Positions 1-64,000 of a stretch of 64,000 bases of DNA are shown piece by piece. Both the position numbers and the translations under genes were made by a program. The stretch is from Symbiodinium natans (taxonomy: Eukaryota > Sar > Dinophyceae > Suessiales > Symbiodiniaceae). Numbering within the stretch: the stretch's first letter is position 1; each line of letters opens with the position of its first letter. The notes beneath the pieces were generated by a model. It was not told where the DNA came from. It worked only from the letters and a program-made list of their open reading frames with translations, and did not search any database. The stretch spans positions 62,001 through 126,000 of the forward strand of contig CAJNDS010000066.1 of the NCBI GenBank assembly GCA_905221605.1, written 5' to 3'.

Positions 1-1440
1 GAACTCGGAGCCCCGCGCAGCGGCCGATTTTTTGAGAGCACTTCAAGCCAGTTTACCCCGTGACTACACCTGATGCGGGACCCACAGCTAAGTGCTAGGC
101 CTAGTCACTTCTGGACCTGCTGGAATAGGTCGAAGCAGCAGTTCCTCACATCCCTTCTGGGCCTTCTGGCGAAAGTTCCGGCAGCCGTTTGCAGGGCTTA
201 ATCACTTCTGCGCCTTCTGGAGAAGTTTTAGGCAGCAGTTTGAGAGGCCTACTTACTGCTGGGCCTCCCGGAGAAGTTTAGGCAGCAGTTTGAGAGGCCT
301 AATCACTCTGAGCCCTCCAGGAAAGGTTGAGGCAGCAGTTTGAGAAGCCTAATCACTTCTGGGCCTTCAGGCAACTGTTGGGACAGCAGTTTGAGAGGCC
401 TAATCATTTCTGGGCCTTCTGAAAACCTTGAGGCATCAGTTTGAGAGGTCTACCACTGCTTTTGCGTGCCACAGCGCAGGAGGGCGGGCGCCCTCCTGGC
501 CGGGCAGTGAGACGGCAGGCAAGGTGCCCAAGCAACTGCCCCGCGCAGCGGCCGATTTTTGCGACTGCAAACCTGTCACAGAATGGGCAGTTTGCGGGGC
601 TTAATCACTTCTGGGCCTTCTGGAGAAGTTTTAGGCAGCAGTTTGAGAGGCCTACTTACTGCTGGGCCTTCCGGAGAAGTTTAGGCAGCAGTTTGAGAGG
701 CCTAATCACTCTGAACCCTCCAGGAAAGGTTGAGGCAGCAGTTTGAGAAGCCTAATCACTTCTGGGCCTTCAGGCAACTGTTGGGACAGCAGTTTGAGAG
801 GCCTAATCATTTCTGGGCCTTCTGAAAACCTTGAGGCATCAGTTTGAGAAGTCTACCCACTGCTTCTGCTTGCCACAGCGCAGGAGGGCGGGCGCCCTCC
901 TGGCCGGGCAGTGAAACTGCAGGCAAGGTGCCCAAGATGCCTGTCAATAGATGCGGCGTCCATTGCTTGGCATCCAGAAACTTAAAGATACTGTGGTCCC
1001 TCAACTGCCCCGCGCAGCGGCCGATTTTTGCGACTGCAAACCTGTCACAGAATGGGCAGTTTGCGGGGCTTAATCACTTCTGGGCCTTCTGGCGAAGTTT
1101 TAGGCAGCAGCTTGAGAGGCCTGCTTACTGCTGGGCCTTCCGGAGAAGTTCAGGCAGCAATTTGAGAGGCCTAGTCACTCTGAGCCCTCCAGGAAAGGTT
1201 GAGGCAGCAGTTTGAGAAGCCTAATCACTTCTGGGCCTTCAGGCAACTGTTGGGACAGCAGTTTGAGAGGCCTAATCATTTCTGGGCCTTCTGAAAACCT
1301 TGCGGCATCAGTTTGAGAGGTCTACCCACTGCTTCTGCTTGCCACAGCGCAGGAGGGCGGGCGCCCTCCTGGCCGGGCAGTGAAACTGCAGGCAAGGTGC
1401 TCAAGATGCCTGTCAATAGATGCGGCGTCCATTGCTTGGC
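1..1440. repeat. Three-copy macro-tandem repeat built on a ~50-bp subrepeat
   Basis: A unit of roughly 400-470 bp recurs at about 439, 841 and 1312. Each copy carries the phrase GCAGGAGGGCGGGCGCCCTC, which is a near-perfect palindrome, followed by copies of a ~50-bp subrepeat containing AGGCAGCAGTTTGAGAGG and CTGGGCCTTC. The start of a further copy (CCCCGCGCAGCGGCCGATTT) lies at bases 11-30. The same ~50-bp subrepeat returns at 38,487-38,760, so it is a dispersed family. ORFs here are read through repeats and are not supported as genes. Confidence 0.85.
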
Positions 1441-2289
1441 CTTGTGATATCTCTCCGCCTTGCTCGCAGGTCCCGCAGGTCAATAAGCTTCAGGCTCGAG
1501 ATCTCTCTTCCTGCTGCTCCCTGGTCCGGAGAGCCCATAGGCTTTAGGTTGGCGATTTATCTGCGTGCTGCTCCCAGGTCTCGTAGGCCCAAAGGCTTCA
1601 GGTTCGTGCTTTCCGGGTAAGTACTGACACGGCCTCCGCCCTATGCTGCGACTAGCACTGTCACAAGAATGAGGGGCAGACCAGAAACCTAAGCAGCAAA
1701 CCTAAACCCTAAATGCGAAGACCTACACACCCAACTACTGCCACCACGCACAGAGCTGCACACAGACGAGCCCGCCAGGCTCATCAACAAGACGCCTTCG
1801 CGGAGCCCCGCAGCGCTAGGCGCATGATTGGCAAGTGGATGTGAGGAAGCATTTTGAGTAGATGGGAATGCTACTAAAGGATATTTAACACTACACCTCA
1901 GCTAGCCCGGCACGCTTGCACAAACTGGCAAGGATTTGGGCCCCCCAGCGTGACTGCAGGTTTTGGGATTCCCCCCCCCCCTCTTGGCAATTCCGGTACT
2001 CCGTACAACGGGGGCCAGAATAACCCTGATGAAAGAACCATATGCACAAAGGGCCCCCTGCGTGCCGGTTGATTTACCTAATGAGAGTACACTTGTCATG
2101 GCCATCATCACAACTCATGACTCCTCACCTGGTTTTTTGTAGTTGCAGGCCAACCTGCTTTTGGTTCTGCAACTCTTTTTATTCCTTCACCGCTCCGCAA
2201 GAGGGGAACTGCCCGGGTGCATCCCAACCTCCACAGTACACACCTGGGGCTTGGGCCGCCAGGCACAAGTGCCCGGTGATTTGGACTAC
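1441..2289. other. No gene seen
   Basis: Unique-looking sequence between two repeat fields. It holds one short AAACCCTAAA telomere-like string near 1701 and a C10 run near 1971. I see no ORF with a recognisable domain and no RNA gene. Confidence 0.6.
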
Positions 2290-2715
2290 ATAGGGACCTG
2301 AGAACCGGTGACATATACTGAACCTGGAACGCCCGGCACAAGACCCACGGGGTTTGTGCTGCACTCTGTTGAACCTGGGACGTCTGGCAATAGACCCACT
2401 GTGGTCCATGCTGCAATAAGGACCTGAGGACCTGTGGCATTTGCTGGACCTGGGACGCCTGGCACAAGACCCACAGTGGCTTGTGCTGCAATAGGGACCT
2501 GACCTGATGAGAACCTGCGGCATCTGCTGAACCTGGGACGCCTGGCACAAGACCAACGACGGTCTGTGCTGCTATAGGAACTGATCCCACAGACCGGACC
2601 TGCGGCATCTGCTGAGCCTGGGACGCCTGACAAAACTAACCAAAACAAAACCCACGGTGGTATGTGCTGCAACAAAGACCTGAGGACCTGTGGCATCTGC
2701 TACATTTGCGGGTGC
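2290..2715. repeat. ~65-70-bp tandem repeat
   Basis: Copies share GGACCTGAGGACCTGTGGCA-like starts, then CTGAACCTGGGACGCCTGGC and CACAAGACCCACGGTGG, then GTGCTGCAATAGG. About six diverged copies are present. Minus-strand ORFs read through them and are shadows. Confidence 0.8.
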
Positions 2716-3300
2716 CCACGGGCACGCCTGACCTGGAGGGGCCTGTGCACCTTGATGAGTGTGTGGGCACCTGCGAGCACGCCTGAGCCGGAAGGGCCTG
2801 TGCACCTGGAGCCTGTGCCTTACTGGCACCTGTAAGCACGTCTGACCCGGAAGGGCCTGTGCACCTTGAGCCTGCACATGTGCGGGCACCTGCGAGCACG
2901 CCTGACCCGGAAGGGCCTGTGCACATTGAGCCTGTGCCTTTGCTGGCACCTGTAAGGGCCTGTGCATCTTGAACCTGCGCATATGCGGGCACCTGCAAGC
3001 ACGCTTGACCCGGTAGGGCCTGTGCACCTTGAGCCTGTGCATTTGCAGGCACTTGCACGCACGCCTGACCCGGCGGGGCCTGTGCACCTTGAGCCTGCGC
3101 GGGCACCTGCAAGCACGCCTGACCCGGAAGGGCCTGTGCACTTTGAGCCTGTGCATTTGCTGGCACCTGCAAGCACGCCTGACCCGGAAGGGCCTGTGCA
3201 CCTGGAGCCTGTGCATGTGCGGGCACCTACAGCCACGCCTGACCCGGACGGGCCTGGGCACCTCGAGCCTGTGCATATGCGGGCACCTGGCGGCAGGGCC
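2716..3300. repeat. ~60-bp tandem repeat, about nine copies
   Basis: The unit contains GGGCCTGTGCACCTTGAGCC, then TGTGCATTTGC with GGCACCTGCAAGCACGCC, then TGACCCGGAA. The array is open in several frames on both strands (up to 360 codons on the minus strand). That is expected of a repeat with few stop codons and is not evidence of a gene. Confidence 0.85.
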
Positions 3301-4300
3301 CGTACTAGCTGGGGGGCATGGCACTTGTACTGAGCGCACTTCACTGTTGCAAAGAGTTGACACGCTGCACGGGTGGGAGAGGCAGGCATGCTCAGTAATG
3401 GGGCAATTGTGCGAAGGCCTAACCTTTGCTGCGTTCACGCTCTTACTAGCAGACAAAGGCCAGTGCAATGCGCAAAGCACTTCCTTGGCGTTCTCGCTCT
3501 TACTAACCAAGGGAAGCGCACAAACAGACAGACACCCACCTTCCCCGTCCACGACGGCAAAATCAACACCAGCAACATGTAGTGCTCTCGGCCGGGTGGG
3601 CCTGACGAGTGCAGTTTGGGCCAATCGAGAATGATGCGCGGCGTTCAACAGCAAACATTGATCTCAGACTGCGGCAAAAACATGCTCCTATCTTCACATG
3701 CACCGCAAAGTTAAAAGGTTTGGTGAAAATGAATTCGCACTTGCGACATAATGCAGATACCTTACGCCGAAGCTATCCGTACTGCACATATGCGCAAGAA
3801 ACTCAAAATACCGTGCTTGCGGAAGGAAACGGGCGTTCCCAACAGATATTAAACTAAACAACTCGGAAGAGAAAGAGAACGGGCGTTCTCAGTCTCACTA
3901 GTAAGCAAGAAAGAGAAACAAAGAGAAAGAGAACGGGCGTTCTCAGTCTCGAATAGTTAGAGAAAGTTGGCAGGACAACTGAGGGCTCAGTTGACGCAAC
4001 TTTCGAGCGCTCAACCCACAAAGACTCAAGGGAGAGCCAATGCAGCTTGCAAAGTGTTTACAGTGCGAAATCCAAAGCCAAGCTTTGGATTCTTCTTGCA
4101 AGCGGGCGCTCACAAGGAACTGCGCAATGCTAAGAAGCCCCAGCTACACAGCAAACACAGCACCAAGCACACCTACGCCTCCAGGCTGTCCCAGAGGGGG
4201 CCGCTACCTACGAGTAGGGTTCCAAGCAAAGAAGGACCTTTAGCAACGGACTCCCACCCCTCCTACGGCTCCCCTGGTGGCTTAACCACCTCGAGCAGAC
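3301..4300. other. No gene seen; small hairpin repeat at 3865-3955
   Basis: Mostly unique sequence. At about 3866-3893 and 3925-3953 the phrase GAGAAAGAGAACGGGCGTTC recurs. Its core GAGAAC-GGGC-GTTCTC is a perfect 6-bp stem with a 4-base loop. No supported ORF. Confidence 0.5.
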
Positions 4301-4305
4301 GCGGC

Positions 4306-4326
4306 CTTGAGCCAAAAGGCTACGGA
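4306..4326 (-). other. Relic dinoflagellate spliced-leader sequence
   Basis: Read on the minus strand these 21 bases begin TCCGTAGCC and end TTTTGGCTCAAG. The dinoflagellate spliced leader is 22 nt with the same start and end, and an A between CC and TTTT. The match is therefore complete apart from that one missing A. No GT donor follows CTCAAG, so this is not an intact SL-RNA gene. It looks like a leader carried into DNA by retroposition of a trans-spliced mRNA. The downstream sequence (toward lower coordinates) has no ORF I recognise. Confidence 0.85.
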
Positions 4327-4349
4327 AAAACAAAGGGCTTTGTCCATAG

Positions 4350-4772
4350 TCCCGAGCTGCCTGTAGGTGCGAGCGCTGTCCGTGTGGAAAACGGAACCTG
4401 GTGCAATGCGACTGCTACCGTCTGGCATCAGAAGAGCTTCCCTCAACTTGTCCAGGCTGATTGAACCACCTCCTTCTTGACCGCCTTCAGAAAGGCGCAA
4501 GCCAAACCTTACTGCTGCCCCCGACGTGCAATTTACACCACGCGATTGCCCACTGTCTTGCTTTGAAAACTGATCTTGTCAAGTTCAATGTCTTGTCCCA
4601 CACCACCAATCTGCATTGTGTTGTTCAGCCTGTCGATGATCGGAGTCAAGAACTTTCGAAAAGAAGAAAACAAGGTTCGTGGATCGATGATCAATTTCCA
4701 ACACCAATCCGGCTTTGTTAGAGATGCCGGGCGACCTCTGGAGCGCTCCAGAGGTTGCGCCTTTTTTTGCAA
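4350..4772 (-). pseudogene. Degenerate ISXO2/IS1595-like (Merlin-type) DDE transposase fragment
   Basis: On the minus strand a frame from 4772 contains QIGGVGQDIELDKISF, which resembles the ISXO2 'GG.g..VEiDE' motif around the first catalytic acid. A second frame from about 4500 has REALLMPDGSSRIAPGSVF followed by HTDSARTYRQLG, which resembles the segment around the second catalytic Asp (v.TD....Y..l). The two parts are in different frames with stops between, and no C-terminal part follows. In the family these residues sit in a DDE nuclease that moves short-TIR transposons. The piece adjoins a repeat (4815-4976) that has a second copy at 53,131-53,291. Identification rests on two short motifs, so it is moderate. 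Confidence 0.5.
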
Positions 4773-4814
4773 GATCTATGATGAAGATGCTTGGTTTTTT
4801 TGTTTTGGATTGTT

Positions 4815-4976
4815 GGCATTTATTGGCATCATATGCTTGGCTTAGATTTTGCTTTTTTGACAATTTTGGTGTTAAGTATGGCCAAAATAACTCTGGAAGC
4901 AAAGCAATCCATGGGCAAGCTTGGTCAAGACAGACGAGTTCGTAACTTTCCGAAAGCAAAGTGACGAAGAAACGTC
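4815..4976. repeat. Repeat shared in inverted orientation with 53,131-53,291
   Basis: About 160 bp, roughly 90% identical by eye to the reverse complement of 53,131-53,291. The shared stretch runs from GCATTTATTGGCA to AAGTGACGAAGAAACGTCA. The terminal GTGACG-AAGAAA-CGTCA is a small hairpin. It lies directly beside the ISXO2-like transposase relic and is probably part of that transposon. Confidence 0.75.
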
Positions 4977-5964
4977 AACCTGGAACACGTGAAAAAGATG
5001 ATTAAGAACTCGACCAGTTGATCCAGCTGGTTGCAGGATTGAAAGTCGCAAGAACTTGAAAGTTAAGCAAAGGCAACACCGAAGACCCAAGGCAACAGCC
5101 AAGTGCACAGAGATCGAAGTCCAAATCAGGATATACAATAATACACAAAAATACAACAATATACAAGTATAGACCAGAACATGCAGCAATATACACGTAC
5201 AAAAAAGAATAACATACAATAATTTTCAGTCATTGACAATAATATTCAACAATAGACAACAATATACAAAACATTTCAATAAAATACAACAGTATGTTCA
5301 ATAATTTTCAAAAATATGCAAAAATATACAGTAATATAGGAAAACACAATGACATACAATAAAATAAAGTAGGAAATACAAACATACAAAAATATACAAT
5401 AGTAGACAATAATGTACAATAATATACAAAAATATACAAGAGTATACAAAAACAGACTATAATATAGAATAATCTGCAAGAATATACAAAGAAAATTCAA
5501 TAATATACAATAATATACAGTAATCTGCAAAAAAGAGGAGAATATACAAAAAAACTAAAAGACACACACAAATACATGCAATAATATGCAATATGATACA
5601 AAAAATACAAGAAAATACAAGACAATACAGTAATACTCAACAATATATACAACAATATACAATACCATGCAAGAATATACAATGTCATACAATATTATAC
5701 AAGAATATACAATACTTTGCCATAGTATACATGCTGTGATTTTTGCACTTCGACACCGCCAGTTGCAGTACATCTCGACTTTCCAGCTTCCAGCTTTCTT
5801 ACTGCATGCACACGCACCCTTCTCTGTGCACTTGGCTGTTGCCTTCTTCACTGTTGCCTTTGCTTAACTTTCAAGTTCTTGCGCACTTTTCAATTCTGCG
5901 ACAAGCTGCTTGATCAACCTGGTCGAGTTCTTGATCATCTTCTTCACGTGGGCTGGTTACAACG
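4973..5964. mobile_element. Foldback (long-TIR) element with an ATACAA core
   Basis: The left arm (about 4973-5118) and right arm (about 5822-5964) are inverted copies. The left arm reads CACGTGAAAAAGATGATTAA, then GAACTCGACCAGTTGATC and later CTTGAAAGTTAAGCAAAGGC. The right arm carries the complements, including GCCTTTGCTTAACTTTCAAG and GATCATCTTCTTCACGTG. The 0.7-kb interior is an A-rich ATACAA satellite. No transposase is encoded, so this is a non-autonomous foldback or MITE-like structure. Confidence 0.7.
5120..5735. repeat. ATACAA/AATATACAA satellite
   Basis: Degenerate repeats of ATACAATA and AATATACAA fill about 600 bp between the two foldback arms. ORFs in this stretch (runs of Tyr, Ile and Leu on the minus strand) are low-complexity shadows. 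Confidence 0.9.
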
Positions 5965-6568
5965 TCGATGAGAATTATGCATTTCGAGAGGCTGTCGATT
6001 CTGCCGGCTGGAGGCCGCAGAGCTGGGAATCGGAGGGGCTCTAAAGTGCTTGCAAAACAGCCGCGCGGTGACTTGAGAGCAGATGCATCATCGCGCGCTC
6101 GCGCGCGCTGGCAAGCACGCCTAACTGGTAAATAGCTGGAACTTAATTTGAGGTTCAGGTCAAGAAATTTCTCAATCTGTCGGTCAATTTGACCGACAGA
6201 TCAAGAAATTTTTCAAGACCAGGGGGCGGACCTTTGCGCGCTTCGCGCGCTAGCGCGCTGGCGCGCGGTGTGAGGGGCGGCGGCGCTTCGGAGCGCTTGC
6301 AAGGCGCGGCGGAGGCTTTCGAGGCTGTTTGGCAGTTAGCTCGAAAGCGCTTGGCAGCTTGAAAGCGCTCGGCAGTCATCTCGTAGCTGTTTGGCAGTCA
6401 GCTCGTAGGCTGTTTGGCATACAGCTCGTAGGCTGTTTGGCATGCAGCTCGTAGGCTGTTGGGCATGCAGCCTCAAAGCAGCCGCGAAATCCCGTTTTGC
6501 AAGCATTCTAGAGCCCCTCCGATCGCTCGAGCTCCGGGCCGTAGGCTCGAGAATCGACAGTCTCTCGA
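5965..6568 (+). mobile_element. Long-TIR element, copy A (truncated at both ends)
   Basis: Matches 52,411-53,047 (copy B) in the same orientation from TCGATGAGAATTATGCATTT to GAATCGACAGTCTCTCGA. It contains the TIR-inner blocks, the central palindrome at 6165-6211, and 20-23-bp repeats around GGCAGTCAGCTCGTAG. The outermost ~65 bp of the TIRs present in copy B are missing at both ends. Compared with copy B, several CG dinucleotides are TG or CA here, a pattern expected from methyl-CpG decay. No protein is encoded. Confidence 0.8.
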
Positions 6569-7345
6569 CCTTTGTGCTTCCATTGCTGTGACCAAAGATC
6601 CAGCAACTCCACCAGGTTATGCTCGGTGGGGTGCTCTAGAACGGCCTGGCAAGCCTGCTCCATTTCACATATTATTACGTTGCGCGGTTACTCTGTTATT
6701 TCGGCCCTATGGCCCTAAAACACCATGCCGCACCCCAAATTTCGGCCTCTCCCTGCGGTGCCTGCGATCGAGCCCGCCGGCAGGCCGATTTCGGCCCTAT
6801 CACACGGGCTTGCGCGACGCCCATCTCGAGTGTGCCCCGCGCTGGGGTTTTGACGCACTTTCGGGCCGATTAAGTGCCCCGTGCGGAACCGGTGCCAAGA
6901 CGCCGTCGAACCAGTGCGGCGGGGACCATCGATCGGTCCGATCCACGGCAAGGTCTTGAAATCAAGTTTCGCACGGGCCAGGCGGATAGCGCGATTTCGA
7001 GCCGACGTCCCCTGCGTTTTCGGGTCACAATCGCGCTCTTCGGTTCATGGGGGGACAGGAGGTCTGCCAGACCTGGGTGTTTTCGGGCAGCGGGTGTGCG
7101 GGTTGGGGGTTTGGGGCATGTGATGCTCGATGATGCTCGTTATTTCCTTATTTTGCCATTTGTAGTGGTATTTTAGAGACGTTTTCGATCAGCTTTCCGT
7201 GATCTTTTTCCATGAGTTGGAGACGGTGTGAGCCCGGCCCTGAGTGCTGCTCATTTCTTCTGCAGTGGTTATGTGGAGCAGGGACATGTGTTTTGAACCA
7301 CGTGTTTTTCTTTGAGGCTCGAAGTGCTTCAGGGGGTTGGTACTT
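6569..7345. other. No gene seen
   Basis: GC-rich, CpG-rich sequence between the long-TIR element and the first ORF of the retroelement region. ORFs on both strands are short and have no domain I recognise. The left boundary of the DIRS-like element may lie here or to the right, but I could not identify it. Confidence 0.5.
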
Positions 7346-7864
7346 ATGACTGCCCTCAGGGATTCGCTAGCTCGTCACATTGACGAGAATCATCCCATGG
7401 AAGATTCCACTGTGGAGACTCATGCAGACCGTCCTTTCAGCTTCTGTGAATATGATAGAGTTGCTTTATGGGAGATTGATACGAAAATTATGGAACATCA
7501 TTCTCGTCTTCGCCGATGTTTACAACACATTGCATCTTTGGAAGGTGACATTCGCAAGGCTCGCGAGTCGTTTTTGACTTCTCAGAGTCAGCAGCAGACA
7601 TCAATGTCAGTTCTGTGCTGTGATGTCGAACAACTCTTTCAGGCGATCCACGCTTTGCGACACATGGCTGAACTGCAATTTGATTTACTTAGGCACCTTC
7701 AGGAGTCGTTTAGACTTCATGCAGATATGATGGTGTGGTCCTTGACGATTGCGGGGATCACGATGTACAACCGTGAGCCCATGCCTCCACCTCAGTTCCC
7801 ATCGTTAGCGGTTCGCATGAGGCATTTCAGGCATGGCCGGAGGCCTGGCCCATACTCGCCATGA
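7346..7864 (+). CDS. Uncharacterised 172-aa ORF
   Basis: From the ATG at 7346 the ORF encodes about 172 residues and is open to the TGA at 7862-7864. The middle (about residues 40-130) looks helical with heptad-like spacing (for example IDTKIMEHHSRLRRCLQHIA), suggesting a coiled coil. The C-terminus is basic (MRHFRHGRRPGPYSP). I do not recognise a domain. It lies upstream of the RS-rich and recombinase ORFs on the same strand and may be a small accessory or 5' ORF of that retroelement, but nothing in the sequence proves this. Confidence 0.4.
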   Translation: MTALRDSLARHIDENHPMEDSTVETHADRPFSFCEYDRVALWEIDTKIMEHHSRLRRCLQHIASLEGDIRKARESFLTSQSQQQTSMSVLCCDVEQLFQAIHALRHMAELQFDLLRHLQESFRLHADMMVWSLTIAGITMYNREPMPPPQFPSLAVRMRHFRHGRRPGPYSP

Positions 7865-8593
7865 CTGGTGAAATTGTGACAGACGTGACTGTCTATAGAC
7901 GAAATCTTGTCAGAAAAGGCAAGAGAAAACAGTGCACCGGCTTGAGTTTGGCTGAGTGCTGTCAAACCTTATCTGCTTGAGCATTTTTAGAGTCTGTGTT
8001 TGCTTATGCTGTCTCGGTTAACATCAGGACACATGTCATGCTATTGGATCGTGGCATCAGCTATGTTGTCGGCCCTGAGCTCAGAGTGCTTGATACATTC
8101 GGGTGCAGATCTCGCCTCGGGCTTAGCTGCCTGTTGCCGAGGATTGTTGTTGGGTGCTTTGTTTGTTGTTTGGAGGAGGAGTGCACTTGTTTTGCGACCT
8201 CACGAGTGACAGACTCATGTGCATTGTGATGCAGTGCAGTTTTGGAGAATCGTTTTGAGGCTTGCTTTTTTGTGTAAGTTTGATCACACGACCTAGGTCG
8301 TGTCTTGATTCTGAGCCGAAAGCTCGAGCCAGAAGTGCTCTCATGAAAAGCGTAGAGCCCACGAGGGCTGGCCGAGAAGAGCCTCGCAAACACTTGATGT
8401 GTATCAACAAGGAAAGGAAGGATCGGCGCCGCAGAGTATCGGTGGTATGCACAGATGTGGTCCTTGCAGCAAGTGCTCGTGAAATATTTGTGCTTCGTTG
8501 GCCCAAAACCTTAGTTTGGGGCGTGACTCGCCGGGGCATTTTGTGCAGGAGCACGGAAACCTGTGACACGAAGGCAGGTGCCTGGTGGGCCAG
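7865..8593. other. No gene seen
   Basis: Spacer between the 172-aa ORF and the RS-rich ORF. ORFs on both strands overlap each other and show no motif. A short palindrome CACACGACCTAGGTCGTG lies near 8284. Confidence 0.5.
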
Positions 8594-9902
8594 ATGTACC
8601 CATGGCCATTGATGCCACCTTTTGGGACAGAGTCCCGGAGCAGTCGCCGTAGGCGGCGCAGCAGCTCAGACTCGCGCTCAAGAGAGCGAACGAGAGATCG
8701 TTCAAGGGGTCGGCGTAGGTCCAGGAGGACGGAACGCAGTCGTGGGAGCACCCCACCCCGTCGCGAGACGGCACCACCACCCATGCCACCACCACCTGCG
8801 TTACCCATGGCCAGCCCAGGGCACGTGTGGCAACAGGTGCCGGTGATGCAGCCACCGGCCTCCCAAGCTTTGCTTGGCGTGGGGCGAGAGGCAGCCTCCA
8901 GCTGGAAGGATAGCTGGAAGTCTCAGTGGAAGCAACCCCAACGAAAGCCATGGAATAAGTGGCAGAACGAGGCTTGGAAGAAGAACAAGCCAGAGGAAGA
9001 TCGTGGCAGGCCTGCTGCGAGTTACAATGTTAAGGAAGCCACACCCGAGGAGATTCGGGCAGCTGCGGCCCGGAAATCAGCTGCTGAGAAGGCTGAAACG
9101 GATGAGATTACCCTGGAGGATGAAGACGCTGATGACGGGGAATATCTCAAAGCCCTGTGGGAGTCGGCTAACACGGCTGCATGGGCGGCCACGGATCGGC
9201 CTCTCAGTGCACGTGAGTTGGTTGAGAAGGGGCAGCTTGAGCCCTGGTGGAAGTACCCTTTGGTACAAGATTGCGGCCAAATTTTCCGAGGCTTCGGAGT
9301 GTAAGTCCCTCATGGCACACCTCTCGGTGCCAGATGCAGTGGCTGGAAGAATGGCCGCGATTATGGCGGCTTTTCGGCATTATGGCCGCCCGCTGGAGGG
9401 CGATGGTGATTTGGCCCAGAAGGTTGGACCGGAGATGCTCACTTTTGATGTCCCGGGCCAAAACGTTTTGTTCGTGGGCTGCAACATCAAGGGACCGAGC
9501 TTTGTCCATGATGCCAACTATGCCAGCCAGGCCACGATGTGTCATGGCACTAGTTTTGCTTCGGTGATTGGCGTTGCCCAATGCGGAGAAATCACTGTGG
9601 GGGACAACCGGGAAGATGGCTTCCCGGCTTATGGCTTTAGTGCTCGTGGTGCCCTGGTGGGGTACTCGAAGGATGCCATGGTGGCGGCTGTGAAGAAGAC
9701 AGCGAGCCGAGCAAAGTCCCTCGGAGGGGCTATGCTGGTGGTGGAAGCTGAGCTTCCTGGGCCCACCCCTCAGGTGGAAGGTGGACACGACTACCTCCAT
9801 TCGGCATGCCGAGATGCGGGCTCAGTGCGCTCTGGGGAGCATTTTCTGCTCTCGCCTAAGCATGTTGTGCTTCGTGGCATAGCAGTGGGGTGGCCTCGCT
9901 GA
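8594..9902 (+). pseudogene. RS-rich ORF with a possible ADP-ribosyltransferase-like C-terminal half (one frameshift)
   Basis: From the ATG at 8594 the first frame (to 9304) opens with a strong Arg-Ser domain (SRSSRRRRRSSSDSRSRERT), a proline-rich stretch, a Trp/Lys-rich stretch (WKDSWKSQWKQPQRKPWNKW) and an acidic helix. Near 9270 the sense switches to the frame that ends at 9902. It reads FDVPGQNVLFVGCNIKGPSF, then MCHGTSFASVIGVAQCGEIT, then GFPAYGFSARGALVGYS. HGT followed by a G-Y-F-type element resembles the NAD-binding core of PARP/KptA-like ADP-ribosyltransferases; this is inference from two short motifs. It is co-oriented with and 187 bp upstream of the recombinase ORF. It could instead be a host gene next to the element. 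Confidence 0.5.
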
Positions 9903-10088
9903 AAGGGTGAGCCGGACCCTTAGTATGAACAGCACGGGCTGCAGCGATCGGGCAGATCGGAAACAATGAGTTTGCACATGTGAATGTGGTCTTTTCTGTA
10001 CATGCATCAAGTTCGCCAGCAGGGACAACTCAATTTGTTGCTTTTGTGATGCGTCGGCTCAATTGTTCATATAGTATCTGGAGAGTGT

Positions 10089-11498
10089 ATGATTGGCTTT
10101 TTCGTCATGTCCGGTCGAGACCCCAGCTCCAGCGAGACTGAACTCTGCTTTCGTAACCACGTCCATGCACGCTCGCCTTTGCCCAGCCAGCCTTGGGAAC
10201 AGCCGAGTATGTTGTGCATTTTTGATCCGACGAAGGCGATGTTCCCTCAAAGGTTGGGCGTGCCTTATCAGGGTGGGAGACCACTACCGATGGCCGCCTC
10301 AACCGCTGACACGCAGTTTTCGACAAGTGTATCAGATAAGGTGGCGTCGCACTGCCAGGCCTGGACTCGTGCAGTTAAGGCCCGTCGGGGGGCGAGCTCA
10401 AGAGACCGTCAGCACGAAGCTTATCAGAAGGTTTTGCTCTTGCTCCAATCCTTTGCTAGTTTCTTTGACTTGTGCACTCTAATGGAGGATGATACAGAGA
10501 CTGGTCAGCACTCATTGCAGGCGATTCTGGCTGGCAAATCCCCAGCCACAGTTTTGAAGCATGTGGGGCCAATTCGCACATTTTGTGAATGGCTGGTGAA
10601 GTCAGGGAACCTTCCTCCTTTTCCTGAAAAGGTCGTTTGGTCTTTTGTCAACTGCGTCTTGAAGCTGCCCCGAACGGCTGCATCCACTTTGGATATGTGT
10701 CTAAAGGCCATCAAGTGGAGTTATCATGCCCTGGGATTGCGGGTACGTCTTGAAGTTTTGCAGAGTGCACGTGTCAACGGACTGGTGGCTAAAGCTCTGG
10801 CCAACAAGAGTCCATGGGACCCGGCTCCCCCTCTGCAAGTACACGAGGTGTTGCAGCTTCATGCAATCGCTCAGGATGAGGGCATCTCTCTTATTGACAG
10901 ATGTGGTGCAGTTCATTTTCTGGCCATGCTCTATGGCAGGGCTAGGGCTTCTGATGTTCGTTGTATTCAACCTTTGATTATTGACAAGAGTGGCGCGGAT
11001 TGGAGTCACGGTTTCATTGAACTAGGTACCCTCTACCATAAAACTTCACGGCTTGATGCTCAGCAACGCCGAATCCTTCCCTTGGTGATTCCGGGAATTG
11101 GTATTGCTAAAGTCCCGTTGGGACAAGTGCTGCTGGAGTTAAGAGATGAAGCTGGGTTGCCGAATGATGGGATTGATGTCCCCTTCCTGCCGGCCCCTCG
11201 GCCCGATGGTAGCTGGTCTTCGGACCCCCTGTCATCTAGTGAAGTGACCCGCTGGCTGCGTTTCCTACTTCCTCGTCCTGATTCAGAAAAGCCATTGTCT
11301 AGTCATTCTCTCAAGGCGACCACCCTGGTGTGGTGCTCCAAATTCGGCATGCTGAGGGAGACTAAGCGTGTTCTTGGTCATCACGCTGACGCTGCTACAG
11401 GATCAGACGCGGTGTACGGTCGGGAGCTGCAGAGTGCTGCGTTGCGTGAGTACATCATCATCCTGGAAGCGGTTGCGTCAGGAAAAATTTTTTCCTGA
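10089..11498 (+). CDS. Tyrosine recombinase of the DIRS-like element
   Basis: A 469-codon ORF (ATG at 10089; a second ATG at 10107 is equally plausible). The N-terminal core-binding part (about residues 90-220) has a SAM-like helical pattern. The catalytic part contains LYGRARASDVR (first Arg), SHSLKATTLVWC (the usual HxxR box, here HxxK), RVLGHHAD (second His) and VYGRE (tyrosine nucleophile). The enzyme would integrate a circular cDNA by site-specific recombination. The ORF stops at a TGA just after an A5T6 run; the other frame continues with a tail (next entry), so the stop is probably a one-base indel. The HxxK box appears to be usual in dinoflagellate relatives, as far as I recall. Confidence 0.8.
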   Translation: MIGFFVMSGRDPSSSETELCFRNHVHARSPLPSQPWEQPSMLCIFDPTKAMFPQRLGVPYQGGRPLPMAASTADTQFSTSVSDKVASHCQAWTRAVKARRGASSRDRQHEAYQKVLLLLQSFASFFDLCTLMEDDTETGQHSLQAILAGKSPATVLKHVGPIRTFCEWLVKSGNLPPFPEKVVWSFVNCVLKLPRTAASTLDMCLKAIKWSYHALGLRVRLEVLQSARVNGLVAKALANKSPWDPAPPLQVHEVLQLHAIAQDEGISLIDRCGAVHFLAMLYGRARASDVRCIQPLIIDKSGADWSHGFIELGTLYHKTSRLDAQQRRILPLVIPGIGIAKVPLGQVLLELRDEAGLPNDGIDVPFLPAPRPDGSWSSDPLSSSEVTRWLRFLLPRPDSEKPLSSHSLKATTLVWCSKFGMLRETKRVLGHHADAATGSDAVYGRELQSAALREYIIILEAVASGKIFS

Positions 11499-11859
11499 CC
11501 AAACTAGGAGCGGCCACTTTGCTCAAGGCTGGAACCGTCAAAAGATCATGGAATCTGCTGCGGTTGCACCTGCAGATGATGAAACCACTCCGGGGGACAC
11601 GACCGACGATCAGGACGCTGCCTTGGCTGTTGTTTCAGATGCTTCTGATTCAGAGGAGGATAATTCGGAGAGTCCCTTGTACTGGGCTTACCCTACGAGT
11701 CAAGTCTTGCACAGAACCACACTTGGGTCTGCTTTGTTTTTGTGCGGTAGAGCTTTTGGAGATCATTACCACCGCGTTCCTATGGTTAGGGCACATGCTT
11801 ATCCTCAGTGTACTAAATGTTTCTCTAAGTGCCAGTTTCCCCTGATGGGGAAATGGTGA
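11499..11859 (+). pseudogene. Displaced C-terminal tail of the tyrosine recombinase
   Basis: Directly after the recombinase stop, in the shifted frame, the sequence reads FPDQTRSGHFAQGWNRQK, then an acidic segment (SDASDSEEDNSESPLYWAY), then LGSALFLCGRAFG and YPQCTKCF. A conserved tail of the form RSG..aQ - acidic - CGR - P.C..CF follows the recombinase in dinoflagellate elements of this type, as I remember them. The tail belongs to the upstream ORF and is separated only by the shift in the A5T6 run at about 11,483-11,493. Confidence 0.6.
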
Positions 11860-11974
11860 GCACGAGCTCCGTTGGAAAAGATCAGGGTGAGTTTGCTGTC
11901 ATGCCATCGCGTAGACTCAGGTGTGAGGTCTCCGCTTGCGAGTGTTTGTTTGGCTCGTCTAGGTTGTAGCAGCC

Positions 11975-13264
11975 ATGACAAGTTCCGTGGATTCGGCCCC
12001 TTACTTCCTCCAGCGAGCAGAGGAGATTTTGCTGACCAAACGGGTCGTTGATGCACTAACTGCTAAAGGGGTCAAAACCTTGGCTCAGTTGGCCTTTTGC
12101 GTGGGCCAGCCGGGGCAACTCCTGGCTCAATCGGATTTCGATACATGGAGCACAGCAGTATTGGCAGACCTTACGGTGGGCGAGAAGGCATCACTGAGAC
12201 GGTTGATTCTTGAGGCCCAGACGATGTTGGTGGCCTCCCTTAAGGACATGGCAGAACCATCCGAGGGTGTTGCACCTAAGAAGGTGGGACTCGCTGAGCG
12301 TAATGCACGCATGGACCAGTTGCGCACTCAGCTTTCGGGGATTTCCCTGACTGGCCAGTTAGAGCCTAGTCATGCCTTGTTGGACATGACCGTTCAGCAG
12401 TGGGAAAACCGATGCCTTAAGTACATTGGCCCGGAAAAATGCCACAGCCGCGAGGAGGAAGTTCAGAACTTGAAGCCGTTGACCACCAGCCTCTCCCTCG
12501 AAGGGGGAAAACTCAAAGTTACGGAGTCCTCTGGCATGGAAGATCGTGATATAGAGGGATCTCTCCAGGTGTTAAACGCCCTTAGAAGGCGGGGAGTTGC
12601 ATATGCATTCGCCAGGCTGATTAGTTGGGACAAGCATGAGGCTTACGTCTCCTCGCTTTTCAAGTACCTCACCAAACCAGCTCAACAAGGTTACCGTAAG
12701 GTTTCCTTGAGGCAGATTCTGCGAGCTGACAAGTTGGCGTTCGCAAAGATGTCCGAGGCAGGAGCAGAGGTTCGTGCAGACGCATCGGGGACTTTGCCTT
12801 TGGATGCCAGGATTTCTTCGGTGCTGCAGGATTACGATTTGATCGTTGCGCTCCTTCCTTTGGGGGATTTTGAAGGTGGAGGAAAGTTGCGATTGGGAAA
12901 AGGCAACCGTAGTCATCCGTACGAGCATGCTCCGAACAAAGGCAAGCCGGGCAAGGGGAAGTCCTTTTGGAGCCCTAGGGGCTTCGAGTCATGGTCCGGA
13001 AAGGGCAAACCCTCACCCAAGGGCAAGGAGAAGGCTGGCATAGGGAAAGGTTACGGGGCTGGCAAGTCGGAATGGCTACCCGAGGGCCTACGTTACCAGG
13101 GAGCGTCCGCATGGAACAAGAAGGGCAACAAGGTCTGCTACGGTTTCAACCTCGGCGGGTGCACGGACGCCAATTGTCAGAGGGGTGATCATGGTTGCAT
13201 CATCTACAAGTGTGGTGGTGACCACCCGGTTACCAAGTGCCCGCTGAAGCCTAAAAAGCTGTGA
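11975..13264 (+). CDS. Gag-like nucleocapsid protein of the DIRS-like element
   Basis: A 429-aa ORF from the ATG at 11975. The N-terminal 270 residues are helical and Leu-rich. The C-terminal part is rich in Gly and Lys (KGKPGKGKSFWSPRG) and ends in a Cys/His cluster: VCYGFNLGGCTDANCQRGDH is a CCCH-type finger and CIIYKCGGDHPVTKCP follows. This is typical of RNA-binding Gag. The stop is TGA at 13,262-13,264. The same frame continues open through the methyltransferase-like domain to 14,512 and then through RT-RH to 16,483, so Gag is probably the first part of a long polyprotein. Confidence 0.75.
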   Translation: MTSSVDSAPYFLQRAEEILLTKRVVDALTAKGVKTLAQLAFCVGQPGQLLAQSDFDTWSTAVLADLTVGEKASLRRLILEAQTMLVASLKDMAEPSEGVAPKKVGLAERNARMDQLRTQLSGISLTGQLEPSHALLDMTVQQWENRCLKYIGPEKCHSREEEVQNLKPLTTSLSLEGGKLKVTESSGMEDRDIEGSLQVLNALRRRGVAYAFARLISWDKHEAYVSSLFKYLTKPAQQGYRKVSLRQILRADKLAFAKMSEAGAEVRADASGTLPLDARISSVLQDYDLIVALLPLGDFEGGGKLRLGKGNRSHPYEHAPNKGKPGKGKSFWSPRGFESWSGKGKPSPKGKEKAGIGKGYGAGKSEWLPEGLRYQGASAWNKKGNKVCYGFNLGGCTDANCQRGDHGCIIYKCGGDHPVTKCPLKPKKL

Positions 13265-14512
13265 CTAGGTGATCCTGGTCTTGATGACACTTCGCTGGCT
13301 CAGGATGTTGAGATGGTTCCTCAGGATGAATCCGTTAGTGGCGTCATCTCTGCTCCGAACCAGGAGGTCGGTATGGAGGCCTTACCTTCAGGTGCGGGAT
13401 TGGAACCCGTATCTGCAGTTGGGGTTGCCGAAGGTTGTGAATGTGACGTTGAATGTTCTTTTTCGATGGCTTCAATGCCGTCGGCCACAACACTGCCAGT
13501 TTTCCAGACCGGCGAGGAGACATCTTCTCGGAGCGAGCAGTGTTCTCCGGCTACAGAGCCGCAACAAGTTTTCTCGAATGAACAGCACGGGGGACCTACC
13601 CGTGCGATCCTTCAATGTTTTGCTGGGCAGGCCCGTGTGGCTGCAGCTCTGCTCGCGCAGGGTTACTTTGCTTATGGAGTGGATCGTGTTAAACACAAGT
13701 CCGCTATGGCACCTGTTTTGCAAATGGACCTGTCCTCTCGGACAGCTTGTGATTCTGTTCTTACTTGGTTGGACAAACGAAAGATTGCGGGGGTGCTGAT
13801 TTGCATACCAAAGCTCACCTTGGACCCCATCTCTGCGGCATTTGTTTTCGCGGTTATCAATGGATGCCTCGACAGGGACTTGCCGTTAGTGGTAGAAGGC
13901 TCTTGCAAGTCCCCATTTTGGGATAATTTGAACCAACTTCCAGACGCTCAGCAGGCACCCCATTGGGTCGAAGTAGAGTGGGGATGCTGGATCCCTGCGA
14001 GTCAGCAGCGGAGTTTTGTGATGTCGAACCTTCCTGAAATCACCACGGTTAGGCGCGAAGGGCGAGAACCGGCAGGGAAGTCGACAACACTGGAGACCTC
14101 CTCAGGGGCATACCCCCGAGGTTTTGCGACTGCTTTGGCTGAGGTCTTCGCGGCTGGCGTCGCAGCGAGAAAACTTCTGCGCCAAAACCCTTCTTTGGCC
14201 AATAAGGTCATTCGAGTGTCGGCCATGCACCAACCTCGAGGGCACTTGAATGAGGTCATGCCGGAATGGAAGGTGGTCGTCTATGTGCTGCTGCCTAGAT
14301 CAGTGACTGAGGACCCTTTCTCAGGACGCAAGCGTCTCAAGCAGGAGTGGCGGATTCCGGATGGCATCCGAGTGTTGCCGGGGATGGCCGCCCTGCCGGT
14401 GGATGCCCAGCTTCTGTCGCGGACTCAGACAGGGGGGAACTTGAGCCCGCAGCTTCAGCAGGAAATGCAGCAACTGGATGGTGCCTCAGTGCTGAGAGTG
14501 GGGATTCCTTGA
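13265..14512 (+). CDS. Degenerate SAM-methyltransferase-like domain of the element polyprotein
   Basis: In frame with Gag across a TGA. After a ~100-residue acidic/Ser linker comes AILQCFAGQARVAAALLAQG followed by YGVDRVKH, which matches motif I and the following strand of cytosine methyltransferases (F.G.g.....L...G....gvD). The position of motif IV, normally PC, reads GVLICIPKLTLD. The position of motif VI, normally EN, reads VVEGSCKSPFWDN. Both catalytic signatures are therefore absent. Related retroelements of dinoflagellates carry cytosine methyltransferase domains (established knowledge). This copy, or its whole lineage, appears catalytically dead. The ORF ends at TGA 14,510-14,512 and the frame stays open beyond it. 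Confidence 0.55.
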   Translation, partial: LGDPGLDDTSLAQDVEMVPQDESVSGVISAPNQEVGMEALPSGAGLEPVSAVGVAEGCECDVECSFSMASMPSATTLPVFQTGEETSSRSEQCSPATEPQQVFSNEQHGGPTRAILQCFAGQARVAAALLAQGYFAYGVDRVKHKSAMAPVLQMDLSSRTACDSVLTWLDKRKIAGVLICIPKLTLDPISAAFVFAVINGCLDRDLPLVVEGSCKSPFWDNLNQLPDAQQAPHWVEVEWGCWIPASQQRSFVMSNLPEITTVRREGREPAGKSTTLETSSGAYPRGFATALAEVFAAGVAARKLLRQNPSLANKVIRVSAMHQPRGHLNEVMPEWKVVVYVLLPRSVTEDPFSGRKRLKQEWRIPDGIRVLPGMAALPVDAQLLSRTQTGGNLSPQLQQEMQQLDGASVLRVGIP

Positions 14513-16483
14513 GCAAAGCTAGGACACCCTTATCATCAGCTGTCTAAGTGCAACAAACCATTAGAGAAGTTGATCGAGCAACTTGTACATCGTCCAGGTT
14601 CGGTGAGATCCCAGAGAAAGTTTTACCTTGAGAAATGGGCTAGAAGAGCCAAAGAACTGGAGCCAGAGGAGGCACAGCTGAAGGCTGGTATGTCCACCCA
14701 TCGAGGAGCGATCCTTGGACCGAAACGTATCCTCCTCTTCCAAGAAATGCTTCAAGACATTCAATATGATGATATGGGCGTGGTGCAGGAGCTCATTCAG
14801 GGAGCCACGCTCACAGGCCCTATCCCAGTGACAGGAGTTTTGGATGCGAAACTGAAGCCAGCCAGGATGGACATTGAACAACTTGTGGACATGTCCGACC
14901 AGGTGTGTGAACAGATTTTCGCCAGGACAATATCCAGTGGTGATAGAAACATGGACACGCTGTTGTGGGAGAAAACGTTAGAGGAGGTTGAGAAGGGTCA
15001 CCTTGCAGGACCTTTCGACGTTCGCCATCTCCCAAAAGGCTGTTTGGTGAGTTCCCGTTTCCCTCTGATGCAGGGAGGCAAACTCCGACCTATTGACAAC
15101 TACTCTTCCAGTCTCATTAACGACACGGTCACCGTCTCCGAGAAACCTGTTACACATTCAATTGACGAGATCGCACTCCTAATTACCAAGCTATCGAAGG
15201 CAGCTAGGAAAAAAGGACTGTTGGAACTCTTCGGGAAGACGGCTGACCTGAAAAGCGCCTATCGACAGTTGGCCATTTCAGATGAGAGTTTGAAATTTTC
15301 ATACTTGGCAGTGTACGACCCGATCGAGGGGAAGCCCAAACTGTTCCAGCAACTGGCAGTGCCTTTTGGTTCCACGAAAGCAGTATACTTCTTCTTGAGA
15401 GTTGCGAGGGCTCTTTGGACGATCCTGGTGAAAGGAGCCAGAATCCCTACGACGAATTACTTTGACGACTTTGTTCTCCTCGCGTTGAGTGGTGACAGGA
15501 GTTCATGTGGGTATACTTTCGATGAGGTCATGAAACTGTTAGGTTGGAAGCTGTCATCAGACAAGACTACGGAGTGGAGCACAAGTTTCGAAGCTTTGGG
15601 CGTTTTGTTTGAGCTGGACCAAACAGGGACAGGGGTCCTAAAAGTCAAGAACACTGAACGAAGGCGTCGGGAGTTGGTCACAGCCATCAGAGGTTTCCTG
15701 GAGAATGGTTTGATGGCCCAGAAGGAGGCCTTACAATTGAGGGGCAGATTACAGTTTGCACAAGCTCAGTTCTTCGGAAGGTTGGGCAGGAGATGTCTGG
15801 TTGAGATCACGAGACATGCTTATGGTGGGAGGCGGAAAATTCCGGGATACACCAAAGACCTTTTGGAAGACTTTTGCAAGTTCTTAGATGCTGCTCAGCC
15901 CAGGTTGGTGGGACAGGTGTCATGCAGATCGTTCATGATACTTACCGATGCAGCCTTCGAAACCGAGACAAGGTCTGGTGGCTTAGGTGGCGTGCTCCTT
16001 ACCGGGAGTGGGACAGCACTGTCGTTCTTCAGTGTGCCGATCTCAGAACCCCAAACCCGAGTGCTATCCACAGAGGAAGAGCAAACTATTATTTATGAGC
16101 TGGAGATGCTTGGGGTTTTGATTGGTTTGAAGTTGCTGACATGTAAGACTGTAGCCTTTGCTGAATCGTATTCCCAGCATGGAGCGACTGCTGGAACTGG
16201 GGTAATCGTCTACCTCGACAACGATGCGGCCCGACACGCCTACATCTCGGGATCTGCTAAGAAAGGAGTCGCTGGAATGTTGGTGGATGAAGCAAACTTC
16301 CTGGAATATGTTCACGGATTTCTACCGTGGTATGCAAGGGTTGCCTCCCCAGCGAATCTTGCAGATCAACCTTCGAGGTTCCAACTTGATTTGGTTAGGA
16401 AGTTAGGATTCAAGGACGAATCGCTAGAAGCGAGCAGGATCATTTCAGCGATTGTAAAGAGAGCCTCGAAACTGAAGGTTTGA
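14513..16483 (+). CDS. Reverse transcriptase-RNase H of the DIRS-like element
   Basis: Open in the Gag frame from just after the TGA at 14,510-14,512 to 16,483. RT motifs in order: LVSSRFPLMQGGKLRPIDNY (fingers), TADLKSAYRQLAI (motif A, catalytic Asp), QLAVPFGSTKAVYFFLRVA (motif B region) and TNYFDDFVLL (YxDD box, motif C). The C-terminal third has LTDAAFET, YELEMLGVLIG and VYLDNDAARHAYISG, matching the D-E-D arrangement of the RNase H-like domain found downstream of RT in DIRS-type elements. No internal stop or frameshift was seen over about 650 codons. The first in-frame ATG lies well inside the open frame, consistent with translation as part of a Gag-Pol polyprotein rather than from its own start. 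Confidence 0.85.
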   Translation, partial: AKLGHPYHQLSKCNKPLEKLIEQLVHRPGSVRSQRKFYLEKWARRAKELEPEEAQLKAGMSTHRGAILGPKRILLFQEMLQDIQYDDMGVVQELIQGATLTGPIPVTGVLDAKLKPARMDIEQLVDMSDQVCEQIFARTISSGDRNMDTLLWEKTLEEVEKGHLAGPFDVRHLPKGCLVSSRFPLMQGGKLRPIDNYSSSLINDTVTVSEKPVTHSIDEIALLITKLSKAARKKGLLELFGKTADLKSAYRQLAISDESLKFSYLAVYDPIEGKPKLFQQLAVPFGSTKAVYFFLRVARALWTILVKGARIPTTNYFDDFVLLALSGDRSSCGYTFDEVMKLLGWKLSSDKTTEWSTSFEALGVLFELDQTGTGVLKVKNTERRRRELVTAIRGFLENGLMAQKEALQLRGRLQFAQAQFFGRLGRRCLVEITRHAYGGRRKIPGYTKDLLEDFCKFLDAAQPRLVGQVSCRSFMILTDAAFETETRSGGLGGVLLTGSGTALSFFSVPISEPQTRVLSTEEEQTIIYELEMLGVLIGLKLLTCKTVAFAESYSQHGATAGTGVIVYLDNDAARHAYISGSAKKGVAGMLVDEANFLEYVHGFLPWYARVASPANLADQPSRFQLDLVRKLGFKDESLEASRIISAIVKRASKLKV

Positions 16484-16501
16484 CACACGGCTCAGGTGAA
16501 T

Positions 16502-16739
16502 GGGGAAAGGAGCCCTGTGTCTCACAGGACATTTCGAGACTCAACAACAGTCTTGGGTCTTACAGGAGGGATCGAGATCCAACCAGCCGTGCTCGGTACT
16601 GTTTCCCCACCACGTGAAAAGATTCGAACGTGAGCGAGTGATGTGAGCAGAATGCATGTTGCTTGGTGGAGAGTGTGTCATGCTTGATGTGTTCGAACAC
16701 GACATGACATTTCAAGACAAGCACGGTTTTGAACAATAA
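16502..16739 (+). repeat. 238-bp direct repeat, copy 1
   Basis: Starts GGGGAAAGGAGCCCTGTGTC and ends GGTTTTGAACAATAA. By eye it is identical to 17,585-17,822. It begins about 20 bp after the RT-RH stop. It contains GGGGAAA near the start and TTTCCCC in the middle, which can pair. Most likely this is half of the split direct repeats of the DIRS-like element. Confidence 0.9.
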
Positions 16740-17243
16740 GTATCGTTCTTCGAATACCTGGAGAAGATAGAGCTTTATTGTTCAAAGGAAACAGCATTCA
16801 AAATGTTGCAGTGAACAAAACATTTGCTTGTTGTTTTAGTGCTTGCCTTTTTGCACAACTTATTTTCACTGCTCGGTCAGTTTCATGCTTGTTCGTGCAG
16901 GGTTTGTACTTACTGTATACACCCGTCGCAGCGGGACCTCTCGAGGGGCAGGATGCCCGGAAAGTGCTCTTAGAGGCTGATAGATCAATTTTGAAAAACC
17001 CACCCTCGCCACCCTTGTATACTAATGTGAGAGTTTTCGCAACTATGTCAGGAGATGACTCAGTGTGCACAAGGGGTTGTGGCAGTATCCGGGAAGGGAC
17101 CAGGCAACTCAGCGAGCGTGTTGCAATCAGGGACCCTTGTTAGCGCGGGCCTTAGTTTGCGTGATGACAGTTTTGCTTGCTGTTTGATGCATAAAAGGCT
17201 CGAGTATTGCTCTTCCACCACTTTACTTTTCTCAGCACTCTTC
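16740..17243. other. Spacer between direct repeats; no gene seen
   Basis: Unique sequence between the first direct repeat and the small 81-aa ORF. It carries the string TATGTCAGGAGATGACTCAG near 17,043 but no supported ORF. Confidence 0.5.
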
Positions 17244-17489
17244 ATGGCGCGGTCGTTGACACGAGATCAGCTGAATGATTTTCGAGTGTGGCTTCACTCT
17301 TTGAATATGGATTCCCTCGTGAAGGTGGCTGAGGTATTGGACGATCTCATGGCAGACCGCGAAATGCAGCAACGAGAGGCTGCTGCAGCTCTTCAATCTC
17401 AGTGGCAGTTTGTGAACCCTGAACCTGACTTGGAGCAGCCAAGTGAAGCTGCCTCGTCAAGCTCTCAGCGACAGCCAGAAACTTCTTGA
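17244..17489 (+). CDS. Small 81-aa ORF between the direct repeats
   Basis: ATG at 17,244, TGA at 17,487-17,489. The protein starts MARSLTRDQLNDFRVWLHSL, continues with an acidic amphipathic helix (VKVAEVLDDLMADREMQQRE) and ends in a Ser/Gln/Pro-rich tail. I do not recognise it. Its position between the two 238-bp repeats is where Ngaro/DIRS elements carry terminal-repeat sequence, so it could be a small element ORF or chance. Confidence 0.3.
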   Translation: MARSLTRDQLNDFRVWLHSLNMDSLVKVAEVLDDLMADREMQQREAAAALQSQWQFVNPEPDLEQPSEAASSSSQRQPETS

Positions 17490-17584
17490 CCTGTCGTTCT
17501 GAACCTGCTGGGTATTCTGTTCAGGCCGTCACACTTAGGTCGAACCTGTGAGAGGTAGTGAGTTAGCTACATTTTCCTCTCGAA

Positions 17585-17822
17585 GGGGAAAGGAGCCCTG
17601 TGTCTCACAGGACATTTCGAGACTCAACAACAGTCTTGGGTCTTACAGGAGGGATCGAGATCCAACCAGCCGTGCTCGGTACTGTTTCCCCACCACGTGA
17701 AAAGATTCGAACGTGAGCGAGTGATGTGAGCAGAATGCATGTTGCTTGGTGGAGAGTGTGTCATGCTTGATGTGTTCGAACACGACATGACATTTCAAGA
17801 CAAGCACGGTTTTGAACAATAA
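17585..17822 (+). repeat. 238-bp direct repeat, copy 2
   Basis: Apparently identical to 16,502-16,739. Sequence after 17,822 (CAAGTTTGCCAAGAAGG...) is unrelated to that after copy 1, so 17,822 is a plausible right end of the element. Confidence 0.9.
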
Positions 17823-19034
17823 CAAGTTTGCCAAGAAGGTCATGAAGGCTATGAAAGGCGACGAAGGCCGACGAAGGCGATGAAAGCCAACAAAGGCGCG
17901 CACGGCGCCGAAACACTTTTTTGGAATCTCGAAGAGTAGCTTGTTCTGAAAACAAAGTGTGCCGCGTGGTTGCTCCCTAATACCCTGGGGTTCCCGAGCC
18001 CGCCCGCCAACAACCGGTAGGAGTGCCCTGCAAGTGAGTGCGCATCTGCGTCGCTTGCCGCCCGACCCCCGTAGGCCCTTCCCTTCGGCCCTGCACTAAA
18101 CATTTTATTCCGTGCTCGCTTTCTCAAGACATCTCGGGTAGGGGTGGGGGGCTGCCGGGCGGTTTGGGGCGTGGGCGGGCTTGCGTCGCAGGGGCCTCAG
18201 AGTGTCTTAGGGTTTCTCCTCGGGTATGTTTCGGACTTGAGGTTGGGATCTGCGTGTGCGCACAGGAGGGCCCTGCACTGCTGACCCCCCCGTAACCCCG
18301 CCCGTGCCCGTCCCCTCCTCGCTCCGCCCAGGTCTGGAGTCTTCGGCGTTGGCGCAGCAGGCGTGGGTCGGGACGTTGGAACCCCAGAGTGCGGGATGCC
18401 CTTGCACGTTGCAGTCGTGAGCCTTGGGTCTTTGAAGCTGTGAGCCTGGGATCTCTGAAGCTGCGAGCCTGGAATCTCTGAAGCTGCGAGCCTGGAATCT
18501 CTGTAGCTTTTAGTTCGAAGGGGGAGACCGCAGTATAGACGGTCCATTCGCCCAGGCCTGGACCTCTTCGTGGACGCCCTGCTCCTCAGAGGGTTTTTGC
18601 ACTTCGGACTTGGAGGGTATGGGGCTTTGTTGGTTTGAGCGTGAGCGCATGAGTGCCTTGCCGCTGCCACCCCAACATCCCCGTCAAGATAGAGTGCCCT
18701 GCGGTCCCGAACCCCGCCCGGGAGCCCCGTCGCTTGCAGGTACTCTTCGCGTCGGCTTCTACATCGACTTCCTTTCGCCTGGAACCTGGCCGTCTGCCTC
18801 CGCAACCGCGGTACTGCTGTTTGAGGGCCGTCGAGTTTGAGCATTGCTGAATTACTGCAGCACATTTTGTGCGCAAGCTCGTGGGGCTTCCAGCTGGTAG
18901 GGCCTTCTGATCAGGGGCTTGCTGCTTAGAGGGCTTTCAGCTCACAGGACTTGCAGCTTATAGGGCTTTCAGCTCACAGGGCTCTTAGCTCCGGTGGCTT
19001 GCACTTCTAGGGCTTGCAGGGGGGCTCTGGGGTG
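17823..19034. other. No gene seen; short tandem repeats
   Basis: GC-rich. A ~10-bp GAAGGCGATGAAAGCC-type repeat sits at 17,830-17,905. Three and a half copies of a ~27-bp unit (CTCTGAAGCTGCGAGCCTGG with AAT) lie at 18,430-18,510. A GCTTTCAGCTCACAGGG-type repeat is at 18,915-19,020. Minus ORFs through this stretch (18,197-18,865) show no motif. Confidence 0.5.
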
Positions 19035-19637
19035 ATGGGTGAAGCGCGGAAGCTGGCGGTGCAGCTGGTGCTGAGCCCAGCTCATGGAGATGGCGAGAAG
19101 TGCGGCTTCAGGGTCTTTTCGGGCACTGCGAAGAACTGCCACTTGCAGATGATGCGCATGGTGCACCCGGACAAGTGCGAGGACCCGCGCGCCGTCGAAG
19201 CCGCCCAGGAGTTGCAGCGCTTGGAGTTCATGCAGGGCCGCGATTCCGAAGCCGAGGCGCTGCGAGCGCTGCAAAAGAGCAGCCTGGAGGAGCGGCTGGC
19301 ACAAGCGATGCGGTCCGAGGCTCCTGCAGCCCTCGCGGCCCGCAAGGGCGTCCCGACGGCCAAGGCCGCGCCTGGCCGAACTTTGGATAACTTCATGAAG
19401 AATATGGCGACTATGAGGGCTGCAGCGCCCAGAAAGCCGGCGACGCCCAGCAAGCCGGCGATGCCCAGCAAGCCGGCGATGCCCAGCAAGCCGGCGATGC
19501 AGTCTGAGGCTTGTTTCCGCGGAGGGTCCTCAAACACATCAAACGCATCGAATAGATCAAATCCTGTCAGGACCCAGCTGCAACACCTCCCGGCCCGGAT
19601 GGATCTCCCGAGGTTCGTGCCGCAGTCTCTCGTTTAA
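19035..19637 (+). CDS. J-domain-like protein with a PSKPA repeat tail
   Basis: The ATG at 19,035 gives 200 residues. Residues ~22-65 read KCGFRVFSGTAKNCHLQMMR, then MVHPDKCEDPRAVEAAQELQ, with the HPD tripeptide between two helices as in DnaJ J-domains, where HPD stimulates Hsp70 ATPase. A helical, Glu/Arg-rich segment follows, then about three tandem PSKPAM units (19,440-19,500), then a basic Ser/Asn-rich end. No zinc-finger or C-terminal DnaJ domain is present. It is first in a plus-strand pair with the polymerase-like ORF and is separated from it by a CATGAGT-type array. Whether it belongs to the viral element or the host is not decided by the sequence. Confidence 0.5.
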   Translation: MGEARKLAVQLVLSPAHGDGEKCGFRVFSGTAKNCHLQMMRMVHPDKCEDPRAVEAAQELQRLEFMQGRDSEAEALRALQKSSLEERLAQAMRSEAPAALAARKGVPTAKAAPGRTLDNFMKNMATMRAAAPRKPATPSKPAMPSKPAMPSKPAMQSEACFRGGSSNTSNASNRSNPVRTQLQHLPARMDLPRFVPQSLV

Positions 19638-20150
19638 TTCACGTGGGCTCATGTTGCACTCATGTGGGCTCATGTTGCACTCATGTGGGCTCATGTTGGA
19701 TTCGCGCTTCTATAACAGGCGGCTCACGTGCGCCCGGAAGATGTCCCCGAGGCTCACGCCTCATGTGAGCTCATGTAGGACTCATGTGGGCTCATGTTGC
19801 ACTCATGTGGGCTCATGTTGGATTCGCGCTTCTAACAGGCGGCTCACGCGCGCCCGGAAACGAGGCTCACGCCTCATGTGTGAGCTCATGTTGCACTCAT
19901 GTGGGCTCACGTGACACTCATGTGGGCTCATGTTGCACTCATGTGGGCTCATGTTGCACTCATGTGGGCTCATGTTGCACTCATGTGAGCTCATGTTGCA
20001 CTCATGTGGACGCATGTTGGATGCGCGCTTCTAACAGGCGGCTCACGCGCGCCCGGAAGATGCCCCCGAGGCTCACGCCTCATGTGTGAGCTCATGTTGC
20101 ACTCATGTTGAACTCATGTGGACTCATGTAACACTCATGTGGGCTCATGT
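19636..20150. repeat. ACTCATG/CATGAGT array I
   Basis: Many tandem units of the ACTCATGTGGGCTCATGTTG type with a few ACTCATGTGAGC variants. The array is interrupted by ~100-bp blocks carrying GGATTCGCGCTTCTA, then ACAGGCGGCTCACGCGCGCC and CGAGGCTCACGCC. It lies exactly between the J-domain ORF stop and the polymerase-like ORF. The same short unit occurs at 21,213-21,247, 44,042-44,115, 47,930-48,196 and 52,154-52,341. Confidence 0.9.
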
Positions 20151-20170
20151 CCGGTTCTACCCCCTTGATT

Positions 20171-21326
20171 TGCTCTGTCTGAGGTCACCAAGGGCGGTGG
20201 CAAAGGTCGCGGCAGGGGTCGCGGCAGGGGTCGCGGCAAGGGCCGCGGCGATGCCGCTCCGGAGGAGCGGAGCAGCGTTGTGAGCTTCCACGCGAGTGAC
20301 TTTGTGGACGCGCAGTGGCTTCATGAGCTGGGGAGCATGAGCGCGTGCCACTACATAGATGTGCGCTCCGGGGACTCCCGCGGTGAAGGGTCGGCTCTCC
20401 CTCTCCGGTCCGTGTGTGCCCAGATGCTGGAGAGAGCCTCGTCCGACGGCTCCGTGGAGCGCTGGTACAAGGAGGACAAGCTCCCGCAGATCGTGGGCCT
20501 GCGGGGGCGGGCGTGGAGCGGCATCCCGCAGGAGGAGATGACGGATGTCGAGGAGGCGCAGCTGGCCCGACTGAGGTGCTCGAGGGGCTACGATGCCACG
20601 AGGTCTTGCTTCACCTACCGCAAGGAGGTCAAGGAGCTCCTGCGAGGCGGGTTCGAGCAGGATGCGAACTTCCGGGACTACGACCTGAAGGCCTCCTTCC
20701 CACGAGCCTTCGCCGCGCGGCACCCCGATGCAACCTCCGTCCGGTCTTGGGTGGATGGATCCTTTGACTTGTGCGGGATGTCGCGCGACGTGGCAAAGTC
20801 CTTCATCAACCAGTGCTTCGGCGTGGGGGAGAAGGGCATCGCAGACTGGTGCCGGCAGCATGGGTACGGCGAGCTGCCGATTCCCCTCCAGCGCTACCTT
20901 GCGGACGTCCGGGAGGGTTCGAGGCGAGACGTTGCCAACAACCCCGCCGTGGTGGAGAAGCTGCGTGCGGCGGGGCGCTTCGACCGGGACCTGCAGAACG
21001 GCGTCGTGTACGTGCTCAACACCGCCCACGAGCGCGAGCTGCTGGAGGAGGGCGCGGAGCGAGTCCGGCGCCTGGCGAGGGTGCGCTGCTTCGAGCTGGA
21101 CGGCTTCTTCCTTGAGAGGCTCGATGCTTCGTGGGACGAGGTGGAGGCTGCGCTGGGTCCGCACTTTGCCCACAAGCCGTACCGGCACCGGGCCTCCCTC
21201 CTGAAGGGGCTCATGAGCCCACATGAGTCCCACATCCACATGAGTCCAGAAGGCTCCTATCGTCACGGCGGGGCCACGCGTCCGGGGTTGAAGTCCGGAC
21301 GGCCAAGGGCACAGGCGGGCGGGTGA
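20171..21326 (+). CDS. DNA polymerase-like protein (palm motifs A, B and C recognisable)
   Basis: Open from a TGA near 20,168. No ATG lies before the first domain, so the true start is uncertain (perhaps an upstream exon). The N-terminus is an RG/GK tract (GKGRGRGRGRGRGKGRG). About residues 170-185 read FRDYDLKASFPRAF, matching polymerase motif A (D..SLYP in family B). Next comes RDVAKSFINQCFGVGEKG, motif B-like (K...N..YG). Near the end is VRCFELDGFFLERLD, in the place of the catalytic motif C ('HDG'/'DTD'). This arrangement recalls the transposon/virus polymerases (TV-Pol) of virophages and Polinton-like viruses; that assignment is inference. It converges on the integrase. The last 30 codons run into CATGAGT units. 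Confidence 0.5.
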
Positions 21327-21339
21327 GTCTCGCCTGAGG

Positions 21340-21883
21340 CTCCGCACTTCCACGAGGCACGGGCAAGGCGTGCTTAAGAAGGGTCTCGCTGCCATCCGTG
21401 GCCCGCGCCACCATGGAGTCAACAGAGCTCAGGTCCTTGGCGGCCCCGTACTGGGGCTGGAAGCTCCTCGCCGCATTGGTCGGGGCTCGGAAGGCCCCCG
21501 CCTCCTGCAGTCGTCGCTGCCGGCTCCTCGTCAGGGTGTCGTTGTGCTTGAACTTTTAAATTTTGCGCATTGTCTTGGTACACTCGGAATGTGGTGGCTG
21601 GCTGCTTCTCCACATCTTCAAGGGCTGCGTGCACTGCCTGGTGTGGGCGCTTGTTGTATGCGCTCGTCACCTGCTCCACGTTCTCCGCCCAGCCTCCCCC
21701 CTCCCGGGCCGCCCTGCCCGCCAGGTCCTTCTTGAGCGTTTGTATTGCCCGGTCAATGACCGCCGCATTGCGGTCCTCAGGCCGCTTCTGTCGGTGCACT
21801 GCTGCGTCGGGGAGCGCCTGCTCCAGGCCCTGGAACTCGTTCCCCATATCTGTGGTCACCACATAGTTGCCCTCCCCCTCCAC
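21340..21883 (-). pseudogene. rve integrase, C-terminal half
   Basis: Minus frame from 21,883: YVVTTDMGNEFQGLEQAL carries the second catalytic Asp (TDxGxEF), and NAAVIDRAIQTLKKDL sits where the catalytic Glu helix of the DDE triad lies (usually V-E-R; here I-D-R). SAYNKRPHQAVH matches the conserved yN..pH. After a frameshift near 21,550 the C-terminal part continues (RRLQEAGAFRAPTNAARSFQ, then PQYGAAKDLSSVDSMVA), with the RSF.P.YG pattern of integrase C-terminal domains. The missing N-terminal half lies immediately adjacent on the opposite strand (next entry). In Polintons this enzyme inserts the element and leaves a short target duplication. Confidence 0.8.
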
Positions 21884-21887
21884 CCCG

Positions 21888-22190
21888 CAAGCTCTACCAG
21901 ATCGCCCGGCGGGACCACCCGCAGCGCCGGGACCTCACGGCTGCTTGCGCACGGATGTGGCCCGGTAGGTGCTGGCGCCCAAGCCCCGGAGCCTGGGCAA
22001 GAGTGCGGCCGAGGGTCCCAACGACCGGCTGCAAGCGGACCTGGTGGACTTTAGCCAAAACACTCGGGGGCGGAATCGGTATGGGCTGGTGGTGACCGAC
22101 GTGTTTACGCGGGAGGTGGCCACCAAGGCCCTGCCCGACAAGCGAGCGGAGACCGTGACCCAGGCTGTGCCCCAGCTGCGCCGAACCCTT
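21888..22190 (+). pseudogene. rve integrase, N-terminal half (inverted)
   Basis: On the plus strand: KLYQIARRDHPQRRDLTAAC, a frameshift near 21,965, then LAPKPRSLGKSAAEGPNDR, LQADLVDFSQNTRG (first catalytic Asp in QADLVDF), and YGLVVTDVFTREVATKA up to VPQLRRTL, after which the similarity ends. It breaks just before the point where the C-terminal half (minus strand, from 21,883) begins. Inverting about 21,884-22,190 would place both halves in one direction on the minus strand. The gene was therefore broken by a small local inversion. Confidence 0.75.
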
Positions 22191-22199
22191 AGCAAGCAT

Positions 22200-25060
22200 T
22201 CGGCTCTGCTAACCGCCCAATATCTAAATCTGCAGCACACTCGGCTCCAAACCACATCTAGAATCTAAACCATGCAAAACAACCAAAGTCTGATATCCCA
22301 CGGAGGAAGCTGGGGCAAAGCGGCGTGATGGTCAGCCGTCTTGGACCAGGTCCCTGGTCGAGCGAGGCACTGGGCTTAGGATGGCAGGGGGATCGGTTCT
22401 TGGCCGCGGTTGCGGATACATCATACATCATACAAAGCTAAACCCGAAGTGTGCTAAACCTGTAGGGTCGGTGCTAAAGCTAAACCCGAATGGTGCTGTT
22501 GCAGCAGTACGTGAGCGGGTTTGTCTGTTCTTCGCGGAACCTCGACCTGCAGCACAAAGAGCGTCGGATGCACCTGAGCGTCAAAAGCTCGCAGGGTTAT
22601 AGGGCAAACGGGCGGGGCGGACCCAAGACTCAAGATGCCCGGGCCGAGTGCCTTCCGTTGATGAAGTCTTGGATTCCAGCCTTCTTCAAGATCTGAATAG
22701 ATCTGAATAAAAACGAAGAAGGGCGGGCTGAGACATCTGTGAAATTTCGGTCCCGAGTTGATTCGGGTAGTCTTGGATGTTGGGCTCTTGTTGTGGATTC
22801 ATTTTTCGAATAGAGCTGAGACCTTTCCTCATTAGGGACAGTCGTGGGCGTTCTGTAATGTTTGGGAATCAGATTTCGCCCCACATGTTTAGGAATAGAG
22901 TTTGTGGAATAGGGCTAGTCTTTAACGCTTAGGGAAGCTTTGTAGGAGAGTATTAATCGGTGGTTCGGGACTAGGTTTAGCTTTTTTAGGGCCTTATGGA
23001 GAGCCATTATTTCTGCACGCAGTGTTGTGTTGCGCGCTGGCCTGTTGCTCCGCGAAGCTCACCGAAAAGCCCACTTTAAACGGGATCCGGGGCGGATTTG
23101 AGACTTTCTGCCCTGAGGTCGAGAAGTTGGGCCTCAACATGCCGGGGAACATCAATGCCAAGGCCTACCTTCGGCCCTCGCATCCCACAGCCTCTTACAG
23201 CCTCTTACAGCCTCAAGTGGAGGAAAAACACACATCGAAGGCATGTAAACTATCTGCAAGGGGAGATCACAAGTCGGGTTAGAAGTCAGGTTTTGGAAGC
23301 TCTTGTCCTGCTACTGAGTTTTTAGTCGGGGTCTAGGGACGTACACGGAACAAGGCCCAACTATCCGTTGAGGCTTTCAGGGCTGAGCCAGATCGCCGAA
23401 ACCCCAGCAGGCCAATAAAGCTCAAGCCTTGGCAGGACGTGGATTACTTTCATGACGCCCGGCAGCAAAAGCCGGCAATGGCAATGCCTGGGAAAACTCC
23501 CCGACTTACAAGATGGCTTTTTCCTTCAGTAACTTTCTAAAGCACCCGTCCCCCTTTCCCTCAAGGTACACTTGGAACTGTGCTTTGCAAGTAGTAAACC
23601 TGTAAAATCTGCAAACACTGTAAACTCTGCAGGTCCAACCACAAGCCGACTATGAACATGAACCTCCATGAAATCCCGAAATCTCTCAAAGCAATTCCCG
23701 GATGCTTAAGTCGCTAGCGAAGCATGCGCAGCATGCCGAGATGCCCATGTGCCATGGTCCCCCCCCAAAAAAGCATCCTGCCGAGGAAGCCATCGCCCAC
23801 CAGGAGGTGCCATTCGTGGATTTCGAAAGGGAAGGGCAGGGGGAACGGGTAAACAGGGTCCAAAAAGAGAGTCGGAGAGGAGAAGGCGAACTTTTCTCCA
23901 CCCAGAAGCCTTGCTCACCTGACCTCTTCAAGCCGAGATTGCGCGCGTCGGCCTACCTGGCTTCGTGGACTCCCTGGGAGCTGGATACCTGATCTCTGCT
24001 CCTGCGCACCTTGAGCGCTGAATCAGTGGTTGAGAGGCGTTGAAGGCTTCACTCTCTCTCTCTCGCTCTTTTGATGCTGAGTCTTCGACGAAGCAGTTGG
24101 CGACACAACCTGAGCATCATCTTTCTTAGCAGGTTCACCAGAACTGTGATCGGAATGCGCATCGATGTCTCGGTATTATGGGGCTCCGGCCTCTCATACC
24201 CCTCCCATCGGTGGTTCAGGTATTCAAAGTCAGTCGGGCGCTAAAGAGGAATAGCAACGAATCCCGGCTGAACAGACCTACCCGATTGCAAACTTGAACC
24301 CGACAGGCTTCGCGTCGGGTCAGATAACAATAAGCCAACAAAGTACCAGTAAGGCAGAATGCGCAGGCGCACGTTCAAGGAAGACCCATGGTAAACCTCC
24401 AGCTGACACGTCATTCAAACCCTTCCATCCTTCAAGGATCCATCACTTCGGAACGGAAGAGATGAGGAAGACCATCTTCCCGTCGCTTCTCCGGGGCGAG
24501 AAGTGGAATCTTGCCTGCCCACGGTAGAATCCAACGCGTGATAGTTGAGACGTACCGGAGCACGCTGCCATGGGACCCCAAGCACATCCAAAGTCAGGGT
24601 ACGTGTGCCTAGAATGCTCAGAAGCCAAAAGTCCCCCAAATCCGCCTGAACTTATCCAATTACTCCTTTGAACCTAAGACTCACTGAGAGCCAGGAGCTG
24701 TTTGGCCATCAGCGAGCCCTTTGCTGGCAGCGATGTGGCGCAGATCAAAGCCACGGCCAAAAAGTCCGATGATGGCATGCACTACATCGTGACCCTAAGG
24801 CAAACAGGGTTCAAGGGCAAAGTTTGGGGAGTTTAGTTCAAGGTTGCACAAAAGCACATATGCCGCTCTCCACCCTTGCACATCATGCTGCGATTACGAG
24901 CGTCTACATGCTTTCTGGTCGCCTGAGGTGAACGGAGTGAAGAAGTGGATTACCGAAGGAGAGCATGTTCCCTTCCTGAGTCAAGCCATTGGCAGAGTCC
25001 CACACTGGAAGAGGCGGATGTCGGAAGAACTCGAGCGCTCCCTCCTCTGCCATTTCTCTT
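22200..25060. other. No gene seen in 2.9 kb
   Basis: No ORF on either strand shows a recognisable domain. There is a run of short ORFs of 60-95 codons. Features are weak: repeated TACAGCCTCTTACAGCC near 23,190, a CTCTCT run near 24,053, and the phrase GGTTCAAGGGCAAAG near 24,809. If the viral segment is continuous, this is either a non-coding or lost part of it, or an unrelated insertion. Confidence 0.5.
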
Positions 25061-25075
25061 TTTGGGGCTCTTTCG

Positions 25076-25633
25076 GTGTGTTGTGTTTGACACAACACCC
25101 CTCACAGGCCCTCTTATGGGCCCAAAACGCTCATATAACCATGCGGTGCCGTGATTCGCCAAGTTTGGCGAATCGTGGCACCGGCCCGAAATTGGCCCAA
25201 AACGGGCCCAAAAAAATCACTTTTGGGGGTGGAATGTTTGGCATACCACCCCTCACAGGCCCTCCTTTTGTGGCAACGAGATCCTTCAGAGTCCTTCGTT
25301 GGTGCGTTTGGCGCACCAACCCCCCACAGGCGCTCCTTCGGGCCCAAAACGCTCATGTAGGCATGCGGTGCCACGATGCGTCAAATTTGACGAAGCGTGG
25401 CACCAGCCTGGAATTGGCCCATTTTTCCGAGAATTCGGGGTTGTTGTGTTTGGCACACCAACCCTCACAGGCCCTCTTTTGGGCCCCAAAATGCATGCTT
25501 CGGGGGTGGTGCGTTTGGCGCACCACCCCTCACAGGCCCTCTTTTGGGCCCCAAAATGCGTGCTTCGGGGGTGGTGTGTTTGGCACACCACCCCTCACAG
25601 GCCCTCCTTCGGGCCCAAAACGCTTATTTGGGC
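25076..25633 (-). repeat. Array of six structured hairpin repeats 3' of the fibre gene
   Basis: Six units, the last three spaced 65 bp apart, each contain a stem of 8-9 bp around the loop TTTGG or TTTGA, followed by CCTCACAGGCCCTC and GGGCCCAAAA. Stem starts are near 25,078, 25,228, 25,298, 25,440, 25,505 and 25,570. The stem bases differ between units but four remain perfectly paired (GTGTTGTG/CACAACAC; GTTGGTGCG/CGCACCAAC; GGTGGTGCG/CGCACCACC; GGTGGTGTG/CACACCACC). A second hairpin family, GGTGCCACGAT-type, lies at 25,145-25,185 and 25,369-25,409. The array starts right after the fibre stop codon, in what would be the 3' UTR of that minus-strand gene. Confidence 0.85.
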
Positions 25634-27244
25634 TTACGAGCGGCCCCGCTTCTTGCCCTTCTTCTCCAGCGCCTGCACGCGGGCCTGGAGCCCCTGGCAG
25701 ACACCCCACAAAACGCAGCACATGCGGTTGTAGTCGAGCGTCACGAGCTCCCTCGTCCACGAGCTTGCCGCACAGCGCCTGGCCCACGGGCCCCGTCTCC
25801 CGCACTTCATTCGCGATGAAGCCCAGTGTGCGCTTCTGGCTCCCCTCGGTCCGCCGGTACCACTTTGGGGCCACGGTGTCGAAGACCTGCTGCAGCTCCT
25901 CCAGCCCCGCGGGCTCCACGCTGTGCTTCAGCTTCTCATCCGAGAGGTTCTGGAAGCCGTAGTTGCAGATCACCTCGCCGTCGTTGGCCCCGCCCGTGTT
26001 GGATTCCACGATGAGGTTGGTGGGCCCGGTCGCCGCCGTGCGCAGGAAGATGGCCTGGTCCTGGGCGTAGAGCTGCACGCCCCCCGCGGAAGAGGCGGAC
26101 CCCGAGCCTGCGTTGCACGCCACCAGGAGCCGCGCATTGCCCGCCGTCGCGAGGTTCAGCACCTCGGCCGTGACGTCCCCGCTGTTGACGGTGGAGACCA
26201 CCTGCAAATCCCCTTGCGCTTGCACCCCTGTGGCTCCAGGTACGCTGGGCTCGAGACGATGCCATTGTCGGCCCGAATCGCACTGGCGGTGTAGAGCACC
26301 GAGTTGAGGTAGGTGCCCTGCGTGCCGCCCGTCAATGTGAGGTAGTCGTCTGTGGGCCTCGCCCGCACCGTGGGCGCCCGCAGCTCCGTGCTGAGCTCCA
26401 CGCTCCCCGAGGTCAGCGTGCCCTGCACATCCAGTGCGCCGGTAACAACGGTGCCCCCGGAGCCGCCGGTGATGGTGAGCTGCGTGTCCTGGACCCGCGT
26501 GGAGATGGCATTGGTCACCAGCCCCGTGGCCGTGCCCGTGGCGTCGTCGATGTAGAGCTCCGTGTCCACTCGCAGCCGCGGGGCCACCGAGTGCACCTCC
26601 GACGTGGCAAAAGTGCAGAGGCTCTGGTCCGCCTGGTCCGTGACGCGCACAGACACGGTGCCCGCCTTCAGGTTGAGGAACTGATTGGTGGTAAGCAGGG
26701 GCTCCACCGTGTCCGCCTGGATGCTGCCGACCGTGGCGATGCCCAGGCTTGGAGTCCGCGAAGATGCTTCCTTTGGTCAGCATGTTGACGCCCGTCTTGA
26801 GGCTGAAGAGCGTGGAGGACAGGTCGGCCACGGCGGCCCCGTTGCTGGCCTCGAACTCGACGCCCAGGCTGCCGCCCCGCAGCGTCAAGAAATCCGCTCC
26901 GTTGGCCCGCACGTCATTGACCAGCAGGGGGTCTGCGGGCGGTGCCCCTGCCAGGGCATAGCGAGCATCGCTCTCGGCTTTGCTGTAGCAGTCGCAATTG
27001 AGACGGAGCGTGGCCCCGTTGCTCAGGATGGGCGTGGCGCTCAGGGGCGCCTGGGGGAGGAGGGCCCTGACCATTCGTGGCGTAAATTGCTCCAGCACCA
27101 GGGTGTAGATGCCCCCACCCTCCACGTTCCCGTTCGTGGGAAAATACCGGGAGTCCAGAGGCGTGAAGTCGCTGCTGGAGAAGTACCTCCCATCACTCTC
27201 GCTCTTGCTGTAACAGTCGCAGGTCAGTTGCACCGTGGCGGAGT
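25634..27244 (-). pseudogene. Viral fibre protein, C-terminal part with an S74-type chaperone domain
   Basis: Minus strand, at least three frames. It begins in the repeated module NSATVQL-TCDCYSKSESDGRY and repeats it as LNCDCYSKAESDARYALAG, which resembles the YSKxESDxRY repeats of phage tail fibres. Between them is VLEQFTPRMVRALLPQAPLS. Beta-rich segments follow (DDYLTLTGGTQGTYLNSVLY; LQVVSTVNSGDVTAEVLNLA). Near the end LSDEKLKHSVEPAGLEELQQ, then VFDTVAPKWYRR and LGFIANEV match the S74 intramolecular chaperone, and LDYNRMCCVLWGVCQGLQAR is the terminal coiled coil. The stop is at 25,634-25,636. In known families this domain trimerises fibres and then cleaves itself off. The upstream part of the gene is beyond the LINE at 37,109. 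Confidence 0.75.
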
Positions 27245-27258
27245 TGCCCAGGATCAGG
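27245..27258. repeat. LINE target-site duplication, left copy
   Basis: TGCCCAGGATCAGG, identical to 37,109-37,122. Both copies lie in the fibre gene, and the flanking bases differ (T/A on one side, A/T on the other). Confidence 0.85.
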
Positions 27259-27354
27259 AAGCCCCCGGCTCAAGTGAATCTTTTTCTTGTCGTGTGTTGC
27301 TTGGGGGGCCACAGTGTCCTCGCTTCTTTCTCGGTAGCTCTGTAGCTGCTTGCC

Positions 27355-28750
27355 ATGGTTGCAAAACTCCAAATGCATTTCTCTCGATTGTACACATGGA
27401 GAATGGCTGTGAGTTTATTTTTGCTCTATGTTACCTTGGCTTATGCGGCTCCAGGGAAGACAGCAGTGGGGGACAACCCGGGTAGGCGGACACCGCACCC
27501 GGGAGGACAGAACAATGTGCCGAACATTTTCAGTACTCCCGTCCTAGAACAGCTTGCGGCACCCATCCCGCTGATCTGCCCGGGAGACACACCTACGGCA
27601 CCAACATCACACACTTGCCGCGATGCTACGGTACCAGACACACAGACTTCCACCGAACATGCCCCGCCCACGCAGACTGCACCTATGGTCAATTTTCATG
27701 TTCAAGGGGCGCTACATGCCTTGACAGCAATATGCTGGATCCACTTTTCCGGTGAGGGGCGAACACTGTCGGAGCAAGATTTCCATTCTGCACTTAGGAA
27801 CACTGCGCGGCAAATACCGGCGTACACTGTCCTGTCCACGATCCATGCGGTGCTGACACAACGGGGAGGGACGGATCGAGCAGAAGCCTTAGCCCAGTTC
27901 ATGGAGCACATCGCCACAATACTGCAATCGGATCAACTGCCGGAGAACGCGACCAGGCGGGACGCGCTTACGGAATGCAGTAGCTGTTGGGCCGCTCTAC
28001 ATTTGTGCTTTTACCCACTGTGGCTGCAGGATCTCGCAAAATCCCTGAGCGCTGAGGAGAGCGACACTGGCCTATATGATGGAGTTGCACACATGGATGT
28101 CGCTGTACGGGAGACACATAGCATTGACATGAAGGGTCGCTTTTTCAGACAGCAAAAACCCAAGCCCTTGCTGCGTGCTTGCATGACAATCTCCCTCTTG
28201 TGGCATCGAGCTTTGTCTTCACCCCACGCACATCAGCCAGCCTTTCTCGAATCATGCGTCGTTTCTGAACCATACATGGGAGCGGGTCGATACTCGCCAT
28301 GGAACAGGCCGGGGTCAGCGGACACCGCTACTCTGCTTGCAGTGTGTAATGAATCTCAGACTGAGTTCATGTATGCTCACAGCCGCAAGCGTTTCCTGCA
28401 CCGGAGGCAGCCGAGAACTGCGACCGATACTAAGTGCCGAAAGAGCATGCTGATTGGTTATTCGCATTGGCATTTGCATGGAAGTCTCCTGTACCCAGAT
28501 GTCGCAGGTACTACACCGCCAAGGCTCACACCCGCGACGAACACCACTGCAGGACCGCTGAGAGCTGCCGACATACACGCCAGTATTTTGAGTCAGACTT
28601 GCGCTCTGCTTCTGTCTAACCACCCATTTGCCCAGTCCGCGCCCGCGTGCACAGCTACTCAATACAATCCGTTTCGAAGCTCTGGTTCAAAAGAGCGCTA
28701 TTGTGTGTTGTGCCACCTCGGCCACTCTTGGCTACAGGGGAATCCCCCAC
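27355..28750 (+). CDS. LINE 5' ORF, uncharacterised
   Basis: The ATG at 27,355 opens a frame of over 450 codons before the next ORF starts in a different frame; the frame stays open to 30,114, but codon sense seems lost beyond ~28,750. Residues 17-31 form a hydrophobic, signal-peptide-like stretch (MAVSLFLLYVTLAYAAPG). The middle is helical (FHSALRNTARQIPAYTVLST) with Cys residues but no clear zinc finger until RYCVLCHLGHSWLQ. No domain is recognised. As the first ORF of the LINE it could act like an ORF1, or be captured sequence. Confidence 0.4.
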
Positions 28751-28751
28751 C

Positions 28752-29369
28752 ATGGCAGAGGAGGACGAAAGCAGCCCCGAGGGGGCGCATGAGCCAATCG
28801 ATGAGGAGGACGATGACGCCGACGGCACCATGCGGGAGATCATGGAGACACCTACCTCGCGGAGATCTCGGACACGGACTAGGTCCCCTGTGGCGGAACG
28901 ATCTTCCTCGGCAAAGGCCAGCGGCAGTGCTGCCAAGGCAAGCGGAGTGGGAGGCACTACCAACGACTCCAGCATGGGAGCAAAGGCCAAAACCTCGGCG
29001 ACTGGCGCGGAGACGACAACGAGTGGGCCGGCAGTGCTGCCAGAGACAATGGGGGCTGCACCGTGCATGCTGGCCGGGCCTCCGCCTCCCACACCACACA
29101 ACCCACCTGGGATGGGCGGAGGAGGCCGACCGCCGCTGGGAGCAGGCGGACCGCCGCCACCTACCCCGGCCAAGGGAGCCTGTGGGGTGCTGCAACAGGG
29201 GATCTACACCGTGGTCTGGGACCCCAACACCAACGTCACCTGGATGTCCCTCGATGCCTTCCCAAAAGGCAGTGTGCCGCATCAGGTTATGGTGCCACCG
29301 CCAACTCCTCCGACACAGGGCGGGCCAAGCAGGCCAGGCGATGCAAGCACTCCAGCTGCGTGGGACTGA
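28752..29369 (+). CDS. LINE acidic, proline-rich ORF
   Basis: Starts with an ATG at 28,752, followed by AEEDESSPEGAHEPIDEEDD, a basic RS-like patch (SRRSRTRTRSPVAERS), an Ala/Ser/Lys linker and proline-glycine runs (GPPPPTPHNPPGMGGGGRPP). It ends with GIYTVVWDPNTNVTWMSLDA, then FPKGSVPHQVM, a folded-looking segment. About 205 aa. Low-complexity disordered proteins of this sort commonly precede the endonuclease-RT ORF in dinoflagellate LINEs; their role (RNA binding or particle assembly) is inferred. Confidence 0.45.
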   Translation: MAEEDESSPEGAHEPIDEEDDDADGTMREIMETPTSRRSRTRTRSPVAERSSSAKASGSAAKASGVGGTTNDSSMGAKAKTSATGAETTTSGPAVLPETMGAAPCMLAGPPPPTPHNPPGMGGGGRPPLGAGGPPPPTPAKGACGVLQQGIYTVVWDPNTNVTWMSLDAFPKGSVPHQVMVPPPTPPTQGGPSRPGDASTPAAWD

Positions 29370-30059
29370 CCAGCATGGGCCGATGCTCCTTACTCCTTGC
29401 TTTCCTGCACCGTGCCAGCTGGAGCCAAGAGAGCGACAGTGGGCTGCCTCACAGGGATTGAGCACCTCCGTGTCAAAACAAGTCAACAGATTGCAGATCA
29501 GTCTCACGACACTTTGCTATACCATGCAACTACACACTCGCCAGTGCGCGCGCAGGAAGATATCAAATCATCAGTCCCGACCTTGGTGGCCGCCGCCATA
29601 CACAGAGACAGTCATTGCGGCTGTACCTCAGTGTGCACCCTTGATTACTCAGGCTGGGGATGTGCGGCCCACCGCGCCCCGGAGCCGGACTCCACGATGG
29701 ATAAGAACAGGCACGCCACGCCTGCTCACATGTGTGCCCAGTTGCCTGCCAGAGATCGCAATTCTCCAAGTTCAGACAGCATACCACCGGACCCTCTGCA
29801 GATTCTACTCAAGCCGGCCCATCCCTGTGATAGCTTCACGCGTGTCAATGGGGCAATCGCCTGCTGCAAAGGCACGTTCAGCGACGAGGCCACCTACGAG
29901 GTTTCGCAGCCCGGCACGGACACCTGCCTGGGAATACCCTACCAAAACCACTGGAATCGGCGACAGAACAGGACACCATGGAAGCCCCGCACACAGACCT
30001 CCTACGGCAAATCATCCAGCTCGAGCAGTACGTGGAGACGAGTGCCGCCTCAGCCACCC
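29370..30059. other. LINE interior; short ORF overlapping the next start codon
   Basis: The longer frames here have poor coding sense. A 29-codon ORF begins with ATG at 29,978 (MEAPHTDLLRQIIQLEQYVE) and its TAA stop lies inside the ATGCCTAAG start of the ORF at 30,060, an overlap suited to termination-reinitiation. Confidence 0.4.
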
Positions 30060-30692
30060 ATGCCTAAGAGACGGGGGGCGGGCCACTTCGAGAAGGACCT
30101 GGATGGCGACGTAGGTCAGCCCGTTGGCAACCCGGACTCGGAGCCCAAGGTGGCAGATCCCCAACGAGCAGAGCCAGAAGCATCGTCATCCTCGACACCC
30201 GGGAGCAAGGAGGTTTCCGTGAAGGTGGACCCGGCACCAAGCAAGGAGATGGAGATGGGCGAAGAGGAGAGTGACCTTCTCGTGGACAAGATGATACAAC
30301 TTGCGAAGACTACGGCGACACGTTTTGGGGTCACCAGCGAACAGCTGCTGGATGCCATGCAGATGACCTGGCTCCCAGCACTGGAGCAAAAGCTTTGGCG
30401 GACTACGGAGACGTGCCTCTTGTGCTCACACAGTCCTGGCAACCTGCGGGAATGGCAGCGGCATTTGCTCACCAAATCCCACTCCCGGATCGCCAATGAG
30501 GCAAAGATGACGTGGTACCACCTCTACTTGGTCATGAGCATACACGATGATAGAATGCACCCCGGTCTCTCTATATCCATCGCTTTTGATGTAAGTGCAT
30601 CTTTTATAAAACGTTGTGTGTGCCGTGCACCCTCGCCCATATCACCATCAGGAGCCAACAGGGAAATCAGCATCGCACGCCAGTTCGAATGA
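30060..30692 (+). CDS. LINE ORF with a C2H2-like finger
   Basis: ATG at 30,060, about 210 aa. After a basic start (MPKRRGAGHFEKDLDG) comes an acidic Pro/Ser linker, a helical segment (LLVDKMIQLAKTTATRFGVT) and TCLLCSHSPGNLREWQRHLL followed by TKSH, which fits a C2H2 finger (C-x2-C-x13-H-x4-H). A nucleic-acid binding role in the LINE particle is plausible. It overlaps the following endonuclease frame. Confidence 0.5.
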   Translation: MPKRRGAGHFEKDLDGDVGQPVGNPDSEPKVADPQRAEPEASSSSTPGSKEVSVKVDPAPSKEMEMGEEESDLLVDKMIQLAKTTATRFGVTSEQLLDAMQMTWLPALEQKLWRTTETCLLCSHSPGNLREWQRHLLTKSHSRIANEAKMTWYHLYLVMSIHDDRMHPGLSISIAFDVSASFIKRCVCRAPSPISPSGANREISIARQFE

Positions 30693-32350
30693 GCCCAGCC
30701 TTGTGTCACAGAATGCAGCTCTGCTTTTCGAGCAGCTGGTTGAAGACCTTCATAAGGCGCAATGACGCCCAGTTTCGGGTATTGAATATGTGCACTGCCC
30801 TTACCCGATGCACCTATTGCAGCGGAGGGGGAGCAAGAGGGGGGCGTGCCCGCCGAATGCCTGAGGTACCTGGTACACCAGACCTCCCCACCGTACATCC
30901 GTTATCGATGCTGAACCCTGCGTGCTTGGATAAACAGCCTTGCCATAACCAAGGGGGGCCCAGAATGCACAATGACAACCATGACTTCCAGCCACGAGTA
31001 GCTCCTAGTCCTGACAGGTCTCGATGGAGAACGCACCGATGGAAAATACGGACATGGCATCGCAGGCCGAGGGCAAGCAGTCCCTTCTTGCCATTGCTTA
31101 TGTGCTTTTGGTCCCATACCTGTCGATGGATGCATTCCCATGGCTCACTCGTGAGGTCATTATGCTCACACGCCTTCAAGGCCACCCTCCAACCTGTCTG
31201 GAGCGACACCGTAGTATCCTACATACCAGCACGCAATCCCCACTTGCAGGAAACAACACTTTTTCTCGACCTTTTCGATTTTCATTCCTTGAGCTTGTCC
31301 GGTCCCAAGTCCGGACGACGTGTCAAGTGTGACGCGTCGGGGGTGAGGGTTGCGACAGATGCCCCACTGTCGCGGGAGCCTGTTCACAGACTCCAATATG
31401 AGCGCTTCCGGGCGAAGCCAGGGGCCAGACACCAACTTCAAGCGAGCGACTCAGATTTTTCCACATTGTTCCAGAGGGCAATGTTGAGGAGAGCTGTCAG
31501 CACATTACCAGTAATGGGCATTGTGTACAGGTGTCAACAAATGGGAGTAGCGGCCACCGCTGTCCCTCAACATGGAGATGGCATGACCCATGGGTGGACT
31601 GCCAAGCGAGCTTATCGGAGAGCCAGGCACAGAGCCGGCATTTCTGGAGGAACATGGTACAACGGAAGATGGCATACTGCCCAGTCCCTAGGAGCCATCG
31701 CCACCACACCGATGACACCGAAAACGCGAACCAGTCCAACGCGCTCACCCCAGAGCTTGTCCAATCGGCTACGCATTTGTTCGCACAATGTTGGCATGCT
31801 TTCAACAGATGCACACGATGAATTGATGTCCTGGTTGCAAATGAAACAACACCAGTACGATGTGATTTGCATTCAAGAAACGGGGTGGTCCCTGGAACAC
31901 ATATACGTGAATGGACCATGGTACGTGGTTAGCTCGGGACACTCGACAGATAGGAATAGCGGCGTTATGGTGCTCATCGCTCGCAGACTTCTTCCATCTG
32001 ATCGTATCCGTTATGCGGCCATCATCCCGGGCAGAATTCTACACGTCAAACTGGAGTTCTCCAATCACCATGTTGATGTTTTAAATGTATACCAACACCC
32101 CTGGAATACTGCGGCCACCGCGTCCAGAGTTCTTCATCAACGAGACCAAATTTGGACCAAATTGAATCATGCCATTGGGCAAATGGCGATGCGAAACACA
32201 CTTCTTATCTGCGGAGATTTTAACACGCCCTTAAGCATGTCTCCAGGCAGAGTGGGCTCGGGTATCCTTCAGAAACCTTCGCCACCGCCGGATACGTCAA
32301 CTTTTGATGCCATACTGGAAACACACAACCTCGTGGCCTTGAATACATAG
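30614..32350 (+). CDS. LINE endonuclease (APE-type) ORF
   Basis: Open from 30,614 to 32,350. The endonuclease fold occupies the last ~190 residues (from about 31,769): ICSHNVGML (strand with the catalytic Asn), DVICIQETGW (catalytic Glu), GPWYVVSSG, DVLNVYQHPW and LICGDFNTPL (Asp and Asn). The final SQIDF-type motif lies just beyond the stop in another frame (SDIAESQIDFVADD near 32,370), so the stop at 32,348-32,350 is probably an indel. The enzyme nicks target DNA to prime reverse transcription. The part before the endonuclease is basic and contains YRRARHRAGISGGTWYNGRW. No in-frame ATG is clearly the start. Confidence 0.75.
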   Translation: MCVPCTLAHITIRSQQGNQHRTPVRMSPALCHRMQLCFSSSWLKTFIRRNDAQFRVLNMCTALTRCTYCSGGGARGGRARRMPEVPGTPDLPTVHPLSMLNPACLDKQPCHNQGGPRMHNDNHDFQPRVAPSPDRSRWRTHRWKIRTWHRRPRASSPFLPLLMCFWSHTCRWMHSHGSLVRSLCSHAFKATLQPVWSDTVVSYIPARNPHLQETTLFLDLFDFHSLSLSGPKSGRRVKCDASGVRVATDAPLSREPVHRLQYERFRAKPGARHQLQASDSDFSTLFQRAMLRRAVSTLPVMGIVYRCQQMGVAATAVPQHGDGMTHGWTAKRAYRRARHRAGISGGTWYNGRWHTAQSLGAIATTPMTPKTRTSPTRSPQSLSNRLRICSHNVGMLSTDAHDELMSWLQMKQHQYDVICIQETGWSLEHIYVNGPWYVVSSGHSTDRNSGVMVLIARRLLPSDRIRYAAIIPGRILHVKLEFSNHHVDVLNVYQHPWNTAATASRVLHQRDQIWTKLNHAIGQMAMRNTLLICGDFNTPLSMSPGRVGSGILQKPSPPPDTSTFDAILETHNLVALNT

Positions 32351-33927
32351 GGAGATCCAGAACTTTTTATTCGGATATTGCGGAATCCCAGATTGACTTT
32401 GTGGCAGATGACGGAATCCAAGGTAACAGTTGCACATATGTGGCGAGAAAGAAGAGCGGCACGCAAACAGGCCACATGGCATCAGATGACTGACCACATG
32501 CAGTATCTTTTTAGGGCCTGGCGTCACCAATGTCGTTTCCAGCAGTTGCACTCCAAGTTCAGGAAAGATGGTCGAAGAAGGCGCAGGGACCTCTACTTGG
32601 ACCAAATCCAACTTGCGGAGGAAGCCGCGACAAAAGGGGACCAGAAAGGACTGTACCCAAGCAGGACGTGCAGCTACGCGGAGATGACCACAATGTGCTC
32701 ACCAACGAGCAGGAGCTTTCATTTCTATCCACTTTTTGCCAAGAGTTGTTTTTGTCCAAGGCCGCAGATGTGCCCCTTCCAGACAAAGATCCGCTGATAC
32801 GATTGGAGGAACACGAATTGCGATGGCACATTGCAGCTACTTAAGCCGGCCAAGGCTGCACCTGCGCACCTCGCCCCAGCAGCTGTCTGGAAGTGTTTGT
32901 CACATCTTTTGGCAGGCCCGCTACTGCAGGCATACCGATGAAACCTGGTCTCATACCGACCTTATGGACGGGAGCATGGATTGTGTGGTTGCCAAAGCCA
33001 TCCAAACCACCCTGTACCCGGGGAACCTACGGCCAATCGCCTTGCAGGACTGTGGAGGGCAAATGCATAGCCAAGGCTCTGCAGATTCGCGCTGCATACT
33101 ACGTGCTGTTCACCATTGCCGCAGCGTCAAACAACTCTTGCTTGATCAAGACGGTGGGCTACGGGCCAGGCGCCAGGGTAAAAGAGAGGGAATTGCACTG
33201 GAGGAGCAACACTTGCCCTGGATATGAGCCAGGATTTCGATAGAGTGGACAGAACCAAACTCAGCGAGGCACTTTGCCGCACAGGAATGCCAGCTGAGCT
33301 GATCAATACGATCATTCAATGGCACAATCCAGTATCATCTACAGGTGGCCGACCTCACGGAGACCGTGCATTGTGGAAGAGGACTGAGGCAGGGTTGTAC
33401 ACTATCCCACATTATGGGTGGCCATCACAAGCCACGTAATGTCAATGATTGGGCAACATGTGCCGGAGGAGTGGATTCGAGATCAATTGACTCTCTTCGC
33501 AGATGATGTTCTTGGGCAATGGACGTTTCATTCCGAACGGGACTTAACTTTTATGCTGCAATGCATGGATGCCATTTTCAACGTGTTGGAAGTATTTGGC
33601 ATGAAGGTGAATGTCCAGAAATCGTCGCTCCTCATTCAAGTCAAGGGTCGAGTGGCAGCGGAATGGTTAAAGGCGCGGACGCGAACGGTGAAGGGGCTCA
33701 AGACATTTGTCACGGCAACACCCCAGGGCAGAATTCTGTCTATCCCAATCGTGCAACAGACCAAGTGCCTCGGCATCATGCTAAGCTACCACAATCCAGC
33801 GAAACACACAGTTGCTTATCGACTGAGACAAGCAGAAGCGAAACGTCGGCGACTGCAAAAAGTCCTACAAGGGAAGCATGTTCTGTCGATTAAACAGTGT
33901 GTCCAGCTATGGAAGGCGTGTATCTGA
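32351..33927 (+). pseudogene. LINE reverse transcriptase, broken into several frames
   Basis: Pieces of one RT in successive frames: WRERRAARKQATWHQMTDHM (pre-RT region, 32,440), GAWIVWLPKPSKPP (32,970), GNLRPIALQDCGGQ (33,020), LDMSQDFDRVDRTKLSEALC (motif A, about 33,215), DQLTLFADDVLGQW (motif C, FADD, 33,485) and FGMKVNVQKSSLLIQVKG (thumb). At least four frameshifts separate them. The two catalytic Asp of motif C and the motif A Asp are present, so inactivation is by indels, not active-site loss. The thumb continues to QCVQLWKACI at 33,927. Confidence 0.75.
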
Positions 33928-34045
33928 ACTTCTCTACAACATGGTTTGAACGCTGTGGGAGTTGGATGGGAGGAGCTTAGGCTGATCCGTTCATGCTGTG
34001 CAAGGCAACTCCGTGCGATTTCGTCCAGCCCAGTCCACATAACAC

Positions 34046-34912
34046 ATGAGAGCACGGAGGCATTTTAAACGCCTTGGTTTTGAGGAGCCGCACCTTTTGT
34101 TACAAAAGCGGATGCATGCACTTTCCACCACTTTGACGAACAGCACAGACCCAATGATGAACATGACTGCGCTCATCAATACGGTTCAACAGAACCAGTT
34201 GCAACTTGAGCAGGCCATTCGACATTGGCAGAATTTCAAGATTCGACAAACACCTGATGCCACACCAGACCAGGGTACACTACTACTCCCTGGAGAGGGC
34301 GGGATGTGGCTGCAACCTGTCGCTACATCCAAAGGTGTTTTGCCCGCTCAGTTCATGTGTCCTCAATGCCTCCTGTTCTTTGTGGATATGAGAATGCTGA
34401 AGAAGCACCATGTCGAGTCGCACGGCATCCCCCTTGAACCACTCCTCCGCAACTTTGACCGTTTTCTGCACAGCAAAGATGACATGCCCACATGTCGACA
34501 CTGTGAACATGAATTCCAAACATGGCAGGCGCTACAAGGTCACATCTTGGACAATCACTGTTCTACTTTTTGGCTGAAATGCCAGGACCCGCAACGTGAG
34601 ATTGAGGACACCTCGTCTCCAGGCCACCCGACCTTCGAACAAACACAGGCGGGAGATTGGAACAGGACCAACAGAGCGGACCCTGTAGCGTACCATGAAG
34701 ACCTGCGCACTTTCCTGGGAACACATGGATGGCCTGCTATTGTACAGCTCAGGTCCATTTGCATGCACTTGAGGTCGCATTGTGCAATTTGTGATCAGTG
34801 GACACATCCATGGAAATTGAAGTTGCATTATAGAGGCAGCCACTCCACTATCTGGCAAGACTATGGCATTATGGTTGACCAGGACTGCTCACTGGTTCGA
34901 AGGCAGCTGTGA
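34046..34912 (+). CDS. LINE ORF2 C-terminal region with two zinc fingers
   Basis: From the ATG at 34,046 (nominal; probably continuous with RT through a frameshift at about 33,927-34,070). Contains FMCPQCLLFFVDMRMLKKHH followed by VESH, and CRHCEHEFQTWQALQGHILD followed by NHC, both C2H2-type fingers. Near the end CAICDQWTHPWKLKLHYRGS followed by H gives a third. Fingers after the RT domain help bind RNA or DNA in several LINE groups. Ends at the TGA at 34,910-34,912, overlapping the next ORF. Confidence 0.6.
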   Translation: MRARRHFKRLGFEEPHLLLQKRMHALSTTLTNSTDPMMNMTALINTVQQNQLQLEQAIRHWQNFKIRQTPDATPDQGTLLLPGEGGMWLQPVATSKGVLPAQFMCPQCLLFFVDMRMLKKHHVESHGIPLEPLLRNFDRFLHSKDDMPTCRHCEHEFQTWQALQGHILDNHCSTFWLKCQDPQREIEDTSSPGHPTFEQTQAGDWNRTNRADPVAYHEDLRTFLGTHGWPAIVQLRSICMHLRSHCAICDQWTHPWKLKLHYRGSHSTIWQDYGIMVDQDCSLVRRQL

Positions 34913-35496
34913 CACCTTGTCGCTTCTGTGGAGCGCAAGTCCGTAATGCGGTCTCGCACACATCTAAATGCCCTACTATTTGGCAGGTTTGCTTGCTGAT
35001 GCGTTTATGGCACGATGAACAAACTATGCGGCCTCTTGACGCGCAGCAACACCGACGACACGTGCTACGGCTTGCCAGAGAGCGCCAACGCCGACAATCG
35101 AAGGCGCGTAAGATGCAATTATTGGCGGCAAAAGAGCCTCTGTTAAATCCACCAGTGAGCAGTGACTTCTTTCCGCATACACCCGAGCTTGAGTCAGCCC
35201 TGGTCCTAAGCGCAAACTGGATGCATGTGTTGGAGGACGTCTCGTGGTGTGAACAAGCTCGACACCAATGTGTTCAATGCAAAGTGCCCACTGCAGACGT
35301 GCGTGAGTTCATGCAACATTGCGCTTTTGCACATGAAGGGTTCTGGCAACACCGACCTGATTATGTTCACAATAGCATTTTGCTCAATCGGGAATCAAGC
35401 TGCGACACCTTGCTGCTGGTGCCACGCTACGACGCACAGGCCAACATTACATTCACAATATTGCATGCCAGTGTTGAACGCGGCCCTGCTGCATGA
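34909..35496 (+). CDS. LINE zinc-finger ORF (continuation)
   Basis: ATG at 34,909 inside the previous stop (ATGA-like overlap). Begins with TPCRFCGAQVRNAVSHTSKC, a CCHC finger, then a helical Arg/Gln-rich segment (RQRRQSKARKMQLLAAKEPL), then CVQCKVPTADVREFMQHCAF followed by AHEGFW, another C2H2 finger. It probably belongs to the same protein as the previous entry. About 195 aa. Confidence 0.5.
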   Translation: MTPCRFCGAQVRNAVSHTSKCPTIWQVCLLMRLWHDEQTMRPLDAQQHRRHVLRLARERQRRQSKARKMQLLAAKEPLLNPPVSSDFFPHTPELESALVLSANWMHVLEDVSWCEQARHQCVQCKVPTADVREFMQHCAFAHEGFWQHRPDYVHNSILLNRESSCDTLLLVPRYDAQANITFTILHASVERGPAA

Positions 35497-35522
35497 TACG
35501 TCTGTTCATCTCTTGATTGAGG

Positions 35523-36353
35523 ATGGAATCCACACCGATGGACGAACTCAAGACCATGTACGGCGAAATGCTGCCGTCCTTGAGCAGCACCACATGCACT
35601 CCGGAGACCACACCGTCGAGGTCAACAGGAAAGAGATCGGCGTCTCCGACACATCAACAAAGCCACAAAGGACAGAGCCGGAAGAGTACAAAGGGACGAG
35701 GAAGGGGACGCGGAGCACCGCGCCCGAAAACGTCTCTCTTTCGGGAGACCTCAAGCCTCATGGACGACACGTATCACCTGGAGAAGGACATGGTCAAGGA
35801 GCTGGTCCGCCTGTCTCTGAGGCACGAGCAACAGTTGATGCGATTGGGCCAAGACACTGTTTTACTGTTCACGTTCCAGAACAGGCCAGGCGAGAAGGAA
35901 AACATCCTGCCCGCGTTGTTCAAGATAAGCCAGGCGTGGAAGCAGAAAATGGAGAGCGAGACCAAGCCAACAATGTCCTTGCGGGTCACGGTGGTGCAGT
36001 GCCTCTGTGCGGAGCTCCTCGACCGCGTCAAGAAGGTGACTACCGCGGAGGCGTTCAAAGCAGTGGTGGTGCGGCAGCAATGGCTAACACCGGAGGGACA
36101 CTGGAACTTCCTACGCTGGAATGCCGAGACGGAGCAGCTGGACAAGATCGAGGGACAGGGCATCACGCAAGAGGAGTTGGAAAAGTTGATCGAAACCATC
36201 CAACAGAGTTGCATGCTGCCTGGAGCCCTCTACAGATTTCAGGCGACCAGAAGGCTGGCAGCGGAACTGGCGGGACACCAACTGACCTTCGCAGCGGAGG
36301 TGGAGCTGATACCGGGCGTCGCCCTGCGCTTCGAAGGAGCCCCGAGGAGCTGA
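35523..36353 (+). CDS. LINE 3' ORF, ~277 aa, uncharacterised
   Basis: ATG at 35,523. A Ser/Lys/Arg-rich N-terminus with a GRGRGRGAPRPKTSL tract, then a compact helical domain (LVRLSLRHEQQLMRLGQDTV; LFTFQNRPGEKENILPALFK; WLTPEGHWNFLRWNAETEQL). I recall similar proteins encoded with dinoflagellate LINEs, but I know no function. It lies within the target-site duplications and so belongs to the insertion. Confidence 0.5.
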   Translation: MESTPMDELKTMYGEMLPSLSSTTCTPETTPSRSTGKRSASPTHQQSHKGQSRKSTKGRGRGRGAPRPKTSLFRETSSLMDDTYHLEKDMVKELVRLSLRHEQQLMRLGQDTVLLFTFQNRPGEKENILPALFKISQAWKQKMESETKPTMSLRVTVVQCLCAELLDRVKKVTTAEAFKAVVVRQQWLTPEGHWNFLRWNAETEQLDKIEGQGITQEELEKLIETIQQSCMLPGALYRFQATRRLAAELAGHQLTFAAEVELIPGVALRFEGAPRS

Positions 36354-37108
36354 TTTGGCTGGCGATCTCTGCTGAAGTTTCGCCCACATGCCCTGGTGCA
36401 GGCGCCTCTTTGGTTATGCATACACTTGCCGAGATCTGTTGAGCAGCCGGAAGGATTCGCAAAAACAGGGTCTGTGTTCGCATTGATCCAGGGAACATCA
36501 CATATGTACCTGTATTTTGCAGAGCTGGTGCCACGGTGCAATGGATGCCGTACCGAATCCTTGCAGGTATCACTCATGCAGGGCGCAACACCAAATGTGG
36601 TCACTACCGGGCCTTTTTAAGTGATGCACCGCTGAGCACCAACACCTGGTTTACCGACGACGACCAACCAGAAAAAGCTGCACAGATGACCTTCTGCACC
36701 ACATTCACCATGAATGCTACATGTGTTTCCTTACACGCATGTGAGGTAATCATGCAGACAATGCCAGCATATGTGGTCGAGGGCACTCCCACAACTGCAG
36801 GTACTTACATTTACTTCCGCTACAACATGAGTTCGCGAAGCACACCTGATCTGCTTTTTCACACCACATCTCTGAACAATGTGGAGGCTGTACAGCTTTA
36901 ATCTGATGGACTGCGAGGTTTAAGGACCGGGTCAACTGCTCGTTTTCTGACCTGCTTGCATCTCGATGCGGGGTCTATCCCTCACCGAACATGTACATCA
37001 GAGGATTTTACTTCTCACCTGCCATCACGATTGGCCGCATGCTCTTGGCATGTGCTTTTCTGTACATTGTGTCGCGCTAAGCCAAAGCTGCGCAAGCAAA
37101 TGCAAAGA
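36354..37108. other. LINE 3' untranslated region
   Basis: No ORF with a motif. It ends with GCGCAAGCAAATGCAAAGA, directly followed by the right copy of the target duplication. Confidence 0.6.
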
Positions 37109-37122
37109 TGCCCAGGATCAGG
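37109..37122. repeat. LINE target-site duplication, right copy
   Basis: TGCCCAGGATCAGG, identical to 27,245-27,258. Confidence 0.85.
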
Positions 37123-37340
37123 TTCGCTCCCAGGGGTGCCTGGGGCAGCAGTGCTCGGATCATTCGGGGCGTGAAGTTGTCGAGCACCATAGGGATGATG
37201 TCTCCCCCTCCGGCGTTGCCGTTGACGGGATGAGGCAGCCTGGGGCACAAACACTGTACCAGTCTCTCGCCAGGATCCAAGGGGGAGCGGCATTGCAGCT
37301 CGTGGGTCTACGTGTTCATCACCCGCGACTCCAGATGTCA
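37109..37340 (-). pseudogene. Viral fibre protein, part upstream of the LINE
   Basis: Minus strand: PHPVNGNAGGGDIIPMVLDN, then FTPRMIRALLPQAPLGANL and ILG, up to the LINE boundary. This duplicates the module VEGGGIYTLVLEQFTPRM, then VRALLPQAPLSATPIL in the 25.6-27.2 kb fibre. Across the LINE the frame continues ILG | NSATVQL, giving one more copy of the same repeat. Beyond about 37,290 the coding sense fades. Confidence 0.7.
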
Positions 37341-37410
37341 CCGCTGGCGGACACCCTCAGCCGATATCTCAAGTGGTCACTACCTTGGCGTTGCGTAATC
37401 CCACCAACCT

Positions 37411-37653
37411 TTGTTATCTGAATTCCGTTGTCAGCCCCTGGTGGCCACGCTCCAGAACTCGGGCAACACGCTGCAGATCGAGTGCCAGGCCGATGACCAG
37501 AGCCAGACGCACACGCAGGCCAAGGTAAACACCCAGATATCGAGCGCCATGGACGCCCTGAACGTTTCGCAGTACGCCACGCAGGCCGACATCGACAGCT
37601 CCATTGCTTCGGAGCTCACCAACTACTGGGATCAGGGCAATGAAGGGCTGTCT
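37411..37653 (+). pseudogene. Fibre module on the opposite strand
   Basis: Plus strand: LVATLQNSGNTLQIECQADD, then QSQTHTQAKVNTQISSAMDA, LNVSQYATQADIDSSIASEL and TNYW. It has the C..D.QSQ....V...I pattern of the fibre modules in this window (compare 40,126-40,430) but runs opposite to the main fibre frame, so this part of the gene was rearranged. Confidence 0.5.
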
Positions 37654-37935
37654 ACACCAAGCTGCAAGACAGGAATCCAGGTCCGTTGTTCGTTGTGGCA
37701 AAGGAACAGTTATTCCTGCAGAGAGTGTGCCCTGAAGCTCTCGGATGTATCGTCCGGAGCCCTCAACTGCAGTCTTCGCCTCCCAAACTCCTTCGAAGAC
37801 AGGCGCTCTGGCAAAATTCTGGAGATATATCCAGAATTCATGAGCATCGTTTTGTTGGTGTAGTCCGGCGAAGTGCAGGTTCCGGAGGGTCTGCCCGGTC
37901 AGCAGCTCCCAGGTGGTGTTCCCGCTCGAGGATGG
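37654..37935 (-). pseudogene. Short fibre C-terminal-like fragment
   Basis: On the minus strand near 37,935-37,862 the sequence reads NTTWELLTGQTLRNLHFAG. This resembles QTTWDLLVGTNTIRNW at the end of the fibre-like gene at 40,482-41,396. The remainder toward 37,654 has no clear sense. Confidence 0.35.
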
Positions 37936-38462
37936 GCCCCCCCCCTTTGGGCAAAGGGGGGCTTAAGCCCCCCTTTAAGCCCCCCTTTAAGCCCCCCTTA
38001 AGCCCCCCTTCAAAGGGGTCCCTGCAAAGGGGGTCCCTTCGGGGGGGGGGGGGAAAGGGTGAAAGCCCTTAAGCCCCCCCTTAAGCCCCCCTTAAGCCCC
38101 CCCTTAAGCCCCCCCTTAAGCCCCCCCTTAAGCCCCCCCTTAAGCCCCCCCTTTAAGCCCCCCCCTTAAGCCCCCCCCTTAAGCCCCCCCTTAAAGCCCC
38201 CTTCAACCCCCCCTTTAAGCTCCCTTTAAGCCCCCCTTTAAGCCCCCCTTTAAGCCCCCCTTTAAGCCCCCTTTAAACCCCCCTTTAAGCCCCCCTTTAA
38301 GCCCCCCTTTAAACCCCCCTTTAAGCCCCCCTTTAAGCCCCCCTTTAAAAAGCCCCCTTGGAGCCCTCTTGAAGCCCCCCCCGTTTTAAGGGGCTTAAAG
38401 CCCCCCCGTTAAGCCCCTCTTTTTAAGCCCCCTTAAAGCCCCCCCCTAAAGTTCCCCACTGA
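37936..38462. repeat. C-rich CCCCCCTTTAAG array I
   Basis: Dozens of degenerate units of AAGCCCCCCTTT or AAGCCCCCCCTT. It begins with a GGGGGGGGGGGGG run at 38,041-38,053. Strongly strand-asymmetric and containing many TTAA sites. It sits inside what appears to have been one fibre-gene region. Confidence 0.95.
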
Positions 38463-38486
38463 AGCCGCAACCAAGCCCCCCCCTCT

Positions 38487-38760
38487 GTGGAGGGTTTAGG
38501 CAGCAGTTTAAGAGGCCTAATACTTGCTGGGCCTTTGGGCAGCAAGTTAAGAGGCGTAATACTTGCTGGGCCTTCTGCGGAGGGTTTAGGCAGCAGTTTA
38601 AGAGGCCTAATATTTGCTGGGCCTTTTTTGGAGGGTTTGGGCAGCAGTTTAAAAGGCGTAATGGGTTCGGGCAGCAGTTTAAGACGTCTAAGAGGCTTAA
38701 TACCTGCTGGGCCTTCGGTGGAGGATTTAGGCAGCAGTTTAAGAGGCCTAATGCGAGCAT
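38487..38760. repeat. ~50-bp repeat array related to 1-1440
   Basis: Five or six units of GGAGGGTTTAGGCAGCAGTT, then TAAGAGGCCTAATACTTGC and TGGGCC. The same family as the macro-repeat at the left end of the window, with TTTAAGAGG in place of TTTGAGAGG. Confidence 0.85.
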
Positions 38761-39048
38761 CGTGTTTGCAAATGGGGGGGGCTGCGCCCCCCCCAACCCT
38801 CCCGCTTGTTTAAGCCGGGCAAACTCGCGTGGAAGCATAGGAATCATGTCCAAAACAAAACAAAACAAAACATGAGGTTCTCGGCTTAGCCCCGCGCCAC
38901 GTCACTGCTATGCAAATGGGGGGGGGCTGCGCCCCCCCCAACCCCCCCGCTTTTTTTCTGCCGGGCAAGCTTGCGTGGAAGCATATGAATCATCTCTGAA
39001 ACAAAACATGGGGTTCTCGGCTTAGCCCCGCGCCACGTCACTGCTATG
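38761..39048. repeat. ~130-bp direct repeat with a G/C hairpin
   Basis: Two copies beginning CAAATGGGGGGGGCTGCGCC (a G-run/C-run hairpin), followed by GCCGGGCAA, CGTGGAAGCATA and TTCTCGGCTTAGCCCCGCGC, then CACGTCACTGCTATG. A related G/C hairpin (GGGGGGGCGGGCTGCTCCCC) occurs at 60,262. Confidence 0.8.
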
Positions 39049-39609
39049 AACTCTCTGCTCCTTGAAACTCGAGTAATGAACACAAAAAACAAAAGAAGAA
39101 GCGAGCGGGGTGGAATTGCCCTTAAGCTCCCCTTTAAAAAGAGTCTCACTTCTCTGGTTTCGAAGAATGAAACCCAAAAAACATAACAAGATTCGAGGGG
39201 GGTGGAATTTAGAATACATTCCCTTCTTTCTTTTCGTAAAGGGAAATGAATGTTTAGAGTCTCACTTCTCTGGTTTCGAAGAATGAAATCCAAAAACAAA
39301 CACAAAATGTATAACAAGATTCGAGGGGGGTGGAATTTAGAATACATTCCCTTCTTTCGTTCGTAAAGGGAAATGTATGTTTAGAGTCTCACTTCTCTGG
39401 TTTCGAATAATGAAATCCCAAAAAAACACACAAAAAATTTAACAAGATTCGAGGGGGGTGGAATTTAGAATAAATTCCTTTCTTCTCTTTTAAAGTCTCA
39501 CTTCTCTAGTTTCGAAGAACGAAATCCAAAAAACAAAACAAGATTCGAGGGGGGTGGAATTTAGAATAAATCCCTTCTCTCTCATCTTCAAGATAAAGTA
39601 ATGTTTAGA
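39049..39609. repeat. ~120-bp tandem repeat, about four copies
   Basis: Units contain AGAGTCTCACTTCTCTGGTT, then TCGAAGAATGAAATCC, an A-rich stretch, AACAAGATTCGAGGGGGGTG and GAATTTAGAATACATTCCC. Copies start near 39,145, 39,260, 39,384 and 39,495. Confidence 0.85.
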
Positions 39610-40105
39610 GTCGCCCTTAAGCCACTCTTTTTTCGGCCCCCTTAAGCCCTCCCCCTTAAGCCTCGCTAGCCCCTTTTTCAGCCCCCCTTTAAGTCCCCCC
39701 CTTTAAGCCCTTTAAGCCCCCTTCAAAGCCCTTGAAGCCCCCCTTTACCCCCGTTTAAGCCCTTTAAGCCCCCCTGTAAGCCCCCCTTTAAGCCCTTCTT
39801 GAGCCCCCTTTAAGCCCCCCCTTTAAGCCCCCCCTTAAGCCCCCCCTTTAAACCCCCCTTAAGCCCCCCCCTTAAGCCCCCCCCTTAAAGCCCCCTTGAA
39901 GCCCCTTTGTTAAGCCCCCCTTTTTAAACCCCCCTTTAAACCCCCCTTTTTGAGTCCCCCTTTAAGCCCCCCTTTTAAGCCCTTTAAGCCCTCCCTTAAG
40001 CCCCCTCTTAAGCCCCCCCTTAAGCTCCTCCTTAAGCCTCCCCTTAAGCCTCCCTTAAGCTCCTTCAGCCCCCCTTTAAGCCCCCTTTAAAGCCCCTTCA
40101 AAGGG
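39610..40105. repeat. C-rich CCCCCCTTTAAG array II
   Basis: Same unit as array I, slightly more degenerate. It ends at the fibre fragment that starts near 40,126. A few reverse-complement units (GGGGGGCTTAAGGG) reappear at 40,440-40,480. Confidence 0.95.
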
Positions 40106-40125
40106 TCTTCTCCAAAACCTTTGGC

Positions 40126-40430
40126 CCGTCTCCCTGCACCCAGAACGACAACTTCGCGCTGAGCCTGGCCTGCGATGCGCACACGCAGGGTCAGATCGAC
40201 GCCCTCCTGGCTCCCCTGGCCAGCACCACGCAGATGGATGCTGCCATTGCTGCGGCCGTGGGCCTGAGCGCATACGTGCCGTGGACCGGGCTTCAGGCGT
40301 CCATCGTGAACGAGATCGCGCTCGCGTCGTATTCTGCGACTCCGCGCAAGTGGACGCCCTCATTGCGGGAGCGGCAGTCTCCAACGCACCCGCCTGGAGC
40401 GAGACTTGATGGGCCCATCACCTTTGCTCA
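40126..40430 (+). pseudogene. Fibre modules on the plus strand
   Basis: TQNDNFALSLACDAHTQGQI then DALLAPLASTTQMDAAIAAA and VGLSAYVPW on the plus strand. After a shift come AQVDALIAGAAVSNAPAWSE and a stop near 40,409. The C-D-x-Q-x-DAL-A modules resemble the other fibre pieces. It is flanked by C-rich repeats on both sides, so it is a displaced fragment. Confidence 0.45.
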
Positions 40431-40481
40431 AGGGAGCTTAAGGGGGGGCTTAAGGGAAGCTTAAAGGGGGGCTTAAGGGGC

Positions 40482-41396
40482 TCAGGGAAGCGTTGAAGTC
40501 CAGTTCCTGATCGTGTTGGTTCCGACCAGCAGATCCCAGGTTGTCTGCCCGGGCCACGCCTGGGCGTTGGCCAGGTTCGTGCCGCTCGTGGTCAGAGCGG
40601 CCAGTGCTGCGTTAAGCATCGATGGCGCTCCTGCAGACTAGTTTCGGAAGCCGAGAGGTCCCGCCGTCGTGAACGGCCCGGCACCTTGCAGGGCCAGAAT
40701 CTCCGCGTCGTGCCCGTCCAGCCGCGCATCTCGCACGGCCAGCAGTGCGTTGAGCCCTGCGGTGTCCGTGCACTGTGAGTGCGGTGGCAAGCGCTGCAGC
40801 CACGTCGGCAGCCGACTGGAAGCCCGGGCCGCCTCTGCGGATGGCAAGCGCTGCGTCCAGCACCATCTGGGCCACCAGGGGCAGCAGGGCGGCGATCTTC
40901 TGGTCCACGTCCGCGGGCGTGGTGCGCAGGGCCACCGTGCTGCTGTGAAGAACTGCGTTGTCGGCACTGGTGATAGCACTGTTCATGGAAGCGTTAGTGG
41001 GGTGGTTCGCTAGCTTCAGGTTCACGGAGGCAGGCGTGCTCCAGTTCACGTCCAGCTGGAGCGCGTCGAGTGCGCTTTGGTTCGCCTTCCCCGCCAGCCC
41101 CGTGGTGAGACTGGCTGAGGGTGGTTATGAGGCCCTCGGCGGCTGCCAAATCGGCGGCCAGCGCACAGGTTGCGAGTCAGAAGGCGGTGGGATGGTGGCC
41201 ACCTGCGTCTGCAGGCCACGGCGGCCGAGTTGGTGCCGATGGAGGCGGTGTTGGCCGCGGTGTCTGTGAGGGGCGTGCAGGCCGTGAGGACCGTGGCGAG
41301 CTGCCCCGCGGAGATCCCCTGCATCTCGATGGTGGTGATGGGGGTCTGGCCATCGTTCAGGATGTTCCCGGTGATGGTTGACTCAAATAGAATCAT
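40482..41396 (-). pseudogene. Fibre-like virion protein (frameshifted)
   Basis: ATG at 41,396 on the minus strand, 40 bp after the capsid stop. Starts MILFESTITGNILNDGQTPI then TTIEMQGISAGQLATVLTAC. After frameshifts near 41,210 and 41,060 it continues NWSTPASVNLKLANHPTNAS then VDQKIAALLPLVAQMVLDAA and ends GQTTWDLLVGTNTIRNWTST before the TGA at 40,482. Thr/Ala/Asn-rich with short helical repeats, typical of trimeric fibre shafts. Its position next to the capsid gene supports a virion role. No S74 domain is present at its own end. Confidence 0.5.
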
Positions 41397-41436
41397 GTTT
41401 TACTCTGTCAGTCGAGGCTCGACACGTCCGCCGAGC

Positions 41437-42639
41437 TCAAAGTACAGAGCTATACGAGAGCATGTGCACAAAACACTGGTCCGCGCGGTCCGCCTCCATG
41501 TTGCTGAAGCTGAAGCGGCACAGGTCGCTCGAGCGTGTTGAGATGCCGCTCAAAGGATGCTGGGCACACGCTCCACGGGGAAGGCCGCAATGAACTGGTT
41601 GTTCCCCGAGGTTGCCCCGGATGCGCATGTTGCGCAGCTTCGAGTCACTGTCGTGGGTGCCCGCCAGGATCTCCAAAAGTGGTGCCACTCGGCGATGCTC
41701 TCGTTCGCCGTGCGAGGGTACTGCAGCGCGCCCAGCTGCAGCTGGCCCTTGAGGTTCCGGTTCACGTTCGCTCCAGGGTACTCGAAATTGTCCACGTGGT
41801 CCTCCGTGGTCTTGTTGAAGGTCACAAAGGCACCGAGCATTTTCGTGAACGCCCGTGCGATAGTTATGTTATAGCTGGTGGACCCTGCGGGGATGCTCGA
41901 CAGCTGCGTGTGGATGGTCGGGAAGGAGAACACGAGGCTGCGACCACTGGTCATGATCCTCTGGAAGCTCTCGCGGAGGGCGGAGTCGAGGGTCACCTGA
42001 GAGGCATAGAGCTTCACGTTCTCGATGGTGTAGTCCTGGCTGCCGCTGATGTTGCGGGCCCCGTCCGTGGGGTCGCAGAAGGTGATTTGAAGCACGAGGT
42101 TGAGTTCAGGCGGGAGCATTTTGCCGCAGTTGAAGATCCCAATGAGATGCGGGCTCATGAGCACGGTGCGGGAGCCCGAGGCCGGGATCTCCTCGGCGTG
42201 GCCCCCGCCCTGGATGTGCCGGTTCAGCCACCACTCCTCCTTCTTCAGGAGGCCATACATGTACGAGCAACGGTTGTAGTAGGAGATGTCCTCTATGCGA
42301 GTGCCATTAGCGAAGACCTCGATGCGGTCGATGAGGCAGCTTGGATCGGGACTGGCGAGCTGCAGCGTGGCCGTGCCGGAGTTGTTGCGCACCGTGTAGC
42401 CCAGCTTGACGGACTCTCCGTCCACGAACGATTGACCGCTGGTCAGGGGAATTCTGCACACGCGGCTCGTGGTCGGCGTGAAGACGCTCAAACTTGAAGG
42501 GTAATAGACCACGTCCGATCTTGAGGAAACGTAATTTACGTTGCTCGACTGGAGCTTGTAGTCGAGGCTCTGAACCAACTCATCATTGACGGCAGCAGTC
42601 ACCTGCTCCATACTGTTTACTTGTAGCGAAAGATTCATG
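41437..42639 (-). pseudogene. Major capsid protein, double-jelly-roll type (frameshifted)
   Basis: ATG at 42,639 on the minus strand (in frame with the upstream alanine-rich protein). About 400 aa. Recognisable parts: NLSLQVNSMEQVTAAVNDEL; SLIDRIEV-like strand SCLIDRIEVFANGTRIEDIS with YYNRCSYMYGLLKKEEWW; LVLQITFCDPTDGARNISGS; AFTKMLGAFVTFNKTTEDHV; GQLQLGALQYPRTANESIAE. The alternation of long beta strands with a G..I-[DE]-x-I signature and a Y..LL helix resembles capsid proteins of Polintons and related small dsDNA viruses. The last 80 codons switch frame three times (near 41,675, 41,605 and 41,555), ending at TGA 41,437. This is inference from pattern, not a search. Confidence 0.65.
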
Positions 42640-43880
42640 CGGCCTCCGGCTCGCTCGCGCTTCGAAGCGCCTGGAACGACGGGGGCGGTGCCGCGCGCGA
42701 CGGGCGACTCGCTGCCCGAGGACTGCGCCAGTGGAGCGGGGTTCAAGCCCGTGGGGAAGCGCGTGGGCCTCGCGGGACGAGCCTGCACTCGCGGGGGCGG
42801 CTGTGCCCGCGGCTCCGATTCGCCGTCGGTGTCCATGCGGTAAAACTGCGTCCGCGGGCGTTGCTCTCGGAGCTGAAAGTGCTGCTCAGCCCCAAACTCC
42901 TGCATCCCATTCAAGGTCTGGATGTCGGGGGCCGAGCTGGGGCGCGAAGCGTCCGTGTCCGTGCCTCCTCCTCCGCCCCAGCCCAAAAAAAGGTGCTCTG
43001 CCGCCACCATGCCGCCGTGCAGTGCCCATGCGGTTCCCACGAGTGCGGCCGCCCCGCCTGCCACAGCCAAGCCTCCCGCTGCTGCTCCCATGCCCGCAGC
43101 GGTGCCCAGTGCCGCCTCGCCGAACAGCGCAAGCGCGCCCGGGCCCGCTGCGGCCTCTGCAGCACCTGCCGCTTCCGCAGCCCCCGCAGCCATTTCTGCG
43201 GTGGAAGCGAAGCTCTCGGTTGCTTCGGCCTCGGCCACCTGCTCGCTCATGAACTGCTCGATGTCTCGGGCTGCCGTCCTCTCCACCTCCTGGGCCCGCT
43301 GGCCCGCTCGCTCCAGCAGCGGCTCCACTTTGCTGGGCCGGCCGATGATTTGCGGAGGGGCCACCTCGTCAGGCGGTGGTGCTAGGCCCTCGGGCGTGCG
43401 CGGGATGCGCCTGCGCGCAGCGTTGTAGAGGTCTTGCCCGTGCCCCGCCATGGCGGAGGCGGAGCCCGCCAGCCCCGCCGCAGCTCCCGCCGCGGCCTGG
43501 GCCTGCTGCAGCCGGCCCAGGAAGCCCGGCGCCCGCGGCGGGTTCAGGCCGTCGTTGCGCAGAGCCTGGCCAGGGTCCACGGCCCCGAAATCCGGTTCGC
43601 TGTCCATGTCGAAGGCTCCCTTCTCGGGAAGGGCACCCCATCGTAGCCTTCGTTGGCTTTTTTCGTAGGCTGCTGCAGGGTCCACGGTCGTGTGGGGCAA
43701 CGGGGCGGGCTCGGGCTCGCTGCTCTGGGGATAGTCATCTAGCCAGAAATGCGAGGAAGTCAGGATGGATGCGTTGCGGTTCGGGAGGTTGATGGGCAAG
43801 GGCTCGCCCTCGGCGATGTAGCCCAGGACCTGTGAGTAGGACGGTCGCACGCGGAAGCCGTGCGCGCGTCGCTCCTCCAT
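42640..43880 (-). CDS. Alanine-rich virion-like protein fused in frame to the capsid protein
   Basis: ATG at 43,880 on the minus strand (MEERRAHGFRVRPSYSQVLG). About 413 codons with no stop before the capsid ATG. Residues ~125-150 and ~225-310 are Ala/Gly-rich and amphipathic or hydrophobic (ALALFGEAALGTAAGMGAAA; GGLAVAGGAAALVGTAWALH), suggesting a membrane-active or core segment. The C-terminal linker is rich in Arg, Pro and Gln. Unrecognised. Its position just upstream of the capsid gene and the absence of a stop mean it is either an N-terminal extension of the capsid protein or a separate minor virion protein whose stop was lost. Confidence 0.5.
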
Positions 43881-44124
43881 GTCTTTACTTGACACTCGTT
43901 GTCGACATCCCGATGGGCGCCCCGGAGGGCACCCCGGAGCGGCCGCCGCATTGGCCGGTGAAACGGTGTTCAATGTAGGTGGGACCTACATTGAAATGAT
44001 TCACGATTAAAACACGCTCTACCTTAGAAGCTGACGTGCAGCGGGCGGGTGGACTCATGTGGGACTCATGTGGACTCATGTGGGACTCATATCGACTCAT
44101 GTGGGACTCATGTTGGGGGCATCT
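43881..44124. repeat. CATGAGT array II (core 44,042-44,115) and spacer
   Basis: Between two minus-strand viral genes. The core is five to seven ACTCATGTGG-type units. The inner spacer has an inverted repeat AATGTAGGTGGGACCTACATT at about 43,973-43,993 with a 9-bp arm (AATGTAGGT/ACCTACATT). Confidence 0.85.
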
Positions 44125-44457
44125 TTACATCAAGCCGCCGTAAACCCCAGAGTCGGACGTGTTGCGCCCGGCGACCACGTCCCGCGCAACTCGGCGCACG
44201 CCCGCCCGCTCGGCGGGGGCCCACCTCAACTGGGGGATCCTCCTGTTGACGGCGTCGACTGCACGCCCCACATCATCCGCATAGGCCTCGCCCTCCTGGC
44301 GCTGCCGCCGGTTGGCCAACCATTCATTGAACGCTCTTGCATCGATCAATTGTTGCTGCCGCTTGTAGAGCAGCGGCGTCAGGTTGTAGGAAGGGTACTG
44401 CTTGTGAAAGGCCCGCAGCATCGCGGCCTCGTTGCGCCACTCCGGATAGCGCATCAT
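44125..44457 (-). CDS. Small viral ORF, 110 aa, unknown
   Basis: ATG at 44,457 (MMRYPEWRNEAAMLRAFHKQ), only 2 bp after the stop of the preceding gene, which argues for real coding and tight packing. A helical, Arg/Gln-rich protein (LLYKRQQQLIDARAFNEWLA), ending NTSDSGVYGGLM. No domain recognised. By position it may be a minor virion protein. Confidence 0.5.
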   Translation of the reverse strand: MMRYPEWRNEAAMLRAFHKQYPSYNLTPLLYKRQQQLIDARAFNEWLANRRQRQEGEAYADDVGRAVDAVNRRIPQLRWAPAERAGVRRVARDVVAGRNTSDSGVYGGLM

Positions 44458-44459
44458 CT

Positions 44460-44863
44460 TTAGATATCCATGGAATTGCGGAGAAGCAACTCGTGGAAGC
44501 GGTCGGCGCGGGAGAGCTGCCGGGCCTGGCGGGCCTCCGAGGGCGTCATGCCCGAAGGCCGCTCAGGGGGCACGGGCTGTTGTGGGGGCTCTTGCTGGGG
44601 CTCCGGCTGCGACGGCTCAACTGGCTGAGGAGGCTTCGGAATCTCCGCCACGGCCACAGTCGGGGGCGGCTTCGGCTTGTTCTTCGAGCCTGGGGGTCGC
44701 CCTCGCCTTTTGGGCTGCGGCGCTTCTTGAGGAGCCTCGGTCGGCGGCTCGGGGGCTGCCGCTGCAGGGGGTTCGGCCACCACAGGCTTCGCCGGCTGGG
44801 CGGGCTCGGGGGCCACGGGAGGCTCGGCGGCCACAGGAGCGGGTGCATCTTCCTCAGCGATTT
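44460..44863 (-). CDS. Proline-rich viral ORF (start unclear)
   Basis: Minus frame EEDAPAPVAAEPPVAPEPAQ followed by PKPVVAEPPAAAAPEPPTEA, an AT-hook-like basic patch (PKRRGRPPGSKNKPKPPP) and a helical end (QARQLSRADRFHELLLRNSM). No ATG lies in this frame before the first codons; the nearest ATG (at about 44,848) is in the next frame, so a one-base indel near the start is likely. The RGRP core suggests DNA binding, for instance a core protein. Ends at TAA 44,460. Confidence 0.45.
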
Positions 44864-44880
44864 ATTCTCCTAAACCATTT

Positions 44881-45855
44881 TCATCGTTCGGTGTCCAAGA
44901 AGATCAGGAAGGACACGCTGGTGCCTCTGGTGTCCACGACATTGCCCTGGTAGTCGGTGAGCTTGAAGCGCAAATGCCTCAGCGTGATGGGCCCGTGTAG
45001 GTTCACCCAGTGCCCCTCCGAGGTCTCGGTCTCCATGACATGGCCCACGCCCTTGGACACCACGATCTTGCACAAGATGTCGTGCCCCAGCGGGCCGACC
45101 GTGGTTTCCCCGTTGGCCAGCGAAGGGCAGCGCAAGTACAGCTCTGAGAACGGATTCATAGTGACGAAGACGAAGCGCTGCACGGAGCCCGTGAGGTAGC
45201 TGGGGCCCAATAGATGATTGATGCTCAGGGGCTTGCTGGGCGAGGCGCCCGGCGGGTAAGGGCCCGTGCCCGGAAAGCGCTGCCGGAGCTCGGCGTCGTT
45301 CAGGATCAGGCGCACAACGTCGTAGGTGACGTCCAGCTCATTTGTTTCGGCTGTGTACGAGCACGCCGCGAAATTGCTGGAGATCCACGCCGCTAGCCGT
45401 GGGCCCGTGTATGCGCCCACGGGGAGCTCGGCGTAGTGCAGGGTGCCGGCCACCTCGTCCTCCCAGTACAGGAAGGTCCCGCGGTCCGTGCTCAGAAAAG
45501 CGTCGGCGATGCGCACCTTGTAGACGGCCAGCTTGGCCCCGCTCTGGATGTGCACCGACTCGCCGATGTCGAACGAGAAGCTGCTGTCTGTGCCCTGCGT
45601 GCGCAGGCGCGAGTCCACGTAGATGGAGGTCATGAGCTTTCTTTTGCGCCTGAAAATGCGCGTGGGGCGGGCGGAGAAGTCGCTGGCGGTGGACTCGTCG
45701 GAGACCTGCCGGGACCTGTCCGGCGGGGGCCAGTTCCGGCTCGGGTCGTAGATGCCCTGCGTGCTGCTGCAGCACCTAATGTTGCTGCACTCGCTCTCGC
45801 ACAGGGGCCCTCCCCCCAGCAGCTTGCCCACTATCTGGCTGAGGATCGTCCCCAT
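44881..45855 (-). CDS. Penton/minor capsid-like protein
   Basis: An intact ORF of 324 codons from the ATG at 45,855. The N-terminus GTILSQ fits an N-myristoylation pattern (G2, S6) and is followed by a Cys cluster (CESECSNIRCCSS). The body opens with TSIYVDSRLRTQGTDSSFSF and closes with LRHLRFKLTDYQGNVVDTRG then TSVSFLIFLDTE. Both the 'R..GT.s.F' opening and the 'L.F.LTD..GN.VDL.G' ending resemble the single-jelly-roll penton protein of Polintons and adenovirus-like elements. One of the few undamaged genes of the segment. It lies between the ATPase and the proline-rich gene. Confidence 0.6.
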   Translation of the reverse strand: MGTILSQIVGKLLGGGPLCESECSNIRCCSSTQGIYDPSRNWPPPDRSRQVSDESTASDFSARPTRIFRRKRKLMTSIYVDSRLRTQGTDSSFSFDIGESVHIQSGAKLAVYKVRIADAFLSTDRGTFLYWEDEVAGTLHYAELPVGAYTGPRLAAWISSNFAACSYTAETNELDVTYDVVRLILNDAELRQRFPGTGPYPPGASPSKPLSINHLLGPSYLTGSVQRFVFVTMNPFSELYLRCPSLANGETTVGPLGHDILCKIVVSKGVGHVMETETSEGHWVNLHGPITLRHLRFKLTDYQGNVVDTRGTSVSFLIFLDTER

Positions 45856-46610
45856 TTAGCACAAACTTACGGTCGAAGCGCGCCCAAAACATGTCTTCCT
45901 TGGGCGCGCGGAGGTTCACCGTCCAAAACGAATAGGGCTCCCGCGTGGCCTCCTCGTACATGGCGTAGAGGGTCTCCTTCGGGAGCATGGCAGAGAGCTC
46001 CTCCACCAGGGCGTCCAACTCTCGAGCTGATTCCGCAGCCGGAAGACGCAGTAGAACATCACGTTGACCCGCACGGCCGAGCTCATGAGCCGAAGCTTTT
46101 GGGTGGACACCCAGGTATTTATGCAGAAATGTCTACCCCTGATGAACAGTGTGTCCAGGACTCCGTCGCCCGTCTTGCGGTGCACCGCAGGATTGTCGGC
46201 ATGATCATCCAAAACTATCAATACTTGGTATAGTTTTTTGAGGCCCAGCTCCTTGCTCTTCTGGGTGATGCGCTTCTGGTCCGCGATGATCTTCCGCAGC
46301 GCACCCTCGTCCCAGTCCTCCCACCAGCACTGCTCCCGGTCGGTGTTGACCCCCAGCTCGTCCCGGATGTAATCCTTGACAGGCTGCCAGGCGGAATCGA
46401 CCTCTACCGAGGGCGAAAAAACAAAGATGCGCTCGAAGCAGCCCCTGTATTGCTCCAAAATCATGCTCACCAGGAGCACCGTCTTCCCGGAAGCCGACGG
46501 GGCACACAGGATCCCGTTGGCGGGGGGCTTGCAGACCACGGGGTCAGGGGGCTGCTTGACGGAGTACTCAGGCGTCTTGAAGAGACGCACCTTGTGTTGC
46601 GCTCGCGGCG
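45856..46610 (-). pseudogene. FtsK/HerA-type genome-packaging ATPase (one frameshift)
   Basis: Minus strand: KTPEYSVKQPPDPVVCKPPA, then NGILCAPSASGKTVLLVSMI (Walker A, xxxSGKT), CFERIFVFSPSVEVDSAW, YQVLIVLDDHADNP (Walker B), LFIRGRHFCINTWVSTQKLR (sensor region). After a frameshift near 46,015 come MDALVEELSAMLPKETLYAM and SFWTVNLRAPKEDMFWARFD. This matches the A32-like packaging ATPase shared by Polintons, virophages and NCLDV. Start not resolved; the frame overlaps the methyltransferase 3' end. A TAA sits immediately before the penton ATG and may be the original stop. Confidence 0.75.
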
Positions 46611-47193
46611 ATCTCGTCGCACAGCGCAGGTGGGATGGAGTACAACTGGTCCCGCGAGTTGCTGCCCTGCCGCCCCTTGGTGGGCCCTCGCTGCGCGGCC
46701 TCGGGGTGCCGAGTTCCTTGGAAGGCCTCGCAGCGGTCGCCCTTGCAGCAGGGGCCCTGGGAGGGCGTCCAAGGCAGGTTGTGCCACACCGCCGTGGGCT
46801 TCTTGTACCGGAAGCCGTACTTGTGACCCGGTCCATGTGCAGCCCCTGCGTGTAGGGGCGGGTTTTGAGGCGCCCGGTGCTCGGGTTCTCGATGGCCCAC
46901 CACTTGGGCTTGAGGTAGTCGATGATCTCGAGCGTCTTGAGCACCAGGGCGTCCCTGACCGGCAGGTTGCAGGGGCGCTTCTTGAGGGCGATGCTGAACT
47001 CGGTGCAGCAGGGCGAGGCCCAGACCATGTCGAAGTGCCCGGGCTCGAAGGCCTTGTAGTCCCACTGCAGGATGTCGGAGCAGATGGTTGGATTGGATTT
47101 TGGGTTGCTGTCAAGACTCGTTACCTGCCAGCCACGGGCCTCGAAGGCACGGCCGACCGACCCCGTGCCACTGAACAGCTCCAGGAGTCTCAT
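46568..47193 (-). pseudogene. Viral cytosine-C5 DNA methyltransferase (one frameshift)
   Basis: ATG at 47,193. MRLLELFSGTGSVGRAFEAR is motif I (SAM binding). FDMVWASPCCTEFS is motif IV with the catalytic Cys (PC). KPKWWAIENPSTGRLKT is motif VI. The sense then moves to the frame ending at 46,568: KYGFRYKKPTAVWHNLPW, GPCCKGDRC and LYSIPPALCDEI, the conserved end of short (~210 aa) virus/phage methyltransferases that lack a large target-recognition domain. All catalytic motifs are kept; only one indel near 46,820 breaks it. It may have protected or masked viral DNA in a heavily methylated host (inference). Confidence 0.8.
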
Positions 47194-47308
47194 TTGATGA
47201 AGGGTAAGAAAATGCCCACAGCACCAGCAGGCAGGCTAGCAGGGCCAGGTTGACCCCCACGCACTCCGCGGTGGATAGCGGGGACGCTGCGCGTTCAGCG
47301 GCTGGCAT
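47111..47308 (-). CDS. Small single-span membrane protein
   Basis: ATG at 47,308; 65 aa. MPAAERAASPLSTAECVGVN then LALLACLLVLWAFSYPSSN contains one hydrophobic segment of about 16-18 residues. Its 3' end overlaps the methyltransferase start by about 80 bp. It is the first gene of the minus arm. Small one-span proteins are common in Polinton-type genomes, but no function can be given. Confidence 0.4.
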   Translation of the reverse strand: MPAAERAASPLSTAECVGVNLALLACLLVLWAFSYPSSNETPGAVQWHGVGRPCLRGPWLAGNES

Positions 47309-47337
47309 TTTTTCTCTTGTTGGGAGAAAAAGGAAGC
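47309..47337. promoter_or_regulatory. 29-bp divergent promoter region with inverted repeat
   Basis: The only DNA between two divergent ATGs (47,308 minus, 47,338 plus). It contains TTTTTCTC-TTGTTGG-GAGAAAAA, a perfect 8-bp inverted repeat centred between the two genes, so each gene sees GAGAAAAA on its own sense strand reading away from the centre. Proposed as a symmetric promoter for the two arms; there is no experimental support. Confidence 0.45.
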
Positions 47338-47928
47338 ATGAGCGACAAGCCAAGCGCGGCGATCAAGCTCGGTGACCTCCTGGCCAACCCGAAAGGCGGC
47401 AAGTTCTTCCCCGTCGCCGCAGAGGACGGCGGGCCGGCCGTGTGGCAGACGTCCGACTGGCCGTGTGGCAGACGTGCGACTGGATCCGCATCCTGTGGCA
47501 CCCCAGCGCCTACAACGGCGAGGACGCCCGGCGCCTCCCCCTGTGCCTGGAGCCCAGCGAGGCGGCGAGAGCGGAGCTGGCCGGATTCGAGAAGGCCCTC
47601 GTGGCGCAGCTGGCCAGCCGAACCGTGGCGGACCCGAAGATCTTCGGCCGCTTGCTCACCACCCAGGATATGGAGAGCCGCTTCGTCTCCTGCCTCAAGA
47701 AGTCCACGCGAGGGAACCCCTTCATCAAGCTCAAGCTCTGTTTGGACCGTGCGCCTGTGGGATCCCGAGCAGCAGCCTCTGCAGGAGCCGGGGTGCCTGA
47801 CCAATCGGCAGTGCAAGCTGCGCGCCGAGCTGAAGCAGGTCTGGCTGATGAGCGGCCAGTGCGGTCTGCTGATTGAAGTGACCGACCTCATGCTCAAGGA
47901 CGAGGAGCCCCAGAGGTGCCCCTTCTGA
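47338..47928 (+). pseudogene. First plus-arm viral gene, unknown (two frameshifts, one from a 23-bp duplication)
   Basis: ATG at 47,338 (MSDKPSAAIKLGDLLANPKG). After a 23-bp tandem duplication (47,438-47,460 and 47,461-47,483, one mismatch) the sense moves to the next frame (CDWIRILWHPSAYNGEDARR; KIFGRLLTTQDMESRFVSCL). Near 47,745 it returns to the first frame (VRLWDPEQQPLQEPGCLTNR; GQCGLLIEVTDLMLKDEEPQ) and stops at TGA 47,926-47,928. The pattern of a short, beta-rich protein with 'l.lWD..g..l' and a Cys, placed just before the polymerase, would suit a single-strand DNA-binding protein, but this is a guess. Confidence 0.5.
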
Positions 47929-47929
47929 C

Positions 47930-48196
47930 AGGAGTCAACATGAGTCCCACATGAGTCCACATGAGTGCCACATGAGTCCACATGAGTGCCACATGAGTCC
48001 ACATGAGTGCTACATGAGTCAACATGAGTCCCACATGAGCCCACATGAGTGCTACATGAGTCAGCATGAGTGCTACATGAGTCAACATGAGTCCCACATG
48101 AGCCCACATGAGTCCACATGAGTGCTACATGAGTCAACATGAGTCCCACATGAGCCCACATGAGTGCTACATGAGCCCACATGAGTCCTACATGAG
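47930..48196. repeat. CATGAGT array III
   Basis: Over twenty units of CATGAGTCCA, CATGAGTGCTA, CATGAGTCAA and CATGAGCCCA between the first plus-arm gene and the polymerase. It reads open in several frames (for example MSPHESHMSPHECYMS), but this is a by-product of a repeat without stops. Confidence 0.95.
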
Positions 48197-48263
48197 CCGA
48201 TCTTCTATTATCCGAAGGGTCAGGTTCGGGCGGCCAGCATTTTTTTGTGGGCCCCTGGAAAAC

Positions 48264-50785
48264 ATGTCGTGGATGCAACAACGCGAAGCGATACGACGTG
48301 CAGCCGACGCTGGGGCCAGACCACGGATCTCAGCGCAAGGCTCGCAGCTACTGCCTCTGAGGGACCACCGCCTGCAGTCCGTGCTCCTCTCGCGCCCGAA
48401 TGGCCAGCTCACCCGCGCGGGCCAGTTCTTCTTCGGCCTCACCGGCCGGCGGCCCCCGAACCGCCAGTTCGACGAGGCCCAGCCGCTCATCCGAGACGGT
48501 GCCTCCGACTACATCCTCATGAGAGGGGGGACGCGGAAGCTCGTGCGCACCCTGCAGCCCAACGGCCAGTACCATGTCACCAAACTAGGAAAAGCCTTTT
48601 TCAAGGATAAGTACACGGAGTGGCTGGCTCATGTGCCCGTGATCATCCGGGGCCGCCGGAGGAACGGCAACCCCTACGAGCGCCATGACTACCTGCCCGT
48701 TATCACGCTGGAGCTGGGCCTGTCCCGGCAGAACGACGCTTGGAGTGAGGCGCAAATCGCGCGCAACGTGAAGGAGGCGGTGCTCCGGCAGCTGGGGCAG
48801 CCTGGAGAGGGCGAACCCATTTACATGATCAGTGGGGAAGTGTACATCCTCCACCCCACCAACGAGTGGGCCTACAGGTCCTCCTCCATGCAAGTTATTG
48901 ACAATCGTGTAGACACGCAGATCCGCCTCCGTCAGCCCTTGGGGGCCTTACGGGAGGTCAGCTACCAGCTCTTCGCCGGAGACCAGATCCTCGCTAGTGC
49001 CTCCCCGGCAGCTGGCGGAGCTGCTGAAGCTTCCGCTGCAAGAGGTCCTGGAAGACTTTAACTCCATCTGTCCTGGGAACTGGCAGCAGCGGGGAGTGTC
49101 CCCCGCAGAGATCCGCACCTTCTGCGTGTGGCGCAACGCACCCATGTTCTACGCGGACTGCCGGGGCCGGCTGCTGGACAGCTTCCAGCCCACGGAGAAG
49201 GAGGAGCGGGCCGTCGCTTTCACCAGCTGGAACGGCCACGCCTTCTTCTACCGGAGTGCTCGGGCCGTGGCCAGCTGCGACGAGTCGGAGCAGCGGCCGC
49301 GCTACCGCCAGCTCAGGCGGGACACCCCAGTGCCCGAGTTCAAGGACTGGCAGCCCTGGGACGGAGAGATCGCCTCCGGCTACTTTTGGACCGAAGACAT
49401 TCGCGGGGTCCGAGCGGACCTGCTGGCCCAGGGGCACCACCCGAAGGTCTCCATGCGGGGCTTGTGCGAGTGGTCGTCATTGCGCCTGCGAGTGCGCGGC
49501 GGAGCGGACTGCGTGATTCGGGAGCTCTGCAAGGATGCGGCGGTGCTGCAGCAGTGGACCGAGCGCCTGGGCGTGCCCTATCGCGGGCAGCGCCTGGCCG
49601 GGGCCAGCTTGGAGGTCTTCTTGCACCTGCTGCAGGGCAAGCGCGAGGACACGCGGAGCCGCCGGGAGGAGTTGCTGGCCCAACAGCAGGGCATGTGCAA
49701 GCTGTGCGGCGCGCCTATCGGTCTGGGGACCTTCGAGATAGATCACGTCATCCCGGTTTCCCAGTCCTTCGCCGGACAGCAGCTGGAGCTGCAGGCCCTG
49801 TGCTTGGAGTGCCATCGGACCAAGACCAGCCTGGAGGGCAACCACAGCACCACCTTGGAGAGCCGGTTCTGCCGGTTTGTGTACCAGAACTACGCGGCCT
49901 CGCCTCGGCTGCCCCCCTTAGTCTTCCAGCTGCAGAAGTGGGACGACTCCCGCCCCTGCCAGGGCATCGACGTGCGTCGCTGCCGCAAGAATGGGTTGGC
50001 AAATGCTCGCTTCCCGCTGCCCGTCTTTTCCCTGCTGGACTGCATCGTCCCCACGGAGGAGGGCAAGCTCGCAGATTTGACCTGGGTCGAACTGCCGTGC
50101 GACCGCCGCAAGGGCGTGCTGGACCGCCTGCCCTATGTGGGGAGAGGGTGGTACCCCAAGCCTGCGTGCGCCTACATGCTGAGGCGGGGCTGGCCAAGTG
50201 GAGCCACTTCAAGTGGAGCCTGGACGCCGCCGCGCACGTCGACCAACACTGCCTGGAGCAGGTCCTGGAGCGCATGGAGCAGAACTGGCCGGAGGGGGAA
50301 GAGCACTACGCCAAGCTGGCCATCAACAGCCTCGTGGGGCTTTTTGCTCGAAATCTAGAATTGGTTTATTCTATGAAGACTTCAAACCATGAGGTAGATG
50401 GGGAGGGCTGCAGCTGGCGCCAGACCTTCACAGATTCTGCTGGGAAAAGGCACTGGGATCACATCTTTGTCACCGAGCTGCTCTCCAACAGCAGCTACCG
50501 ACCAATTCATGACTACATCATGGGAGCCGAGTACGTGGCGGTGGCCCGGATTCGGCAGGCCTTGGCGGAGGTGCCGAAGCGCTACCTGAAGAGCATCAAG
50601 ACCGATTGCCTGGTGATGCAGGACGTCCCGAAGAAGCACCGGCCCGCCGTGGAGCGGCTGCTGCAGATGTCGCACCGGGACGGTACCCCCGTCTACAGGT
50701 ACGAGGAGGTGGCCGGTTTGAAGGGCCAGTACCGCGAGCCCAGCATGGAAGCGGAGCCCATCCGAGCGAAGCCGTCGTGGCGCCG
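48264..50785 (+). pseudogene. Family B (protein-primed type) DNA polymerase with HNH insertion
   Basis: ATG at 48,264 (MSWMQQREAIRRAADAGARP), after the repeat array. The first ~245 residues (LMRGGTRKLVRTLQPNGQYH, APVITLEL-like LPVITLELGLSRQNDAWSEA) are an N-terminal domain of the type fused to dinoflagellate Polinton polymerases. A frameshift near 48,990 leads to PPRQLAELLKLPLQEVLEDF and SWNGHAFFYRSARAVASCD. An HNH module follows (49,690-49,850). GIDVRRCRKNGLANARFPLP is in the place of motif A. A frameshift near 50,190 leads to HYAKLAINSLVGLFARNLEL (motif B, NSLxG) and RYLKSIKTDCLVMQD (motif C, one of the two usual Asp kept). The frame then runs directly into a helicase. It would copy viral DNA from a protein primer. 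Confidence 0.7.
49690..49860 (+). other. HNH endonuclease-like module inside the polymerase
   Basis: GMCKLCGAPIGLGTFEIDHV, then IPVSQSFAGQQLELQALCLE and CHRTKTSLEGNH: two CxxC pairs, the DHVIPVS core and the terminal N/H region of HNH nucleases are intact. It lies in frame in the polymerase, between the N-terminal part and the palm. Confidence 0.75.
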
Positions 50786-51801
50786 AGTGGAGGACCCCGT
50801 GGAGCACTGCCTGGACGGCGAGAGCTTGCTGCTGACGGGCTTTCCGGGAACGGGCAAGACCCACCTGGCCAAGAAGATCGTCGAAGCCCTTCGGGAGCAC
50901 GGGGACACGGTGCACATCATCACCAAAACGCACGCGGCCGTGCAAAATGTCGGGCTGGGGGCTCAGACGGCGGACCACTGGGTGCGGCGGAACGTGCGCG
51001 ACGGGCACTGCAGCGCCACGTGGCTGGTCATCGAAGAGCTGACGCAGCTCGATACTCCCCTGTGGGCTGACATAGCTTGTTTGAGCCTGAACAAGAAGAT
51101 TCGCTTTCTGCTGTTGGGAGACTTTCGGCAGCTGCCCGCCGTGCTCGATAGCTTCGCGGGCGCGGAGGTCTGCAAGGAGCTGAAGGACAGCCAGCTGCTG
51201 CACGACCTGGCGGGCGGCTGGTGCCACGAGCTCTCGGAGCGCTGGCGCTTCGACGAGCGCATCTTCGAGTTCCTGACCTGGTTGCGAGTCGACGAGCCCG
51301 AGCAGGTCCCGCTGCTTGAGGCAGTGCGGGAGGCCCGGCGGCGCTTCCCGAGGCGGGGGGAGCCCGACGTGAGCCTGGTCATCTCCCATGCAAAGCGGCT
51401 CCAGATCAACGAGCGAGAGAACCGCAGGCTGGCGCCCGCCGATGCCCTGCTGGTGCAGTACGAGGCTCGGGGCGCGGTGCCGACGAATGCGCCGCAGACC
51501 ATGAGGGTCTGGCCAGGGCTGCGGCTCATCGGAGCTGGCGGGAAGGTGCAGAAGGAACCTTCCTGACCGTGGAGGCAGTGGAGGGCGACGTCGTGCGCCT
51601 GGAGAGCGGCCAATGCTTCGCGGGCCCGGAGCTGCTGAACACACCAGGCTTTGCAGCGCCATCACCTACGCTTCGGTTCAAGGGCTGACCCTGAGAGGGA
51701 GAGTGTGGCTCTATGATGTAGAGAGTCCACACTTCACACTCAAGCACCTCTACATAGGCTGCTCTCGGGCCACCAATTCGGAGCTATTGAGCGTCCTGTG
51801 A
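50786..51801 (+). pseudogene. Pif1-like SF1 helicase fused to the polymerase
   Basis: Continuous with the polymerase frame. LLLTGFPGTGKTHLAKKIVE (Walker A), HIITKTHAAVQNVGLGAQTA (motif Ia), WLVIEELTQLDTPLW (motif II; E-E where family members usually have D-E), LLLGDFRQLPAVLDSF (motif III), VSLVISHAKRLQINERENRR. The main frame stops at 51,566. Two shifts later the 2B part resumes: LTVEAVEGDVVRLESGQCF, then AITYASVQGLTLRGRVWLYD and LKHLYIGCSRATN (motifs V-VI), with the stop at 51,801. It would unwind viral DNA ahead of the polymerase. Polymerase-helicase fusion in one frame is unusual. Confidence 0.75.
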
Positions 51802-51811
51802 TTCTTCCAGA

Positions 51812-51841
51812 GCAAGGTCGGATTTCCGACCTTGCAAAAAA
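51812..51841 (+). terminator. Perfect 11-bp hairpin followed by A7, just after the helicase stop
   Basis: GCAAGGTCGGA-TT-TCCGACCTTGC starts 11 bp after the stop at 51,801 and is followed by AAAAAAA. Giant viruses and virophages form mRNA 3' ends at such palindromes (established for mimivirus), so this is a candidate viral transcript end signal. Confidence 0.6.
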
Positions 51842-52153
51842 ACGGGCAGCATTTCCCCAGGGCGGAGACCCAGGGGTGTGGGGTTTGAGGTGTTCGGAGC
51901 CGCCCCATTCCCTGGACGGCTCCCAGGCTCCCCAGCCTGCGCGAGCTTCACAGGAGGCGATGGGTTACGCATGGCCCCATCTGAACCCTAAGCGTCGGGT
52001 ACCTCCTCCACTCGCTGGACCGCCGGGCCGCGACCCAGAGCCTCCCCCCGCAAGCGAGGTTCCTCGGCCCTGGGCTGCAGCTCAGCGTGCCCCACACGGA
52101 CAGCAACGGACGCCGTATTGAAACTATTTGCAAAGGTGGCTCTCTATGGGGGG
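51842..52153. other. No gene seen
   Basis: GC-rich spacer between the helicase 3' hairpin and the fourth CATGAGT array. It encodes only a proline-rich frame without motif. Confidence 0.5.
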
Positions 52154-52341
52154 GTACTCATGTAGACTCATGTAACACTCATGTGGACTCATGTGGGACT
52201 CATGTGGACTCATGTGGGACTCATGTGGACTCATGTGGACTCATGTGGACTCATGTGTGGGACTCATGTGGACTCATGTGGGACTCATGTGGGACTCATG
52301 TGGACTCATGTGGGACTCATGTGGACTCATGTGGGACTCAT
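52154..52341. repeat. CATGAGT array IV
   Basis: About sixteen ACTCATGTGG/GACTCATGTG units ending in ACTCATTTCG, immediately next to the long-TIR element copy B. It marks the right edge of recognisable viral sequence. Confidence 0.9.
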
Positions 52342-52345
52342 TTCG

Positions 52346-53130
52346 CTCTCTCTAGGGGAGGTGTTCCAGTTCTCCACTCTGTGGTGGATATGGGGCTGGT
52401 TACGGGACGTCGATGAGAATTATGCATTTCGAGAGGCTGTCGATTCTGCCGGCTGGAGGCCGCAGAGCTGGGAATCGGAGGGGCTCTGAAGTGCTTGCAA
52501 AACAGCCGCGCGGTGACTCGAGAGCAGATGCATCGCGCGCGGCGGGCTTCGGAGCTGCAGGTCGTCAGCTCGCAAGTGCATCGCGCGCTAGCGCGCGCTG
52601 GTAAGCACGCCTGACTGGTAAATAGCTGGAACTCAATTTGAGGTCCAGGTCGAGAAATTTCTCGATCTGTCGGTCAATTTGACCGACAGATCGAGAAATT
52701 TTTCGAGACCAGGGGGCGGACCTTTGCGCGCTTCGCGCGCTAGCGCGCGTTGTGAGGGGCGGCGGCGCTTCGGAGCGCTTGCAAGGCGCGGCGGAGGCTT
52801 TCGAGGCTGTTTGGCAGTCAGCTCGAAAGCGCTCGGCAGCTTGAAAGCGCTCGGCAGTCATCTCGTAGCTGTTTGGCAGTCAGCTCGTAGGCTGTTTGGC
52901 ATGCAGCTCGTAGGCTGTTTGGCATGCAGCTCGTAGGTTGGGCATGCAGCCTCAAAGCAGCCGCGAAATCCCGTTTTGCAAGCATTCTAGAGCCCCTCCG
53001 ATCGCTCGAGCTCCGGGCCGTAGGCTCGAGAATCGACAGTCTCTCGAAATGCATAATTCTCATACATCTCTCATAACCAGGCCTGTAGCCACCACAGAGT
53101 GGAGAACTGGAACACCTCCCCTAGAGAGAG
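52346..53130. mobile_element. Long-TIR element, copy B (complete)
   Basis: 785 bp with imperfect inverted repeats of about 160 bp. The left end reads CTCTCTCTAGGGGAGGTGTT then CCAGTTCTCCACTCTGTGGT; the right end carries the complement (ACCACAGAGTGGAGAACTGG then AACACCTCCCCTAGAGAGAG). The inner TIR part is GAGAATTATGCATTTCGAGA. The interior has a perfect 22-bp-arm palindrome with a 3-base loop at 52,655-52,701 (AAATTTCTCGATCTGTCGGT CA / TG ACCGACAGATCGAGAAATTT). Non-coding, so non-autonomous. Confidence 0.85.
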
Positions 53131-53291
53131 TGACGTTTCTTCGTCACTTTGCTTTCGGAAAGTTACGAACTTGTCTGTCTTGACCAAACTTGCCCATGGA
53201 TTGCTTTGCTTCCAGCGTTCTTGCCATACTTAACACCAAAATTGTCCAAGAAAGCAAAATCTGAGGCCAAGCATATTTTGCCAATAAATGC
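53131..53291. repeat. Second copy of the ISXO2-element end repeat
   Basis: Reverse complement of 4815-4976 with about 90% identity by eye, beginning TGACGTTTCTTCGTCAC and ending TGCCAATAAATGC. It abuts copy B of the long-TIR element. Confidence 0.75.
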
Positions 53292-53300
53292 GGCAGACTT

Positions 53301-53317
53301 TTTAGGGTTTAGGGTTT
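53301..53317. repeat. Two TTTAGGG telomere-type units
   Basis: TTTAGGGTTTAGGGTTT. TTTAGGG is the telomere unit of dinoflagellates and plants. Two copies are too few for a telomere; an interstitial remnant or chance. Confidence 0.4.
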
Positions 53318-54671
53318 TTTGCGAGAGTTTCTGCGTTGCCCAACCTTCTCCTCTTCAGAGTTATTTCCCTTCCTCCCTCACATTGGCTAAAGGGAGACAG
53401 TTGGAACCTCCGTCTCTTGCCCTCTTAGCCAATGTGAAGCACAGTCACAGATTTTTTAACTTTAAAAAAATCAAGAAAAACAGTTAGATAAATAAGGCTG
53501 ATAAATGTGACAAGGCAAACAAGACAAAATTAAAAGTTTTCAAAAAGCAAAAAATTTTGGAGTCAAGACTGGACAAGACAGTGAGCGTAAAAGAAGTTGT
53601 TACCAGAAAGAAGCGATAGTTCCTTCAGAAGCTTTGGAGGAGAAGCTGCAAGCTTGCGAAGAGGAGCGACAGCAAAGCTAGAGGGAATCTGGGCGCCCAG
53701 CGGCGCCACACTCGCTGGAAGGCGTCCGACATTGCGTCCAAGCACTCGCCCTTTCTCGTCCAGAAAAGCCGCCGACCAGCGTCTGTAGTCTGTAGCAGCA
53801 TCGACGTCGTGCCTTCCACCCAGGCAACAACCAAAATTGCTTGCAGTCACGAGTATGCAGGCGCTCTGTACTCCCTGAAACAAACCGCAAGTCAAGCAAC
53901 AACGGGTCTACGACCTCTTTTTGTGTTTGAGAGAAAGACGTTTTACCGATTAAATTGCTTCCGTTTTGCTTTCTCTTGTGTGTGGTGTGTTGTTTTGTGC
54001 TGTTTGGCCACTCCACCTAGTGTGAACCGTCTCACCTTGGCAAGAGGGCCCATTGTGCTGCTGATGGTAAACGGGCGTTCGTTTGAAAAAAAAACGGGAC
54101 ACAAGTCCACTTTCTGAAGGGAAGCCGTTCCAGACCGAATTGTTTACAAGCAATCCAGCGGCGGGACTTGGAAAGAAACAGATTATGTTTTGGCCACCAG
54201 TGAATTTACAGTTAAACCCTTGTTTTGGTTGCAGCAGTTGAAAGCTTGGTTTGGGCCAGTTCATGAAGGTTCCTGCAAAATGAACGGAAAAAAGCAAGCT
54301 AACCATCTTTAACCATCTTGGTCAAGAGGGTCTGGAACACTGCCTGCGTTGTTGGAGCACAAGTCCAAAGCCTGTGCAGAATGGGTGGCAAAGTCACATG
54401 ATAACAGCATTGAAAATGTGTAAATTAAATTTCTAAGATGAAAATTCTGTTCGCACTTTTAACCAGGATCGAATTTGATTGACAGCGGCGTTTGCGTTGG
54501 TTTGGTGCGTGCGCTTCGTGCGTTTCGTGCGCTTCGTGCACTTCGTGCGCTTCGTGCCTGGCGGCAAAATGGGTGCGAAGCATTCTCCCGCTTTGTTCAC
54601 TGGGAAACCTTTCACTCGGAAGCTGGAACCAATCTGAAGTTTCAACCCTCAACAAACTCGAAACCCCAACT
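53318..54671. other. No gene seen
   Basis: AT-richer than the viral region. Short ORFs on both strands lack motifs. A GTGCGCTTCGTGC-type short repeat (TTCGTGCG) lies at 54,507-54,560. Confidence 0.5.
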
Positions 54672-54830
54672 GCTGCTGCGACGAACACTGCTGCTGCTGC
54701 TGCTACTACTACTACTACAACTACTACAACTACTACAACTACGACAACTACTACAACTACTGCAACTACTGCAACTACTACAACTACTACAACTTCTACA
54801 ACAACAACAACAACAACTACTACAAGGCTG
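54672..54830. repeat. CTACAA/CTGCTG trinucleotide microsatellite
   Basis: CTGCTGCTGCTACTACTACT runs into (CTACTACAA)n and (CAA)n. Minus ORFs rich in Val or Ser through here are repeat artefacts. Confidence 0.9.
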
Positions 54831-55055
54831 GCAGTTTTGGGTGTCTGAATTTTTGCCATCATCTCCAGCTCCTGGAAGAGCGAAACCTGTTTCAGAAGAC
54901 ATGTGTGCTGCACAACTTTGGAGAGTCTTTGGCGCCTGGACGGTGAAAGAGTGCAGAGTGAGCAGTGATGCAAGTGATGTAAGCAGCCCGGCCTCTGTGA
55001 CTGCTGTTGTTTCCAGGCCTTGCGATGTTCTATTTTTGCGGAAGCTTACAATGCG

Positions 55056-55432
55056 AGTGTAGTAGAGTGTAGTAGAGTGTGGTAGAGTGTGGTAGCATGT
55101 AGTAGAGTGTAGTAGAGTGTAGTAGAGTGTAGTAGAGTGTAGTAGAGTGTAGTAGAGTGTAGTAGAGTGTAGTAGAGTGTAGTAGAGTGTAGAGAGTGAG
55201 TAGAGTGTAGTTGAATGTAGTTGAGTGTAGTAGAGTGTAGTAGAGTGTAGTAGAGTGTAGTAGAGTGTAGTAGAGTGTAGTAGAGTGTAGTAGAGTGTAG
55301 TAGAGTGTAGTAGAGTGTAGTAGAGTGTATTATAGTAGAGCGTAATAGAGTGTAGTAGAGTGTAGCAAAGTGTAGTAGAGTGTAGTAGAGTGCAGTAGAG
55401 TGTAGTAGAGTGTGGTAGAATATCCTTGAATG
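55056..55432. repeat. 10-bp AGTAGAGTGT satellite
   Basis: About 37 units of AGTAGAGTGT with few variants. The opposite strand reads as a Thr/Leu/Tyr/Ser ORF, a repeat artefact. It is followed by GAGAGAGTAGCA units to 55,520. Confidence 0.95.
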
Positions 55433-55520
55433 TCATGTGTAGTCGAGTGGAAAAAATGGAGAAAAGTGGAGAGAGAGAGTAGCAGAGAGAGTAGCAGAGA
55501 GAGTAGCAGAGAGAGTAGTT

Positions 55521-56730
55521 GGGAGATGCTATCCATTCCCCACTACCTCCTTCTGCTAGAATTCACATCCTTGACCGCAGGGAGAATTGGATTTGCGCTG
55601 GTTCCATTCCTTCGCTTTGAGGCAGTTGAACTCGCGTGCCATATCTCTCAGGGCACTGCCATGCCATGCCACTGTTGCTCCATGGCATGGCAAATCATAC
55701 TGTGCAAGGCCGGGTCCCCAAAATGGAGTCTGGAGTCGGGCTTCTTTGACAGTTTTAAAGTTTAAAGGCCTTCTTCTATCATCGAGTGCTGTGTGGCTTT
55801 TGATCATATGGTGCTTGCAACATGATCCAGCGACAGACCTTGCTGCGTCTAGATGCCAGCAACTCAGACATGGATTTTGCAAACAAAAGAGTCAGGTCTT
55901 TAGGGGGGACGAGGGGAGGGAAACACCTACAAACATGGACGGGAGTCGGCTTGCAAAAGGAGGAACAAGGCCCCTGTACCTTTTTACCTATGGCTGCGGG
56001 TTGCTAGTGCATGCTGCATGGTTGATGTAAGGCTCGTGCCGCATCAGCCAAGGGCTTAGGACTACTCAGAGAGTGCATGAATGCAGCAAACCATCGATGT
56101 ATGGTCAGCGAAGCTTCGTTGTGTAACCGCTTGGACTGACACCACCAGTTCTAGAGCTGGATTGAATGATTGCTTGATTGCTTGTTTCTAAGCATTTGCC
56201 TTGAGCCTTGACGGGATGGCCTGGCGGTGGCCTTCATGCATCGCCTTGCTTGCGATCGTGGTCCAGGCCGGTGGCAGCTTTTCGATGAAGTGCATCACAT
56301 GTTGTAGTTGTAGGGCCCGAGGGCCCGTGTTGTAGTAGATGCAGGCCATCGAGAGCTAAAACCGCGGGATACGGCGGGCGTAGTCACTTCGGGGTAAGTG
56401 CTTGCGTCGCCCAGTGGAATGATGACCTCAAAGGCTGCACAGGCTGCAGGAATTTGGTGAGGCGGAGGCCTTCAGCTAAATTGACATTCGCCTGCGCAGA
56501 TTGCACATGCTGAGCTGCGGGCTGTCGGCTTGCCGCAACCGGTTTGCGATTGCCAATGCTTTTCCTTCTTTTGGATTTTTGACTTCATTTTTTCTACGTA
56601 CCAATATCAGCAGGAATCAAGCGGCATTTCCTCCACAAAATTATCGATTGTCAAACTAGAAGCATTGACAAGCCTCTGATACGCAACACTTGAGAGGGAA
56701 CGCACGAACACCCGCCAAAATTCCTTGTAT
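55521..56730. other. No gene seen
   Basis: Short ORFs without motifs. Possible upstream exons of the LCAT-like gene could lie here but none is recognisable. Confidence 0.5.
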
Positions 56731-56868
56731 ATGGCGTTTCTTGAGAGGCTAGTATTGTCGCATATTTTGCAAGAGGTCATGCTTCAAGTCTCCATGTCAC
56801 CTGTGCGCATTGAGTTGAGGCCCGTTGTGTTCATCCCTGGCTTTGCTGGAAGCTTGCTGGATGCGAAT
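56731..56868 (+). CDS. LCAT/PDAT-like acyltransferase, exon with the N-terminal motif
   Basis: In frame from the ATG at 56,731: MAFLERLVLSHILQEVMLQV, then IELRPVVFIPGFAGSLLDAN. 'PVV.IPGFaGS.L.a' is the opening motif of the lecithin:cholesterol / phospholipid:diacylglycerol acyltransferase family, which moves fatty acyl chains between lipids. The exon ends at AAT with a GT donor (GTGAGC) at 56,869. Three further blocks of the same family follow in the right order on the same strand (58,688, 59,172, 59,365), which supports one spliced host gene. The catalytic Ser, Asp and His regions were not found with confidence, so the gene is incomplete here or decayed. Confidence 0.65.
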
Positions 56869-57959
56869 GTGAGCAGGGTACGCGCCGTGAACCCGCTGTG
56901 CAGCTTCATGGGGACTCCCTGCTGAAATCGTGGAGGTGTATTGTTGGCCCGCATGTTCATTTATCATGTACCACATTGAGTTTTGCAGCCTGAGCGTTGC
57001 CGAAGCATACTGTGTTTTCTCTGAACCATTCCGTCGCCGACTTTGGTTAAAAAACAAGGAAGCCAAAACAACAGGTTTGGCCCTTTAAAGAAGAGATCTG
57101 CTCAAAACTTCAAGAAAAGATTGAGTTGTTTGTCATAACAAAGGGGCCTTTGTTCGGGCATTCACCAACTTAGGGGGGAGCAGCGTAGGAGTGGGAGCCG
57201 GGTAGGGATAGGACGAGTGCTTGTCATGGTTGTTCCATCACTCCCAAACACTGGATTCTTTGGACCCGACGTTGCACTCCTTAACTGCAAACCTTCAACT
57301 GTATCGATGGCGCCACTCGTGTCGTTCACTGGTTTGTTGTTCAGATGAGACCCTAAATCCCCAAAAAAACGATAAGCCGTAGAGCTCCAGCCTTAAACCC
57401 GAAAGCCCGTAACCTCAAACTCCTGAACCCCCAGTCCCTAAACCGCAAAACGGGAAGTTCTAAATGTAAAAACAACAAGAAGTGACTGGATGAGTTTTGC
57501 TTTGTGCCGTGGGACATGTTTGCATCCAGAAGGCAAAGCAAGGACAACTCTGCAGCCCGGTGCCAAAGCCAAAACCAAGCCAATCTTTCAAGGTCGCGAA
57601 TGCCTGCCACCGCACGCCAACCCGCCTTGCTTTAAGCATGCTTTAGCATAGGCAAGCACAGCCAAACCAACGTCATATACATGAGCACTCAAAAGCCCCA
57701 AGCCAAAGCCAAAAACAATGAAAGCCAACAGAAAAGAACGCAGGCGTGCGTACGCGGTTGACAATGGGGGGGGTGGGGGGGCACCTTTTCCCCCTTTTCT
57801 CCTAAACCCGCTTGTGACAAAGCAGTGCTCTTAGTACACGTCATAACACCAGAACAAAGTAGTAAACATGGCAGAAAGTATAAACAGGGTAGTGGATGTG
57901 GTGCACGTAGCAGAAGTAGTGAACGAGTCTGAGTTGCAGATGTCGAGTGCGCCGGCAAA

Positions 57960-58230
57960 GCGGGCGCACTAAATCTCGTGACCGTCCTCACCACTTTGAC
58001 CATCTTGAGCGGGCTTGCCAAGAAGGTTAAGAGGGTCAAGAATATCAAGGAGCGTTCAAGATGGTCAAGGGGGTCAAGAAGGTTCAAAAGGGTCCTGACG
58101 CAAGAGGGTCAAGAAGGTCAAAACAGCCAAGAAGGCCCCTTGACCCTCTAAACTTTGCTTGAAAGTCTTGACCGCCTTGACCGTCTTGAGTGCCTTGACC
58201 ACCGTGACCACCTTGGTCCTCTGGACAAGT
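57960..58230. repeat. GGTCAAGAAG repeat that switches strand
   Basis: Nine- to ten-bp units (AAGAGGGTCAAGAAGGTC) run on the plus strand to about 58,135, then appear as complements (CTTGACCGCCTTGACCGTCT) to about 58,230, so the block can fold back on itself. It lies in the large intron between the first two LCAT-like exons. Confidence 0.7.
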
Positions 58231-58687
58231 CAAGAGGTGTGTCTAGATGTCATCGTTGTGCTTTGTCCTCATCCTGGCAGCAGTTGCAGGGACTGGTGGT
58301 GATGCCAAAGCAGTGGTTCTGTTCGTAGGTCGGGCAGCGTTCGGAGCAGTATGGTATCGTACTTGTCAGCACCTAGCAAGAGGTTGCGCCGCTTTCACGC
58401 TTTCTTGAGGAGACCCATTTGGGGGGAAGATTCCAAGTTTTTTTCAGGAGAGACCGTCTCTGGTTCAACCCGAAATACTTTGTCCCGGTGCTGGTCGATT
58501 GCTGGGTCGAAGAGATGAGCTGCCTGGCTTTGCGGTCCTGAATGTATTGAATATAGTCATCTTGCATCAGCTTGTTCTGCTTCAGCCTACAGCGACTAGA
58601 GAGGGCTTTGGAAGTTTCCTTTTTTCAGTTCTCTGATATGCTAGAGGAGGATGTGCAATCCTGACGCTGTTGCAGTGCGCGCCATAG

Positions 58688-58825
58688 CCGTATTCGTCTC
58701 TAATCGTCCGAGGCTTGCGGTTGAACGTCAGCGGTTCCATGGCCAGCGCACTGGAGCTGGATGTGGAACCGGAAGGTGTGCACGTCGACACCATCAACTT
58801 CGGTGTCGCGGCAGGATTCGGGCAG
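58688..58825 (+). CDS. LCAT-like exon 2
   Basis: After an AG acceptor (CCATAG): PYSSLIVRGLRLNVSGSMAS, then ALELDVEPEGVHVDTINFGV and AAGFGQ, then a GT donor at 58,826. 'GV.v....FG' matches the family block L.Y.....PGV..RVPGFG. 138 nt, a whole number of codons. Confidence 0.6.
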
Positions 58826-59171
58826 GTCCCGAGAAGCGTTGTTGCATGCCACACCAGACCCTCAATGAGTCCCTCATCCCTCAACTCCAGACTCCAACTC
58901 TGACACACCGCGAAAACCTCCCCCAAAACCCTCACGAGACAACCTCAGATCATCTCGCAAATGCCTTCGTGTGCACGGCAGCGGCTCGTTCGAAGAACGC
59001 CGCGTTGCCGCTGCAGATTGCGAAAAAACCACACCCCACTCGTGCCCCGAGGTAGTGTTGATGGCTCCCTCTACGACTATGGCGTCTATCACGCGCTGCT
59101 TGGCCTTGTTGGGCTCTACCAAGCAACATCCTGAACCTCCTGAACTTCATCCTGAATCATCCTGAAGCCAG

Positions 59172-59243
59172 GACCGGGATCTGGACACCAATCATTGCCC
59201 AGCTGGAGAAGCTGGGTTTCAATGCTTCGAACTTGTTTCTCAG
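59172..59243 (+). CDS. LCAT-like exon 3
   Basis: After AG: RTGIWTPIIAQLEKLGFNAS then NLFL matches the family block '(Y)F..LV..L...GY...'. The 3' boundary is not a clear GT; the join to the next exon may use a non-GT donor, as dinoflagellates often do. The phase relative to exon 2 suggests a small exon is missing between them. Confidence 0.55.
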
Positions 59244-59364
59244 CTGCACAGACCTCGGAGGGTTCTCTTGAGCAGGAAGCCGAGGAAGGTGAAGACTGTT
59301 GATCAGAACGGCCTCCTTTGAGTCACTGGATGTAAATTTGATGAAAACAGCTTTTCTTCTCCAG

Positions 59365-59399
59365 GTTCGCTGCACCGTACGACTGGCGGCGTGGCCCAG
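59365..59399 (+). CDS. LCAT-like exon 4 with the PYDWR motif
   Basis: After CTCCAG: FAAPYDWRRGP, then a GT donor at 59,400. 'AAPYDWR..P' is the most characteristic motif of the LCAT/PDAT family. Only 35 nt long. Confidence 0.65.
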
Positions 59400-59401
59400 G
59401 T

Positions 59402-60530
59402 GGCTGGCTTGCTGTGTCAAGAGTTCATGACTGGGGGATTGTTTGTGACAAGCGGTTGCTGTGGTTTCTTGACAACCCTGCATCTTCGCGGCCCAGGTTA
59501 TTGGAAGCTGCTTGCCTCAAACACTGGACTTGGGCCTTGAAGAAACTGTTCGAAGCTCCAGTGCTTCGGGATGTTCGAAGTAGCGATTTTTGCTTGGTAG
59601 TTTGGCTCTTAGGGCCATTGCGGTTTGGTGCCCGGATGTGGTGCTTTATTTCGAGCCCAGAACGAGGAAGCCCGCCGGCAGTCGCTGACCGTAGCCATCT
59701 GCAGCCATTGCTCCGTTCCCGACGTTCCCAACAAGAAGAACAACGAACAAGAAAAGAACAAGAACAACTCAACGCAGTCCTTTCCCCCAACTTGCCCCCC
59801 CAACTTCTCTAGCTTCTCTAGCTTTTCCCCTCTCTGAGGCAGCACGATTGGCCTCGCTTGAAGGAGTTCCTCGAGGAGAGCACTGAGATGCGTTGAGAGG
59901 TTGCATGATGATTGCCCTCTGAGACTGATATATCCTCTGAGTCCGAGGACCCCGCCCCCCCCCCCCCCCATTGAATGTCGGGTGAAGAGCGAGAGGAGAA
60001 AGTTCGGAACGCAGGGAGCCCTGCCATCATCATGGCCGTCTCCCAAGGCGGGGGGAGAGGGTGCAACGCAACCAGTGACTGTCATGGTAAAGTATTCTTG
60101 GGCCCCACCATTTTCTTCGACCCACCGCATATTTTGGGCCCGCTGGCTCCGGCTCGGTTTTCTACAAGAAAAATGAGAGCAACGACGACAACAGCGACAT
60201 CGACAGCGACAGCGGCAGCAGCAGCGACCTATATCACACATACGAGCATTGTGTTTGCACGGGGGGGCGGGCTGCTCCCCCCCCAACCCCCAGCTCAGGA
60301 AAGCAGTATGCAAGCGTCAATGGCCTGTCCTTTCAAACCCTTTTAGAGCCCCCAAACAGCCAGGAATGCTGAATTTCATCGTACTCAAAAGCCAGGAAAG
60401 GGGGGGGGGGGCCAACGTTAGCAAGGAAAACGAGCCAGAGCCATCCAGAGCCACGTTAGGAAGAAAAAGCACCTCCGCCCCACATTTTTTGATTCCTCAA
60501 AGTGGATAGCCACCCCCTCCCTGGTGTTAT
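59402..60530. other. Possible further LCAT-like exons; nothing firm
   Basis: LEAACLKHWTWALKKLFEAP (59,500-59,560) and RNAGSPAIIMAVSQGGG (about 60,010-60,060, where the family has a G-x-S-x-G nucleophile elbow) are in the expected order and on the expected strand, but the matches are weak. Also present: a run of C17-18 near 59,954 and a G/C hairpin at 60,262. Confidence 0.3.
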
Positions 60531-61560
60531 AAAGAAGTTCAGGAATAGAAAATAAGGACATAGCAATATAAAGACATAAAGAAACAAAGAAAAAACGAAA
60601 TAGAGATGAACAAACGAAACAAAGAAGTGCAACGAAATAAAGATATGACAAAATACAGAAATGATACATGAAGAAGAAATGAAGAAATAACTAAGGAAAT
60701 ACAGAAATACAGAAATTAGGAAGAAATGGACAAATACAAAAATGCATACAGAAATGAAGAACAACATAAAGCAACACGTAAATACCGACAAAAGACAGAA
60801 ATGCAGAAACAGAGACTACGTAAAGAAGTCAAGCAGCAATCGAGCAATCAAGCAAGCAAGCAAAGGTATGGAGGTTGAAGGGTATCAAGGTATAAGAGTA
60901 TAAAGGTAAAAGGGAGTTAAAGTCATAAAGGTTCAAAGGTATAAAGGCATGAAACGTATAAAGGTACAAAGGCATCGCGGTATAAAAGGCAGGAAGGTAT
61001 AAGGTAGAAAGACATACAGGCATAAATATACAACAAAAGGTATAAAGAGATAGAGATACAAAGATATCCAGATACAAAGGTCTGAAGATATGGAGATGAA
61101 GTATGGAAATCACGAAATATACAAAGTGCATGAAGTAATACGCAAACAGCGAACTAAAGGAGTCAATGTAAAGAACTAAAAACAGACAAAATCCGCGAGA
61201 CAGAGAAGTAGAGAACATGAGCAGTAGAGAACCAAAGAAGCAACGACATAAAAATGTAAACAAAAGCAGAAGCAGAGAAGCAAAGAAGTGAAGAATCGCG
61301 CAACCGAAGAAATTGAAGGAAACGAAGAATCCAAGAAGCGAGAAGCGAAGAGATGAAGAAACGAAGAAATCAAGAAATGAGGAAACGAGGAAATGAGGAA
61401 AGGAAAGGAAGAAAGTCAGAAACAAAGAAAGGAACAAAGGACGCAAGGACGAAAAAGGAAGAAAACATAGAGGAATAGACGAAAAAGGAAGAAAAGGAGA
61501 AAGAAAGAAATGAAGAAAGGAAGAAATAAACAAAGTGAATGGGGTGAAGGGCAATCACAT
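60531..61560. repeat. 1-kb purine-rich tract
   Basis: The plus strand is dominated by A and G with units such as GAAATGAAGAAA, AAGGTATAAAGGTA and GAAGCGAAGAGATG. ORFs rich in Phe, Leu and Ser on the minus strand are artefacts. Confidence 0.9.
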
Positions 61561-62519
61561 CCACGTGGTTAAGCCCTGTATAGGAAGGGGGGGGGGGCAA
61601 TGAAAGATGTAGGGAGGTCAAGGGGGGCTTTGGCAAAACATGATGTGGGGCAAAAACAATCCCCAATTTTTTCAAGGCGTTAGATCCACCTCATGTATTG
61701 CAAAATCGCTCGCCTCTTTGTCGCATGAAGAGGCGCCCCCTACTTCACTGGCTTCCTCCACCATGGCGGCCTGGATGCTGCCTGGAAGCGGGAGCTGAAG
61801 AAGTAGGGCAGTAGTAGGGCAGTAGTAATTTCAGGGAGGTCTTCCAGTTTGCTTTTGTCTTTCAGAGATTTTTTCAAGGGAGGAGAAGAAAGTTATGCAC
61901 TGAGTCAGAGGTTGCAAATCGGCCCCAGTAGTCTGTGTTGGAGGGGCCGTCAAGTCCACGATGCTTCCAAAAAAGGTCCATGGACGCCCGAATGGCCCTG
62001 AATGGCCCTGCAGGAGCATATCGCCTCGTTCTTCTCCTTCTCGGGGGTCTTCGGTGGAACCGTGGGAGGAAGACAAGGGCTTGGGGTTCAGGTTTGTGCG
62101 AGCGGGGATTGTGACAGTCCCTGGAAGTTTGGGCAATTGTGATCCCAACCATCTGCAAACGCTCCGCGCCGCGACAGCTGGCGTCAGCCTGGCGTTGGGG
62201 TTGGTGAACTGAGAAGTTCCGCAGTTCCGCAGCAACGACGCCGAGAGTACGTCCGCGAGGCGGAACCGATCAATGGGAGCCGAAGAAGCCAACACATGGC
62301 CCCCGTTGTCAAGGAAGGCAACAGCCTGCTCCATTTGCGTGCTACCTACGTGTTGCCTTTCCTTCGTTTCATCATACACTTTGTTGTAGCAAGGTGTAAT
62401 TGGGGGGTGCCGGGGGCCAGTTTCCCCGCACCTCAATGCCCTCCTCACTCCAAGCCACATTTCGAGCTCATTCATTTGGGCAGTTGCATCTGTGTTCATA
62501 TTCTTATCATTCTGATTAA
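61561..62519. other. No gene seen
   Basis: A minus-strand ORF of 222 codons (61,831-62,499) overlaps plus ORFs and has no motif I recognise; I leave it out as a gene. Confidence 0.45.
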
Positions 62520-62960
62520 CCTTCTCCTTCTTCTTGGTGATCTTAATGTTATTCTTGGCCTTCTTATTTTCTTAGTGTCGTACTCTTATTCCCCCTCTTA
62601 TTCTTCATATTTTTCTTATTCTTCTTATTCTTCTAGTTTCTTCTTCTTAATGCTTTACATTCTTCCTATTCTTGTCTTCGTATTCTTCGTGTTATTCTTA
62701 TAGTTATGGTTGTTCTTTTTTTTTTTTCCCTTGTTCTTTCTTCACATGTTCTTATTCTTATACTTTTTCTGTTTTTCTTACTCTTCTTATTCTTCTTCCT
62801 CTTCTTAGTCTTCTTAGTCTTCTTAGTCTTCTTCTTCTGATTCTTCTTATTCTTCGTACTCTGTTTAGTCTTGTTCTTGTATGGTGGCTATTATTGTTGC
62901 TATCATTGTTGCGATTATTGTGTTTGTTATCATTATTGTTAGTTTTGCTATTCTTCTTGT
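62520..62960. repeat. Pyrimidine-rich TTCTTCTTA tract
   Basis: Runs of TTCTTATTCTTC and CTTCTTAGTCTTC, turning to GTTATTATTGTTG near 62,890. Strand bias opposite to the purine tract at 60.5-61.6 kb. Confidence 0.9.
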
Positions 62961-64000
62961 CCTTTTTGCGCGTTCCTTGCTTGTTGCTGGGCTCAAGTCG
63001 TTTTTCTTGTTGTCAGAGCCGTTCGGCATGCGGTGCCACATAATGCCATGATGCGCCAGTTGTACATATATGTGGTTGTGATCTGTTTGAGTTACGCGAT
63101 TCCGGCATGCCGTGGCAGTCTTTCTTTATTTAATTTTGTTCTCTCTCGCGCTCCCGAAGGGCCCGGAGCGCCCGGCGGACGCCAGGATTTTGATGCCCTC
63201 CGGCATGCGGCGGAGTTTTGTTTTTGCTCTCTTTGCTGTCATCCGGGGCCCAAGGATTCGAGGAGCAAGAGCTAGCAAGAGAAAGCGAGCTGTAAATGAC
63301 TGCGAGTTTTGTGAGATCCTTTGCCAGGCCTCGGCCTGGCGATGTGGGGCGACGCCCGGCCTTTGGGCCACTCCAAGGCTGCCTACAACCTGAGAGTCGA
63401 CTTTGCCTCCCGGAAGAGCCTCCGGGCTCCTCGGTCGAGTTTAGGTTCGGGAGCTCAGGAAACGGTGCAGGGCGCGAGCAGCCAAGGACCTGCTACGTGG
63501 CTGGGGAGGCCGTGCTTCGAGTGGAAGTTAGAGTTCAAGAGTTGAAGTCGACCCACAGGTGGCAAAAGCAGTCCTTAAAGTCAGCGCAAAGAAACGTCCC
63601 AAAGACCAAGACCAGCTCAGGACACTCCAAGCCCAACGAAAGCGCCTGCGCATTGCGCGGCCCAAGATCCCAACGGATCCCAACGCCTGATATCCAACTC
63701 AGCCAGGTGTGAGCATGCTGCTGCCCAAGTTCAATTCAGATGTGCCCTTTGTGCAGCTTCCACCGGCCTTCGACGGAAACGTGACGAGGGAGAACCTTCC
63801 CGAGGCACCCGAAACCCACATTGCACATGACATCACGTGCTGTTCTAGGCAAGGTGAAGAGAATGTGAAGAGTGTTCCAGTTCTGGGCACAGTCGCTTGC
63901 CTCGTCATCTGATTCGCCACATAGCCCCGAGCCCTCAGCTTCTGTGGCGCGTGTCCGCGGAGTTCGGCGCGCTCTATGATCTGTCGCCACTCGGTCGAGC
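62961..64000. other. No gene seen
   Basis: Short ORFs without motifs. GGCATGCGGTGCCAC at 63,026 repeats a phrase of the hairpin array at 25,358. Confidence 0.45.

What the first reader, a model, noticed from the sequence alone, without database searches (positions are those of the whole stretch)
19000..52341. A decayed Polinton-type endogenous virus with an unusual gene set in a dinoflagellate genome
The segment combines an rve integrase, a family B polymerase, an FtsK/HerA packaging ATPase, capsid- and penton-like genes (the Polinton core) with genes not standard in Polintons: a C5 cytosine methyltransferase, an HNH module and Pif1-like helicase fused to the polymerase, fibre proteins with a phage S74 chaperone, possibly a second polymerase and a J-domain protein. 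Two arms diverge from a 29-bp spacer. If confirmed, this is a distinct lineage of dinoflagellate viruses.
Basis: partly seen in the sequence, partly recalled or inferred. Interest (0 to 1): 0.92.

Follow-up and report, generated by a model that had tools for sequence, protein, structure and literature searches.

The report
Decayed Polinton-like virus in Symbiodinium genome
This stretch of a dinoflagellate chromosome is the broken remains of a small DNA virus that inserted itself, one of dozens of related copies in the genome; the virus group is already known, but comparing copies suggests that capsid genes and replication genes have been swapped between elements.

Summary
The observation largely holds. 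The window is dinoflagellate nuclear DNA (most likely Symbiodinium natans) carrying a dead Polinton-like virus (PLV). Confirmed: a double jelly-roll capsid protein (pTM 0.84; Foldseek 1.4e-21 to a PBCV-1 capsid chain), an A32-type packaging ATPase, an rve integrase, a C5 methylase, and an HNH plus SF1-helicase fusion with intact relatives (P0123: 1189 aa, 94% identical over the searched part). The S74 fibre is sub-threshold, the penton model failed, and the J-domain and second polymerase are weak. Inserts, including a LINE-type element, fill about 22.2-25.6 and 27.3-40.1 kb. The gene order recurs, wholly or in part, in 10 fetched copies; genome-wide, 33 of 36 helicase loci lie within 12 kb of the penton-like gene. 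The gene set is less unusual than claimed: dinoflagellate PLVs, HNH-helicase fusions in Symbiodinium PLVs and S74 fibres are in print. New here: a conserved C5 methylase and a conserved gene beside the helicase, and crossed histories: C347 and C1852 share capsid proteins (87-88%) but not the helicase (62%), while C347 and C1142 share the helicase (91%) but not the capsid (52-67%). This indicates arm exchange between elements.

The parts
19011..19634 (+). ORF with weak J-domain similarity (left arm)
   Evidence: DnaJ E 0.14, below cut-off; next matches in the genome C602:688265-688594, 47% over 111 residues, about 4.2 kb from an integrase piece, and a marginal one at C1914
19639..20150 (.). 21-bp tandem array with CATGAG on the minus strand
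20169..21323 (+). PolX: candidate second polymerase, perhaps the PolA-type domain of a PolA-SF3 helicase protein (motifs read by eye and recall); its last 37 codons overlap the integrase on the other strand
   Evidence: no other copy of residues 1-316 in the fetched stretches; the only other genome match is residues 317-385 at C602, largely integrase antisense; 4 other relatives among 8000 scored candidates; the 624-aa relative P0243 has a sub-threshold D5_N hit, E 0.098
21214..22165 (-). rve integrase, broken: several frames, and the stretch 21883-22165 inverted relative to other copies
25533..27269 (-). fibre protein, C-terminal part with S74-like domain (residues 443-493)
   Evidence: PF13884 E 0.018, below cut-off; PHROG tail fibre 7.8e-5; conserved in copies
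27260..36300 (+). LINE-type retroelement inserted in the fibre gene (not viral)
   Evidence: EEP endonuclease PF03372 4.5e-10 at 30590-32347; fibre continuous in C347 and C1852; reverse transcriptase only by eye (FADD in the frame 33388-33924)
40595..41399 (-). fibre protein, N-terminal pieces
   Evidence: conserved beside the MCP in copies
41553..42641 (-). [quoted passage not shown]
   Evidence: 185 homologues, 120 listed; alignment; structure of relative P0001 and Foldseek
42642..43880 (-). conserved gene directly upstream of the MCP, in frame with it here, a 473-aa frame of its own in C1852; no family match
44049..44113 (.). short copy of the 21-bp array between gene blocks
44128..44861 (-). 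two conserved frames of unknown function (44128-44562 and 44463-44861)
   Evidence: matched in 10 of 10 fetched copies
44884..45855 (-). penton-like (minor capsid candidate) gene, intact frame of 324 aa
   Evidence: position and conservation; fold not obtained
45919..46590 (-). A32/FtsK-type packaging ATPase
   Evidence: PF04665; separate from the methylase in other copies
46770..47193 (-). short C5 cytosine methyltransferase, in one frame with the ATPase in this copy
   Evidence: PF00145, PHROG 363 3.9e-18; separate 225- and 260-aa frames in C347 and C1852
47254..47925 (+). g47: gene of about 185-195 aa in intact copies, most ending in CPF; possible ssDNA-binding protein (recall only)
   Evidence: matched in 10 of 10 fetched copies; frames; no family match above cut-off
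47928..48196 (.). 21-bp array, inverted relative to 52153-52341; the pair flanks the helicase gene
48264..51798 (+). HNH (49696-49830) - pPolB-like palm - SF1 helicase (50805-51179) protein, in four pieces here
52153..52341 (.). 21-bp array at the right edge of the element

Best explanation
A dead, endogenised Polinton-like virus, about 17 kb of remaining viral DNA, split by retroelement insertion and local rearrangement, in a Symbiodinium (most likely S. natans) genome that holds dozens of related copies. Inferred working of its live ancestors: an rve integrase inserted the genome; an HNH-pPolB(palm)-SF1-helicase protein (Tlr1-like) replicated it, probably by protein priming; the double jelly-roll capsid, penton-like protein and A32-type ATPase built and filled the particle; an S74-type fibre bound the host; a phage-like C5 methyltransferase modified DNA. 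Shown: identities of MCP, ATPase, integrase, methylase, HNH and helicase; recurrent gene order; decay. Inferred: replication mode, penton, fibre and methylation roles, and exchange of capsid and replication arms between elements.
For: MCP fold; domain hits. Order integrase-fibre-MCP-upMCP-two small genes-penton-ATPase-methylase-g47-helicase, wholly or in part, in 10 fetched copies: penton, ATPase, methylase, g47, upMCP and both small genes in 10 of 10, helicase 9, fibre 9, MCP 8, integrase 6. Helicase within 12 kb of penton in 38 of 43 rows (chance ~0.09), i.e. 33 of 36 merged loci; penton near MCP 43 of 61. Integrase within 15 kb of MCP or penton 37 of 49 (chance ~0.25). Four contig lengths shared exactly by MCP and helicase hits, jitter mean 0.05; sources unnamed and may include this genome. 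Intact fusion relatives. Copy C347 bounded by inverted tandem arrays ~20.4 kb apart. Host: 759.4 Mb against 761.6 Mb published for S. natans (PMC8045281, passages); contig C50 and the contig of an S. natans protein are both 244972 long.
Against: No TIR or target-site duplication found for the window copy; the arrays at 19.6 and 52.2 kb are in the same orientation. No PolB family in the rows shown (25 of 55 families). S74 below cut-off. Penton fold untested.
Confidence: 0.92

Rival explanations
1. Canonical Polinton/Maverick with a full pPolB (exonuclease plus polymerase) whose polymerase gene is merely decayed.
For: rve integrase, ATPase and DJR capsid are the Polinton core.
Against: Intact relatives encode an HNH-palm-SF1 helicase protein of about 1190 aa with KTD in motif C and no polymerase or exonuclease family among the rows shown, the Tlr1-like arrangement described in PMC11071308.
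Confidence: 0.08
2. The left block (J-domain ORF, PolX) belongs to a second, different element that landed beside the virus.
For: Neither gene was found in the 10 copies or the left flanks read for C347 and C1852; PolX residues 1-316 have no other match in the genome.
Against: C602 has a J-domain-like frame about 4.2 kb from an integrase piece, in the same orientation as here, and perhaps the last 30 residues of PolX; the same 21-bp array type lies in both blocks.
Confidence: 0.35
3. Fragment of a giant virus (Nucleocytoviricota) insertion rather than a PLV.
For: The best PDB matches of the MCP are PBCV-1 and iridovirus capsids; the ATPase hits Pox_A32.
Against: PRD1 also matches; integrase, gene set and a repeated unit of about 15-20 kb fit PLVs.
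Confidence: 0.03
4. Helicase-gene orientation is a reversible switch by recombination between the inverted arrays that flank it.
For: Arrays 47928-48196 and 52153-52341 are inverted repeats around the gene; the gene lies in both orientations relative to penton, 16 penton places same and 17 opposite.
Against: On a tree of 14 copies orientation needs as few as one change (1-2 in bootstrap trees, the split itself weakly supported) and follows helicase clades; no CATGAG array in the stretches of 10 other copies.
Confidence: 0.07

Closest known systems
Dinoflagellate 'Dino group' PLVs/Polintons (Bellas 2023, PMC10120064; Symbiodinium kawagutii example in Haro 2025, PMC12721341)
   Same: Host group, integrated MCP-bearing elements, high copy number
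   Different: Sequences not compared here; the text seen names DNA methyltransferases in a figure legend but describes no C5 methylase, g47 or arm exchange for this group
Symbiodinium and cryptophyte PLVs with HNH fused N-terminally to SF1 helicase (PMC12220804)
   Same: HNH-helicase fusion, rve integrase in some, S74 fibres
   Different: Sequences not compared; 'cytosine' does not occur in its main text
Tlr1-like helicase elements (PMC11071308; Tetrahymena Tlr1)
   Same: pPolB palm fused to C-terminal SF1 helicase, first Asp of motif C lost
   Different: HNH lies N-terminal to the palm here; that paper places homing endonucleases at the C-terminus
OmPLV of Oxyrrhis marina (PMC12721341)
   Same: Dinoflagellate endogenous PLV with SF1 helicase joined to pPolB
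   Different: OmPLV: helicase N-terminal, full exonuclease, Y-recombinase, N6 methylase, low GC. Here: helicase C-terminal, rve, C5 methylase, high GC

Membership tests
[quoted passage not shown]
   pLDDT 84.2, pTM 0.84; Foldseek PDB 1.4e-21; the model is of relative P0001, 88-89% identical to the window's protein
Polinton-like viruses (Preplasmiviricota) | A32/FtsK-type packaging ATPase | tested here: met
   PF04665 22.8 and 23.0 bits, cut-off 22.8
Polinton-like viruses (Preplasmiviricota) | Single jelly-roll minor capsid (penton) | tested here: inconclusive
   pLDDT 37
Polinton-like viruses (Preplasmiviricota) | Terminal inverted repeats | tested here: inconclusive
   None for the window or at the ends of C1852, C50 and C343; inverted terminal arrays in C347
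Maverick/Polinton proper | rve integrase | tested here: met
   PF00665 32.8 bits in C347, cut-off 32.6; 26.3 in C194, below it
Maverick/Polinton proper | Full pPolB with exonuclease | tested here: not met
   No PolB family among the rows shown, HNH and SF1 helicase instead; by family search only, no structure
Tlr1-like helicase (pPolB-S1H) | SF1 helicase C-terminal to a pPolB palm | tested here: inconclusive
   AAA_30 in 21 of 21 members; palm only by motifs K694/N698/G702 and KTD 789-791
Dino group (Bellas 2023) | MCP falls in the Dino cluster | not testable with these tools
   Reference sequences not at hand

The most novel reading that the evidence does not exclude
These dinoflagellate PLVs are built from separately travelling arms. 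One capsid-fibre arm is paired with at least three replication arms (g47 plus HNH-Pol-helicase) of only about 62-63% identity, in either orientation, with the exchange point near the divergent junction beside the methylase. A rare variant, seen here, adds a J-domain ORF and a second, perhaps PolA-SF3-type replicase, so that single elements may carry two unrelated replication systems; this last part is the weaker one.
Probability: 0.42. Interest if true: 0.55.

Novelty: new member of a known kind. Interest (0 to 1): 0.4.

Why it matters
Dinoflagellates are key marine and coral-symbiont protists with few known DNA viruses. Many copies in one genome, with recurrent gene order and crossed gene histories, make it testable how PLVs exchange replication modules, and whether a virus-borne C5 methylase matters in a lineage whose retrotransposons also carry such enzymes (PMC5890265, listing and start of abstract only).

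Tried and rejected
Invertible switch: the inverted arrays around the helicase gene suggested a flip, but orientation follows helicase clades with one to two changes, and the array was not found in 10 other copies.

ATPase-methylase fusion: rejected; separate genes in other copies.

C602 as a second copy of the whole left block: mended on checking. Its 69-residue PolX match is largely antisense of the integrase, and PolX residues 1-316 are not there; only the J-domain-like frame remains. I therefore raised the rival 'second element' from 0.30 to 0.35 and lowered the novel case from 0.45 to 0.42.

Free viral relatives: five IMG/VR scans, none found. Phage tblastn of the methylase-ATPase frame gave 12 records, all matching the methylase part. 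PDB sequence searches found no MCP relative (two weak unrelated hits; none).

Clean 15.4-kb boundaries from C1852: partly rejected, as the left flank continues in C50, C194 and C343.

Penton structure: single-sequence model useless, a poor use of the second structure job; the palm was therefore not modelled.

The rest were mostly further pieces of the same places and short fragments; for the integrase also weaker separate places. Seven of the 43 helicase rows are second pieces, leaving 36 loci. In one search, 119 and 118 contig lengths of 120 and 120 listed hits (185 and 147 in all). Near-identical places (C343/C864, C1065/C1110/C1806, C910/C981/C1008) may be assembly duplicates, so places are not independent. 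The window's own copy is counted.
Full report
What the window is. The window is C66:62001-126000 of a 759.4-Mb assembly in 2543 contigs. GC-rich blocks at about 19-22, 25.6-27.3 and 40.5-52.3 kb hold the viral genes. Between them lie a retroelement with an EEP endonuclease and other inserts; the 5' part of the integrase and bits of the fibre gene are inverted or scattered relative to other copies. The copy is dead: integrase, fibre, MCP end, methylase and helicase are broken; the penton-like frame is intact.

Gene identities. The MCP-like piece has 185 homologues at E <= 0.001 (120 listed), the best 88% identical, many about 409 aa long; named sources include S. microadriaticum, S. necroappetens and S. 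pilosum. A model of P0001 with 30 relatives gives pLDDT 84.2 and pTM 0.84 and matches PBCV-1, iridovirus and PRD1 capsids and viral MCPs in BFVD. ATPase, C5 methylase, HNH and SF1 helicase reach Pfam cut-offs; the rve integrase does in copy C347, not in C194. S74 is below cut-off with a PHROG tail-fibre hit. The penton-like model failed. The J-domain is weak. PolX has motifs that I read, from recall, as PolA-type; its longest relative has a sub-threshold D5_N hit.

The helicase protein. P0123, 1189 aa, 94% identical over the searched part and standing for 134 sequences, is intact and is not from this genome, whose best matches to it are below 100%. Only the 8000 candidates sharing most words were scored. 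Of 21 aligned members, 21 match AAA_30 and 19 match HNH. Motif C reads KTD, as described for Tlr1-like helicases, where the first Asp of DTD is changed (PMC11071308, passages). This genome has matches in uninterrupted open frames of 1183-1286 aa (e.g. C2050, C1894, C1852, C347).

Found together. Of 10 fetched copies, penton, ATPase, methylase, g47, upMCP and the two small genes match in 10, helicase in 9, fibre in 9, MCP in 8, integrase in 6. In C428 no helicase, fibre, MCP or integrase lay in the stretch read; in C1968 the fibre pieces are inverted and the MCP lies beyond the stretch. Genome-wide, helicase lies within 12 kb of penton in 38 of 43 rows, 33 of 36 merged loci; the exceptions are C1867, C504 and one of two on C2307. 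Penton lies near MCP at 43 of 61 places, and integrase within 15 kb of either at 37 of 49. Chance expectations of 0.09 and 0.25 assume random placement. Four contig lengths are shared exactly by MCP and helicase hits, but those sources are unnamed and may include this genome.

Arms with different histories. Protein identities from single best segments: C347 against C1852: MCP 88, penton 87, ATPase 98, methylase 77, integrase piece 73, helicase 62, g47 41. C347 against C1142: MCP 52, penton 67, ATPase 86, methylase 72, helicase 91, g47 77. The window against C1852: MCP 86, penton 90, ATPase 98, methylase 89, helicase 63; against C1968: penton 99, helicase 98. Window g47 values are depressed by frame loss. 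A tree of 14 helicase pieces gives well-supported separate clades for window/C1968, C347/C1142/C1755/C2541 and the C1852 group; how these join is poorly supported. Exchange of the replication arm explains the crossing pattern better than rate differences. The methylase, intermediate, leaves the exact exchange point open. No formal recombination test was done.

Left arm. PolX residues 1-316 were found nowhere else in the fetched stretches, and the only other genome match, residues 317-385 at C602, is largely integrase antisense. The J-domain-like frame recurs at C602, about 4.2 kb from an integrase piece. So this block is rare, and its belonging to the virus rests on neighbourhood and the shared 21-bp arrays.

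Ends. C347 is bounded by inverted arrays of an 11-bp unit about 20.4 kb apart; C1968 has a 75-bp unit at two places. The window's arrays at 19.6 and 52.2 kb are in direct orientation, and no TIR was found.

Literature. PMC12721341: parts 1-4 of 7 read (abstract, introduction, methods, results, part of the discussion). PMC10120064, PMC11071213, PMC12220804, PMC11071308 and PMC8045281: passages only. PMC5890265: listing and abstract start only. The lineage and most of the 'unusual' genes are in print. I saw no report of a C5 methylase in such elements in the search (3 papers listed, none opened) or in the passages above; that is not exhaustive.

Noticed in passing
G000, e.g. C520:47555-48361, C1848:314973-315776, C1904:105022-105825: A second PLV-like group: 40 penton-like places at 27-32% identity in stop-free frames of 277-334 aa; 8 of 15 distant MCP-like places (frames 469-494 aa) lie within 12 kb of one, all 8 on the opposite strand; 0 of 40 within 30 kb of an HNH-helicase place. 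It may be younger than the window's group.
   Followed up: partly
window 10050-16480: Separate retroelement with long frames and a reverse transcriptase (RVT_1 7.6e-6, below cut-off); the 13265-14509 frame has a stretch that resembles, to the eye, a methyltransferase motif I.
   Followed up: no
window 5950-6568 and 52393-53047: 88.9% direct repeat on both sides of the viral region, plus a 164-bp inverted pair at 4816-4977/53131-53291; part of the downstream repeat also follows copy C1968.
   Followed up: partly
window 37963-38380 and 39668-40096: Arrays of a 12-bp unit TTAAGCCCCCCT beside the retroelement region.
   Followed up: no
integrases of C347, C194, C50, C343: The third acidic residue of the rve triad appears to be Asp (AVVDR) rather than Glu, judged by eye.
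   Followed up: no
window 47254-47925 (g47) and copies: Conserved protein of about 185-195 aa beside the helicase, mostly ending in CPF, reminiscent of phage ssDNA-binding proteins by recall; no family match above cut-off.
   Followed up: partly
P0245 (S. microadriaticum relative of PolX): Its C-terminus reads through a repeat like the window's 21-bp array, judged by eye, so array and PolX may travel together in another species.
   Followed up: no
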